DNA of 64,000 nucleotides from Linyphia triangularis (lineage: Eukaryota > Arthropoda > Arachnida > Araneae > Linyphiidae). The stretch covers positions 14,334,743 through 14,398,742 of the forward strand of contig OZ021727.1 of the NCBI GenBank assembly GCA_963978545.1, given 5' to 3'. Position numbers and translations under genes: made by a program. Below are positions 1-64,000 of this stretch, in pieces (position 1 is the stretch's first letter; every line of letters begins with the position of its first letter). The notes below the pieces were generated by a model. It was not told the DNA's origin. It saw nothing but the letters and a program-made list of their open reading frames with translations, and did no database searches.

Positions 1-1147
1 TTTTGACCTCTTAAAGTGGGTTAATCGAGATCGGAATAGCTTACTTTTTCTATGTTTACCATTGTTGATATTTGTGCCGATTTTCAGAGTTGTGACTATG
101 TGGGAAGTAGGATTTTCGAATGTCCCCCGTTTGGAACGTTTAACCCCTTTTCGACCCCTTAAAGTGGGTTAATCGAGATCGGAATAGTTTACTTTTTCTA
201 TTTTTACCATTGTTGATATTTGTGCCGATTTTCAGAGTTGTGACTATGTGGGAAGTGGGATATTCGAATGTCCCCCGTTTGGAACGTTTAACCCCTTTTC
301 GACCCCTTAAAGTGGGTTAATCGAGATCGGAATAGTTTACTTTTTCTATTTTTACCATTGTTGATATTTGTGCCGATTTTCAGAGTTGTGACTATGTGGG
401 AAGTGGGATATTCGAATGTCCCCCGTTTGGAACGTTTAACCCCTTTTCGACCCCTTAAAGTGGGTTAATCGAGATCGGAATAGTTTACTTTTTCTATTTT
501 TACCATTGTTGATATTTGTGCCGATTTTCAGAGTTGTGACTATGTGGGAAGTAGGATTTTCGAATGTCCCCCGTTTGGAACGTTTAACCCCTTTTCGACC
601 CCTTAAAGTGTGTTAATCGAGATCGGAATAGTTTACTTTTTCTATTTTTACCATTGTTGATATTTGTGCCGATTTTCAGAGTTGTGACTATGTGGGAAGT
701 GGGATATTCGAATGTCCCCCGTTTGGAACGTTTAACCCCTTTTCGACCCCTTAAAGTGGGTTAATCGAGATCGGAATAGTTTACTTTTTCTATTTTTACC
801 ATTGTTGATATTTGTGCCGATTTTCAGAGTTGTGACTATGTGGGAAGTGGGACATTCGAATGTCCCCCGTTTGGAACGTTTAACCCCTTTTCGACCCCTT
901 AAAGTGTGTTAATCGAGATCGGAATAGTTTACTTTTTCTATTTTTACCATTGTTGATATTTGTGCCGATTTTCAGAGTTGTGACTATGTGGGAAGTGGGA
1001 TATTCGAATGTCCCCCGTTTGGAACGTTTAACCCCTTTTCGACCCCTTAAAGTGGGTTAATCGAGATCGGAATAGTTTACTTTTTCTATTTTTACCATTG
1101 TTGATATTTGTGCCGATTTTCAGAGTTGTGACTATGTGGGAAGTGGG
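1..1147. repeat. 148-bp tandem repeat array
   Basis: About 7.75 head-to-tail copies of a 148-bp unit. The marker CGAGATCGGAATAG recurs at 26, 174, 322 and 470 and onward at exactly 148-bp steps. Copies differ at only a few bases (for example GGGTTAATC versus GTGTTAATC, or GGGATATTC versus GGATTTTC), so the array is young or homogenised. It is open at the left window edge. No frame stays open through it. A single-unit relative lies in a dispersed repeat at 29690-30035 on the other strand. Confidence 0.95.
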
Positions 1148-1236
1148 AGAATTAGTGATGAGTGAGTCAGTGAGTGAGTGAGTGAATCAGTGAGTGAGGG
1201 CTTTGCCTTATATATATAGAGATATATATAAATTGT
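1148..1236 (+). repeat. GTGA-rich tail of the 148-bp family
   Basis: Right after the last partial 148-bp unit comes a run of GTGAGTGA repeats, then GAGGGCTTTGCCTTATAT and a short TATA-rich stretch. The reverse complement of 29690-29760 has the same order: GGGAAGTGG, an ATTAGTGACGAATGAGGGC motif, then TATATATAGAGAT. I therefore read this as the terminus of one dispersed repeat family, not as independent microsatellite DNA. The family's class is not identified. Confidence 0.6.
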
Positions 1237-1636
1237 AAAAAAAAGCTAAAAAGTTCAATTGGAAGTGATTTGCATTTCGACCAGAAGTTTATCTATAACA
1301 GAATACATGAAAGAAATATATGCTATCATTAAAATTGATGATTTGATTGATGAATTTTGATGATATTTTATGATGAACTAAAATTAAAAAGTGACTTTTG
1401 GTCGAGGTTTTAGACTTCTTTAAAGTTAGAAATGCGCTTCTTTAAATTTTACAACCTTCATATAAAAAGTCACAATTAAACTATTAATATTACTTGTTGT
1501 TACATCAACATCAAATTATAAGGATGTATATGCTGGATATAAAATGGACAATTTCAATCGGAAGTGACTGAAATTCCGACTCGCAGTACGCTTATAAGGA
1601 ACTCCCATACTGCCCATGTACTAATACATATATATA
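1237..1636. other. Unannotated AT-rich DNA
   Basis: No reading frame, RNA gene or clear repeat was recognised in these 400 bases. Two short passages resemble each other loosely (AATTGGAAGTGA at 1256 and AATCGGAAGTGA at 1556), which may mark an old duplication. Confidence 0.5.
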
Positions 1637-2325
1637 CAGTCCTGCACAAAAGTTTAGACACAAAGCAAATTTACGAAAAAGCAATAGTATTAATTTAATT
1701 TTTACTAGTTTTTTTTTCTCTAATATATATGCTTAAAGCCATAAGGAAAAAGTGTAGGGTAAAAATTTCAAGGAAAAATGAAATAAAATTGTCTAAGATC
1801 AACTAGTTGAAACTCTCCATGTCTCAAAAGTATAGACACAAATCTGAGATTTATGCAAATTCTTGAGAGGAAGTGATCGCATCATCAAAGGGGAGTGTCT
1901 TTAAGTTGCCATAAAATGTTTGAAGTAATTTTCTCTGGTTAGAATGATGCTGAAATCTACGCAATTTTATTACGTAGAGATTTTAAGAATTTTGGAAGTT
2001 AATGTCCAAACACAAATCCATTTCTGATATTTCAATTGCATTAAATCGTCCCAAAAGAGATATTTATAGAATTTTAGCACATGGGATCCAATATCAACCA
2101 AAATCACGATCTGGAAGGTCTTGAACGACTAGCAAAAGGTATGATAGACAAATTATAATACTGGCTTTAAATCAACATTACTCTGCAAATTAGAAAAAAT
2201 ATATAATTGCCATTCAAGTTTCACGGGAAACTGTACGTAGAAGAATTGTGGAATGCGAGTTTGTAAAAAAATATAAACTTAAACGCAAGCCACGTTTGCA
2301 GTCACTTCACTTCCTAAGTTTTTAG
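1637..2325 (+). mobile_element. Decayed Tc1-like DNA transposon, left part
   Basis: The element starts at CAGTCCTGCACAAAAGTTT right after a TA dinucleotide (1635-1636), the target of the Tc1/mariner superfamily. A diverged internal direct copy of the end, containing CAAAAGTATAGACACAAA, lies at 1821-1848, the IR/DR arrangement common in Tc1/Tc3 elements. It carries the N-terminal part of a transposase pseudogene (next entry). The catalytic half and the right terminal repeat are missing; the sequence after about 2325 is unrelated. Confidence 0.75.
2002..2325 (+). pseudogene. Tc1-like transposase, N-terminal DNA-binding part, broken
   Basis: One frame from ATG 2002 translates to a Tc1-type helix-turn-helix region: MSKHKSISDISIALNRPKRD near the start, then a second HTH ending in VSRETVRRRI and a basic KRKPRLQSL segment. 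In Tc1 transposases this paired-like bipartite domain binds the terminal repeats. Two in-frame stops (TGA 2122-2124 and TAG 2191-2193) and loss of the DDE catalytic domain make it non-functional. The frame is otherwise preserved for 107 codons, so decay is by point mutation. The family call rests on the VSRxTVRRR pattern and the TA-flanked terminus. Confidence 0.75.
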
Positions 2326-3079
2326 GGTGGGTGAGGGGTTCTTTCTCCTACATGGGTATCAATTTACTGAAATTCTATAAGGAATGGTCCACTTTGTGTG
2401 TTGTGTATGACTTCAGTCAGTAGTTGAGCTCGAGCTTGAACTGTCTAAAGAACTGTTGGAATTTTCTACAGCACACACGTACAATGATATGACGGTGAAT
2501 TAAATTGGGAGAGACAGAGAAACTAGACAGAAAATTACAATTATACGTGGTGAAAAAAAGAATTATATTTTCAACAAAAATCTCGGTTAGATTATTGAAA
2601 GAATTAGAGACGCATTTTGTCCGGATAATCTCAGGTCCCTTTGCATGGATGAGCTTAATTGGTTATGTATTCCATTATTTTAATTATTATAAAAATATAA
2701 TTTTTCTTTTTAATTCATTTGATTTTAGAGGTGATTAGGTATATAAATTATACAGCATACAAAAATAGGCTGTTAATCCTCCCATCCTATTTCACCACCT
2801 AATTGCTATTATAATAGACAACAATGGTCATCGTAGCAATCTGAGCTCTCCCTTGACTGACGTCTAAATCCGCTTCTGAGTATGCAGATAGAGGACCCAC
2901 TGTACCTTCAGCATCATTTTAACACGCTTTTATTAACTTCGTATGTATATATGTAACGGAATCTTTGAACTCGATTTTCGACCACTTCAAAATGTTGGAT
3001 TAATTTGAAATTTTTCACAGTTATCAAGGACCGATGACAATACAATAATTCAATAAGTTTGTAGCATTATCACAAGGAT
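2326..3079. other. Unannotated spacer
   Basis: I see no supportable gene here. A 77-codon frame at 2505-2738 has no recognisable motif and ordinary AT-rich composition, so I treat it as chance. Confidence 0.5.
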
Positions 3080-3091
3080 TAGCTCGTGTTG

Positions 3092-3603
3092 CCAACCAAC
3101 CAACCAACCAACCAACCAACCAACCAACCAACCAACCAACCAACCAACCAACCAACCAACCAACCAACCAACCAACCAACCAACCAACCAACCAACCAAC
3201 CAACCAACCAACCAACCAACCAACCAACCAACCAACCAACCAACCAACCAACCAACCAACCAACCAACCAACCAACCAACCAACCAACCAACCAACCAAC
3301 CAACCAACCAACCAACCAACCAACCAACCAACCAACCAACCAACCAACCAACCAACCAACCAACCAACCAACCAACCAACCAACCAACCAACCAAAAAAC
3401 CAACCAACCAACCAACCAACCAACCAACCAACCAACCAACCAACCAACCAACCAACCAACCAACCAACCAACCAACCAACCAACCAACCAACCAACCAAC
3501 CAACCAACCAACCAACCAACCAACCAACCAACCAACCAACCAACCAACCAACCAACCAACCAACCAACCAACCAACCAACCAACCAACCAACCAACCAAC
3601 CAA

Positions 3604-3636
<33 letters not shown>

Positions 3637-3935
3637 CAGCCAACCAACCAACCAACCAACCAACCAACCAACCAACCAACCAACCAACCAACCAACCAAC
3701 CAACCAACCAACCAACCAACCAACCAACCAACCAACCAACCAACCAACCAGCCAGCCAGCCAGCCAGCCAGCCAACCATCCAACCAACCAACCAACCAAC
3801 CAACCAACCAACCAAACAACCAACCAACCAACCAACCAACCAACCAACCAACCAACCAACCAACCAACCAACCAACCAACCAACCAACCAACCAACCAAC
3901 CAACCAACCAACCAACCAACCAACCAACCAACCAA

Positions 3936-4006
<71 letters not shown>

Positions 4007-4123
4007 ACCAACCAACCAACCAACCAACCAACCAACCAACCAACCAACCAACCAACCAACCAACCAACCAACCAACCAACCAACCAACCAACCAACCAAC
4101 CAACCAACCAACCAACCAACCAA
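3092..4123. repeat. (CCAA)n/(CCAG)n microsatellite, 1 kb
   Basis: An almost perfect tetranucleotide tract about 1,030 bp long. Most units are CCAA. Three blocks are CCAG: 3605-3642, 3748-3772 and 3938-4005. Single interruptions include AAAA at about 3395 and CATC at about 3778. Because the unit length is not a multiple of three, all frames stay open and give long artificial PTNQ or GWLV repeat translations; these are not genes. The sequence just before it (TAGCTCGTGTTGCC, 3080-3093) resembles the 3' region of the SINE-A family found at 44-51.6 kb, whose tail is CCAACCAACC. Confidence 0.97.
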
Positions 4124-4188
4124 TAAGTTCTGAGTGGACATTGCACTGTATAGAAAACCCAAACACTAAACAATAACTGAATGTAAAC

Positions 4189-4893
4189 TAGGGGAGTGGA
4201 ACATCGCACAACTTTCAATTACTCTAGAATAATGGTAAGCACATTTGAATTTGTCGTGGAATAGTGTTATTACCATTTTCATTTATTTGAAAAATGGCCC
4301 TTAGTGATATTTTTACAGATAACTCTTTAAAAAAACAACAAAAAAAAACACACCACGCCACAATGGCGAATGTAAGAATGTACTTTTCGAAAATTCTTGC
4401 AATATCCTTTGTTGTTAGTGAAACAGAGGATAGGAGATAAACGGTTGTTGATGAGCGAATTCTATGTGGAAGACACTCGCTTTTCATCTTTTTACACCTT
4501 TATAACATTTTTATGGGAATTTCGGAGATGGGGATGTTTAGAACATCTTAAGAAACATTTAGAGCCTCTTTTTAGTGATTGCCTAAGAGCGTGATTTTTT
4601 TTAAATGTTTTGCGCATGCGCAATATTGATGAAAACCTGCGCAATATTGACGAAAAACTTAATGGCAGGTTCTATGGCCCTTACTAACATGTACTCCAAA
4701 TTTGAACATCGTAGGTCAAATCATTCGGGAGTTGTGCTGACCACAGACACACCAGACATTTTTCTATGTAATTTGTTTTCTGTTGGATGTTCCAAAATAT
4801 GGAGAAATGTAAAAAAATTCGAAATTTTTTTTTGATCGAAAACAATACTTTCATTACCTTATGTGAACAAATGTGTAATTGAAAGTAATTAAA
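4189..4893 (+). mobile_element. F1 dispersed repeat, copy a
   Basis: F1 is my name for a roughly 800-bp family with at least five copies here. Its 5' end reads GTGGAACATCGCACAACTTT and its 3' end reads TACTTTCATTACC followed by AATTGAAAGTAA. Internal landmarks seen here are a GCGCATGCGCA palindrome (4613-4623), AATTTGAACATCGTAGGTCA (about 4699) and a CACAGACACACC stretch (about 4743). It has no coding capacity I can support. The class is unknown. The inverted TTTCAATTAC and GTAATTGAAA at opposite ends suggest a non-autonomous TIR element. Confidence 0.65.
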
Positions 4894-5739
4894 ATGAGAG
4901 CAGGTAGAAAACGCAAAACTCAAAACTCAAAGTGGGACACTGTTTTTATTTTGCAAAAGAAGAAAAGATGAAAAATATGGTGATACTATTATTCAAGTTG
5001 AAAAAGAATCGCTAGATACCGTTGAAAGAATCGCCAGATGAAGACGAAGAAACAACAATTTTATCCGCAGATTTACAGACTCGAACGGTGTTGGTATCAT
5101 TACGTATATAAAATAATAATTCAAAACAAACATTAAGAGACACAGCTATTTAGGAAAAAATATATTTAAATGTTTATGGAAGTTTCTTTAATGCTAATTT
5201 TTGGCAGTGTATGTTTGAAATATTTCGAGGGGATCCCGCTACTGAAATTGATCCTATCTTATTAACTACGTCCAAAAAGTTTCTCCGAAAATACTGCATC
5301 CATATATTTTACAATTATATCAGACCCTTTCAATTTCCATGTGTTAAAGAACATTTTCCTACTCAATTTTTTTTTTATAAATAGAATTCTTAAGAAATTT
5401 CTCTTATCCCGTAGATTTGGACAATGATTTGTAAACTTTTTCAATAAGATGAATTTTTTTTTACTCTCTCCTTCCATCCACTCACCTTTCCTCTCCTTTT
5501 TTTTTTTTCATTGGTGCACCGAGTCGGTATTTTTCGAAGCCCACCCATTCAACAACTCTTGTTATGCCTATCCGCTCTACTAATAGACATAATGCAGCAG
5601 TTTTCAATCTTATCATTGAAGAATCTTCAAAAGAATTTTGTATTATACATTGCAAAATTGTCGGAAGTTTATCAAAAAGATTTTAATGGGTTGTAGAAAG
5701 AAGGGGACCCTTTACTAGTGTCATATCAAAATTATAATT
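4894..5739. other. Unannotated spacer
   Basis: AT-rich DNA with homopolymer runs and no recognisable gene. It ends where homology to the upstream flank of the second peptide gene begins, at about 5740. Confidence 0.5.
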
Positions 5740-6115
5740 TTATTATTTTGATCTCTCATCTCATTAGCGTCATATTTGGAGCTAAACACATCAACCTGTC
5801 ATTATTTATTTTCGAGGGACAAATTTTTATAAAACTCAAATGAGTACATAAAGTTTAGTGCGTTACTGATTACATATAGGTAATACAAATTTCACACGTT
5901 TCGAGAAATTTCACACATTACTATTCCCCTTTAGTTAACCAAAGTTATCACTTAAAACAACTGCTCCAACTGCGTAAATGCAAAATTGCACACTCATCTC
6001 AGAAAAAGCAGCAACGTACTCAAATTAAAAAAATCGCCATCTGGCAAAAATACACGTCAAACAATACTACCGACCGGTTATGACCCTGATACAATGGTTT
6101 CACTTTCTTTGTCAA

Positions 6116-6197
6116 GGGGAAGTACGCTGGAAATCCACAGAACGGACATTCCGGGGAAACAATATTTCGGGATGTATATTTCGCTTCTTTCCGATAA
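6116..6197 (+). promoter_or_regulatory. kappaB-like and GATA cluster, peptide gene copy 1
   Basis: Four G-rich/C-rich decamer-like motifs sit 110-150 bp before the inferred transcription start: GGGGAAGTAC (6116), GGAAATCC (6129), GGACATTCC (6144) and GGGGAAAC (6153). A GATAA follows at 6193. GGACATTCC fits the Rel/NF-kappaB pattern GGRNNYYCC. The same block stands before copy 2, where the second motif is the better GGGAAATCC. kappaB sites next to GATA sites are a known hallmark of arthropod antimicrobial peptide promoters. Function here is inferred from motif and context only. Confidence 0.55.
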
Positions 6198-6235
6198 TTT
6201 TAAAAGTCGTGACTTCATAAACATAAAATGTATAA

Positions 6236-6271
6236 TATAAAAGAGAGCTGCATTTGCAGATTGTCTTCACT
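6236..6271 (+). promoter_or_regulatory. Core promoter: TATA box and initiator, copy 1
   Basis: TATAAAAG at 6236-6243 is followed by TTCACTGA with the likely +1 A at 6269, 33 bp after the TATA start. Copy 2 has identical geometry (31353 and 31386). This gives a 5' UTR of about 70 nt before ATG 6339. Confidence 0.75.
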
Positions 6272-6338
6272 GATACCACACCTCACAGGTTGAATTTAAC
6301 TAAAAGTATCTTCATTCGATTAAAAGTTTTTTTCGATC

Positions 6339-9300
6339 ATGAATTGCCATGGAATTATCGCTTTTCTGCTGGTTGGCCTAATCGTTTTCGGTAAGTCATT
6401 GTATACATTATTTATGCAAAGATTTTTTTTTTTGTGACAATCTCTTTACATCAAATCAAAATTGAAAAATGATTTACCAATTTATGGGCAAAGATCTCCA
6501 CTTCTAAGGAATAGTTTATGTATGATTGCATCCACATTGTGTCGTTTGTTAGAAAATCGAAGTTTAAAAAGTCAGAAATTGTCCAAGCATTTTGGGATGT
6601 TCCGATAGTATACAATAGATGGTAGCTTATTTGGAATTTCTGTCCTGTGGCTGTACTTCATTCGACGAATTGTCAGATTTAGTTGATTTGGACGTTTTTT
6701 CCCCCTCTCAATTGTGCATTGCGCAACAGGCTTTCTATTTATTGAATATTTTTTTCAACTATCGCAGAAATTTCATTTTCGTTTGCTATTCCAATCTACA
6801 TTAGAAAAATGGACAGTTCAATATTCAATTCTAAATGTTTCGAAAAGGAATTAAACATAAAAATTTCTGCTGAATGCGCTTTTTAAAAAAAATTTGCAAA
6901 CAAAGTTCCCTTGTTGGACTTTGGCGAGAAAACGATTCATTCGGCTCGAATTGAATGTGATGTCACTAGATCTCAAACAACTTGGCTTGAAATGCAGCAG
7001 CGAAAACCAGTTTAGAAAGTTTCTCACAAATCGCCCCAACCGGTATAGGATATGGCCTCTGTCTACCAAAACAACGCCAATTATTTGTCAGAAACCTCAC
7101 GATGACCATAGAAACGGAAGGATGTTTTGACATCACAGTATAGCGGATCGTTTTGAACGGATTGTAATTGGACGGGTTTTCGGCGAAATTTCTTTTCTTA
7201 ATACTTACATAACTAATTTAAAAAAAACAACAACTTTGGTTTGAATATTTAGAATTAGGAAGAAATTCTTCATAAATATAAACAAATTTCAATCGTTTTT
7301 AGAAAATGCGGGAATTTTCTATTAGTATACTAAAAAAAATCAAAGGTGAATAGCAATCATTACATTTTAATTTTAAACAAATAATTTAGATGCAGGTCTG
7401 GCTGTACTTGCTGTACTCTAAGAGTCGCCACTGCTTGAAAAGGGAGAATAGAGTACACAGAAATTTAAACACGTTGCGAAAATCCAAGAAATCTCATTTC
7501 TATCAGATAGAATAGGTTATTTAACAGATAAACTTACAAAATACTAAATTCCTTTAAGGAATCTCAAATGCCAAGGTTGTGTACGATTCCACTAATGTTT
7601 AATTATTATGAAAACTGGTATACATCATAAATAAGCGCTTCATTCGTAGATTGTTAGTTTACCATATATTTTTTGGTTAAGAATTACTGTACGGTCCCCC
7701 TTGGCGACTTTAAAAAAAAAATAAAAAAAATCGCCAAATTGAAAATGACGTCGAAAAGCTGTGTCGCCAAATTCAAAATGGCGTCAAAACACGTCAAATC
7801 CAAACTGTCACTATACTAAACTTCAACTTAACTAGACATCACTTAGACGGTAGATCGTGACAGTGCTCATAGGTATTTAATCCATTTTGGCGGAGTGAAG
7901 ACATAATTCTCGCCAAACCTTATAGCCTTTTGTTCTCTATAGGGTTGTGGTTTAGCGAACATTATGCTTTCACGCCGCCAAAATGGATTAAATACCTATG
8001 AGCACTGACACGATCTACCGTCTAAGTGATGTCTAGTTAAGTTGAAGTTTAGTATAGGAATGGGAAAACCTTGGCGACGGGTTGCCACATTCGGCGCAGA
8101 ATCGCCAACTTTCAAAAAGTCGCCAAGGGGGACTGTACATTAAATCTTACTATTTACTCACTGTTACTGTTACAGTCTTACTATTTATTAAAGTTGAATA
8201 TTCAGTCGTTAAAATATTATTTTCAATTTTTAAAATAAAGTCTATAGATTAATGCCGTCCATTTTACCTTGAAATGAAGTTTTAATGGTTTATGTATCAG
8301 TTAATAAAAAAAAAAGTTGCACAATTAGGTTATGAGAGTGATCACATATTTTATTCATGAATTTTAATTTCTAAGCTAATTGTTTTCAGTGATAATAACT
8401 CTTAAATTTTCATTACGTATTAATTGTTAAGTAAAAAAAATTCTAAACCAATAATTCAACGAAAATTCGACTGCGTTGTCTCTAAGTTCTTTTACAGTTA
8501 ATTAGTGATAATTTTGCTAAATTTGGAGAAAGTACCTTTAATATTGAGCGGAATTTTTTGAGAACTTTAAAGTTTTCCATATCTTTCGAATAACGAAGTT
8601 TCAAATTTGTGGATTCTTATTAATAGCTTACAATTAAAAGAAAAGTTCACCCGCGTAATTTTTAAAAATTAGTTTTATCTTTTACATTTTTAGAAAGTAA
8701 ATTATTGGCAAAATACATACTGTTTTATGAAAAACATTTTTTACGAATCATTGATTGGATGGGCCTTCAACTTCTGTTGCCATAAAAAAAAAAGAATTTC
8801 TCATGAATGTTAAATATTTACTGCAATTTCATTGAAAACACAACTACATCTCTAAACTACGTTAAAGATGTAGCATAACTAGCATGCACTAAATTCTTCA
8901 AAGTAAAGTACGTAATTCAATTACAACATAAAAAAGTGACCTTATCCTGTCATTAACTAAAGGAAAAAAAAGAAGAAAAAAAAAAGGGTTTGGCATTATA
9001 CTTTTTTTTTTTATTTTGAAATATTTGGTGATCATAATGAATTTGTTGAAAATTAATTTTGAATCTGTTAAGGATGAAGAAGTAATTTTAAGTTCTCATT
9101 TGTAAATTTGGTATTTTTCTGTTTTAGTTGAATGCCAGGATAAAAAACCAGAACCAAAAGTGGGAGAAGTAAGTAAACAATAGTTTCACAATTTTTAACC
9201 CGTGCATACAAAGTTGGAAAATACGGGGGATCGGTGGCACCTCTGACTTTTTAAAATTTTAGTGATTTTGATTTCAAATTCGTGTTCATTTTAAAGTTTC

Positions 9301-10796
9301 AAATGTCTTTAAGTTTCTTTTAATTTCACCAAATGCATGAGATGATAATTTGTTTTAATTATAATCTATAATTAATTATAGTTAAAACAAATTATCAGCT
9401 AGTACGTTATCCTTGTCTTCCCATTATTTTTATTGACAAAATAAACAAAACATTGGCAACAAAAATAATATATATATATTTTTTGGGGAATTTCATTTAT
9501 TAGTTTCTTTATAGGTTTTTATACAAGTTTTAATTAAAACAATAACTTTCTACACTTACAACGTATGCAATATTTTCTTGTTTTCTGCTGCAATACTGCT
9601 TCGAAAGAAATAAAATTTTGCACCAGATGTAAGTTCAATAATATAATCTAAATGATGAAATCGGAAGGGAAAATAAAACTTGGCTCTTTTGTTTAGTTTC
9701 CACATTTTTTTTCCTTTTTATTTCAGTGGTTCCAGTAGTTAGAAAATACTCAAATAACTTTTAATAACATTTTATTTTTAAATTTATATATAAGGAGGTC
9801 ATAAAAAAGCTTTGCCGATATATGGACCTCTAGCTTCCATTCCGTTTAACAGATCGAGATGAGATATCAGGTAAAGTTATTCAAAGGTATGAGCTCGAGA
9901 TTCTGTGAATGTCAACAAAATGGCGCTCACGGTTAAGGGTTAAAGTTACAGAAACTCGAAATTTTCGAATGGCAACACCTACTTTTTCCTATCGCAAAAT
10001 GTTCAGCTCAGGGTAAAACCATAAAGAGCGATGGAACGGTACGTGTATCACAAAAAACCGAGGCCGCTCGCCAGATATTCAGCATAGAAAACGGCTAAAA
10101 TTTCCTGTGATGGCACCCATGTGAACTTAGGCCTCTGTCATATGCAAATTTCCACCGTGCTCTCCGATCGTAATTTTGTTGGGTTGTTTTTAGTGCATGC
10201 ATAACGCGTCCGTTTTTCGTGATACAAATACTGTTCCAACTATCATTAGGGCTTTTGCATGCGCTGAGTATTTCGCGACAGGAAAAAGTAGGTGTAGCCA
10301 TTCGAAAATTTCGTGTTTCTGTACCTATAAGTCCATATAATGGTAAAGTTTTTTCATGACCACCTTGTATATAACCGCATCAAAAATAATTGCATAAGAA
10401 GATAGGGTGATTTTCAGAATGGATTTTTTTAATACTTACAGAATTTTAATTTTTATATTAGCCCATCAAACCATTCAAAAAAGGTTTAGCTAAAATGTCA
10501 AATCCTCTACAATCCTAAAAAAAAATTATTTTCTATTTAAACTTTACCGCGGTATGACGATTGTAAAAACGTGACCTACAAATCCCTCTCGTACTGACAT
10601 ATTACAAGAGAATACAGGGACACTCACAAAATAGACTTTAAGTATTCAGAAAAATCTAGTATTCAAATAAAAACTTCGACTAGATTGTTCGATTTTAAGA
10701 TCTTTACAATACGTTTAATTTTACAGATACTGATAATTGTTTTAATCATCATTTGACCTCAAGAACACTTTCAAAATTAACCTTTTCCACTTACAG

Positions 10797-10834
<38 letters not shown>

Positions 10835-11930
10835 AACAACAACAACAACCTATAATTCTTTTATTTTTCTTTTGCAATTTTCATTGATGCTCTATCTCTA
10901 GTAGCGAACATATGATCTCTAACTGCAGTTTCTAGATAGTGAATGCTCCGCTATCGACCTGAAACTGAAGATGGCTTAAACAATCCCCAGAGAGAATCAT
11001 ATTAACAATTCTCCTTCTAAACTAGTAAGCGTCTTTTAGTAACCAAGAGCGCAGCATTAGATGGGGGATCAGTATAGCGGTCATTGACTACACCTTCATA
11101 CAGAAAAGAAAATGTTAATGACCCAGAAGCTATAATTGGAGATCAGTGTAACAGACCAAGCAAACTCCATAAATATTTTGTGACACATTAAGAATCTGGT
11201 AACACTCACTTTCACTAAGTAGATGTTGAGTACTTTTGCTCTATAAGTTTGGGTTGAAGTGCTAAAAATATTTTTTATCTGTAAGTAAGCTTTCCGATCG
11301 TGAAGGCAACCCCAACTGTAGCTGAGATTTTTTAATTATATAATGCAAATTCACAATATTTTACATAATTTACAATAAAAAAAAAGTTAAATATTTTAAA
11401 TTTACGTAATTATTTTCTCACTCTTTTATATAACTCTATATGCATAAAGATTTATGTGTTATTATTAATTAGTTAAAAAAAAGTGACGGTACGTCGTACC
11501 AGCTCACAAAAAAGTACTGATACCCCGCCCCCTATAAGTATACTCCCTATAAATAATTTCTCACGATTAATGATGGAGCCAGTTACCTGTATTATCACTA
11601 CATGGTAGAAATCTGTTAGAATAGCACTGTGATACTAATCAGTGATATGTGCATATTCAAATTGCACTCACAGGCAAATATTAATTAAATATCCTTCCAT
11701 TCCAGCCTCAGTTCAGCTTGCAGGCAGCAGGCGGTGGGAACAACGCTAAGAATTTCGGACTCGGTTACAATGCAGGAGTTGGGACCAAGGTTTGGGAGAG
11801 CAAGAAAAAAGACATGAGCCTGGAACTCGGGGCCTCTTATGGTCAAGGAGTCGCAAGGGTGAACGGACACACGTACAAGTCGGAACCAACCTACGGATTA
11901 GGAGGGACCTTCAGGTGGGGAAGGAAATGA
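6339..11930 (+). CDS. Diptericin/attacin-like glycine-rich antimicrobial peptide precursor, copy 1
   Basis: Three exons: 6339-6390, 9128-9168 and 11706-11930, all with GT-AG introns (donors GTAAGT; phases 1 and 0). They encode 105 residues. Residues 1-20 form a signal peptide (MNCHGIIAFLLVGLIVFVEC), probably cut after Cys20 to leave an N-terminal Gln. Residues 21-31 are a short charged linker, QDKKPEPKVGE. Exon 3 encodes the glycine-rich domain, residues 32-105: about 20% Gly, net charge about +6, with a GGGNN motif, KVW near residues 59-61, SYGQG and the C-terminal TYGLGGTFRW. This order matches the G-domain of diptericins and the attacin C-terminal region, secreted peptides that act on Gram-negative bacteria. 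The ATG was chosen because it gives the signal peptide and lies 70 nt after the inferred start site. The introns (2,737 and 2,537 bp) contain MITEs. Family assignment is by motif; activity is inferred. Confidence 0.85.
6815..7225. repeat. Dispersed repeat R2, copy in intron 1
   Basis: About 410 bp homologous to 15605-16030. Shared passages include TTCAATTCTAAATGTT, ATAAAAATTTCTGCT and CTTGGCTTGAAATGCAGCAG. The matching intron of peptide gene copy 2 has no such block, so the insertion probably followed the duplication. Short frames inside it are not conserved between the copies. Class unknown. Confidence 0.7.
7692..8135. mobile_element. 444-bp fold-back MITE, TA target site
   Basis: Ends match over 23 of 24 positions: the left side reads TGTACGGTCCCCCTTGGCGA and the right side is the complement of the same with CAGT in place of CGGT. 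Both ends are flanked by TA (7690-7691 and 8136-8137). Inside are near-perfect inverted arms of about 88 bp (7811-7900 and 7970-8057) around a loop of about 70 bp, so the whole element can fold into a long hairpin. It is non-coding. TA duplication and size fit a mariner/Tc1-type MITE. It lies in intron 1 of copy 1 and is absent from copy 2. Confidence 0.85.
9792..10366. mobile_element. 575-bp fold-back element in intron 2
   Basis: Imperfect terminal inverted repeats of about 36 bp: AAGGAGGTCATAAAAAAGCT on the left and AAGGTGGTCATGAAAAAACT read inward from the right. Further in are strongly matching inverted arms (about 9948-10013 and 10258-10320, both containing the GGAAAAAGTAGGTGT core in opposite orientations). 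Flanks are TATATA on both sides, so the exact target duplication is unclear. No coding capacity. The orthologous place in intron 2 of copy 2 (about 33840) lacks it. Confidence 0.8.
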
Positions 11931-12110
11931 TAGTTCCTTTATGAAGATGTATTTCAACTCTGTTGGAATCCCTTACATCTATTGACTCTTTACCAAAAAA
12001 TGATAAAAAAAAACTTTTGCTACTTAAAGTAGACTTCCTATATTTGCATATCATCTGGTGTATGCTTTTATGTAACTAGAATATTATATTATTAAGTTTT
12101 ATATACAAAA

Positions 12111-12116
12111 AATAAA
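12111..12116 (+). terminator. Poly(A) signal, peptide gene copy 1
   Basis: AATAAA 181 bp after the stop codon, followed by a GT-rich CTTGTTTTTGTTTT tract of the kind that directs cleavage. The same arrangement follows copy 2. Confidence 0.8.
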
Positions 12117-12639
12117 CTTGTTTTTGTTTTATTTTCTTAGATTCATATTAATGTATAAGCACTTAGGGTATATATGGGTACAGAGGTTACAAATTGACAC
12201 ATTTCATAATTTAAATGCACGAAATATTATTTTAAAAATATATAATTAGCCATAAAACTGTATATTTTAATGTTCTCTCACTAAAACTGCATATGCATGC
12301 TAAAAGTAGATAGGTTAATTAGTTAAATTGGATCATTCATGGTGCAAGATATGAACTACGAGTCGAATGTCAAGGATCAAAATGTTGGAATCCAATATGT
12401 AACAATAAACATATTGAAAACATACATGCATAAAATAAGTACTAATTTGAAAAGTTATTATTTTATTATTTTTTCAACAGGTACTTTTTTATTGCAATCT
12501 TTTGTTCATAGATATCTTTAGTCCATATATTGGTATTAAAATCTGGACACTTTTGGTACAGTTGGGTACCAAGAATACAATTTGACACATTTCACAATTT
12601 AAATATACCAACAACATTACACATTACAGCATCGTTTTA

Positions 12640-13960
12640 TCTCTAGTTTTATCCTGACATCGTTTTATCTCTAACAAAAAAAAAAAAAAAAAAAAAAAAA
12701 ACTTGAGCTGCCATCGAACAATTAAAGAATGAAGTTCATCAAAGTGGATTTTGAAATTTCAATGGGTTTCAAACTTTTGAAATAATACAGTATGATGAGA
12801 AAAAGGCAGGATAAATAAGTACCGTCAGTAAATAAAGGATTAAGAGAGGATTTACGGGGATCTTTGATTTTTTGAGGGTTGGAGGATTTGATTTTTCAGT
12901 GTTTTGTCATGATGTTCACGGATGTTGAATGGTGTAGGGGGGGGGGGGGAGGGGATTTGTGTACCTAGACCCCTTTTTTCAATGCATAAAAAAAAAAAAA
13001 AAAAAGAGTTTCTGAACCATTTATAAATGTGAAACTGATATGCATACATCGTTATAGTAAATACTTTCCATTAGGATTAATTCAAATACTTAAAATAATA
13101 GAATCTGTCAAATAGAAGATTTTGATAAAAATTTCTCAAATGGCCCTAGATACAAGACCTCGTTATACCTAGGGTCAGTAGCTGATGTACCAAGGGTTAT
13201 TCTCCTTAAGTGAGGTTTCAGTTCATAATGAATTGAACACAAACATTCGCAGATGAATTTTATAAAAGAAACCATATCAAGTAATTATCAGCCATTGGTT
13301 TATCATATAACAACTATAATAAATTGCTATGTGTCAAATTATTAGTGAATTACAAGTATCTTCCTAACTTGAAAGACTGATTAAAAAAAAAAAAAAAAAT
13401 GAGCTGCATGTATTATCACTTTGAAGCATCAACAGGTTTTGGTTTTGGCAATTTGAACACAATAAGTAACTATGTGGCTCTAGGTACACGACTTGGTAAT
13501 TTCACATTAAATATCTTTTTATTAAAAATGCACATGGAGAACGGACTTATTTAAACATGTAATTTAATACTTAATTTTACAAACAAAATCATTTAATAGA
13601 ATTTAAAGAAAAGTATTTGACTTAATTTTATAAAACAATAAAAGACATGAGATGCAAAATCTTACTGTAGACCATACAAAAATGTTTTCCACTTATAACT
13701 TGCCACAGGTTTCTCCTCTAAGATTTCAAAATGGCTGCCAAAAGAGCAATTGGGTGTTGCTACTTACCCAAGTGAGTAAAAAAAACCCCTTAGAACTAAA
13801 CATTATTCAATAAAAGTGGGGTGGCTCTAGTTACACAAGTTTACCCTACTAACTAAATATAGGCTATATAACAAAGTAACTACAAATAAACTTAAAAATA
13901 TTGAATTCGAAGTAAATAATTACAAACACGTTTTCATTTAATTTAAAGAAGTTATTCGGT
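12640..13960. repeat. Downstream flank with degenerate ~340-bp repeats
   Basis: Parts (12640-12940 and about 13848-13945) match 36770-37120 downstream of copy 2. In between, a TGGCYCTAG-TACA motif returns at about 13143, 13471 and 13813, and AGCTGC after an A-run occurs at about 12707 and 13402, suggesting old tandem units of about 330-345 bp. There are no genes. Several A or G homopolymers break the region. Confidence 0.4.
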
Positions 13961-14028
13961 TAAAGAATTAATTAAATATTTTATTTTGGTTGGTTTCAAT
14001 TAAAGTTTGATCTTTTTAGGCATGTTTA

Positions 14029-15150
14029 CTTTCAATTACCCATATGTATAATATATACATAGGGTAATGAAAGTATTGTTATGAATTTTTCCACTGAGGC
14101 AATGATGGCACAGTTTTCACGGTTTAAAAGTATTTATTCTCTCTTCAGAAAACTCACAAAAATTTATTCACAGGCAACAGTTTAATTACTCTCAAGCTTC
14201 AACACAAGCTTCAACAAAAATAACTTCGAATTCAGCGATTATTCAAGCTCACTCCAATAGGTAAACAAAGCGATAAGCTTTCATCGAAATCCAAAGTCAA
14301 TCTGAAAACTTTCCCGTTCTCCAGTCTTTTTATATACAAGCGCGTGAGACATTCTCGAAATTTCCAGCCAATTCATCGGAAACGAAATATCTCGAAACTT
14401 CTCGAATGCTTTAGGTGTTGCCACCTTTTTCTAACTTGTATAATCGCTATTAATTAATAAATAAAATAAGATAAAAATAAATTACAATAGAATTTTGAAA
14501 TAATACGTCACTATTTACAATATATACAGACAGTTTGTGCAACAGTATAGCATTCGGTAAAAAAAAAAATTTCGATTTTTTTTTTTGCATTTCTCCGCAA
14601 TTTGGAACATCCAGATTTCAAAAAAGTGATATAGAAAAAATGTCTGTATGTGTGTATTTGCGTCTGTGGTCAGCATAACTTCCGAACAAATTGACCTACG
14701 TTGTTCAAATTTGGTATGAGGGTTAGTGGTGACCATGGGACCTACCATTAAGATTTTTGTCAAATGTCGCATGCGCATAAGGTTAGCTGCCATTGAAAAA
14801 ATCATGCTTTTCAATGATTGCTAAAAAACGGCTGAAACGATTTTGATCAAAATCGCTGTGGTAATGCCTCTTAAGGTGTTCTAAACATCCCTACCTCCGA
14901 AATTTCCGTAAAAATGTTTTAATGATGTAAAAATTTGAAAAACGAATGATTTCAATACTGAGTTCTCTTTCTTTGAGCATACCTCATTTTCTTCTCCCCT
15001 CCGTAGACCATTCAAGAATTATAGCAAAAAACATTGCCAAAGTGGCCATTTCTTCTAAATGATTGATGAAATAAAAAATAACGGTGAATGACACAAATCC
15101 ACGTCAGTATTATAGTGTAATTGAAAGCTGTGCGATGTTTCACACCCTTA
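14029..15150 (-). mobile_element. F1 dispersed repeat, copy b, split by a solo LTR
   Basis: Reads as F1 on the minus strand: the 5' end with TGTGCGATGTTTCACACCC is at about 15131-15149 and the 3' end with TTTCAATTACCCATATG at about 14030. The body includes the GCGCATGCG-type motif and the ACACACATACAGACA stretch. It is interrupted at 14077-14544 by an LTR insertion. With the insert removed it is about 650 bp, one of the two fullest F1 copies. Confidence 0.7.
14077..14544 (-). mobile_element. Solo LTR (468 bp) of an LTR retrotransposon
   Basis: Begins TGTTATG and ends GCAACA on the plus strand, so both strands run 5'-TGTTR...YAACA-3' style. It is flanked by a 4-bp direct duplication GTAT (14073-14076 and 14545-14548). 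Removing it rejoins the F1 sequence GCTATAC-TTTCATTACCC seen intact at 20135-20155. On the minus strand it has a promoter-like CTTGTATATAAAAAG (about 14324-14338) and later AATAAA motifs, the normal order within an LTR. No internal gag-pol region remains. A 4-bp duplication fits Ty3/Gypsy-like elements but does not prove the clade. Confidence 0.8.
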
Positions 15151-15159
15151 GTTTACCCT

Positions 15160-15345
15160 TCCATTCTTTCTTATAACACTATATTTCAATTTTAAAACTC
15201 CGTATCAACATTTCAAAACTTCCAGTATATTTTACACAGCACTGTTCGAGGTTGGCCAAGATCCTTAGCAACGGCCAGTCTACAAAGGTCTACATCGGGA
15301 TTGGGCAGTTTCGAGCTGTTTTTGGCCAACGAATTTGAGTTACTG
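15160..15345. repeat. Dispersed repeat R3, copy 1
   Basis: About 185 bp matching 30600-30790: TTTCAATTTTAAA, TTTCAAAACTTCCAGTATAT and GGATTGG occur in the same order in both. No coding capacity was seen. The second copy abuts the upstream boundary of the segmental duplication. Confidence 0.6.
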
Positions 15346-15604
15346 GGGTAATCATTCAATCGCTAATAGAATGACGACAATTAGATTATTGTAAATTTTT
15401 CATCTGTATTAGAGTTCACTATGTTAGATGATATTAGGTTATTTATGAATAAAAAATTTCCATGTTTGGAAATAATATTTCGGATAATTTTTTTTTTTAG
15501 AAATATTGCAGTAGTTCTATGGCAGCGTTCGCCACTAACTGTTAGAAGCAGGCCGTAGGACTTATGTTGGAGCTTTTCCGCATTCCCGCATTTTTTAATT
15601 TTTT

Positions 15605-16030
15605 TTTTATTCAATTCTAAATGTTCCGAAAAGGCCTTAAACATAAAAATTTCTGCTCAATGCGCTTTTTAAAAAAAAAAAAAAAAAAAAATTGCGATCA
15701 AAATTACCTTGTTAGAGATTGGCGAAAAAACGACCCATTTCGTTGGCGTTGAAAGTGACGTAAAGAGATCTCAAACATCTTGGCTTGAAATGCAGCAGCG
15801 GAAACCAGATTTGCAAGTTTCTCACGATTCACACCAACCTGTACGGAATGTGGCAATGGTCTACCAACGCCAACTTTTTTAACGATAAGTATTTGGCACA
15901 AACCTCACGATAATCATAGAAAAGCAGGGATCTGCTTACATCACGAATTTTGTTGACTGTTTTGATCGGACTGGTATTGGCTCGGTTTTGGGCCATTTTC
16001 TTTTCTTAATATTTAAATAACTAATTTGCT
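15605..16030. repeat. Dispersed repeat R2, copy 2
   Basis: Homologue of 6815-7225, with a longer A-run in the middle. Both end in a TTTCTTTTCTTAATA passage. The sequence is diverged by roughly a fifth by eye. The 15346-15604 gap before it contains short frames only. Confidence 0.65.
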
Positions 16031-18085
16031 TATTTTGACATAAATGCTCCATATTAAGTTGAAACTCTAGAGATATCGAGTGATACAAGTCAGCATATTT
16101 GTGCTACTGGGCTAGTAATTCATAATTTATTAATTTCCACGATCACGACCCAATACTTTCATTGGCGAATGTTTTCCATTAATTATGTACTTTTATTAGG
16201 AATTTGCAAGAGTAGTGAAAACAAGGCTTGGCGACTGTTATTGAGTAGGAGAATTGACTGCAAAGCAATCTGTCTGGTATGTGATGAAATTCCCGGGGTT
16301 GGCAGAGGAGGAACCCTCTAGTATTATTATTATTATGATTATTAAAAAAAAAAAAAAAGAATATCATTTAACACAATCTTATATATTTCAACGATTACGG
16401 TGCTACTAACAATCCTATTCGACATGGAGAGACATTTCGGAAAAGGGTGCACAAATCTAGTTTTAAAAGTCAAAGACAGATATTAGTTATTTTTAAGGAT
16501 AAGAAATGAAAAAATTAAGAATACTTGAATTTCTTATTAAAAAAGCTTCTTAATACTTACAAATATTGGTACTTTGCCGTTTGCAATTTATAAAATATGG
16601 GTAAAACTTGCAAGTACGGTACGTATTCTGCGCCAAGGGGATTTTCGCCAATAAATGGCAGCAGCCGCTATTTTCTAATAACAAGTGAACAAGTTTATGT
16701 AAATAATGTAAATAATTCTCAGCCCTTAGAAGTACCAACGGTCATCTGTGACGGAAAAGTACTCGAATACTTTATATTCCTTTTCGGTTTCCTCTTTTTG
16801 AGGTTTTGAAATTGTCTTTGATTCCTTTTCTGAAAGGCAGTGATCACCTCCTCCAATCATCTGAGAATCATTGACGAATCCATCTTCGAATTTATTGGCC
16901 GTGGTAGTTGGAATACTTACGTCATCAGTATTATTGGGATTATCTTTATGAGAATTGTCAATCGTCTTAACCACCATTGCTTTAACATTGCTAAAATACA
17001 TTGAATTTTAAGGATTACTTTCACCATTATTTAAAAAGCAAAGTACCGCTTAAAATAATTTAAAGATAACAATAGAATAAATTTTCTTTTAGAATATATT
17101 TCTCTTAGAACTATTTTCTTTTACGAGAATAATAGTCATTTATTGAATTATGCAATTTTATTTCGATTCTAATACTTACAACCATTTTCTAAATAAACTT
17201 ACGACTGATGTCATTTTTATGGACATGGCAAGGCAAAGATTGAAATCAAATTGCTCTTTTTTTTAAAGGTTAATTTTTAGAACATTGATTTCATGATTTA
17301 GAGACCAAAAACTTTTATGGTTGTGAGAAAAATGGTTTCGAGAAATTGATTGTTAAAATGTAGTTAATTGTTGATCTAACAGTGCTGTTTTACAAAAGAG
17401 GAAAAATATTACTTCAGAAACAATGTTGAATTTTTCAAAAATGGTCCCTATTCTTGTCACTGTCAACTTCAGTTTAAATATATAATTGTATTGTTATTAT
17501 ATTAAGGTTAACAGGGAGGAGGATTGTTTAATCACACTTTGGGCGAAAATCGAAGGTGTCGGATTTTTTAATTAATGGTGTCTCATTTTGAGAACTAACA
17601 AATGGTAGGTCTTCAAGGTTTGAGTTATGATTCATAGAAAACTAAACCTTTAACGTATTTTTCAGCGTTTTCAAACATTTGAATTACTCTTTAAATCACT
17701 CCAAGTAATGTGGACCGTTTTGGTCTTCTTTTAATATAACTTTGTTAAAGTATCTGTATTATCGAGGAAGGGAGGACGCGCCATTTTTTATTTTATGAAT
17801 TAATGCTTACGAGGGTCTGAACCCCCTCAGAAATGATCCCAGAAGTTAAGAATTTTAGCTCGGGTAATGACTGATTAAAACGGGTCGATGGAATTGGATA
17901 TTCATTTTTCGCTCAATTTCAAGAGGTGACTTCAATACTTTATTTTGAGCTATTAAAACAGTGTAAGTAGAAAAAGTAAAATTTATTTATTTTTTAATTA
18001 AATTTCACCCTTATCAAAGCTCTGAAAACACGTGTTTCAAATTTGAGTTAGAAAACCACTTTCAGTTTAAAATAAAGTTTTCAAG
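16031..18085. other. Unannotated spacer
   Basis: No gene or element can be defended. Several GTAAGTATT-type donor look-alikes occur on the minus strand (about 16560, 16920 and 17178), together with a 91-codon frame at 16726-17001 rich in Lys, Glu and Ser. They could be pieces of an unrecognised minus-strand gene, but the matching acceptors are not convincing. Confidence 0.4.
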
Positions 18086-18090
18086 GTGCC

Positions 18091-18156
18091 TGGTTGGTTT
18101 TGAACCATGTACCGTCTGATCACTTTTCTGGTTCCTTAACGACTGTACCCCCGAAG
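18091..18156 (-). repeat. tRNA-like pseudogene or SINE head
   Basis: Read on the minus strand, CAGTCGTTAAGGA resembles a polymerase III A box and, about 45 bases on, GGTTCAAAACC resembles a B box. The cloverleaf stems pair poorly, so this is not offered as a working tRNA. It is more likely the head of an old tRNA-derived SINE unlike the SINE-A and SINE-B families further right. Confidence 0.35.
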
Positions 18157-18939
18157 ATTGCTTGATGCTCTCTTAAAATAATAGCGAGTCTTATATTTCA
18201 AATTCAAAGCGAAAATTGTCTTGAAAGATATTTTTTTTTTTTAAAATTATTTATTAAAATGTAAAACTGGTAATCCTGTATTTCTCTTATAAAACAAGTA
18301 TTTTTTCTTGTATGTTCAACTTACTTTGTACTTTTACTTATTTGTTAGTTCATATTTGGATGTTTTTGTTCTCAAGTTATAACTAGTAGGTACATAATTT
18401 TAATTGTGACACTTTTTTTCTTGGTGTGGTAAGGAGGATTTCTACTTGATAGAAACGAAAAGGATTTGGAATGCTAGCATAAATCTCTGTACAATATTGA
18501 AATATGATATATATTGTTGCTCTCCATACAAAGAGTTATATGTGAATCTAACGGTGTTATCAGTTACGCTATTGTAAGCTTAAAGCGGCAATATGATTAT
18601 TCTGAGTAAAACGTCCATCGACCGTATCCTACTCATTAAAAATATAACAAACGCAACAAAAATAATTGATATCTCCCCAAAAAACAACTAAACGTTGAAC
18701 AAAATCCCGCCACATAAAATGGTCAGTCAGAAAAAGCTATGAAATCTAACGACAAGTGGCCGCATATAATTATTTATTGTTACTTAATAGCCAAAAAATC
18801 AGTACTTGGCAGGCTAAAGTTTTTATAAAATTAATCTCAATTCAGTGCAATGGGTACAAAGTCGTTCAAACATATATAAAATGATATTATTATAAAATAA
18901 CTCAATGCCGTGAATTTTGATTTTTTATACTTCTGTAAT

Positions 18940-19018
18940 GCCGGTGGGCCGCAGAAAAATCTGTCACGGGTCAAATCCGGCCTGAGGGCCGCGTAGTGGC
19001 TGACGCTGCTCTATAGTC
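18940..19018. mobile_element. Fragment of a hAT-type element end
   Basis: A locally GC-rich stretch (GGTGGGCCGCAG, CCGGCCTGAGGGCCGCGTAG, GACGCTGCTC) in AT-rich surroundings. The GGCCGC-rich subterminal style is typical of hAT transposon termini. No second end or target duplication was found, so the assignment is tentative. Confidence 0.35.
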
Positions 19019-19621
19019 AATATGTATATGGCAGCCAGAATTTTTGTTGTTGTTGCAAATCTCCCATTTTAAAGTTTGAGCTACATTGTACAATGTATAC
19101 ATTGCGCTGAAATTTCTATGAAGCCTCTAGTCTTCCAAATACTGATTAACTATAAGATTTACTCCCTGTATTTGTGGGATAAAATGTGAAAAAAAAATAA
19201 TTCAGAGATGAACTGATATAATTTAGATGATGGATTATTAGTAATTGCTAATAATTATGATCTTAAAGATATTGCTATCAGTAGCTGTTGATCATCGGAC
19301 TACTTCTTATGATATTGTGTCGGGAGGAGGACAATTTAAAAGATTTTTATTTCTACTTTTAGGCCTACGAGAACCTAAATGGTTTAGAATTGTTTCCTTA
19401 GTCTGTTGGAAAATCTTATTCAGAGTGTGATTTTACTGAAAATCTAGCGATACCATGAATTGCTGACTCTTGTCGTTAGTTCGTATTGAATTCACTGAAG
19501 GACAAATGAATAATCTAAAACAGTAATCTGCTGTTGTTAGTCGTTTGGTTTGCTTTCACTATGAACCATATTATTCATTAAGTGACAATACCACACACCA
19601 TTTGGTACTTACGTATTGTAC

Positions 19622-19890
19622 CTTTTTGTTGTAACAAAAACTTCGCCAATTCTTAAATTTCTTTCTTGTTGCAAAAGAGTAAAATCTTGTCATTTATTGA
19701 GTGTTTTCGTGTAGGAATGAGTTATGACTTTATTCCTACTTGAAAGGGCTGTAATGGTCACGTGCTCGTGCATTCTTGTATAACTTATTAATACTCGTCA
19801 ATCGACTCCGAAGTTTTTGTTATCCATTAACTACGCGAACAATTGGATTGAGTGAACTATGTTTGGCGAACTTTTTGTTACGACAAAAAG
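19622..19890. mobile_element. Small TIR element, 269 bp
   Basis: Inverted ends of about 28 bp: CTTTTTGTTGTAACAAAAAC then TTCGCCAA on the left, and on the right its complement with two differences. The first 19 bases are themselves nearly palindromic. The interior has no reading frame of note. The target-site duplication is not clear. Non-autonomous; superfamily unknown. Confidence 0.5.
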
Positions 19891-19937
19891 CAATAAGAGA
19901 TTATACCTAAAATAATGAAGAGGAAGTCCGCGATTGT

Positions 19938-20158
19938 CACCGAAACCTTAATGGTAGGTCCTTGTGCTACCACCAACCCGCCCACCAAATTTGAGCATCG
20001 TAGGTCAATTTATTCAGGAGTTATGCAAACCACGTACACACCGACACACATTTTTTCTAGATCACTTTTTTGAAATCAGTATGTTCCAAAACGTGGAGAA
20101 ATGTAAAAAAATCGATAATTGTGTTTTAGTCTGAATACTATACTTTCATTACCCTATG
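19938..20158 (+). mobile_element. F1 dispersed repeat, 3' fragment (copy c1)
   Basis: Covers the 3' third of F1: AATGGTAGGTCC, AATTTGAGCATCGTAGGTCA, the CACACCGACACACA stretch and TACTATACTTTCATTACCC. This copy shows the uninterrupted sequence at the site where copy b carries the solo LTR. Confidence 0.65.
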
Positions 20159-20221
20159 CATACATGAATACGTATGGATACATATAGATACTATGAATAC
20201 AAATGGATAACCGAAAATATA

Positions 20222-20740
20222 CTAGATGTGTGGAACATCGCACAACTTTTAATGAATTATAATATTGGCCATTGCATTGAAATTTATGGTGTTATTTACC
20301 GTTTTCATATTTTCACTTATTTAAATGTAAATGGCCAGTTTGGTGAAAACAACAACAAAAACGCCCAGATGACGAATTTGGCAATTCTATTCGATAAACA
20401 TTACATTGGTCTTTCTGGTGAGTGTAAAAAAAAAAAAAAAAAAAAAAAAAATCGTTGGTGTACGGTGCTCAAGGACAGAGAACTCCGCGTTGAAGACATT
20501 CGTTTTGCCACTTTTTACGCCATCGAAGCATTTTTACGGGAATTTCGGAGTTGGGAATGTTGAGAACAACTTAAGAAGCATTACCACAGAGATTTTGATC
20601 AAAGTCGTTAGAGCCGTTTTTTAGTAGTAATTGAAAAAATGATTTTTTTTCAATGGCAGCTACCTTATGCGCATGCGCGATTTTGATGAAAACCTTAATG
20701 GTAGGTACCATGGTCACCATGGGTAATTGAAAGTAAAAGT
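20222..20740 (+). mobile_element. F1 dispersed repeat, 5' part (copy c2)
   Basis: Starts GTGTGGAACATCGCACAACT, passes the ATGGCCAGTTTGG and GAATTTCGGAG landmarks and the GCGCATGCGCGA motif (20670-20681), then jumps to the terminal GGGTAATTGAAAGTAA. The diagnostic 3' third present in copy c1 has been deleted. A 129-codon frame from 20174 runs through it, but its product is just F1 translated. Confidence 0.65.
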
Positions 20741-20745
20741 TATTT

Positions 20746-21789
20746 GTGGCAATAGTCAGTGGGAGCATGTTTCTTCCAAAAAAATTTGCAGTTATTGATA
20801 TAAAAATATTCAAATCATTAAAAATATAGTGGAGTAAAATTCTGCTGCAAAATGCCATGGTTTAATTCCAATTAAAGTGTGTTAAATTGTCTCCCACCTC
20901 ACTCTACCCCATTCTTAATCAAGTGGTTCGCGCTTACGTTTAATTTTCAATGAGATATGAATGCAAACGCTTTGAATGCCTTCTATTTCGGTAAATTTTA
21001 AGGATAAAATATTAATTTATTTTTAATTAAACTGATTTGATATTTATTCCGGAACCTTTAATATATTCCATATAGAAATTAAATTCTATTTAATATTGCT
21101 TATATTGCTTTGAGTACTTTTGTAAGTTACATAGATTAATTCACAATATTTAAGAGTTGAGGGAAATAAACCCTTAACAAACTTTTTGGGAACATTTTAA
21201 CCATATTTATTAGTATCACTATATAAAAAAAATTGTCCTTTTTAAATATTTAAATCCTTATCAAAGCATTTAATTAAAACTAAATTTCTACATTGTAAAA
21301 TTGTCAACGCTTCAGTATCAAAATCCTATATAAAATAATTAAAAACTATCAAATATGCTTTTCTTTTGGTTGTTATAAACTTTTATTTCAATTGGCTTCT
21401 GCGTCACTAGAAATACTTGATTTCTTATACTAATATTTTAATAATTATTTTATAGTTTTACATAATTTTGGATGGCAACATTGAATGATTGGTAAAATCG
21501 CCAAAAGGTGTCAAAATCTGTAGCCAAGGACAAATTTATTGTAGTTGTGGAAACCCATTAAAATTTATTTTGTATTAGTTTTATGGTCAGAAGAGTGTAA
21601 CCCTTTATCTTACGTCATTAAACTTGGCTATAAAATCTAGTTCATCGCCAAAAGTTCATAGAAGTATTTAAATTTCATCATTCTGTCTTTGGCTACTAAA
21701 AAGTGCTGTGAGTAATCGAAAGAAATCGAAAGAACTGAATTTGACGGAAATTTAATTTTACAAGTGTGCTGAAAATAAAACAGGACAAG
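20746..21789. other. Unannotated spacer
   Basis: Very AT-rich, no gene recognised. A CAACATTGAATGATTGG stretch at 21478 and a GCCAAAAGT passage at 21648 show no matching partners here. Confidence 0.4.
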
Positions 21790-23966
21790 ATGGCTCCTCG
21801 TTTTTTGTGAGTATCTTTTAATGTTATTTATCAATGTAATATTATTTATTAATTGTAATAAAAAATAAGATCATATAAATAAATTATATTAAACGCACTA
21901 GTAATTATTAAGAGCGGCGTTTTTTTTTTTTTTTTTTTGTTTCATATCAGATGTATTCATATCAAAATATATTTTATCAAAATATATTATTTATACCAAA
22001 ATATATTTAGAATTAATATTAGAATTAATTTATATAAAAATATATTTAGAATTTTTAAATCTCCCTGATTTATGAAAACTTTTTTGCAAATCTAGAGGTC
22101 ACAATTGAGTTATTAAAAATAATTGGATTAAAATTATTAAGAACACGATATGTTTGTCAATAAGTATAAATTTATAAATCAATTTGAAGTTTGGAAAGTT
22201 TTTCACAAGACAAAAGATTTTTTTTTTTTTTTTTTTTTGTAAAATCATAAAGAACACGGTACATTTGTCAATGGGTGATTATTAATAATGATTCCAAGTT
22301 CTCAAATTGAACTTATTATATATATCTAAGTCTATGATATTTTATTAATGGGAAATATTTTAATAGCCAAGTTGGCATTGGCAACAATGCTTATAAAAAT
22401 TGTGTGTTATGCATTGTTAAACATAAATACAAGAATACTATTGCTGATATGAGAAGTAAGATTAAAAAAGCAGTAGGATCGAAATTGACGAAATATTTTT
22501 TGTTTCCCAATTTGGCTAATGGATTATTCGAAATTTAGAATGATTCTTGAAGTATGTAAATTCAACATGGCGTCTCTTTTCGTTTCTTTAATACAATCAA
22601 AACCCCATTTCTCAGAATTAATAGATCCCTTAAATAACCTAACATAAAACTAATATAAATGTTCATAGTAATACTATACCTTTTATTAATTTAAAATATT
22701 TCAAAGTAATATACAAATTACAGTATTATACAATACAATCGGTGTAAACTGTGAATTAGGAGACATTAAAAATAAGTTTATAAATGTCTCTCGATTTATA
22801 AGCTTTTGTGAAAATTTACCAAACGTTTTTTTAGATATGAGTTCAATATTCGCGAAATAATTTTTTAGTTTTAGTTCAAAGCTTACACTGGAAATAGCTA
22901 ATTTTGAAATATTTGTAGGGGTCCTGTTTTACCAATAGGATTCATAATACAGTTGGAAAATGGTTAAATTTAAATAGCAGGACTCTCCAATCAGCTTTTA
23001 AATTGTTGACAATTGCTACATATATTCCTTTTAAATCCTTTATATTTTAATTTTGTGTGTGTGTGGGGGGGGGGGGGTGCCGGTGTGGCTGGCTGCCGGA
23101 CAAACATGGGAGGCTTAATTAACCCACTTGCCGTCAACCAATCGGGTTGAAACTTGGTAGATAGATTTAAAGGCTATGACAATGTATGCCATGAAGAATA
23201 AGTCTCTTTAGATGTTTGGATAAGTGTGTAGAAATTTTTAAGCTTTAATACAGCTTTAAATAGCAACGAATTAAAAATAGATAAGAAAGAGTGTTATTTC
23301 TTTTATTTACATAAAACAATTCCATCACTTATCTTGTTTTTGAGGTTGGATGGCTCTCCAAATTCTGAAGTCAAGTTCGGCCGAATACTGCTTCTCGGCT
23401 TCGTTTTCTATCAAGGCATTGATACATGTTACTAACCCTGCATGTGTTTTCGCTTTAGGCGTTATCTTTTCAGATGCTGCTGCTGCGGGTCATCGGGTGC
23501 GGAGAAAACCACCGAGGCGGAGGTAAGTGATGCCCCACTGGATGTGTCACCCACTTCCAACTCACTGGCTACGGTGGCTAGTGCTACCTCTTTGGATATG
23601 GTGACTACTGTCGCCTCCCCGGATGATGAAGCTGTTGCTTTATCAACGGACGAGGAAGTCAGTGCACCATATACAGATGAGGTGGCCAGTGTCAACTCTC
23701 TGGATACGAAGAAAAGTGACACTTCTCTGGAAGAGGGAGAAATTCCTTTTCCTTCGGTTGAAGTGATCATTGTCTTCGATCCGGATGAGGTGGACAGTGT
23801 CATCTCTCTGGAGAAGGTGAAAAGTGACTCTTCCCTGAATGAGATGAAAAGGCATTTCTCTTCAGGTGAAGTGGTCATTGTCACCACTCTGGATGAGGTG
23901 ACCATTGGCGTCGTACTGGATGAGAAGGACATCGCTGACTGTCCAGTTGAGGATTCCAGGAATTAG
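21790..23966 (+). CDS. Candidate two-exon gene: acidic protein of 9-residue repeats
   Basis: Predicted exon 1 is 21790-21806 (ATG in a good context, then a GTGAGT donor) and exon 2 is 23474-23966 (acceptor TTTTCAG). Phases agree and give 169 residues beginning MAPRFLCCCCGSSG. After about residue 20 the protein consists of about 15 units of mostly exactly 9 residues with the consensus V-x-S-V-x-S-L-D-E, for example VASVNSLDT, VDSVISLEK and VVIVTTLDE. It is strongly acidic. Exon 2 is clearly GC-richer than its surroundings. The TAG at 23964-23966 may be a recent nonsense change: 29 further codons of similar character run in the same frame to TAA at 24056, followed by ATTAAA. A strong internal GAG-GTAAGT donor (about 23523) leaves the splicing uncertain. 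No known family is recognised. The antisense strand also stays open, as expected for a 27-bp unit, so coding itself is not certain. Confidence 0.4.
23536..23960. repeat. 27-bp minisatellite underlying the 9-residue repeats
   Basis: Most units are 27 bp and begin GTGG or GTGA and end in GGATGAG or GGAAGAG, for example those starting at about 23680, 23788 and 23869. Units are well diverged, unlike a fresh minisatellite. One unit is 30 bp and one 24 bp, both multiples of three, which keeps the frame. Confidence 0.75.
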
Positions 23967-24059
23967 ATCTCGTGGGACGGTGTGATTAGTGACTGGTCTA
24001 ACGTTGAGGAGGATGTAGGTAGTATTGCTCCAAGTGAAACAATTAGTGATTATTAAAAT

Positions 24060-24634
24060 ATACAATTATATTTCTTTTATTAAGTATATAAAATATTTCT
24101 TTTGATCTAAATTGTAATAATAATCTCTAAATCAGTTAGTAATTGAAATTGTAAAAGTTAAGTCTTTGTTAATTAATTTGTTAATTTAAACTTTAACCAG
24201 TTATTCAAAAAAAAAAAAAAAAAAAAAAATCGCTTAAAATGCTTTATCTTGATTACTATTTTCATTTTACTCTCATTATAAAAATATTTTATAAAATCAA
24301 CATTCTTGCAAAGTATTAAGTAAAGAAAAACTTCGTCCAGAAAACCACTTTTAACGAAAAAACTCCTTTCTACTTTAGAGGAACTATATTAAGTACCATA
24401 ATCTACTTTTTTTCTCTCCAGAAAATAGTTTTGTCTAAAAAAACTACTTGTTAGGGACCGCTTTGGCTAGAGTTTTGACCGAAAGAACAGTAATAAGACT
24501 TCTCCCCTTTTGGCTCGAGGATAAGGAACTTTGTTGTTAGCAAAACTCATTACTTAAAACTATCTATACAAAGAAGGAAACATTTAAATTTTTAGCAATG
24601 TCCTTGCCAATAAGTTGGATTGCATTTGGTATAT

Positions 24635-24670
<36 letters not shown>

Positions 24671-26690
24671 TAATTCAACGTAAAAAGATATTTAAAATAA
24701 TTGCTCAAATGTCCAATATTTCATTTACTTAAAATATAATTGATTTAATTAAAGTTTTCTTCTGTAATTTTTAAATTTTTTTTTTACAATCAAAGTTTTG
24801 GGTATTGTGCCAAGCTTTATATGTTTTGTGTAATAGCTAAAGCTTATCAGTCTCATTAATGTGTGCACTACCAGGTGTCCAGTAGGGCTGGAAGAAAAAA
24901 ACCCTTTTCTTTCTTTTTGAAATTGTATAGTATGGAAAACGTGCCTTTATGGTAGATAAGTGAAAAAAAATAATAATATATATGATAATTTGTTTATATC
25001 TGTCGGTAGCGTGTTGATCTTACACGTAATGACATGATGAATACGATTTTCATAATTTTTCTAAAAATAGGAGATAATAACTGGAGAAAAAAATCAAAGA
25101 ACTTATATAACAACTAGCTATATGCATATTTTGTACAAAAAAGAATAAAAAGTATAAAAATATAAGATGAATTAATTAAGCAAAGAATACATTTTACAAT
25201 TTATTAGTAGCTCGTATTAAACTTAAAAAACTCCTTTCTATTTAATAAAAATTTCCATTGAAACAATAGCTTTTTTTGATTTTGCAAATTTTTATAGTTT
25301 GTAATGAAATATAGCCTTTTAATTGCCATTGGTTTCTTTTGGGAGTTTCAATTTTAATTTTCTTGAAAAATTTGATGTCGATCTCGAAAGAAGTGTAGTT
25401 CTTATAAAACCATCTCTTGGAATTGTGCTTTGTTCTACTAGGACACTGTTAAACCTGATTGATTTTCATTTTGAAGCCAAATTTCTAGCCTTTATAATTC
25501 TTTCAAAATTTAACTCTCTCATATAATTCCTTTCATTCATTAGCACACTCAAAAGTAAGCTTTTGGATATGCAAAAATGCATTTCCCTCAATTACTGAGT
25601 CAATGACTTTTAGCAAGTTTTCTGGCGGGAATCATGACGATATTATAATATAAAATGCATGTTCTAGTCCATATGTGGAGTATTTATTTTTCTTGATATT
25701 CAACCATACGACCATATACCATATACGACTTTAGGATAAAATAAAGTGAGATCTTGTGTCATCTGCTGGGTTTTCAATACTTAAATATAATCAGTGAACT
25801 CTGTTCGTTATTGTTAACCAATCTTGAATAGAAAATCTTGAATGAGAAAATGAGCCAATTCCATGAATATGGCCAGCAGGTACTGTTGATCTAGGCTTAC
25901 ATTTTTATAGTCAATTTCTGGAAGCCCCATTCAACACTTAAAATTTAACATGTGGGTGTTTCTCATATTTACCGAGTGTCCTTAAATTTAATTTTATAAA
26001 AAATAAGTTTATTTAATTTTAAAATATTTGGGTGATCAGAAATAGTCAGGGAAATATCAGGGATATTCATAGTTTTCCCTCTGGATATCCTGGTTAATTG
26101 AATTCATTAGTATCTTTAATTTATTCATTACTTAAGATATTCAGTTCTATTTACTTGTTTCATGTTACTCTGTTCAATAAAAATTTATGTTTTCATGTTT
26201 ATAATGTGTCCTTTCTTGTCTCAACACAAAAATATTTTAAGCGCTTAAGGTTTTACCCTTTTGGTGTTCAAATTTAGGCAGACAGCTAAACATTTGCAAT
26301 TATTCGAAAAAAGTAATTATTACGAAAAAGTGTGCGAAGTGTCAGTAATTGAAAAGTCTTAATTTAATTTTGAAAGCAGGAATAAATAACTGTGTCAATG
26401 AAAATAATAACTCTAAAATTAATAATATTCTCTAAATAAGCTATATGATGAGATTTGTTAATTAGGATAAAATAATAGGGAAAAATAAATGAGTACTTGG
26501 TTCTTTTTGTCAATCAAATATTTAAAGAATAATAATTTCCGTTCATTTGAATAATTTTAGTAGTTAGGGAACGTTTTTCTACTAATTGGAATAAAATTAA
26601 TAATGTTGTAATTGTTTTGGCCTTTCTCTTAAATATAAATTTTGGATAAGAATAATTCAGTTGAGAATCGCGTCGGGGCTGTCCTTTGAA
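24060..26690. other. Unannotated spacer
   Basis: AT-rich, with A-runs of about 20 or more at 24209 and 24640. No RNA gene, transposon end or protein motif was recognised. Confidence 0.4.
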
Positions 26691-26694
26691 AAGT

Positions 26695-27274
26695 ATGATA
26701 TGTTATTGTATTGATTACAAAATCTCAAAATTTTCAACTTGAATTCATTGGCAAAGTTAAATAAAAGTTATCAGATTATACAGAGCAGAAAAAACAAACA
26801 AACATGGGAAGTATGATGTCTATCCTGTTTCTGAATGTAACTTTGTGTTAATTTAGTTTAATGTTAGGAAGAGGACAGCCCAATGAGGAACGACAGTAGC
26901 CCACCTCCACGTGGTGTTCCTCGGACAACACTGTTGTACAACACGCAGTGGCTAAGAGGCTACTCTATCGAAACATAGTTTAATTCTTGATGTTGAGAGA
27001 AAATTCAGTTGCAGGTTATCTATTCATGAATATATGACAAAGATGATTATTTCCTTCCCTATGAAAACGGCCCTAAAGATATGGGGGGGGGGGGGATTAT
27101 AGTTTTTGTAAATATATTTACAATTTAATCAATATTAGAGATGAAAAATCAATAGAAAGAAGCTGCTATCTGGCATCAACGATCCTTAAAAAAGATTTAT
27201 TTTAGATTAATTAATTTAATGAATATTGCTTGTTTTGAAACATCATGATTTCAAATAAATGGTCTAGAAAACAT
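26695..27274. repeat. Block B, homologous to 35745-36495
   Basis: Shared passages: TGTTATTGTATTGATTACAA, AGTTAAATAAAAGTTA, GTGGTGTTCCTCGGAC (TTGATGTTCCTCGGAC in the other copy) and GTGGCTAAGAGG. In the second copy this block sits right after the 3' flank of peptide gene copy 2. Here it stands alone, 14 kb downstream of copy 1. No reading frame is conserved between the two. Confidence 0.7.
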
Positions 27275-27882
27275 TTCTTTCTGTGTGTACATAGTCAGCA
27301 TAACTCTCGAAAATATTGACCTACAATGTTTAACGGGGTAGTAATATAACGGTAATAAGCGGGGTAGTGGGGGCCATGGGACCTGTCATAACATTTTTCG
27401 TCAAAATTGTGCATGTGCATAAGGTAGCTATCATTGAAATAAAATCATGTTTTTCAACAATTGCTAAAAAATGGCACTAACGATTTTGATCAAAATCGAT
27501 GTGATAATACCTCTTAATGTGATATAAACATCTCCACCTCCGAAATTCGCGCAAAAATGCTATAAAGGTGTAAAAATTTGAAAAACTAATGTCTTTAACA
27601 CATAGTTCTCTTCCCTTGAGCATCAATCATAAACGATTTTCTCCTCTCCTCTGTTTTACTTACAAGAACGAGTAATGGAAGAATTATCACAAAGTACTTT
27701 GGAAAATTCGCTATTTTTAGCGTTTTTTTTTTTTTACATGTAAGTATTATCTCTAAACTGGCAATTTTTTCAAATGAATGAAAGTATGAAAATGTCAATA
27801 ACACTGTTCCACGTCAAATTTAAGTGTATTGACCCGTTTAATATTGTAATTGAAAGTTGTGCGATGTTACACACTCCTATTT
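27275..27882 (-). mobile_element. F1 dispersed repeat, copy d
   Basis: Minus-strand F1 lacking its 3' end. It begins within the CACAGACACACAC region and runs to the 5' terminus GTGTAACATCGCACAACTTT at about 27846-27870. It abuts block B exactly. Confidence 0.65.
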
Positions 27883-28085
27883 TTTTCCAATTTGGGAGTA
27901 TTTACTTTTTTGAAATGGCGCGAAATTCAAAAACAAATTATAAAATCGACAGCATTATATTGTTGGAGTTTTAAAAATTAAATTTTCTTTTTTTTTTTGT
28001 AAATTGTGGATGGAGAAAAATGCCCCACAAGAAAAGGACCGGCACAAAGAACTAAACTCACACCAGTTAATTGTTACCATTTTAA

Positions 28086-28791
28086 CTAGGGGTGTGGAAC
28101 ATCGCACAATTTTCAATTACTCTATATTACTGATGTGGATTTGTGTCATTTACTGTTTTTATTATATTTTTTATTTTATTATATTTTATATATTTCCATC
28201 ATTCACTTAGAAGAAATGGCCAGTTTGGCGATTTTTTTTGCGATAATTCTTATTCGGGTCTTTAAAAAAAAAAAAAACTCTTATTTGTGTCTTGGGAAAA
28301 AAAAAAAAAAAAAAAAACCACTTTCGCCAAAATCCCCATTTTGGCGATAATTCTTACATTATCCTTTCTTATTTGTGTGAAGTGGAGAAAATACGATCGT
28401 TGATGAGCTATGTTCAAGCAAAGAGGACTCTGTGTTGAAGGCATTCGTTTTCCAACTTTTTACGCTATCAAGGCATTTTTACGGGGATTTCAGAGGTGGG
28501 GATGTATAGAGTGCCTTAAAAGGCATTACCACAGCGATTTTGATCAAAATTGTTAGAGCAGTTTCTTAGCAATAATTGAAAAAAGTGATTTTTTCAATCG
28601 CAGCTACCTTATGCGCATGCACGATATTGATGAAAACCATGATGATAGGTCCTTGCGCCACCACCAACCCGCACACCAAATTTGAACATCGTAGGTCGAT
28701 TTGTTCGGGAATTATGCAGACCACATACACACACACAGATTTTTTCTAGATCCCTTTTTTGAAATCAGGATGTTCTAAATCATAGAGAAAT

Positions 28792-28824
<33 letters not shown>

Positions 28825-28893
28825 ATTTTTTTTTGGACCAAATGCTATACTTTTGTTACCCGATGTATGCATATGGGTGATTGAAAGTAAAAA
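28086..28893 (+). mobile_element. F1 dispersed repeat, copy e (fullest)
   Basis: About 808 bp from AGGGGTGTGGAACATCGCAC to GGGTGATTGAAAGTAAA, with every F1 landmark in order, including GCGCATGCACGA (28613) and TACTTTTGTTACCC. Several A-runs of 14-25 bp. It faces copy d head to head across about 200 bp. Confidence 0.7.
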
Positions 28894-29689
28894 GTAGTTA
28901 GTTAACACGAAGTTGTTTATGTTTCTATTAGCTTGTCATGGATGTATCGTTTAAATTTGACGTTAAACGTCATCCACAAACACTGAAGGTCATTGATTGA
29001 AACATTAGGTTACTCGTAGTTTAAAGCAAGCGTGTGTAATTTGAATACGCAGGGGGGAAAAACCTTCAAAGATATCATTACATTTCCATTTCACGTAGGA
29101 GATGGGGGGGGGGTAAGAGCTGATGCATTCATTGGATTGTTGATATGGATTGCAAATTAGTACGTCCCAAGTATGTTACTTATTCTTAGACTGGACTATT
29201 TTACTCGAAAAAGTTTTCTAATTAAATATATTTATAGGAGAGGGAACGCCGCTCCCTATCTAAAAAAGTAAGGGGTTGACGTTCCCCCTCCACTCCATTT
29301 TCCAATTTCGAAATGATGATAATTAGTAATAAAAAATTTAAAAAATTTGTGTAGGTACACCCTCTTTACATTTTTATTTCCTGGCTAACAATTGGTTAAA
29401 TTACATATTTTTCCTGCTAACAAATGGTTAATCTTCAAGCGATTTTGTGCCAAAGGGGTAAGGGGTATGTGAAATAAAAATATGGTTTTTATAAATAAAT
29501 CAACGAATTTCAAAACGATGTATTTAAGTTTACAGGAATCTAGACTATTGAGCTATATTCACAGTATAGCGTAATTAAAGAACAGTATTACAACTGATTC
29601 ATATGGCTGTTTGATCCTAATTTTTTTTAAGAATATTTTTTTTTAGTAAAATCCTTGAAAATGCACATTGCATTGATTAAATACGATAT
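28894..29689. other. Unannotated spacer
   Basis: No gene recognised. The C/G-rich GGGGGGGGTAAGAGC at 29105 and the GAACGCCGCTCCC passage at 29246 stand out in composition but match nothing else here. Confidence 0.4.
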
Positions 29690-30035
29690 AGATCAGTTTA
29701 TCTCTCTATATATAAAAACTAAAAAGCCCTCATTCGTCACTAATACTTCCACTTCCCTATAGAAAATTACTTTGAAATTTGTTACAAATGTCAACAAAAG
29801 CAAGCATAAAAAAAGTATTCTATTCCAATCTCGATTAACTAATTTTAAGGGACCGAAATGCTCCAAAATCAGGAATATCCCATTGTACCACTGGTACCAT
29901 GTGACTAAACTGGTACCACTTCCAGTGTAGACACACGTTTGAAATTTGATCAAATTCCAACCAGGGCAAGCTTAGGAAAAGTAAGTTATGCACATTTTGA
30001 TCAACCAACTTTCAGGGGTCGAAAAGAAGGATGGT
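29690..30035 (-). repeat. Dispersed relative of the 148-bp array
   Basis: On the minus strand this has two diverged tandem units that start TTTTCGACCCCTGAAAG and GGTCCCTTAAAATTAG. They carry TTAATCGAGATTGGAATAG and GTTGACATTTGTAAC, then the same terminal order as 1120-1236: GGGAAGTGG, ATTAGTGA, GAGGGC, TATATATAGAGAT. It shows that the 148-bp unit belongs to a dispersed element and was amplified only in the copy at the window start. Confidence 0.7.
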
Positions 30036-30599
30036 TTGGGATGCATACTAAAACAAAAGACATTTTTCTAAAGAAGTAATTTCGATGCTATGCCACATTG
30101 AAGGGGAGGAATATTAGAAGTTAAGAGGTGAAAAGTTGCAAATTTTTTTACCGCGTAACGTGCTGGATATCAGTTGACCTGCATCGTCAGATAAATGAGT
30201 GAAGCAGTCCACTCAATCAGTTTGTATTAAGTTTCTCTTTTACACCAGATTTCAATTAGATCTTGTTTAAAGAACAGTGATTGCGATCTTCAAAATTTAG
30301 CCTATATTCACGGCCTATATCACAAAATTTCGAGAGGCAACTGCCTCTCTTTGTCACCAAAAGTTGTTGCCATTGTATAATAAGTTTTTAAATTAATATT
30401 TCGAATAGAGTTCGTACCTATAATGGTTTGCGTGACTGTGTATAAAGTACAAATTTAAAAGAGAGAATATGTCATGTACATTAAAATCAGGTTTTTTTTA
30501 CCTTAAATCAGGTTTTTTTTAACCCTAAAATCAGGTTTTCCAAAATACTTTTTTTTTTTTTTTAAATAAACTTACATTAACAGTATGAAACATATTTTG

Positions 30600-30790
30600 T
30601 GCCCTTCTTTCTTTCTTATAAATAAAATATTTCAATTTTAAAGCTGTGCATCACCGTTTCAAAACTTCCAGTATATTTTATACAGCAACAATACCCGGTT
30701 ATCTGTAACAGCGACCAGTTTACAACGTCCCACATTAGGATTGGCCAATGTCGAGAGAAATTGGCCGGCATTAATGATTTTGAAAGAGAA
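30600..30790. repeat. Dispersed repeat R3, copy 2
   Basis: Homologue of 15160-15345 (see that entry). It ends just before the start of the segmental duplication at about 30825. The 30036-30599 stretch before it has no recognisable feature beyond three near-identical AAATCAGGTTTT motifs at 30484-30540. Confidence 0.6.
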
Positions 30791-31233
30791 GGACTTTTTA
30801 CAATCAACATATCAAAATTAATTTCAAATTATTTTGTCTTCTCCACCTCCGTAGCGCCATCTTTTGAACAAAACAAATCAACAGGTCATTCTTTACTTTC
30901 GAAGAACAAACTTTTATAGTGCTTAAATGAGCGTATAAAATTTTGTGCGTTACTGGTACGTGGGTGTAAAAATTTCCAGTGTTTCGAGAAATTTCATTCA
31001 TCGGTATTCCCCGTTTGCAATCAAAACAGCGTTGAGTTATCATTTAAAACAACTGCTCCAACTGCGTATATGCAAATTGCACACTCATCTCAGAAAAAGT
31101 AGCAACGTACTCAAATTGAAAAAAAACCTCCATCTGGTTAAAATTGTGTGACGTATCAAACACAAAATACGGATCAAACAATTCTACCTACCGGTTATGA
31201 GCCTGAAAACAATGGTTTCACTTTCTTTGTCAA

Positions 31234-31314
31234 GGGGAAGTACGCGGGAAATCCATAGAACGGACATTCCGCGGAAACAATCTTTCGGGATATTGGTTTC
31301 GCTTTTTCGGATAA
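31234..31314 (+). promoter_or_regulatory. kappaB-like and GATA cluster, peptide gene copy 2
   Basis: GGGGAAGTAC (31234), GGGAAATCC (31246-31254), GGACATTCC (31262-31270) and GATAA (31310) at almost the same distances as in copy 1. GGGAAATCC is a near-ideal Rel-site core; copy 1 has T in place of its first G. The fourth motif of copy 1 is altered here to GCGGAAAC. Confidence 0.6.
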
Positions 31315-31352
31315 TTTTAAAACTCGTGACTTCACAAACATAAAATGTAAGA

Positions 31353-31388
31353 TATAAAAGAGGGCTGCATTTTCAGTTTGTCTTCACT
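31353..31388 (+). promoter_or_regulatory. Core promoter: TATA box and initiator, copy 2
   Basis: TATAAAAG at 31353-31360 and TTCACTAA with +1 A at about 31386, 33 bp apart as in copy 1. The predicted 5' UTR is 70 nt, again equal. Confidence 0.75.
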
Positions 31389-31455
31389 AAAACTACACCT
31401 CACAGGTTGAATTTGACTCAAAAGTTTCTTTATTCCTCTAAAAGTTCCTTCGATC

Positions 31456-34400
31456 ATGAATTGCTATGGAGTTATTGCGTTTCTGCTGGTTGGCCTAATC
31501 GTTTTGGGTAAGTCAGCTTATGTATTATTTATGTAAAGTGTTGTTGATTTTTTTGGGGCAATTTCTTTTTCTCCCTTTATACCAAACTAAAATTGATAAA
31601 TGATGTATCAATTTAAAAGCGAAGACCCTCGCCTATGACGAATAGTTTACTTACGATTGCACATTGTGCTGTTTGTTAGAAAACTGAAGTTAAAAAAACT
31701 CAGAAATATTCCAACTTATTTAGAATGTTACAATTATGCAGAACACGGATGCAATCTAGAAAAAGAGAGAAAATGGAAAACTACAATTTAAGCACGTTGA
31801 AAAAACCTACAATCATGGCCTGACTTGCATCATTTGGGGCCATAGGCACATCATGATTCCGGAGCTCTATAAAAAAAATTGTGGAGGAGGGGTCTCAATA
31901 TTTATTGACAGTGTTTGGTGCAAGAGCGTTTTTAGTCTACAAGTTTGTCGATAAAAATTTTTTAAAGCTCAAAATCTCACAGCAGAAAATCAATCAAAAT
32001 GTAATTCACTTGGAAATTTAGCTCATGTTTATTTAAAATTACACTTCATTTTCATGCTTTATGTTCAAAACGTAATTGAAACTATTACAAAAGGACACTG
32101 GGTTCAATTTAACTTCAACAACTTTGAAAATTTTGGGGCCCCGAACCTGGGCTTTGTTGACTTGTGCGTAAATCAGGTCTTGCCTATGAAATACCATAAC
32201 TATCAGCAAGATATTAGATTATATAACAAATTAACTTTTAAAATGCTAAGGAATCTCATATACCTAGATTTTGTACGATTCAACTAAAGTTTAATTATTC
32301 CGAAGACTGGTACAAATAATTAATGAGAGCTTCATTCGTAGAGGGTTAGTTTAACCCATATTTCTTACTGATATTGAATATTCAATCGCTAAAATTTAAT
32401 TTTTGGAAGAAAGTCTTCCGACTAGTGTTGTCCATTTCACCTCGAAATGTAGTTTTAATGATTTGGGTATCAGATAATAAAAAACATATAAATTAATACC
32501 CAAACTAATAAAAATGACCAAATATTTTATTATTGAAGTTTAATTTTTGTAAGCTAGTTTTTTTCTGTGATAATAATTAGTTTAAACCACGTTCTCTAAC
32601 GACGTTGGACATTTAAAATATACTAAATTCTTCAAAGTGTACGGTAATTAAATATACATAAACAAGTGACTCTATCCTTTCATTTACTCAAAAAAGAAAA
32701 AAAAGAGAGTTTGAATGATAGTTTTTTTATTTTGAAATATTTGGCGATCATAATGAATTTATCGAACATTGGCTAATTTGTTTCTACAGAGTTGAAGAAG
32801 TAATTTTGAGTTCTTGTTATAAAATTGATATTTTTCTGTTTTAGTTGAATGTCAAGATAAAAAACCAGAACCCAAAGTGGGCGAAGTAAGTAAACAATAT
32901 TTTTACAATCTTTAAACTGTACACTCAAAGGTTGGAAATGGGGAGAAAGGGAGGAGGGGGAAGGGTCAATGAACTCCTCTGACTTTTTAAAATTTTACTG
33001 ATTTTGATTTCAAAATCTTGTTCATTTTGAGTATTGCCTTCTTAATTGTGACACCCAATCACCCTCACTGTGTATCCTGAATCAAAAATGAAAAATCTGT
33101 TTATTTGAATTCCACTACCCTCAAAATAGCATACGGCAGAATTATTGAAAGTATTTCATGTACTTAATTTTCAATATGACTTTTTATGATACCTCATTTG
33201 AAGTTGTATTGTCAGTAATTCAATCCGAAACCATAATATACCCTAATTATTTAGTAATTTATAATATTAATTTGGCCTCAATTCATATTCTTGCAAATGA
33301 ACTTTAAATATTTTTATATATATATCTGGTTGACTTTCTCAAAAAGTATTTTATTTAGGATTTTCCTTCGTATGTTAAGTAGAATTTTAAACAACCAACT
33401 TGGCTATTTAATTTCACTAAATGCATTGATAATATGTTTGAACTATAATCTATAGTTAATGTCGGCTTATCTTTAGCTTCCTTTTATTTATGGGAAAAAT
33501 AACCCAAACGTTAGTAACAACAATAAAATATTTCCTTTAGAATTTCATTTATTAGTTTTTTTTATAGCTTTTTATATAAATTATAGTTAAAACATTAACT
33601 TTTCTGCACTTACAACGTAAGCAATATTTTCTCGTTTTCTTCTGAAATACTGCTTCGAAAGAAATGAAATTTAGAATCACATGTAAATTCGGTAAAATAA
33701 TCTAAATAACGAAATTAGAAGGAAAAATAAAAATTAATAAATTAAAATTAATTAAATCCATATTTTTCAGTGATTTCAGTAGTTAGAGGAAACTCAAATA
33801 AATTTTAATATCATTTTAATTTCGAATTCATATCTATAACTCCATTAAAAGATAGTTACATAAAAAGATAGTTTGATTTACAGGCTAGTTTTTTATTTGA
33901 ATAGTTATAGAATTTTTATTTTTATTTCCTGAAGTCAAATTATCCACAATATCACAATACTAAAAAAATTCCTCTGAATTTAAATTTTACCGAGGTACAA
34001 CGAATATAAAAACGTGACTTATTTATCACTCCAGTACTGTCATGTAATAAGACAATACAGGGAAACACACACAATAGATTTTAGTTTTTAGATATAATAT
34101 TCATTACAGAGTATAATTTTTCTTTTTTTGCATTTAAGAAAAATCTGGTATTCAAGTAAAAGCTTGAAAGAGATTGTTCGATTTTAAAATCATTATACTA
34201 ATTCTGTTAATTTTACAGAAAGTGATACATTTTTTTATTCATCATTTGACCTCAAAAACACTTTCAAAATTAACTTTTTCCACTTACAGAACTGTAAAAA
34301 AAAAATATAATTCTTTTATTTCTCTTTTACAATTTACACTGATGCACTATCTCCAATAGCAATCATATGATCTCTAACTGCAATTTCTAGATAGTGAATG

Positions 34401-35082
34401 ATGCGCTGTTGACCTGAAGCTGAAGAAAGCTTTAACAATTCCCATAGAGAATTACATTAACAATTCTCTCCCAAACTAGTAAGCGTCTGTTGGTAACCAA
34501 GGGCAACCTATTAGATGAGGACACAATGACGACAATTCAATTGACTTCATTTTCATGCAGGTCAGAAACTGTTAATGATACAGAAGCTATAATTGGAGAT
34601 CAGTGTAACAAACAAAGCAAAACTCCATAACTATTTTGTGACACATTAAGAATCTGGCAACACTCATTTTCACTAAATAGATGGTGAGTACTTTTGCTCT
34701 AAAAGTAACTTCTCGCGATTAACTATGGAGCAAGTTACATGTACTATCACTACATGGTAGAAATCTGTTAGAATAGGACTGGGATACTAATCAGTGATAT
34801 GGGCATATTCAAATTGCACTCACAGGCAAATTCTAACTAAATATCCTTCCTTTCCAGCCCCAGTTCAGCTTGCAGGCAGCAGGCGGTGGCAACAACGCTA
34901 AAAATTTCGGATTCGGTTACAATGCCGGAGTTGGGACCAAGGTTTGGGAGAGCAAGAAAAAAGACATGAGCCTGGAACTCGGGGCCTCTTATGGTCAAGG
35001 AGTCGCAAGGGTGAACGGACACACGTACAAGTCGGAGCCAACCTACGGATTAGGAGGGACCTTCAGGTGGGGCCGGAAATGA
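31456..35082 (+). CDS. Diptericin/attacin-like glycine-rich antimicrobial peptide precursor, copy 2
   Basis: Exons 31456-31507, 32845-32885 and 34858-35082, with the same junctions and phases as copy 1; introns of 1,337 and 1,972 bp. It encodes 105 residues. Compared with copy 1, the signal peptide has three changes (His4Tyr, Ile6Val, Phe17Leu), the exon 2 linker is identical, and the 74-residue glycine-rich domain differs only at residue 50 (Leu to Phe, giving NFGFGYNAG). All splice sites, the reading frame, TATA box and poly(A) signal are intact, so both copies look functional and would release almost the same mature peptide. The likely role is a secreted antibacterial effector induced through Rel factors; this is inferred from the family. 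Confidence 0.87.
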
Positions 35083-35259
35083 TTATTCCTTCATGAAGAT
35101 GTATTTCAACTCTGTTGGAATCCCTTACATCTATTGAATCTTTACCAAAAAATGATAAAAAGCTTTTGCTACTTAAAGTAGACTTCCTATATTTGCATAC
35201 CATCTGTTGTATGCTTATATGTAAATAGAAAATTCTATTATTAAGTTTTATATACAAAA

Positions 35260-35265
35260 AATAAA
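35260..35265 (+). terminator. Poly(A) signal, peptide gene copy 2
   Basis: AATAAA in the same ATATACAAAAAATAAACTTG context as copy 1, 178 bp after the stop codon, followed by the T/GT-rich tract. Confidence 0.8.
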
Positions 35266-35744
35266 CTTGTTTTTGTTTTATTTTCTTAGTCAATAATTCA
35301 TATTAAAATTTTGTACACATGAGAACCAAAATTACAAATTGTCACATTTCTCAATTTAAATATACTCAATGTTATTCTCAAAATATATACTGTATATTTT
35401 AATATTCTCTCACTAAAACTGCATATGCAGTTTGCAAACTAAACGTAGGTAGGTTAATTGGTTGCATTGGATCATTCATAGTGCAAGATCTGAACTGAGA
35501 GTCGAATGACAAGGATCAAAATATAGTTATCCAATAACACATTGAAAACATACATGCATAAAATAGCTTCTAATTCGAAAAATTATTATTTAATTATTTT
35601 AACATTTGTATTTTCCTATTATAATCTGTTGTCCATAGACTATCATTTCATATATTGATATTAAAATCTGGACACTTTTGGTACAATGGGTATTAAGATT
35701 AAAATTTTTACACATTTCACAGTGTAAACGTACCAACAACATTA

Positions 35745-36495
35745 CGTTATTTGTTATTGTATTGATTACAAACTCTCAAAATTTTCAAATCTAATGACAA
35801 AGTTAAATAAAAGTTACCAGATTATACAAAACCGATTTCCTAATAGTTGATTGAATTATTTCAAGTTTGATTCGGAAAAACAAGTTGCAAGGAAGAACAA
35901 ATGAATAAAAAACTCTGAAACAGTAAATTTTTACAAATGAAAGTAGCCAAGCTTTTCAATATTTTAAATTAAAATATTTCATTGAAACTAAAATATTAAA
36001 ATATATTAATGACAAAGTAAAGAATGAGGTATAAATTTTGTTAGGATAAAAAATATTAGACGTAAAATGTCCATTCTGTTGTTGAATGTTAATGTAACCT
36101 AATGTTACGAAGATGTCAGTTTAATGAGGAATGGCAGTAGCCACCTACACTTGATGTTCCTCGGACCAGACTGTTACAAAACACATAGTGGCTAAGAGGT
36201 TACTCAATTGAAACGTATTTTAACTGTTTAAGCTTCGGGAAAATTAACTTGCAGGTTAATTATCAGTAATTATTTCACAAAGAAGACTCCCAAAGAAGTC
36301 TAGTGATAGGAATTTGCAATTGTTTCGTGAATACATCAGTTGGTTTTTAATATCTTTCTAGTGTAATTAGTATTAGAGGGTATGAATCAATAGGAAGTTG
36401 GAAATTTGGAAGTTGCTCTTTGAAATCAATGGATTTTAAAATGTTAATTTTGCTTTTTATGTTAATTAATTTATTTAGAAAGCATTTCTTGCGCA
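35745..36495. repeat. Block B, copy next to peptide gene 2
   Basis: Partner of 26695-27274. No reading frame is shared between the copies. It ends near the point where the other copy is cut by F1 copy d. Confidence 0.7.
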
Positions 36496-37124
36496 GTAGT
36501 GTAAAAACACTTTTTGCAATGAATCATTCTGCTGCATTAGTGGTTTAAGTCTTTATTAAATAGCGGGAATTATAAGTCCCATTACTTTTCTAATGGTATT
36601 GTATTAATTTAGACGCTTTTAGGTCCATTGGGACTTTGAAGTCCACTTTTATGAAGTTCGTTTTGCATTTGTTGGATGGCAGCACAAGTTCATTTCTTTT
36701 TATGTGCGAAAACATGGACGATTTTCAAACTTCTAAGTATCCGTTTTGACCCTATTTCGTTTTATCTCTAGCAAACTTCCAATAAGCTTGTGCTTCGAAC
36801 AATTAAAAAACGAACTTCCTAGACATGGATCTCAAAAAACCAATGGATCTCAACGTTTAAATTCACACAGTACCATGAGAAAGCGATTGAGAGTCTCATT
36901 AGTAAAGGGATAAAGGGTCAAGAGTGAATTTACAGGGATCTTTGCAGTTTAACTTTTTTTTTTTTGTCACAATGCTCTCTGATGTTGAATGGTGTACTAA
37001 CTAAATATAGATTGCATAACAAAATAACTGCACATATTAAATACAAGTAGAACTTAAAAATAACTGAATTCTTACTAAATAACTACGAAGTAAATTAATA
37101 TAAACACGTTTTCATTCAAGTTAT

Positions 37125-38350
37125 ACCACTATATGTTTGTGTCGTTATGGGAAGTTTTCAGTCGAATTTCGGCCAATTAGTATCAATCTTGAACAACTTT
37201 TTTGCCAGGATGTTACCATTATAGGATCAAAATGTAAGAAGGTCGTCTAATGTGAAACACTTACTTATATCATTAGGTGGGTTCTGTGGCACTGCGTGGA
37301 CCAATATTGGTACTATTACTATATCCACGCCACTTACCGGTAATTTTTTATCTGGCGAACAATTTGATAGATAAGGTTATAGTTTCATTACATATCAATT
37401 TTTCTCTTTGCTCAGATTTTGTTTTATTTTAAACCAAAAATTAAGAACACTAGACACCAGGCATATTTTTAGCATGTTTCCGGTGTTTTGTACTTATTAA
37501 AAGAATGTACAAAAGTTATTTTAAGAAAGAAACTAATAACGATACTATTATTTCTATGTTTACAAGATTTTTAATGGTCAATTTTTTCTAGCTGTATTAA
37601 TTTAAAATAATCTAACTTCAGTTGATGAGAGGTGAATTAAAAATGCATAGAACATAACATACCAACTGATTGCTTGGCCTCAATTTTACGTTATAACTTA
37701 CACCCTCAGCCGCAGATTCGCCGAGGATTTTATTGAAATTCAAGGAAAACTTTTAAATCATTTCGACATTTGTTAATGTGCTACCAAAGAAGAAAGCTAA
37801 TATAAGTGCTAAATATAGCACATCTGCCGCTAAGAGAGTTGGGGAATCACTGCTACAAAGACAGAATCGACTGGTTATTGACCAAGCAATTACTATTTCA
37901 ATGAACGAAACCATGAATCTATTACAGTAGATTGGAAGCTGATAGTCAAAAACAATTGATCAGAAGAAATTCCGATTCAGTGCAACACAAAACTGATAAG
38001 TGTCTTTCAGCAGGTCCACGTAGCTAGTATAACATTATAGACACTTCTTTTGCAGAGAGGATATTTTTTTTAACTACTTTTCCTCTTTGTTATTAGAATT
38101 ATTACGACAATTCCTATTATCAGGAACAAAATACACGTTTCTTTCTACAATGATTTATGTAATTCAGCACTTTGGAAACCATTCGAAAAGTTAAAGCATT
38201 AGTTATTTACGATAGATTTGACTTCTTAATTTGTACATAATTCAGTATCTTTGCTGAATAGGAGTGTCTGAAAAAACTAGTAATTTGGAGATTTTCCATT
38301 CAATTAATAAGAATGCTATCCAAAGAGAAATAAAACTTAAGCAAATTCAT
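37125..38350. other. Unannotated spacer
   Basis: No gene or repeat recognised between the end of the duplicated block and the acidic minus-strand region. Confidence 0.4.
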
Positions 38351-38362
38351 TCATTTCAGCTT

Positions 38363-39806
38363 GTTTATTGAAAGACCAAAAAATATTTAAATGTTAATGA
38401 AGTTGAGGCAAAATATAAGCAACATATACAAACATACTAAACAACATATTAAACAAACTATGTACAATATTTCAGATAACTATATACAATATTTCAAAAA
38501 ATTATTTACAATATTTACACTTTCTTTCATTCAAATGGAGTGAATATTTTAGATCTCCATAATGAACAGTACTTCTGTGAGCTTCTATAGCTAGGGCGCA
38601 AGAAGCTCCCACAACTTCCCTTGTTTTTCAGAGTCTTCCTTAAAAGATGAACTTCAAGTATAGAAAACAAAAATTCTATTCCTGTAGGGAAGGATGTCAT
38701 CTTCATTTTCGTCGTTCTCAGAAGTAATGTAGTTCACATCATCCAGTCGAAGTCTGGAGCAAGAACGTCTGAATACGTCCTGTGCATAATTTTCATTATC
38801 GTAATCTACAGTCAAACCCTCTTTTGTATTCAGATTTCGCATTACTATATGTCAATGCTTCTAACTACAGTTACTGTTCATCGAATGATTCATTTCAAAC
38901 ATTTATGTCAGTTCCTTAAGGAGACATTTCTTTCTAATAGCTCTTCTTGAGCAATGAAGATTTAATTCTGTCTGTTTCAGAATTAAATCTGAACAAGTTA
39001 ACAAGCGTATATCACATTCATTCTCGTCATTATTAGAAGTATCGTAGTTCACATCAACTCGTTGAAATCTGAAGTAAGAATATCTCCATACATTCTACCT
39101 GGACACGGTTTTCATATTACACAGACAAACCCTCTTCTATGTGCCGATTTCGTGACAATGAAGAATTTGAAGCTTCAGGATGCAGATGTTGTTCATCGAC
39201 TGATCCAGATGGGGCACTTGGGTCATCTTTTTAATTAGGCATTGCCTTCAAAATTTTATTCTTCTTCAAAACGGATAAGCATGTGAAAATGCCAAGACGA
39301 TTTCAAAAGACATTTTTCCAGCCATTATTATCTGTCGTATAGTATATGAAGATTTAGTTCTTCTAGTCATATGCTTTAGTCGTAGGTCTATATCTTATTC
39401 ATTGAGATCTGTCAAAGGACTGTGTTGAGGAGTTGGAGTGTTATACTCTAACCTACACACTTTAGAGATCGAATAGGAGAGTCCGTTTTACGCCACCCAG
39501 CCCGCCTACTTGATGTTATTTTTTCACATTCATCGACTAATCTACTTGTGATCCCTCACCAGAAGAACCCAGGAGCTTAAGGTGACAGTGCAAGAGGAGG
39601 CGAAAGAAGTCCAAATGATGGGGACCCTCTTCCACCTCCTCTTCCACCACCTCCTTCTCCTCCTCCACCACCTCCTTCTCCTCCTCCACCACCTCCTCCA
39701 CTTCTAGCGAACTAGACAACCACTCCATAGGCTCTTCTGGCTCCAGGATCACATCTACCTCCCAAAAGGGACAACTGTGTTCCCACTCCATCTCCTCGCA
39801 ATCCAT
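38363..39806 (-). pseudogene. Acidic reading frames in degenerate ~350-bp units
   Basis: On the minus strand an 89-codon frame (39806 to 39537) is Glu-rich, with a near-perfect EEEKEVV heptad repeated from 21-bp units. Downstream, two diverged units recur: 39000-39230 and 38660-38900. Both encode a patch like EGLTVDYDNEN and then VNYxTSxNDENE, separated by Arg-rich coding sequence. The second is open for 62 codons (38842 to 38654); the first is broken by stops and a frame change. TCGATGAA recurs at the unit borders. A minus-strand AATAAA lies at about 38363-38368. This may be a decayed gene or a gene of many short exons; I cannot join it, and no family is recognised. Confidence 0.35.
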
Positions 39807-39809
39807 ATC

Positions 39810-40698
39810 TCACACTTTCAATAAATAGGAGTAACGTCAGTAGCTTCCAATAGTTTTGTCAGAAACTCAACAGTAACAGTACTTTTCAATAAGTCAACGG
39901 CGATTTTCAGACAAACGCAAACAAAATCTCGCTTTTTCAAATGTCAGTTTACTTTATTCGACAACTTTTTTTAATCTACTTTACTACAAAGAAGTGAGAG
40001 AGTTATATCCTAGGTGTGTGTTGCGTGCAACAATATGGTTTTGTCTCTAACACTTCTCATTATTTCAAATGGTAGGGATAACAATTGAAATTTAGTTAAA
40101 TGAAACAATGTTTAAAATAAGTCATTTTAAACAGATAAATATTATCTATATATATTACACCAAATAGAAACCTAAATATCACAAATTAAACAAAAAATGC
40201 TTGTTGGAAATAATGTTACAAAAAAAAAAAAAAAAAAAAAAAAAAAGAGTAAATATGCAATATTTGGAATAAGCCTCATGTTAATAACAAGAATATGTTT
40301 CCTTTATTGTAAAAGCAACAACGTTAATCTGAATGTGGAGATTTGGTAGGGTTTCACAACGAAACGTCACTCTGAAATACTTACATAATATATTCTCAAA
40401 ACGTAGATTATTAAATACATTTAAAACTTTGCATACATTAATAAACACGGAACATCAAATAAGACCACGTTTGCAACATAGTTACACATGAAAGGCGGAC
40501 ACAAGTTATGTTTTTCATCCACTTTTTTTTTAAAGTAAAATCAACAGAAATATCAGATAACCGTGATTGCAAACCTACAAACATATTGGACGAAAAGCAT
40601 TATTACTGAAATAGAATATAAAGTATACTTATATTGTATCCTGTAATAATGATGACCATTATTTTTTTTTAGTGTTTCAGATAATTTCTATTCAATTA
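39810..40698. other. Unannotated spacer
   Basis: AT-rich, with an A-run of about 27 at 40220. Nothing else identified. Confidence 0.4.
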
Positions 40699-42124
40699 GG
40701 GTTCTTTCAGTCCGTGCGGATGCGAGAGCGGACGCGGGCACGTAAATGCATGCCTTTTCCCGAGCCCATATTTGCGGACGTTTCGCCCTCATCTTAGAAC
40801 ATAATGATTATTACTTCCACACAGTGAATGCAGTTCGTGGATGGTGTTGTTTTAAGTATTTAGTTATTTTTTAATGTAAATATGTAACTTACGTAAGGAC
40901 AAAAGAAAGTTGCGGTTAGTATATTTGTTTTGTCTACGAGGAAACGAAGAGATAGCGGTATATGCGAGAACATTCTATTAATTAACAGAGACCTTCATAT
41001 GGTGTTTTTAAGGACAAGCAATGGCCAGTTTCTCAACTCTTTTTACATGTCAGTTAACGCATTTGACACACGGTTAGAAAAATTTAAACGCACTTGCATA
41101 AGATTTCAAAAAACATGAGCGATTACAAACAACTATTGAAAAGGCTAGCCGTTACGTCATATAAAATAGAAGCCGATTATTTTCATAACTGTTTAATTTT
41201 TTTTTATTATTATACGTGCGAGATTTATTTCAGTATATAAGTAATAAGTACAAATTGCACAACCCTGAAAATACAATGAAAAACTCTTTATTGTTTGCAA
41301 TCCTAATGGATAAATAGTTGTTGTTGAACAAACAGTTAAGAGAAGACCAGTACTGATTACCAGTATTAATTACAGATTTTATTTACCGATGGGCTTCTCT
41401 TCCTGTTTTCAAAATACCAAAGAGTGCTTTGAGACTAAAAGTGAAGGTTGGACCTTTTAATTCGAACCTCAGGAGATCTCAAAATCTCTTTAGAAAAAAA
41501 AAGTTTAAATATTAGTTTACATTGGAAAAATATTTCTTTACTTTTTGAAGTCTACTCACATTTTCCCCCACTTAACAAGTGTTAAAAAACTAACATATCT
41601 GCATAAAAATTATTCATTTGAGGATACTTAAATAATTAACTAAAAAATAATTAACTTATTAGGGAATAACTGCATCCATCAATACTCAATTTGCGATTTA
41701 TTTAAAATTATAAATTTTACTGCAAACGGTACACAATGATTTGATACAGGGAACCTACTAAAATTGTAAATTTGACTTAAATATTTTTTATAAAGATTTG
41801 TTTTGAGAGTAGCTTTATATCTATTTTTTATAAAAACGTTACGATTCAAAATTAAGTTAAAATTCAATTACTGCGTGGATAAGTTAGATCCTAGTAGGTT
41901 TTCGGTAGTGCATTATACGCTTTAAATTACAAAAAATAACAATTAGTTGATTCAAACTAAAGTTATCTCTCGAAATTGTGGAGATATGCCGTCCGCATGG
42001 CGACCCGCTCAAAGATTTCAAAGTTGCGGGCCGCTATCGCATCGTGTGAAATAGTCCATTAAAAATACATTTGTGAAAATTTTTGCGGGGACGAGGCCAC
42101 GTCCGGCCCCGTGTGAAAGAGCCC
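40699..42124. mobile_element. 1.4-kb TIR element
   Basis: The left end GGGTTCTTTCAGTCCGTGCG and the right end, read inward, GGGCTCTTTCACACGGGGCC share the first 13 bases with one difference. Both subterminal regions are strikingly GC-rich (GCGGATGCGAGAGCGG on the left, GCGGGCCGCTATCGC on the right) compared with an AT-rich centre. Each end is flanked by TA (40697-40698 and 42125-42126). No transposase is visible, so it is non-autonomous. The GGGCTCTTTCACACG-style end resembles that of several cut-and-paste superfamilies; I do not assign one. Confidence 0.6.
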
Positions 42125-42271
42125 TAAGCTGTCTGAAATCTAATATGCAGCTTTCTTCTTTTTCTGGACTTTAACTTATTAATTTAAGGGTCATGTGTTC
42201 TTTCAGCTTTAAATGATATTTCCTAATATAGGCATTTAGCGTTACAAGACACAATATACTCATGTGAATTA

Positions 42272-42520
42272 TTGGATTATATTATATTATTTAATATTAA
42301 ATATATTAAATTATTTAATTATATTAAATTATTTAATTTTATGAAATTATTAAATTATATTAAATTATTTAATTTTATGAAATTATTTAATTTCATTAAA
42401 TTATTAAATTATATTAAATTATTTAATTTTATTAAATTATTTAATCGCATTAAATTATTTAATTTTATTATATTATTTAATTTTATTAAATTATTTAATT
42501 TTATTAAATTATTTATTTAA
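42272..42520. repeat. AT-only 18-bp minisatellite
   Basis: About 14 units of the type ATTAAATTATTTAATTTT with few substitutions. The unit is nearly self-complementary (AAATTATTTAATTT), so the tract can form cruciforms. An 82-codon frame through it is an artefact of the 18-bp period. Confidence 0.9.
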
Positions 42521-42680
42521 ATATTTAAAAGTTGTGAAAGTTCATAAGGGAAGAAGGACAAACATTCAGCTAACAACAATTCACTCTTGCAATGTGGGGA
42601 AATAAAGAACAGGGCCGGCCTAAGGCGTGTGCGATGGCACACATGCGATTTTGCGATGCGAGAGAGGAATGAGATATGCA

Positions 42681-42715
<35 letters not shown>

Positions 42716-44148
42716 ATACGGTGAAAATTAAAAATGTTATGTAACTTTGAATGCAATCTGGCCTAACCTACCTAACGTCTACTCTTTTGCAAGAATGACT
42801 CAACAACCTTGCAATTTCATCCATTGAAAATGATATTTCATCGTTATTAGATTATGATGCACTAATAAAAATAATCTCGGCTGCTAAAACTAGGAAGGTC
42901 CACTGCTAAGTGTTGTATTACACATTATTTAAATAATATTGTGTGTAATATTTTTCTAGATTAAAATTTTTTCATAAATATTAAATCAAATAAATTTTTT
43001 GTTGTATTTAAATAATGTGTCCGTAATTTAATACCTGACAAAACTACTGAGTACAAGAATTTAAGAGATTGATTGCTCTTTACACAAGTACAGCACAGCA
43101 CACCTAATGAAGTTTAAAAAAATCAGTTCAAAATCTTTGTAATAGAAGAAGTAATTTTAAAATATAAAAATAACGAAAAGGTACTAAATATTTTACTTTA
43201 ATATTTACTATTTATTACTACTTTTTAGTTTTAGTTATTAATCCCTTTAAAATGCTAATTTCAGGTAGTAAGTTACAGCAAATTTCAGTTATAGAGCACT
43301 CATGCCATTTTTGGAGGGTTTTCTATACCCATTTTCATTGTAAGGGGTGCCAAAACTCAAAAACTCATTCTTGCACACACAGCATTTAGCTCTTAGGCCG
43401 GTTCTGATAAAGAGGAATCCTTGTAGACATCGGTTAATTCCTCGCAACAGGAAGATAACCATTTAAAAATATTCCTGGTTGTCTTGGCTTCATTGGAAAG
43501 GTTCAAGGATGTCTTTGTTATAATGATATAGGAAAGTAATCCTTATCATAAAGAAAATATGCAATCACTGTTTATCTATTATATCCAGAATTTTACAATA
43601 ATTTTATTTCTGTATTAATTCTACTGAGTTCTATGCTCTTTGAAAATTATCTCAATTTTTCAATTTATGTCGAAAAATCTACAAAACAGTGTCTTACAAT
43701 AATATTCTCATTTGCATATGTAATTTTATGCAGATTTTTAGACAGAGGATGATGAATACGCCGTAATTTCTTTGGTATTGTACAAGTTTTCACCTAAATA
43801 AAATAAAACATGCACTTCATATTTGTATAATGTCTAGATAAATCTCAAAGCTATAAACTTTACAACATCCGTATTCAGATAGATAAATTTTTCTGTGAAA
43901 ATTTTTCAATCTACCTAAAATAGTAGAACTATCACAAAATGAGATTTGGATATTCATTTTCAATTCAATAAAGAAGAGGCAACAAAAACAGTAAGATTAA
44001 TATGTTTTGAATACAACCATTTTAAAATATCATTTCTGGAATTGAATTGGGCAATTTATTATTATAGTTGTTTCGAACTAAAACAATTAGCTTCTATTTG
44101 AAAAACAATCTCACTTTACTTCTCCTTGAATCCAACTTTGTTTTGATA
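42521..44148. other. Unannotated spacer
   Basis: One A-run of about 29 at 42685. A short GC-rich patch (GGGCCGGCCTAAGGCGTGTG, 42611) resembles a hAT-type end but has no partner. No genes recognised. Confidence 0.4.
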
Positions 44149-44158
44149 CAGCTAAATT

Positions 44159-44353
44159 TGGTTGGTTGTTTTCAGATTATCCGGCGCCGTCAGCAACACG
44201 AGGGCGTATGCGTCTATGCGTTTAATGCGTCGAAACATTCGTCATTAGACAAGGCAACATACATTTACAAACACCCATGCCTTACACAGGATTCGAACCC
44301 ACAACCTCGAGGTCTATAAGCTAGCACGCTAACCACTATACCGTTTGGTCGGC
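44159..44353 (-). mobile_element. SINE-A (tRNA-derived), full copy with target duplication
   Basis: Minus-strand copy of the main SINE family. It has a tRNA-like head with an A box (TATAGTGGTTAGCGTGC) and a B box (GGTTCGAATCC), a body with GGGTGTTTGTAAATGTATG and the CGTGTTGCTGACGGCGCC segment, and a CCAACC tail. It is bounded by a 10-bp direct repeat AGCTAAATTT (44149-44158 and 44354-44363). This copy has a small internal expansion (GCGTATGCGTCTATGCG) not seen in the others. Confidence 0.85.
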
Positions 44354-44487
44354 AGCTAAATTTAGATTTCGATCCTTTGTGCGATTTCATGAAAAGGAGT
44401 GAAACAAATACCAGAGAGCAAGGCCAACATTGAGAAAAGACAATGTTAGTAACGAATAGAGGATACTTTTGCTAACTTTTAATCGCA

Positions 44488-45717
44488 CTAAGACGTATTA
44501 AGCTGCAAAATCAAAAGGTTGTAGGAGATCAGAACACCAGACGAGCTGAGTAGGAACCCTTTGGTGAAGTTGAACATTCCACACGCACTAAAAATCAAAG
44601 TTTTTCTGGAGTCAAGAAATTTCACTAAGATTTTACCACTGTCCTTTGTTTCCTTCGACAGCTGCAATCCGAATGCCAAGTTTTTCGCCTGTTCTCTCAG
44701 GCACTCATCTTGGTGGTTGACTTCAGAAGCGAAGTAGCTGATAGCAAAGAAACACATACTCTGTAGCACAGGTATCACAGGATCGCTCACTAATGTCACA
44801 GGAGTGTAGGTGTACACGCCCAGGATTTTCGAGAACAGCCTGAACAGTAGCAGGAAGTGAGAAGAACACAACCAGAACACCTGCATCGACAATGCAGATT
44901 CGGTGAGTGTTGCCAAGTCGTATATAGATCCGTATGCGTTGATAAATCCTGGAACGAGTCGTCTCCAATTCGATGAATTCTGATGCAAATATTTAAGAAT
45001 TTCACCACATTCCTTAAGTTCCTTGCTCAAGATGTAGCACCATGAGGTATAGAAAAGAGATAGAAGTATAGGGCTGAGGTAAATGAAAGGCCAAGTGTAG
45101 AAATGAAATAAGAAGATGAATATTGCTTTGAGTGCGATTTGTTGGGTCGTGTGTAAACCGAATGCTAAGACTTTGAATATTCGTTCGATTTTTTCTTTAT
45201 CCGGCCAGAAAATTATTCCAGCTGCTCCTTTGAAGAGGAGGTAGACATACGCCAGCAAAACTGCGACAAATATAATGTTGATGATGAATAGAGTTTTTAA
45301 CAGTTTCTTACTGCCGTGGCTTTGAAATCTTCTGATGGCTTTCAATAAATTGGCCACTTCATTTCTTTTAAAATGAAACGAATACCAATTTACCAAGAGT
45401 AAAAGGCGCCAAATAATTATGGATAACATTACTTTTGAGCATTGAAAAAGGCCGCAATATTTGAGGTCATTGGCATCTACTACCAAAATGTAAATGTGCC
45501 CTGCAACCATAGTGGCAATCGAGATGAAATGCAAAACTGATAAAAGCCGATGTTCCAGTCTCTTCATTCCAGAGATCCCTAAAATGTACAAAAGATCTAA
45601 GATTACGTTGTAAGATTTAAACATCTTGCTGAATAGTTTTAGCATTACACAAAACTGAGTTTTCTGCAAGTGTTGGTTAGAAACGTACTTCAAAGCTGTT
45701 TGTGCAACCCCTTTCAT
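44488..45717 (-). CDS. Gustatory receptor family protein (7-transmembrane)
   Basis: A single uninterrupted frame of 409 residues, the usual size for arthropod gustatory receptors, which are ligand-gated cation channels of chemosensory neurons with an intracellular N-terminus. Hydrophobic segments lie near residues 35-52, 62-80, 94-114, 142-168, 196-231, 278-302, 313-333 and 376-405 (some may be half-helices or pairs). The C-terminal signature is clear: SACGMFNFTKGF at 377-388, a hydrophobic run with Gly394, then SYNLLILQL at 398-406, matching the family's TYhhhhhQF motif with Ser for Thr and Leu for Phe. The ATG at 45717 is the first in the frame. There are no introns and no stops. No other receptor gene is nearby. 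The ligand cannot be predicted. The gene looks intact; the absence of introns could be ancestral or due to retroposition. Confidence 0.9.
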   Translation of the reverse strand: MKGVAQTALKYVSNQHLQKTQFCVMLKLFSKMFKSYNVILDLLYILGISGMKRLEHRLLSVLHFISIATMVAGHIYILVVDANDLKYCGLFQCSKVMLSIIIWRLLLLVNWYSFHFKRNEVANLLKAIRRFQSHGSKKLLKTLFIINIIFVAVLLAYVYLLFKGAAGIIFWPDKEKIERIFKVLAFGLHTTQQIALKAIFIFLFHFYTWPFIYLSPILLSLFYTSWCYILSKELKECGEILKYLHQNSSNWRRLVPGFINAYGSIYDLATLTESALSMQVFWLCSSHFLLLFRLFSKILGVYTYTPVTLVSDPVIPVLQSMCFFAISYFASEVNHQDECLREQAKNLAFGLQLSKETKDSGKILVKFLDSRKTLIFSACGMFNFTKGFLLSSSGVLISYNLLILQLNTS

Positions 45718-46583
45718 AATTAGCTTATTCTTCTATCAACAGTTTTAGCAACAAATATATGCAGGACTATAATTTAGAGAAGACAGGAAATATGACAATG
45801 ATAGATATAGTTTATGAGAGTACTACAATTATGTAACACATCAGATAACCACAAATTCATGTTATAATTTGAATAATGGCATATTTTATGGTGTCCGTAA
45901 TGTATCGCAAAATAGCATGTCTGTCAGTATTGATTTTTTTTGCCCTTTATCTTATTATGTTCAATGATAAATATTTTGAAGAGATAAATGATTCTTGTTT
46001 CGTTCAAACAAGTTAAAAAAATAATGTCCCTGTATCCATTTCCTGGAAATCGTTTTTGATTTTTTCTCTCTTTATATAAAAGCTAATTCACGTCCGATCG
46101 ATATTCACTATCAATTGATCACAGTAAAGTAGATTCATTGTGTTGTTTCTTTTATGTATTAAATGGATAGTTAATAGCTTTTTGTCTGTAAAAGTTCAAT
46201 AAATTGTCGATTTCATGAAATATAGTAACACAACCGATTAGAATCGATGTATTTAGCAGTGGCAAAGGATTTATGTTATTGAAAGGATGCTAAAAAGCAT
46301 TTCAACTTTACAAACATTTATATTCTAAATTGCAAAACTTTTATCTTTCTAAAAAGGCAAACGCTTTTTCAGATACATAAAAGTATTTTATTATATTTAC
46401 CCCAATAAAAATGAAGTAAGCTATAATTAAATAACTCACAAAATGGAAATAAAATACGTGGTTTAAGCAAGATATTGATTTATATATAAAGAGTATTGTC
46501 CTTGTGTGTATGTGAGTGTGTGTGTTTTAAAGGAAGTAACTGTTTTATTTCGATCTTGATGAAATATTGCACACCCAATCTTG
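45718..46583. other. Upstream region of the gustatory receptor gene
   Basis: AT-rich, with no identifiable core promoter. A TATATAAAAGC at 46073 is in the opposite orientation to the receptor, and no plus-strand gene follows it. Confidence 0.4.
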
Positions 46584-46785
46584 CCGACCGAACGGTATAG
46601 TGGTAAGTGTGCTAGCATCTAGACCACGAGGTTGCGAGTTCGAGTCCCGTATTAGGCATGGGTGTTTGTAAATGTATGTTGGCTTGTCTAATGACGAATG
46701 TTTCGGCGCATTATAGCCCTCGTGTTGCTGACGGAGTCAGATAATCTGAAAAAAAAACAAAAAACAATAACCAACCAAGGGGGTC
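46584..46785 (+). mobile_element. SINE-A copy
   Basis: Starts GCCGACCGAACGGTATAGTG, B box GAGTTCGAGTCC, then the common body and GATAATCTGAA, an A-rich stretch and ATAACCAACCAA. The A-rich insertion before the tail is peculiar to this copy. No clear target duplication was found. Confidence 0.8.
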
Positions 46786-46988
46786 GGAAGGCTTTATCTA
46801 GTCCATGTAAAGAGGCCTATTTTATGTACCTTTTTCTCAGAAACTACACATAGCATTGATTTAAACTTCTGTTCTGCCAATATTAAAACCTTTTATAAAG
46901 ACTGACATATGCTTTTGTAAAAATAACATTATTTTGTTTAGGATATGTGATATTTTTTATAAAATTTTCCAAAAGAAACATGGTTAGG

Positions 46989-47042
46989 TTGGTTGGTTGA
47001 AGTTTAATGGCGCAAGGGCAACAAATGGGCCATATTGCGCTA
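46989..47042 (-). mobile_element. Very short SINE-C insertion with target duplication
   Basis: A 54-bp insert, read on the minus strand as a TTGCCCTTGCGCC-containing piece ending in CAACCAACCAA. It is flanked by a 15-bp direct repeat AGAAACATGRTTAGG (46974-46988 and 47043-47057, one mismatch). It is a severely 5'-truncated retroposed copy. The same TTGCCCTTGCGCC end occurs at 47990 and 50541-50606. Confidence 0.75.
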
Positions 47043-47472
47043 AGAAACATGATTAGGAATTTAAAAAATAAAAAATCAAATCAATACTTCTTTAAAAGCA
47101 TATGTCTGTTTGTGTAAAAATACAATATGTACCAGAAAAAAATATTCAGAGCAAAATATTGAGTAGATCATGAGAAAAAAATACATTTGTATGCAATTGC
47201 AACAGCAATTTGTGAAAACAGCGTTTAAAGTACAAAGCAGACGTGTTTTTTTTTTTTTTTTTTTTCCCCAGCGATGTTATTTTTTTTTCGAAAAATATTT
47301 AAGAAATACTTCGGATGAGCGCATTATCCACCAAGTTTAACCATAGTATAGATAACATTTCAAATATTGTGATGCGCTAAAAACCTCAAAATGGATTCTG
47401 AGAAAAAATTTTGCTTTCTGACCCCTTTTAAGAGATCCCCATTTTCTCCTCGAAATTTGCCAGTTTATAGGC

Positions 47473-47531
47473 GGCGCATTATAGCCCTCGTGTTGCTGAC
47501 GGCGCCAGATAATCTGAATACAACCAACCAA
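47473..47531 (+). mobile_element. SINE-A 3' fragment
   Basis: Only the last 59 bp of SINE-A, from GCGCATTATAGCCCTCGTG to CAACCAACCAAC. It is followed by CAGCCAGTTTATAG, which repeats GCCAGTTTATAG at 47458-47469: a probable 12-bp target duplication, so this is a 5'-truncated insertion rather than a decayed copy. Confidence 0.75.
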
Positions 47532-47696
47532 CAGCCAGTTTATAGTGCTGTTCAGTGCGCATGATAACCATTGTGTAGAAATTGCTCACAATAAATGCAA
47601 AAAGGGCATATCTTTGAAAGATTTTGCCGAATACACATTCTGGAGTAGGTATCGGTATTCTCTCTGTAGTATTTCTTTTCAAAGTGTTTGGACTCA

Positions 47697-47812
47697 ATGG
47701 CGCTTAAGCAGATTTTCTTGTTGGTGGTTGGACTGCTAAGTGGAAGTTTTCTATACTTCCTCCCATTTCCTGTCTGTTGGAAGTTTTACGGATTTTCTCT
47801 CATTCGAGACGC
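47697..47812 (+). CDS. Candidate first coding exon with a membrane anchor
   Basis: ATG at 47697 opens 38 codons that begin MALKQIFLLVVGLLSGSFLY and continue with PFPVCWKFYGFSLIRD: a single hydrophobic segment with an aromatic/Pro stretch, like a signal anchor. The frame runs into GC-GTGAGAAG, a possible donor at 47813, before an immediate TGA. The GC content is above that of its surroundings. No downstream exon could be found, so it is either the start of a gene whose remainder is not visible or chance. No family is claimed. Confidence 0.25.
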
Positions 47813-47989
47813 GTGAGAAGAGGTTTCCCTCGAAAGACCTCTTCGTAGGCATCCATGTTCATAAAATCTTAATATGACGATACTCAGGTGCAGTTTTAGC
47901 CTCATGTAGCTTTTTTTTTCTGTAATGCATCCAACAAAACCCTACCGAAAAGATTTCTCCTTGTCATTCGGTCGGTGCAGTTTGACTTT

Positions 47990-48033
47990 TGTAGTTGCCC
48001 TTGCGCCATGAAAATCAAAATTAACCAACCTCC
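47990..48033 (+). mobile_element. SINE-C fragment
   Basis: GTTGCCCTTGCGCCATGAAA followed by AATTAACCAACC: the plus-strand 3' end of the family described at 46989. Confidence 0.55.
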
Positions 48034-48497
48034 TTGTCATTCGGACTGTTTTCATGAGTCTACATCTTTATTTGTAACGATGATTTGACGCAGTGTAACT
48101 CGTGCACAATGAAAAATTGATAACAGATAATTATTTCACATTATTAAACTTTTAATTTTACATTAAATAAAAGTTTTTAGACGGGATTTTTTTATACAAA
48201 ATAGAAATGTTGTTTCGGCGTCTGAAAATCGGACAATAAGATTTAATACTATCTCTAAAGAATGAAAAAAAAATCCACAAGGTAAAATAATCATGAAATC
48301 GTTAAAATAATTAAGTCAGAAAAATCAGTTATTCATGTTTTTAATTTAAACATAAAACATTTCGGTAATCATTACTTAAAAAAAAATAAAAAAAAATGGC
48401 TCCGTAGTCCTGCATTGCGGATACGTGTCATTTGTGTAAAAGTCTCGGTTACTGGCATTTCACACGCTGAGAGATTCATTGTATTGCAAGCATGAGC

Positions 48498-48684
48498 CCT
48501 TGGCGCCCACCTGATGGCTGTGGGGTTAGCGCTCTCGCTTCGCATGCCAAAGGTGCCGGGTTCGAATTCCGGGATAGGCATGGATGCTCGATGTGGTTCG
48601 GAATCCATGTTAAGCTATAGGTCCCTATATGATAAGTTGTTACTGCGCATAAAATAGGTCGCCAAGGGTACAAACCAACCAACC
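48498..48684 (+). mobile_element. SINE-B (tRNA-derived) copy
   Basis: The tRNA-like head has GTGGGGTTAGCGCTC (A box), an anticodon-arm-like GCTTCGCATGCC and GGTTCGAATTCC (B box). This resembles a tRNA-Ala more than the Arg-like head of SINE-A. The body includes GGCATGGATG and a GCGCATAAAATAGG stretch; the tail is CAAACCAACCAACC. It is the same family as the host element at 50813. Confidence 0.75.
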
Positions 48685-48779
48685 ATAAGTCCTTGACGAA
48701 AGGTTCATTGCTGCGCATTAGTAAGCTCGCTTCCTTGCTCTAAGGTTAATTGCTACGTAAGCATTTAATAGTAGAAGAC

Positions 48780-49135
48780 CCTCTCCTATCGAGAAAAGTT
48801 CAATTAGAGGTCAAAACTACTTACGTTAGAAATTTTATAAATATAATCCTTTATTAGAAGTCGCTTTGTTAAAAAATAATTATAATAATAATGAATGAAT
48901 GAATTTTGTCTGTCAAAAGTTCAGTTAGAATGCCAAAACTACTTTTGTTGAAAATTTCAGAGTGTACCCTGATAAAAAGTTTCCTTTGCTATAAAAAAAA
49001 AATATATATATATTATTAAAAGGAAATAATTAAAATTTTTACATTCTGTTTTTCAAAAGTCCAATTAGAAGGCCAAAACTACTTATGTTGAAAATTTCAG
49101 AGCCCTATTCTTATTAGAAGTAGCTTTTTATAGAG
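48780..49135. repeat. Three diverged ~130-bp tandem units
   Basis: AATTAGAGGTCAAAACTACT (48809), GTTAGAATGCCAAAACTACT and AATTAGAAGGCCAAAACTAC recur at spacings of about 115 to 140 bp, each followed by GTTGAAAATTTCAGAG or a variant and later ATTAGAAGT. Non-coding. Confidence 0.65.
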
Positions 49136-50540
49136 GGCAAGACAGACTATTTGCTTTATTATTAGATGTAAGGGAATTAACAATTTTAAAATACACATGT
49201 TTCATTACAAATATGCATTAGTGACAATATTTCCAATATAATAGCATTATAAACTTGAAAGGTATTCAAAGATAGGAGCTAATAATAAAAATAATAGCTA
49301 ATATTGATATAATAAACAGGTCTTTGATTGAATGTGCGAATCTGTCAGGGTTAATGAGAGTGACAGATTTAAAGTTTAAAACGTATAAAAAAATTAACGA
49401 GCGTAAAAGATTCGAATTTAGAGCCTAATGAAATGTTTAGACGATTTGTTTTACTGCGTGAAATCCAGAAGTTGAATTGACAAGTGGAATCTAAAAGAAG
49501 ATAAGAATGCCAAGGTGAACCATAGACATAGGTGGAACCTTACAATGACGTCAGCATGCTCCAGAATAGGATGCGCTGTTATCGTTTGTACTATATACAG
49601 GGTTGTTCCTTATTAGTAGCAGTGTTTGCATAAGCAAGGTTGTTCCTTATTATTACCAGTGTTAACATTAGAAAATGATTTTAATATCTATTTGAATATT
49701 TGAAGAAAAGAAGAAAGTATGGATGTAAGTTAGTTTTTCTATTCCTTTTTAAAACGTTCAAAAGTGTGTTCACCAAAAATGTAACACTTTTTCTTGACAC
49801 TGCGACAACGAGCTTTTATATCTGCAGCTTTTATATCTATAAGAAAGTATCAAATAATGAAAAGTTTTTGGTTGACTCTGAAAATGTTGCAAAACCACTT
49901 TTGAACATCTATTTTAATTGTACATTGCAAAATATTATCTTTAGCAAATTTCTATTTGGAAGTTCACGGGTTTTCTTTTATTCGCAACTTCCCTTTGAAA
50001 GAATAAACTGCAAGAATTTTCATATCATCGTACTGTATATTCAACCAGAGAAATCCGAGATTAGTAATTAGACACCAATACATGTATCGAACTTTTGCTA
50101 CAAAAGTGGTACAACTCGCAAGTCTTCATATTTGAGTTAAAGTGTGTACAAACTGGACTGCATGTATTTGAAGCTGTTTGAATGGTGAAAGATGGTTTAA
50201 AAGTTGAATTCAAATGGAAACTGACTTATGCAGTTCTTCCAGCTTCAAATCCATGTAGTCTGCTACTCTATACACAACTCGAACCTCTTCAACTTTGATT
50301 TATCACTTTTGTAGCAAGGCTGAAATGTTCAAGTCTTTTCCTTTGCATTGCGTGGTGATTAACATGCTTCTTATTTCTATAGACTTGTAATTTTAAGTTA
50401 ATTCGATGTTTAAGATGTAGTCTTATGAACTGGAAAGTTTAGAAATATAAGGGTAAAATAAATTTTTCTTATTTAAATAATACGAAGACTCATTGATATA
50501 GTCTTGAGTCAATAAAAGGCTTGTATTAACCATTAACTGC
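49136..50540. other. Unannotated spacer
   Basis: Contains a 123-codon frame at 49700-50071 (plus) with no recognisable domain and AT-driven composition, and a short direct repeat (GGTTGTTCCTTATTA at 49602 and 49642). I support no gene here, though the frame is long for this composition. Confidence 0.4.
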
Positions 50541-50606
50541 TGTGGTTAGTTGGTTTAAGGTTTCTGGCGCAAGGGCAGAATTTGGGATATGCTGTACCAA
50601 ACAAAT
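50541..50606 (-). mobile_element. SINE-C fragment
   Basis: GTTAGTTGGTTTAAGG and GGCGCAAGGGCAGAATTTGG, the complement of the SINE-C 3' end; the tail is slightly decayed. Confidence 0.55.
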
Positions 50607-50812
50607 TGGTGAACATCGCTTTTAAATTTAAAAAACGTAGTACAAGAGCAATTTTTACAAAAGTCGCGGATGAAATATTTTAAGGGGGTGGGAGCGTTCC
50701 ACGAAAAATGACTCGCAGGTTGTTAGAGCGCATAAAGGTTTGCTTTGAATTCAAGTTCTTAAAACTCCCGTAATGCTTTGACCATTTCGTTTAATCATTT
50801 TACTTTTGTGCA

Positions 50813-51184
50813 CACCTGGATATCTGTGGGGTTAGCGCTCTGGCCTTGCATGCTAAAGGTGCCGGGTTCGAATCCTGGGGCCGACTAAACGGTATAGTGG
50901 TTAGCGTGCTGGCTTCTAGACCGCGAGGTTGCGGGTTCGAGTCCCGTGTTAGGCATGGGTGTTTGTAAATGTATGTTGGCTTGTTTAATGACGAATGTTT
51001 CGGCGCATTATAGCCCTCGTGTTGCTGACGGCGCCAGATAATCTGAATACAACCAACCAACCGAATCCTGGGTAAATCATGGATGTTCATTGTGGTCTGG
51101 AATCAACTTTAAATTGTAGTCCCCGGCCAAATTAGCCGTTATCGTGCACAAAGACTAGTCTTTGAGACAACAAACCAACCAACC
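50813..51184 (+). mobile_element. SINE-B copy interrupted by SINE-A
   Basis: The head (GTGGGGTTAGCGCTC, then the B box GGTTCGAATCC) runs to 50879 and the body resumes at 51073 with TAAATCATGGATG, ending in ACAAACCAACCAACC at about 51184. The insertion falls just after the B box. With SINE-A and its duplication removed, the element is about 180 bp, as at 48498. Confidence 0.85.
50880..51061 (+). mobile_element. SINE-A inserted into SINE-B
   Basis: Complete SINE-A: GCCGACTAAACGGTATAGTG, then TTAGCGTGCTGGCTTCTAGA, the B box GGTTCGAGTCC, the common body and a CAACCAACC tail. It is bounded by an 11-bp direct repeat CGAATCCTGGG (50869-50879 and 51062-51072) copied from the SINE-B B-box region. The GGCTTCTAGA anticodon-loop-like stretch and GGTTGCGGGTTCGAGTCCC suggest derivation from a tRNA-Arg(UCU). 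Confidence 0.9.
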
Positions 51185-51408
51185 ATGTTATTTTTATAAG
51201 GCGTTGTAGTTTTGCTCGAGTTTTGAAAACTGCGCTGTAGTACTAACATTTCAATCTTCTCCGGATCCATTATCAGCTTTAGAAGGTGAGGACAAGACAA
51301 CCCTAACTCGGATGAAATGTTCAGAAAGGATCGAGTATGTCCTGAAAGCTGTATTTTGAAATCATGTGTCCTTCCCTAACAGTAGACAAGCTTTTGATTA
51401 TTTCTTTG

Positions 51409-51586
51409 GTTGGTTGTATTCAGATTATCTGGCGCCGTCAGCAACACGAGGGCTATAATGCGCCGAAACATTCGTCATTAGACAAGCCAACATACATTTA
51501 CAAACACCCATGCCTAACACGGGACTCGAACCCGCAACCTCGCGATCAAGAAGCTAGCATGCTAACCACTATACCGTTCGGTCGGC
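51409..51586 (-). mobile_element. SINE-A copy with 13-bp target duplication
   Basis: Minus-strand full copy from GCCGACCGAACGGTATAGTG (complement, ending 51586) to the CAACC tail. Direct repeats GATTATTTCTTTG occur at 51396-51408 and 51587-51599. The perfect duplication and high similarity to 50880-51061 indicate fairly recent activity. Confidence 0.9.
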
Positions 51587-51599
51587 GATTATTTCTTTG

Positions 51600-52110
51600 T
51601 AAAATTATAACTGTGCATCCTGAAACACTTTACCTGTATCACAATGTCTAATAGGGTTTCGAAGTAAAATATTTACCTTTATAATAAGAAGACACTTTCA
51701 TTATAAGCATAAACTCATTACATTGATAAAATTGATTATCACTTCATTTGTTTCGGGGTAACTCCAAATTATCATTTTGGAGAAAAAAATAAAATAAAAA
51801 ATAGCGGTAAAAATGTTTTCTTGCAATATATCTTGAGTTCGGTACACCAATGCTAAAAAAAAACACTAAACCCTTATAGAAGCACTTCACGGTTTGTCAG
51901 TCCAAAACAAAAATTGGATAATTCGGATGTTCTTTTTCCCTTACGAACTCATTCTGTAAAGCAACGTATTCTAAAACGTTATTTTGTTTAAAAGCGAATT
52001 AGAAAAAATTGGGTTTGTATTGGATCTCTTCTGACACAGAACCGACACGAGGACTATACCAGAACATCGTTTGATCACGAACTGGACTACAAGTCTGAAT
52101 TTCTATTGTA
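51600..52110. other. Unannotated spacer
   Basis: No gene or repeat recognised before the start of the pogo-like element. Confidence 0.4.
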
Positions 52111-52237
52111 CAGTGGACGCCGCTTAATGTGATCACAATAGGACGAAAACGATTTGATAACAATAACCGAGTGATAATAATAAACGAAAAAATATTCAGG
52201 TTGAAAAAAGCAAACTTTTACATAGCATGTATTAATA

Positions 52238-53440
52238 CAGCGGTTCTCAAACTGTTTGGCGCGCCCTCCTAGGGGGTCGCGAGCACACTAGAGGGGAGGC
52301 GCGAGAATATCCAAAAGAAAATATAATTTAAAAAAATTGATTAACTGACTGAAAGGAATTCACACATACACATAGAAAACAAAATACAATTCGACATATT
52401 TAACAAATAAAGTAAAACAATTTACTAAATCAAAACTTAATCAAAACATACTAAATTAAAAACAAATTTAATAATTGTTAGTGACTTCCTTGGGTGTGTC
52501 TTGCAGAACAAAGTTTTTCGAAGGAAGGCTTAATATTAGAAATAGCCACTCTTAGTTCTGTTTCTATATTTAGCCGAGATCTATATTTTGTCTTCAAAGA
52601 AACCACAACAGAAAATCCAGTTTCACAAAGATAGGATGTTGAAAATGGTAATAGAATGCGAAATGCCCTTGTTTTTAGTGCAGAAAAATCATCTACTCCT
52701 GTCCAAAATTCAAATGTAGTGATTTATTACTAAATTGTCTTTTGTTTCGACACTTGTCATGAAGTCGATGATTTTTTTCCCTCATCACTTGAGAGTCCTT
52801 CGGGAGTCTTATGAAATGGATCCCTAACCCACTCGTAACTTGCTATCAGTTGGAAGTCAGCAAGAAAATAATTTTTAAAATTCTTTGCCAGCATGGCTAA
52901 ATGATTTTCAATGGTTACAAAAACAACTTTTACATGTTCTTCTTCAGCCTTGTAAGTTTTAGTACAATCATCCACATTTGCAAACATTGTTAGGTTTTTT
53001 AACTTTAAATTTCGGCTCCATAATGCCAATTTTCTACAAAACGCATTAATTTTATCACTCGTATCCAACATGTGTATATTTGCTTCTTGGAAGATTCAAG
53101 TTATTTAATTTCTGGAATATGTCGACCAAGTAGCTCAATTTCATCACAAATAAACCATCGCGAAAATTCTCGGCTTCCGGTCTGTTTTCTCTTCTAGGAA
53201 ATTGGCGATTTCTTCTCTTAATTCATAAACGCGTTGCAAAAATTTCCCTCGTGATAAACATCTTACCTCGCAATAAAATAGTAACGATAAATGTACTGAA
53301 CCCATGTCTTTACAAAGTGCGGAAAAGAATCCAAAATACTCAATATACATTATAGTTGTATACATTTTATTGTAAGCGGGGCGCGATGAAAATTATGATT
53401 GAAAACTGAGCCGCGAATACTTAAAGGTTGTGAAACGCTG
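52238..53440 (-). mobile_element. hAT transposon remnant, 1.2 kb, with 8-bp target duplication
   Basis: The left end CAGCGGTTCTCAAAC and the right end (inward) CAGCGTTTCACAACC form imperfect terminal repeats. The 8-bp target duplication TATTAATA is exact (52230-52237 and 53441-53448), the length expected for hAT. The GGCGCGCCCTCCTAGGG and GGGGCGCGATG subterminal regions are GC-rich. It contains the C-terminal part of a transposase on the minus strand. The internal 5' half of the gene is missing, so it moved as a deleted copy using enzyme from elsewhere or decayed after insertion. Confidence 0.88.
52757..53365 (-). pseudogene. hAT transposase (ZBED/SCAND3-like), C-terminal fragment with frameshifts
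   Basis: Two overlapping-style frames give consecutive parts of one protein: 53365-53144 with ALCKDMGS, EVRCLSRGKFLQRVYELREE and FLEEK, then, after frame changes near 53160 and 53090, KLSYLVDIFQKLNNLNL and 53071-52757 with DKINAFCRKLALWSRNL. The LCKDMGS...LLF...EVR.LSRGK.L.RV.ELREE order is characteristic of domesticated and free hAT transposases of the ZBED5/FAM200/SCAND3 type. The BED finger, the catalytic start and the extreme C-terminal dimerisation motif are absent or decayed. Non-functional. Confidence 0.85.
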
Positions 53441-53944
53441 TATTAATAAATAAAGACAAAGTTAATTCCGCAGAATATATAAAGCATGAAAAATATAACA
53501 AATAAGATAAATATGTAACTCTGTACTATTATACAAAAACATACTTATTGACTTGAAAAGAACAACATTTATTAATTGATAACAATAAACGAACTTTTGA
53601 TTACAATAACCGGTGATTTTTAAGTGTATTTTGATACAAGCGGACGGAATTTAGTGATTTTGATAACATTAAACGTTTGATAACATTAACCGTGATCACA
53701 TTAAGCGGCGACCACTGTATTTTTGAAATCCAGTGATATTTTGCCTCTTATTTGATCACAAAGAAGTTTGGGCAGTAGTTTTGAATGGACTCTAATACCT
53801 TGTGGGATAGAATAATAGTTTTGTGCTTCAGAAACCATATCGAACACTAAAAATATAGTTTTGTACTTACTATAGACGAGATGGTCGTTTATAGGATGAA
53901 TCAAGATCGGATTTTGCTCTTGCAGTGTAATGCATCTTTGAATT

Positions 53945-56103
53945 TCTCCAATTTGAAATAAATGGGGGACGATGTTCAATGAATTATTGTTCAAAAAGTA
54001 AAAATTTTCAATTTTTTTTCCTTTGAAAAAATTGAAGCTAATATATAGTAGAATCTCCACTTCCAATTTTATCATACTCAGAAAATAAAAAGTGATTCAA
54101 AAGTTGGTCCCAAAAAGAGCACGATAAAAAATTTTCTTTTTAAATTTTCCACATGTTAATCGGACGGAAAACTTCAAATTTCTTAATTTTCGAATTCTTC
54201 CAATTTTTTTACACCCAGGGTTATTGAAAAAATCAACAGAGTCGATTTCCGCAGTCAAATCGTCACTTAAATGACGTTTTATTTTTCAAAATCTGATTAT
54301 TGCAAAAAAAATTTGCATTTCCCATTGAAAATACATTAGTCATGTTAATATTATTGGCAAATATCGCATTCCTAATTTTTAAAATTTAACCTTCCTTTTG
54401 AACATAGGATCATAAAAATAATAACCTGAATCCATTTTGATCATCAATTTGCTTATTAAGTGGTATTTTAGTACTCAAAATCGAAATAATGCAAAGTACG
54501 AATACGGCTTAAAAACAATTTCCGAGCGCTTCCGTTCCAAAATGTCCACTGGTCATTTTCCTATTGAAAACTGGTTTTTGGCCAAATTTTGAATTAAATG
54601 CAATTGATGAAGCGTTTTGCGTTATAGAAATATAATTTGGATCAATTTGAACAAAATAAAATTTTCCATTCAAATACACACGAAACTGAATAATTTCACG
54701 ATATTCGAAAAATTGTAGTTCTGATTTAAAAAAAAAACCTTTTACATAAAATTTGGACCAGGAATGACTATAAAAATTATTTTCAACATAAAATGAGAAT
54801 TATCAAGCATTTGAGCCTATTTCTGGAAAATAAAATTTCCCCAATTTGAAATAAATGGGAGACGATGTTCAAGGAATTATTGTTCATAAACTGAAATTTT
54901 CAAAATTTTTTCCTTTGGAGAAATTGAAGCTAATACATAGTAAAACCTTCAATTCCAATTTTATAGCACTCCCAAAATGAGATGTATGTCAAAAGTTGGT
55001 CCCCAAAAGTGCACTATCAAAATTTTTCTTTTTTAATATTTTCATGTTAATCGTATAGAAAATTTCAAATTTCTCAATTTTCGAAATCTTAATATATTTG
55101 TACACCCAGGTTAATAAAAATCCAAACCCGAATCGATTTCCCCATTCAATTCGTCATTAAAGGGACATTTTATTTCACAAAATCTGATTATTGCAAAAAA
55201 AGTTTATATTTCTCATTGAAAATGCATTAGCCATTTTAATCCTATGGGAAATTTCACATTACCAATTTTTAAAATTTAACCTTCTTTTTGAACATAATGT
55301 TATAAAAATTATCACCTGAATCCATTCTGGTCATGAATTTGCTTAAAAAGTGGTATTTTAGTACTCAAAATCAAAATAATGAGAAGTACGAATACGACTT
55401 AAAAACAGTTTCCGAGTGACTTGTCATTTCAACTTGTCATTTTCCAATTGAAAAAGGGTTTTATGGTCAAATTTTGAACTTGTGCAATTGATGAAGCGTT
55501 TTACATTATAGAAACACAATTTGGATCAATTTGAACAAAATAAAATTTTCCACTTAAATACACGAAACTGAAAAATTTCACGATTTTCGAAAAATTATAT
55601 TTTTGATTTAAAAAAAAAAATTTCATTAAAATTAGGACCAAGAATAAGTAGAAAAAATATTTGCAACTCAAAATAAGAAAAGGAAAGTATTTGAGCCTAT
55701 TTCCCCCATTGAAAATACACGAGGGGACGATGTTCAATGAATTATTGTTCAAAAAGCAAAATTTTCAAAATTTTTTTACTATGAAGAAATTGAAGCTAGT
55801 ATATAGTAGAATCTCCAATTACAATTTTATAACAGTCAGAAAATATTAAGTGGTTCAAAAGTTGGTCCCAAAAAGTACGCGATCAAAATTTTTCGTTTTA
55901 AATTTTCCAAATGTTAATCGCACGAAAAACTTCAAATTTCTTAATTTTTGAATTCTTCCAATTTTTATACACCCAGGTTTATTGTAAAAATTACCCGAGT
56001 CAATTTCCGCAGTAAATCGTCACTTAAATGACGTTTTATTTCTAAAATTCTGATTATTGCAAAAAAAATTTGTATTTCCCATTGAAAATACATTTGTCAT
56101 GTC
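53945..56103. repeat. Satellite array edge: ~880-bp long monomers
   Basis: Two full long monomers and part of a third, anchored at the GACGATGTTC motif at 53968, 54861 and 55726 (spacings 893 and 865 bp). Each holds the sequence found in the short monomers plus about 510 bp extra, running from CGTCACTTAAATGACG through TGCAATTGATGAAGCG to a TTTGCAAC-like passage. These copies are more diverged from one another than the short ones, as expected at an array margin. Non-coding. Confidence 0.8.
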
Positions 56104-59100
56104 ATGATAAAATCACCCGAGTCGAATTCCGGAGTCAAATCGTCACATATTCGCAACCAAATTTAAGAAAAGGAAAGAACTTGAGCCTATTTCCCCCATT
56201 GAAAATACACGGTGGGCCCATGTTCAAAGAATTATTGTTCAAAAAGTAAAATATTCAAAATTTTTTCAGTGTAGAGAAGTTGAAGCTAGTATATAGTAGA
56301 ATCTCCAATTACAATTTTTAACACTCAGAAAATATTAAGTGGTTCAAAAATTGGTCCCAAAAAGTTCACGATCAAAATTTTTCGTCTTCAATTTTACACA
56401 TGTTAATCGTACGGAAAACATCAAATTTCTTCATTTTAGAATTCTTCCAATTTTTTTAAACCCACAGATTATTGAAAAAATCACCCGAGTTGATTTCCGG
56501 AGGCAAATCGTCACATATTCGCAACAAATATTAGAAAAGGAAAGCATTTGAGCCTATTTCCCAAATTGAAAATACACGGGGGGGGGGGGGGACAATGTTA
56601 AATGAATTATTGTTCAAAAAGTAAAATTTTCAAAATATTTTCATTGTGTTAAAATTGAAGCTAGTATATAGTAGAATCTCCAATTATAATTTTTAACACT
56701 CAGAAAATATTAAGTGGTTCAAAAATTGGTCCCAAAAAGTGCACGATCAAAATTTTTCGTCTTTAATTTTCCACATGTTAATCGTACGGAAAACATCAAA
56801 TTTCTTCATTTTAGAATTCTTCCAATTTTTTTAGACAGAGGGTTATTGATAACATCACCCGAGTCAAATTCCGGAGTCAAATTGTCACATATTCGCAACA
56901 AAAATTTGAAAAGGAAAGCATTTGAGCCTATTTCCCAAATTGAAAATTCAAGGGGGGACAATGTTCAATGAATTATTGTTCAAAAAGTAAAATTTTCAAA
57001 ATTTTTTCATTGTGTAGAAATTGAAGCTAGTATATAGCAGAATCTCCAATTCCAATTTTATAACACTCAAAAAATATTAAGTGGTTCAAAAGTTGGTCCC
57101 AAAAAGTTCACGATAAAAATTTTTCGTCTTCAATTTTACACATGTTAATCGTACGGAAAACATCAAATTTCTTCATTTTAGAATTCTTCCAATTTTTTTA
57201 AACCCACAGATTATTGAAAAAATCACCCGAGTTGATTTCCGGAGGCAAATTGTCACATATTCGCAACAAAAATTTGAAAAGGAAAGCATTTGAGCCTATT
57301 TCCCAAATTGAAAATTCACGGGGGGACAATGTTCAATAAATTATTGTTCCAAAAGGAAAATTTTCAAATTTTTTTTACTATGAAAAAATTGAAGGTAGTA
57401 TATAGAAGGATCTCCAATTACAATTTTATAACACTCAGAAAATATTAATAGGTTCAAAATTTGGTCCCAAAAAGTGCACGATCAAAATGTTTCGTCTTTA
57501 ATTTTCCACATGTTAATCGTGCGGAAAACTTCAAAATTCACAACCAAATTTAAGAAAAGGAAAGCATTTGAGGCTATATCCCCCATTGAAAATACACGGG
57601 AAACAATGTTCAATGAATTATTGTTAAAAAATGAAAAATTTTCAAAATTTTTTTATTCTGGAGAAATTGAAGCTAGTATACAGTAGAATCTCCAATTACA
57701 ATTTTATAACACTAAAAAAATATTAATGTGTTCAAAAGTTGTCCCAAAAAGTGCACGATCAAAATTTTTCGTCTTCAATTTTCCACATGTTAATCGTACG
57801 GAAAACATCAAATTTCTTCATTTTAGAATTCTTCCAATTTTTTTAGACCCACAGAATATTGAAAAAATCACCCGAGTTGATTTCCGGAGGCAAATCGTCA
57901 CATATTAGCAACCAAATTTAAGAAAAGAACTTGAGCCTATTTCCCCCATTGAAAATACACGGTGGGACCATGTTCAATGAATTATTGTTCCAAAAGGAAA
58001 ATTTTCAAATTTTTTTTACTATGAAAAAATTGAAGCTAGTATATAAAAGAATCTCCAATTACAATTTTATAACACTCAGAAAATATTAAGTGGTTCAAAA
58101 ATTGGTCCCAAAAAGTGCACGATCAAAATTTTTCGTCTTCAATTTTCCACATGTTAATCGTACGGAAAACATCAAATTTCTTCATTTTAGAATTCTTCCA
58201 ATTTTTTTAGACCCACAGATTATTGAAAAAATCACCCGAGTTGATTTCCGGAGGCAAATCGTCACATATTCGCAACAAAAATTAGAAAAGGAAAGCATTT
58301 GAGCCTATTTCCCAAATTGAAGATTCACGGGGGGACAATGTTCAATGAATTATTGCTCCAAAAGGAAAATTTTCAAATTTTTTTTACTATGAAAAAATTG
58401 AAGCTAGTATATAAAAGAATCTCCAATTACAATTTTATAACACTCAGAAAATATTAAGTGGTTCAAAAATTGGTCCCAAAAAGTTCACGATCAAAATTTT
58501 TCGTCTTCAATTTTCCACATGTTAATCGTACGGAAAACTTCAAATGTCTTCATTTTCAAATTCTTTCAATTTTTTTAGACCCCAGGGTTATTGAAAAATT
58601 CTCTCTCGAGTCGAATTCCGCAGTCAAATCGTCACATATTCGCAACCAAATTTAAGAAAAGGAAAGAACTTGAGCCTATTTCCCCCATTGAAAATACACG
58701 GGGGGACAATGTTCAATGAATTATTGTCCAAAAAGTAAAATTTTCAAAATTTTTTTACTATGAAAAAATTGAAGCTAGTATATAGCAGAATCTCCAATTA
58801 AAATTTTATAAAACTCAGAAAATATTAAGTGGTTCAAAAGTTGGTCCCAAAAAGTTCACAATCAAAATTTTTCGTCTTTAATTTTCCACATGTTAATCGT
58901 ACGGAAAACTTCAAATTTCTTCATTTTCGAATTCTTTCAATTTTTTTAGACCGAGGGTAATTGATAACATCACCCGAGTCGAATTCGGGAGTCAAATCGT
59001 CACATATTCGCAACCAAAAATAAGAAAAGGAAAGCATTTGAGCCTATTTCCCAAATTGAAAATACGCGGGGGGACGATGTTCAATGAATTATTGTTAAAA

Positions 59101-62100
59101 AACGAAAATTTTCACATTTTTTTTATTCTGGAGAAATTGAAGCTAGTATATAGTAGAATCTCCAATTACAATTTTATAACACTCATAAAATATTAAGTGG
59201 TCCAAAAATTGGTCCCAAAAAGTGCATGATCAAAATATGTCGTCTTTAATTTTCCACACGTTAATCGTTCGGAAAACTTCGAATTTCTTCATTTTAGAAT
59301 TCTTCCAAATTTTTTAGACACAGGGTTATTGAAAAAATCAACCGAGTTGAATTCCGGAGTCAAATCGTCACATATTCTCAACAAAAATAAGAAAAGGAAA
59401 GCATTTGAGCCTATTTCCCCCATTAAAAATACACGGGGGGACGATGTTCAATGAATTAATGTCCAAAAAGTAAAATTTTCAAAATTTTTTTACTATGAAA
59501 ATATTGAAACTAGTATATAGCAGAATCTCCAATTAAAATTTTATAACACTAAGAAAATATTAAGTGGTTCAAAAGTTGGTCCCAAAAAGTTCACAATCAA
59601 AATTTTTCGGCTTTAATTTTCCACATGTTAATCGTAAGGAAAACTTTAAATTTCTTCATTTTCGAATTCTTTCAATTTTTTTAGACCGATGGTTATTGAT
59701 AACATCACCCGAGTCGAATTCCGGAGTCAAATCGTCTTATATTCGCAACCAAAAATAAGAAAAGGAAAGCATTTGAGCCTATTTCCCAAATTGAAAATAC
59801 ACGGGAAACAATGTTCAATGAATTATTGTTAAAAAATGAAAAATTTTCAAATTTTTTTTTATTCTGGAGAAATTGAAGCTAGTATACAGTAGAATCTCCA
59901 ATTACAATTTTATAACACTAAAAAAATATTAATGTGTTCAAAAGTTGTCCCAAAAAGTGCACGATCAAAATTTTTCGTCTTCAATTTTCCACATGTTAAT
60001 CGTACGAAAAACATCAAATTTCTTCATTTTAGAATTCTTCCAATTTTTTTAGACCCACAGAATATTGAAAAAATCACCCGAGTTAATTTCCGGAGGCAAA
60101 TCGTCACATATTCGCAACCAAATTTAAGAAAAGGAAAGAACTTGAGCCTATTTCCCCCATTGAAAATACACGGTGGGACCATGTTCTATGAATTATTGTT
60201 CAAAAAGTAAAATTTTCAAAATTTTTTCATTGTGTGGAAATTGAAGCTAGTATATAGTAGAATCTCCAATTACAATTTTATAACACTCAGAAAATATTAA
60301 TAGGTTCAAAATTTGGTCCCAAAAAGTGCACGATCGAAATTTTTCGTCTTTAATTATTCCACAGGTTAATCATACGGAACACTTCAAATTTCTTCATTTT
60401 AGAATTCTTCCAAATTTTTTAGACCAAGGGTTATTGAAAAAATCACACGAGTTGATTTCCAGAGGCAAATCGTCACATATTCGCAACAAAATTTAGAAAA
60501 GGAAAGCATTTGAGCCTATTTCCCAAATTGAAAATACAAGGGGGGACAATGTTCAATGCATTATTGTTAAAAAATGAACAATTTTCAAAATTTTATTTTA
60601 CTCTGGAGAAATTGAAGCTTGTATACAGTAGAATCTCCAATTCCAATTTTATAACACTCGGAAAATATTAAGTGGTTCAAAAATTGGTCCCAAAAAGTGC
60701 ACGATCAAAATGTTTCGTCTTTAAATTTCCACATATTAATCATACGGAAAACTTCAAATTTCTTCATTTTAGAATTCTTTCAATTTTTTTAGACCCAGGG
60801 TTATTAATAAAATCACCCGAGTCAAATTCCGGAGTCAAATTGTCACGTATTCGCAACCAAAAATAAGAAAACGAAAGCATTTGAGCCTATTTCCCCCATT
60901 GAAAATAGACTGGGGGACGATGTTCAATGAATTATTGTTCAAAAAGTAAAATTTTCGAAATTTTTTCATTCTGGAGAAATTGAAGCTAGTATATAGTAAA
61001 ATCTCCAATTACAATTTTATAACACTCAGAAAATATTAATAGATTCAAAATTTGGTCCCAAAAAGTGCACGACCAAATTTTTCGTCTTTAAATTTCCACA
61101 TGTTAATCGTACGGAAAACATCAAATTTCTTCATTTTAGAATTCTTCCAATTTTTTTAGACCCACGGATTATTGAAAAAATCACCCGAATTGATTTCCGG
61201 AGGCAAATCGTCACATATTCGCAACAAAAATTAGAAAAGGAAAGCATTTGAGCCTATTTCCCAAATTGAAAATACACGGGGGGACAATGTTCAATGAATT
61301 CTTGTTCAAAAAGGAAAATTTTCAAATTTTTTTTACTATGAAAAACTTGAAGCTAGTATATAGTAGAATCTCCAATTACAATTTTATAACACTAAAAAAA
61401 TATTAATGTGTTCAAAAGTTGTCCCAAAAAGTGTAAGATCAAAATTTTTCGTTTTTAATTTTCCACATGTTAAACGTACAGAAAACTTCAAATTTCTTCA
61501 TTTTCGAATTCTTTCAATTTTTTTAGACCGAGGGTTATTGATAACATCACCCGAGTCGAATTCCGGAGTCAAATCGTCACATATTCGCAACCAAAAATAA
61601 GAAAAGGAAAGCATTTGAGCCTATTTCCCAAATTGAAAATACACGGGAAACAATGTTCAATGAATTATTGTTAAAAAATGAAAAATTTTCAAATTTTTTT
61701 TTATTCTGGAGAAATTGAAGCTAGTATACAGTAGAATCTCCAATTACAATTTTATAACACTAAAAAAATATTAATGTGTTCAAAAGTTGTCCCAAAAAGT
61801 GCACGATCAAAATTTTTCGTCTTCAATTTTCCACATGTTAATCGTACGAAAAACATCAAATTTCTTCATTTTAGAATTCTTCCAATTTTTTTAGACCCAC
61901 AGAATATTGAAAAAATCACCCGAGTTAATTTCCGGAGGCAAATCGTCACATATTCGCAACCAAATTTAAGAAAAGGAAAGAACTTGAGCCTATTTCCCCC
62001 ATTGAAAATACACGGTGGGACCATGTTCTATGAATTATTGTTCAAAAAGTAAAATTTTCAAAATTTTTTCATTGTGTGGAAATTGAAGCTAGTATATAGT

Positions 62101-64000
62101 AGAATCTCCAATTACAATTTTATAACACTCAGAAAATATTAATAGGTTCAAAATTTGGTCCCAAAAAGTGCACGATCGAAATTTTTCGTCTTTAATTATT
62201 CCACAAGTTAATCATACGGAACACTTCAAATTTCTTCATTTTAGAATTCTTCCAAATTTTTTAGACCTAGGGTTATTGAAAAAATCACACGAGTTGATTT
62301 CCAGAGGCAAATCGTCACATATTCGCAACAAAATTTAGAAAAGGAAAGCATTTGAGATTATTTCCCAAATTGAAAATACAAGGGGGGACAATGTTCAATG
62401 AATTATTGTTAAAAAATGAACAATTTTCAAAATTTTATTTTACTCTGGAGAAATTGAAGCTTGTATACAGTAGAATCTCCAATTCCAATTTTATAACACT
62501 AAAAAAATATTAATGTGTTCAAAAGTTGTCCCAAAAAGTGTAAGATCAAAATTTTTCGTTTTTAATTTTCCACATGTTAAACGTACAGAAAACTTCAAAT
62601 TTCATCATTTTCGAATTCTTTCAATTTTTTTAGACCCAGGGTTATTGATAAAATCAAACGAGTCAAATTCCGGAGTCAAATTGTCACTTATTCGCAACCA
62701 AAAATAAGAAAAGGAAAGCATTTGAGCCTATTTCCCCCATTGAAAATACACTGGGGGACGATGTTCAATGAATTATTGTTTAAAAAGTAAAATTTTCAAA
62801 ATTTTTTCATTGTGGAGAAATTGAAGCTAGTATATAGCAGAAACTCCAATTCCAATTTTATAACACTCGGAAAATATTAAGTGGTTTAAAAGTTGGTCCC
62901 AAAAAGTGCACGATTAAAATTTTTCGTCTTCAATTTTCCACATGTTAATCGTACGGAAAACTTCAAATTTTCTTCATTTTAGAATTCTTCCAATTTTTTT
63001 AGTCCTAGGGTTATTGAAAAAATCACCCGAGTTGATTTCCAGAGGCAAATCGTCACATATTCGCAACAAAATTTAGAAAAGGAAAGCATTTGAGCCTATT
63101 TCCCAAATTGAAAATACAAGGAGGGGCAATGTTCAATGAATTATTGTTCAAAAAGTAAAATTTTCAAATTTTTTTCATTGTGTAGAAATTGAAGCTAGTA
63201 TATAGTAGAATCTCCAATTACAATTTTATAACACTCAGAAAATATTAATAGGTTCAAAATTTGGTCCCAAAAAGTGCACGATCAAAATTTTTCGTCTTTA
63301 ATTTTCCACATATTAATCGTACGGAAAACTTCAAATGTCTTAATTTTCAAATTCTTTCAATTTTTTTAGACCCAATGATATTGAAAAATTCTCCCGAGTT
63401 GAATTCCAGAGTCAAATCGTCACATATTCGCAACCAAAATAAGAATTAAAGCATTTGAGCCTGTTGCCCAAATTGAAAATACACGGGGGGACGATGTTCA
63501 ATGAATTATTGTCCAAAAAGTAATATTTTCACATTTTTTTTACTATGAAAAAATTGAATCTAGTATATAGCAGAATTACCAATTCCAATTTTGTAACTCA
63601 GAAAATATTAAGTGGTTCAAAAATTGGTCCCAAAAAGTGCACGATCAAAATGTTTCGTCTTTAATTTTTCCACATGTTATTCGTACGGAAAACTTCAAAT
63701 TTCTTCATTTTAGAATTCTTTCAATTGTTTTAGACCCAGGGTTATTAATAAAATCACCCGAGTCAAATTCCGGAGTCAAATTGTCACATATTCGCAACCA
63801 AAAATAAGAAAAGGAAAGCATTTGAGCCTATTTCTCCCATTGAAAATAGACTAGGGGTCGATGTTCAATGAATTATTGTTCAAAAAGTAAAATTTTCAAA
63901 ATTTTTTCATTGTGGAGAAATTGAAGCTAGTATATAGTAAAATCTCTAATTATAATTTTATAACACTCAGAAAATATTAATAGGTTCAAAATTTGGTCCC
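56104..64000. repeat. Satellite array: ~368-bp short monomers
   Basis: About 21 head-to-tail monomers. The GGGGGACAATGTTCAATGAA landmark recurs at spacings of 365-374 bp; one monomer (57325-57601) has lost about 92 bp. Landmarks within a monomer: TTGAAGCTAGTATATAG, TTGGTCCCAAAAAGTGCACG, TTCCACATGTTAATCGTACG, CGTCACATATTCGCAAC and AGCATTTGAGCCTATTTCCC. The array continues past the window. Frames of 60-92 codons recur once per monomer but begin without ATG, vary in end and show no coding constraint. Confidence 0.97.

Follow-up and report, generated by a model that had tools for sequence, protein, structure and literature searches.

A duplicated pair of diptericin-like genes in the genome of the spider Linyphia triangularis

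Diptericins, attacins and the place of a spider gene pair

The diptericins of flies, e.g., Drosophila diptericin A and Protophormia diptericin D, are precursors made of a signal peptide, a short Pro-containing leader and one glycine-rich G domain, the mature diptericin having about 80-100 residues and no cysteine. Attacins, in turn, are defined by two glycine-rich domains preceded by a pro-domain with a furin site, R-X-(R/K)-R, at its end (PMC11180110), and are distantly related through the G domain (PMC7924397). The G1 and G2 domains of attacins are encoded by exons 2 and 3 and, in the passages of the same source dealing with gene structure, attacin, sarcotoxin II and diptericin are considered as possibly stemming from one ancestral exon (PMC7924397). 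Beyond flies, diptericins with 21-25% glycine have been described in springtails in a 2023 study, where the diptericin tree has clades labelled Diptera, "Myriapoda" and Chelicerata and includes, from outside the hexapods, two Armadillidium species, i.e., pill bugs, and Araneus ventricosus (PMC10051947).

In the window, i.e., the whole stretch of 64,000 nucleotides of Linyphia triangularis DNA analysed here, two three-exon genes in direct orientation on the + strand (gene 1, 6339-11930; gene 2, 31456-35082) encode diptericin-like peptides. The products resemble the fly diptericins by the motifs W-x-S, Y-x-Q and S-x-P, by a similar order of predicted strands and by the signal peptide, short Pro-containing leader, single glycine-rich domain and cysteine-free mature part, but the NGRH and QHLGGPYGNSRP of flies are replaced by KKKD and GQGVARVNGHTYKSEP in the window. 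From attacins, the translated products are set apart by the very description of the latter, as they lack a furin site and have a single G domain. The whole domain is carried by a single exon behind a phase-0 intron, which fits the ancestral-exon idea as it is outlined in PMC7924397. The position of the domain right after a short linker, at first contrasted with the long propeptide of attacins, is not a peculiarity but corresponds to the ordinary diptericin layout, and the suggestion that the pair would newly extend the family outside insects had been anticipated by the springtail, pill-bug and A. ventricosus sequences of PMC10051947. As such, diptericin-like genes are already known from other spiders and the window pair is an ordinary member of the family. 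No paper testing a spider diptericin was found in the literature searched, which lay mostly outside subscription journals.

Gene models, promoters and products

In both genes, the first exon encodes most of the signal peptide and ends at a GTAAGT donor (6339..6390 with the ATG at 6339; 31456..31507 with the ATG at 31456). In gene 1, the second exon (9128..9168) supplies the end of the signal peptide and a short Pro/Lys linker (VECQDKKPEPKVGE), with similar residues in the homologues; it was paired with the second exon of gene 2 (32845..32885) in a listing of AG-to-GT candidates. The third exon (11706..11930 and 34858..35082) encodes the entire glycine-rich diptericin-type domain and the stop codon, within open frames spanning 11685-11930 and 34837-35082, respectively. 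All four introns are of the GT-AG type, opening with GTAAGT and closing with a pyrimidine-rich AG acceptor. The search for the middle exon was made without knowledge of the homologues, among phase-compatible AG-to-GT stretches of 11-130 bases in both loci; from the resulting 147 and 78 candidates, pairing by equal length (at least 23 bases) and more than 60% likeness left four pairs, and the 41-base pair alone combines identical peptides with GTAAGT donors in both loci, a shorter nested version having the weaker donor GTGGGA/GTGGGC. Starting at the signal peptide, 16 of the 19 aligned spider proteins cross both junctions, the linker encoded by exon 2 being variable in some of the 19.

Upstream of the coding sequence, a TATA box, TATAAAAG, recognised by reading and by promoter alignment, is located about 100 bases before the ATG in gene 1 (6236..6243, + strand) and at the corresponding position in gene 2 (31353-31360). 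Downstream, an AATAAA polyadenylation signal was found by reading about 180 bases 3' of the stop codon of each gene (12111..12116 and 35260..35265, + strand). Promoter alignment and counts against shuffles further delineate a conserved block on the + strand (6098..6158 in gene 1, with its counterpart at 31216..31276 in gene 2) holding weak candidates for immune-type motifs, namely, in gene 1, GAAAGTGAAA and GGATTTCC on the minus strand, and TTCCGGGGAA. Neither promoter contains an exact NF-kappaB site (GGGRNNYYCC); sites with one mismatch number 2 and 3, where mononucleotide shuffles lead one to expect about 0.4, a count to be read knowing that the promoters are mutual copies, that palindromes were counted on both strands and that the motifs were picked after inspection.

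Both products are 105 residues long and differ at four positions (H4Y, I6V, F17L and L50F), the last one being the sole difference within the 85-residue mature part if cleavage occurs after Cys20, a site placed by the -3/-1 rule rather than by a predictor. The coordinates, lengths and Leu50Phe difference given for this intact pair in the preliminary description are confirmed. At the codon level, 17 codons differ between the copies, 13 of them synonymously. The precursor comprises a signal-peptide-like segment (residues 1-20), the linker (21-31) and then the glycine-rich domain. The mature peptide would have a mass of about 9.1 kDa, a pI of about 9.7 and a charge of about +5.8 at pH 7, and contains no cysteine. 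Glycine accounts for 16 of its 85 residues (19%), below the range of springtail diptericins. Acanthoscurrin and ctenidin, other glycine-rich peptides of spiders, have a Gly-repeat sequence.

Kinship of the exon 3 domain

A single-sequence search at E up to 1 retrieved 20 proteins, all spider-labelled and from ten genera, with 64-79% identity over 68-100% of the query, in agreement with the chelicerate host that had been surmised. When 5.8 billion proteins were searched with a profile, 31 matched at E up to 10. Of these, 29 bore spider labels (one, P0020, being a chimeric gene model), and the other two were a springtail protein (Allacma fusca, E 1.8e-17) and a horseshoe crab protein (Tachypleus tridentatus, E 5); none of the 31 was bacterial. 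Judged from the names of the matches, the host is probably an araneomorph spider. The nine spider rows found by the profile search only are more divergent or partial. The spider homologues (Parasteatoda, Argiope, Araneus, Caerostris, Nephila, Trichonephila, Larinioides, Stegodyphus, Uloborus and Oedothorax) share with the window products the length range, signal peptide, linker and whole G domain. Their records are mostly named "uncharacterized", "hypothetical" or "unnamed", and for such proteins the present pair provides clean gene models of an immune-type peptide; three homologues of A. ventricosus bear the UniRef label "Attacin C-terminal domain-containing". The chimeric P0020 was excluded from the 19-protein spider alignment (A1) and later sets and the partial P0027 from the local sets, while the divergent P0026, P0028 and P0030, together with the Tachypleus protein (P0031), were scored without entering profile building.

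Three profiles were built separately, from spider (24), fly-set (45, including 10 unnamed records) and springtail (4) proteins, and then tested against one another's sets as well as 3650 shuffled decoys. The fly profile gave 35.5 and 37.0 bits on the window peptides, with 9.3 for the best decoy, and at least 26.2 bits on all 24 spider proteins. Conversely, the spider profile built without the window recovered at E <1e-3, scaled to 20,000 sequences, all four Allacma proteins and 32 of the 45 fly-set proteins, the remaining 13 lying above this E value with a weakest score of 8.4 bits (best decoy, 10.3). The Allacma proteins have good scores with both spider and fly profiles, and the Tachypleus protein scores highest with the springtail profile (31.8 bits), lower with that of spiders (25.2) and lowest with that of flies (17.1). 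Aligning the spider-plus-window and fly profiles with each other by hhalign gave a score of 79.1 across 96 columns, whereas the reversed fly profile scored 15.9 and none of 50 column shuffles exceeded 23.5. On the strength of these profile comparisons, the exon 3 domain is homologous to the domains of fly diptericins and of the springtail relatives, which upholds the identity first read from the window and ties the spider peptide, by reciprocal tests, to a well-studied antimicrobial peptide of flies.

A convergent glycine-rich beta protein, unrelated to diptericin and resembling it through composition, is hardly credible beside this homology. What speaks for it is that Pfam yields only a sub-threshold DUF481 (E 0.034, exon 3) and no Attacin_C (PF03769), for which there is no match with exon 3 at E up to 10 or with the full product at E up to 1; against it stand the decoys of equal composition, which stay far below the window peptides with the fly profile, the column shuffles, equally far below the observed hhalign score, and the Allacma proteins matching from both sides. 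Moreover, Drosophila erecta diptericin A (16.4 bits) and Protophormia diptericin D (25.5) themselves fall below the Attacin_C cut-off of 28.8 bits, so the missing match appears to reflect what this Pfam model is able to detect. The search against Attacin_C that the preliminary description proposed hence came out empty with a model that misses or under-scores real diptericins, and it was discarded as an uninformative test of membership. Neither the window nor the aligned spider proteins carry the fly motifs NGRH and QHLGGPYGNSRP; these motifs are taken here as marks of the dipteran branch, the window belonging to the wider family and not to the fly diptericins.

Four unnamed proteins of Allacma fusca, a species outside those of PMC10051947, allow the comparison with springtails. 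They share with the spiders a PQFSLQ-like start, the glycine run, KVW-x-S, S-x-P and a G-rich C-terminus, and score 74.5-89.7 bits with the spider profile. They differ by a longer alanine-rich leader before the domain and by NGRHS (three of four) or SGRHS (one of four), neither of which occurs in spiders; all four are devoid of QHLGGPYGNSRP.

In an AlphaFold model of the spider domain, for which exon 3 was aligned with the spider sequences (alignment A2, the exon 3 protein of gene 2 included as a row), strands were predicted at 2-13, 16-31, 37-52 and 62-71, plus a short strand at 55-58 (pLDDT 86, pTM 0.54; one of the five models reached a pLDDT of 55 only). A model of blowfly diptericin D, relying on an alignment of 32 of the 45 fly-set proteins, gave strands at 36-44, 48-61, 67-79 and 89-98 (pLDDT 85.5, pTM 0.53). 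The order of beta-strands is similar in these models, obtained from separate alignments and compared by order without superposition at a pTM of 0.53-0.54, and suggests that the strands may form a meander. By sequence, no solved structure matched (best E 6.4), a Foldseek search returned no match at E up to 0.001, and neither search matched a solved diptericin. A second structural comparison peaked at middling Z scores (spider model, 6.8; fly model, 6.7), with high rows mixing gasdermin and complement pores, capping protein and methyltransferases, and the assignment of a fold was abandoned. Beta-type amphipathic alternation is not significant in the window peptide (p 0.26), five other spider proteins (p 0.07-0.27) or two Allacma proteins (p 0.12-0.15), and has p <0.05 in two of three fly proteins.

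Duplication, descent and probable role

By self-comparison, the duplicated stretches extend over 5696-12620 and 30782-35745 and contain six matching direct blocks, namely 5696-6586/30782-31714 (77%), 7488-7674/32188-32366 (75%), 8888-9292/32622-33028 (76%), 9319-9792/33407-33836 (73%), 10370-11248/33835-34706 (72%) and 11547-12620/34699-35745 (86%). Of the term "tandem" in the preliminary description, the direct orientation of the copies stands, but the word is loose for stretches separated by about 18 kb of repeat-rich DNA. Identity between the copies amounts to 96% in exon 3 (217/225), 89% at the end of intron 2 and 94% in the 3' UTR. In the mature region, there are 10 synonymous changes and 1 nonsynonymous change (Fisher p 1.2e-6) and, with a dS of 0.204 for a dN of 0.005, these substitutions show that strong purifying selection preserves the mature peptide. 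The pair thereby offers a testable duplication, in which the peptide is nearly frozen and synonymous sites have diverged by about 20%. The window proteins pair in trees without flies (97/96) and with flies (99/99), so that, among the sampled species, the duplication is the host's own, i.e., a lineage-specific event separate from the other spider homologues.

An unrooted tree of 31 proteins, sampling 12 of the 24 spider proteins, 13 of the 45 in the fly set and 4 Allacma proteins (first 120 residues) but neither Tachypleus nor the divergent Trichonephila rows, places the 14 spider proteins, window pair included, on one side of a branch supported at 100/100 and the 13 flies on a side of another 100/100 branch, with springtails in between. 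This topology is in keeping with vertical inheritance from an ancestral arthropod, accompanied by losses, a reading short of proof since myriapods, crustaceans and other arachnids are unsampled. An earlier tree without flies, which omitted P0020, P0022, P0024, P0027, P0028, P0030 and P0031, drew springtails inside spiders (86/54), but it was midpoint-rooted with no outgroup and is uninformative on descent; horizontal transfer was dropped once the spiders fell on one side of a branch with flies added. With springtails and probably a horseshoe crab in the family, the diptericin weapon seems to be old among arthropods rather than invented by flies.

Altogether, the window very probably harbours two functional paralogues of a spider diptericin gene. 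It seems improbable that one copy is expressed and the other a silent duplicate, a situation which, for the expressed copy, would agree with the main reading: the 25 kb between the gene starts, the repeats around them and the satellites at either end of the window lend it some weight, but each copy retains its splice sites, AATAAA and TATA box along with an uninterrupted frame, and nonsynonymous change is strongly suppressed, even if selection on one copy combined with conversion could mimic this pattern. About equally doubtful is a diptericin-derived peptide with a new role in spiders, e.g., in signalling or as a secreted protein linked to glands, silk or venom. Such a shift would recall Drosophila DptB, reported as required for memory formation (PMC6857651), and the toxin-style UniRef name BLTX816 of a Nephila pilipes homologue; however, BLTX816 is merely a name, and both the conservation of the domain across the ten spider genera and the retained profile similarity and strand layout of diptericins argue against such a shift.

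For two functional paralogues, the homology suggests a mature peptide acting as an antibacterial effector against Gram-negative bacteria. The peptide would be secreted into the haemolymph or gut, where it may meet the lipopolysaccharide-rich surface of these bacteria and act on the outer membrane through its beta-stranded domain. Attacin is reportedly able to bind lipopolysaccharide and to trigger the inhibition of outer-membrane protein synthesis, going by the title of a 1998 paper. Both genes are presumably expressed and may be inducible. Still, spiders seem to be devoid of several signalling-pathway genes, supporting constitutively expressed antimicrobial peptides, and to store such peptides in haemocyte granules, in an account whose relevant passages do not name diptericin (PMC9768628); induction as in flies therefore need not apply. 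Because the mature peptides are all but identical, the lineage-specific duplication would most likely raise the dose.

Sequence identity between the two gene copies

Within exon 3, which encodes the whole glycine-rich diptericin-type domain, alignment of the two copies revealed a run of 110 bases (11775-11884 in gene 1) that is 100% identical to its counterpart in gene 2. The 36 codons comprised in this run exhibit zero synonymous differences over about 24 synonymous sites, and the chance of such a change-free run is about 0.008 at the gene-wide rate, for a stretch picked post hoc. Partial gene conversion between the two genes is possible.

Divergent spider proteins and naming of relatives

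Three Trichonephila homologues retrieved by the profile search, namely P0026, P0028 and P0030, constitute a divergent spider subfamily; they lack the VWES motif, in place of which stands LYENKKKN, and score only 14-17 bits against the profile built from fly diptericins. In UniRef, P0026 bears the name “PorT family.” Respective to the naming of other arthropod relatives, the text (section 17) of the springtail diptericin paper (PMC10051947) mentions diptericins of Myriapoda, whereas the legend of its figure 5 includes the isopod crustacean Armadillidium and no recognisable myriapod; as far as these two parts of the paper go, “Myriapoda” is apparently a labelling slip.

Probable mobile elements, satellites and other open reading frames

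Self-comparison further disclosed a dispersed repeat family, probably short mobile elements, with direct and inverted copies of about 170-520 bases (69-86% identity) located between the two genes (14540-14987, 19943-20158, 20443-20719, 27231-27735 and 28403-28855) and ahead of gene 1 (4474-4863). Rfam matched 26885-26964 to an HDV-like ribozyme (48.4 bits for a cut-off of 44), and since the stretch spanning this match (26846-27046) recurs at 36087-36286 with 76% identity in the self-comparison, it may belong to a mobile element.

Two other ORFs were considered, i.e., (i) a minus-strand ORF of 414 codons (44488-45732) with many hydrophobic segments, reminiscent of arthropod gustatory receptors, for which Pfam gave no match at E up to 1, and (ii) an acidic ORF of 176 codons (23436-23966), containing a 108-base internal repeat, for which Pfam gave nothing above cut-off. 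On both strands, several reading frames of a CCAA tetranucleotide array (3092-4123; 258 copies, 98% match) are free of stops, which gives rise to spurious PTNQ and GWLV ORFs. From the window edge, a satellite with a 148-base unit (7.8 copies, 98% match) occupies 1-1148. Self-comparison and repeat analysis also delineated a satellite array of about 21 copies of a 368-base unit (56105-64000), which reaches the end of the window and akin units of which are already present from 53941.
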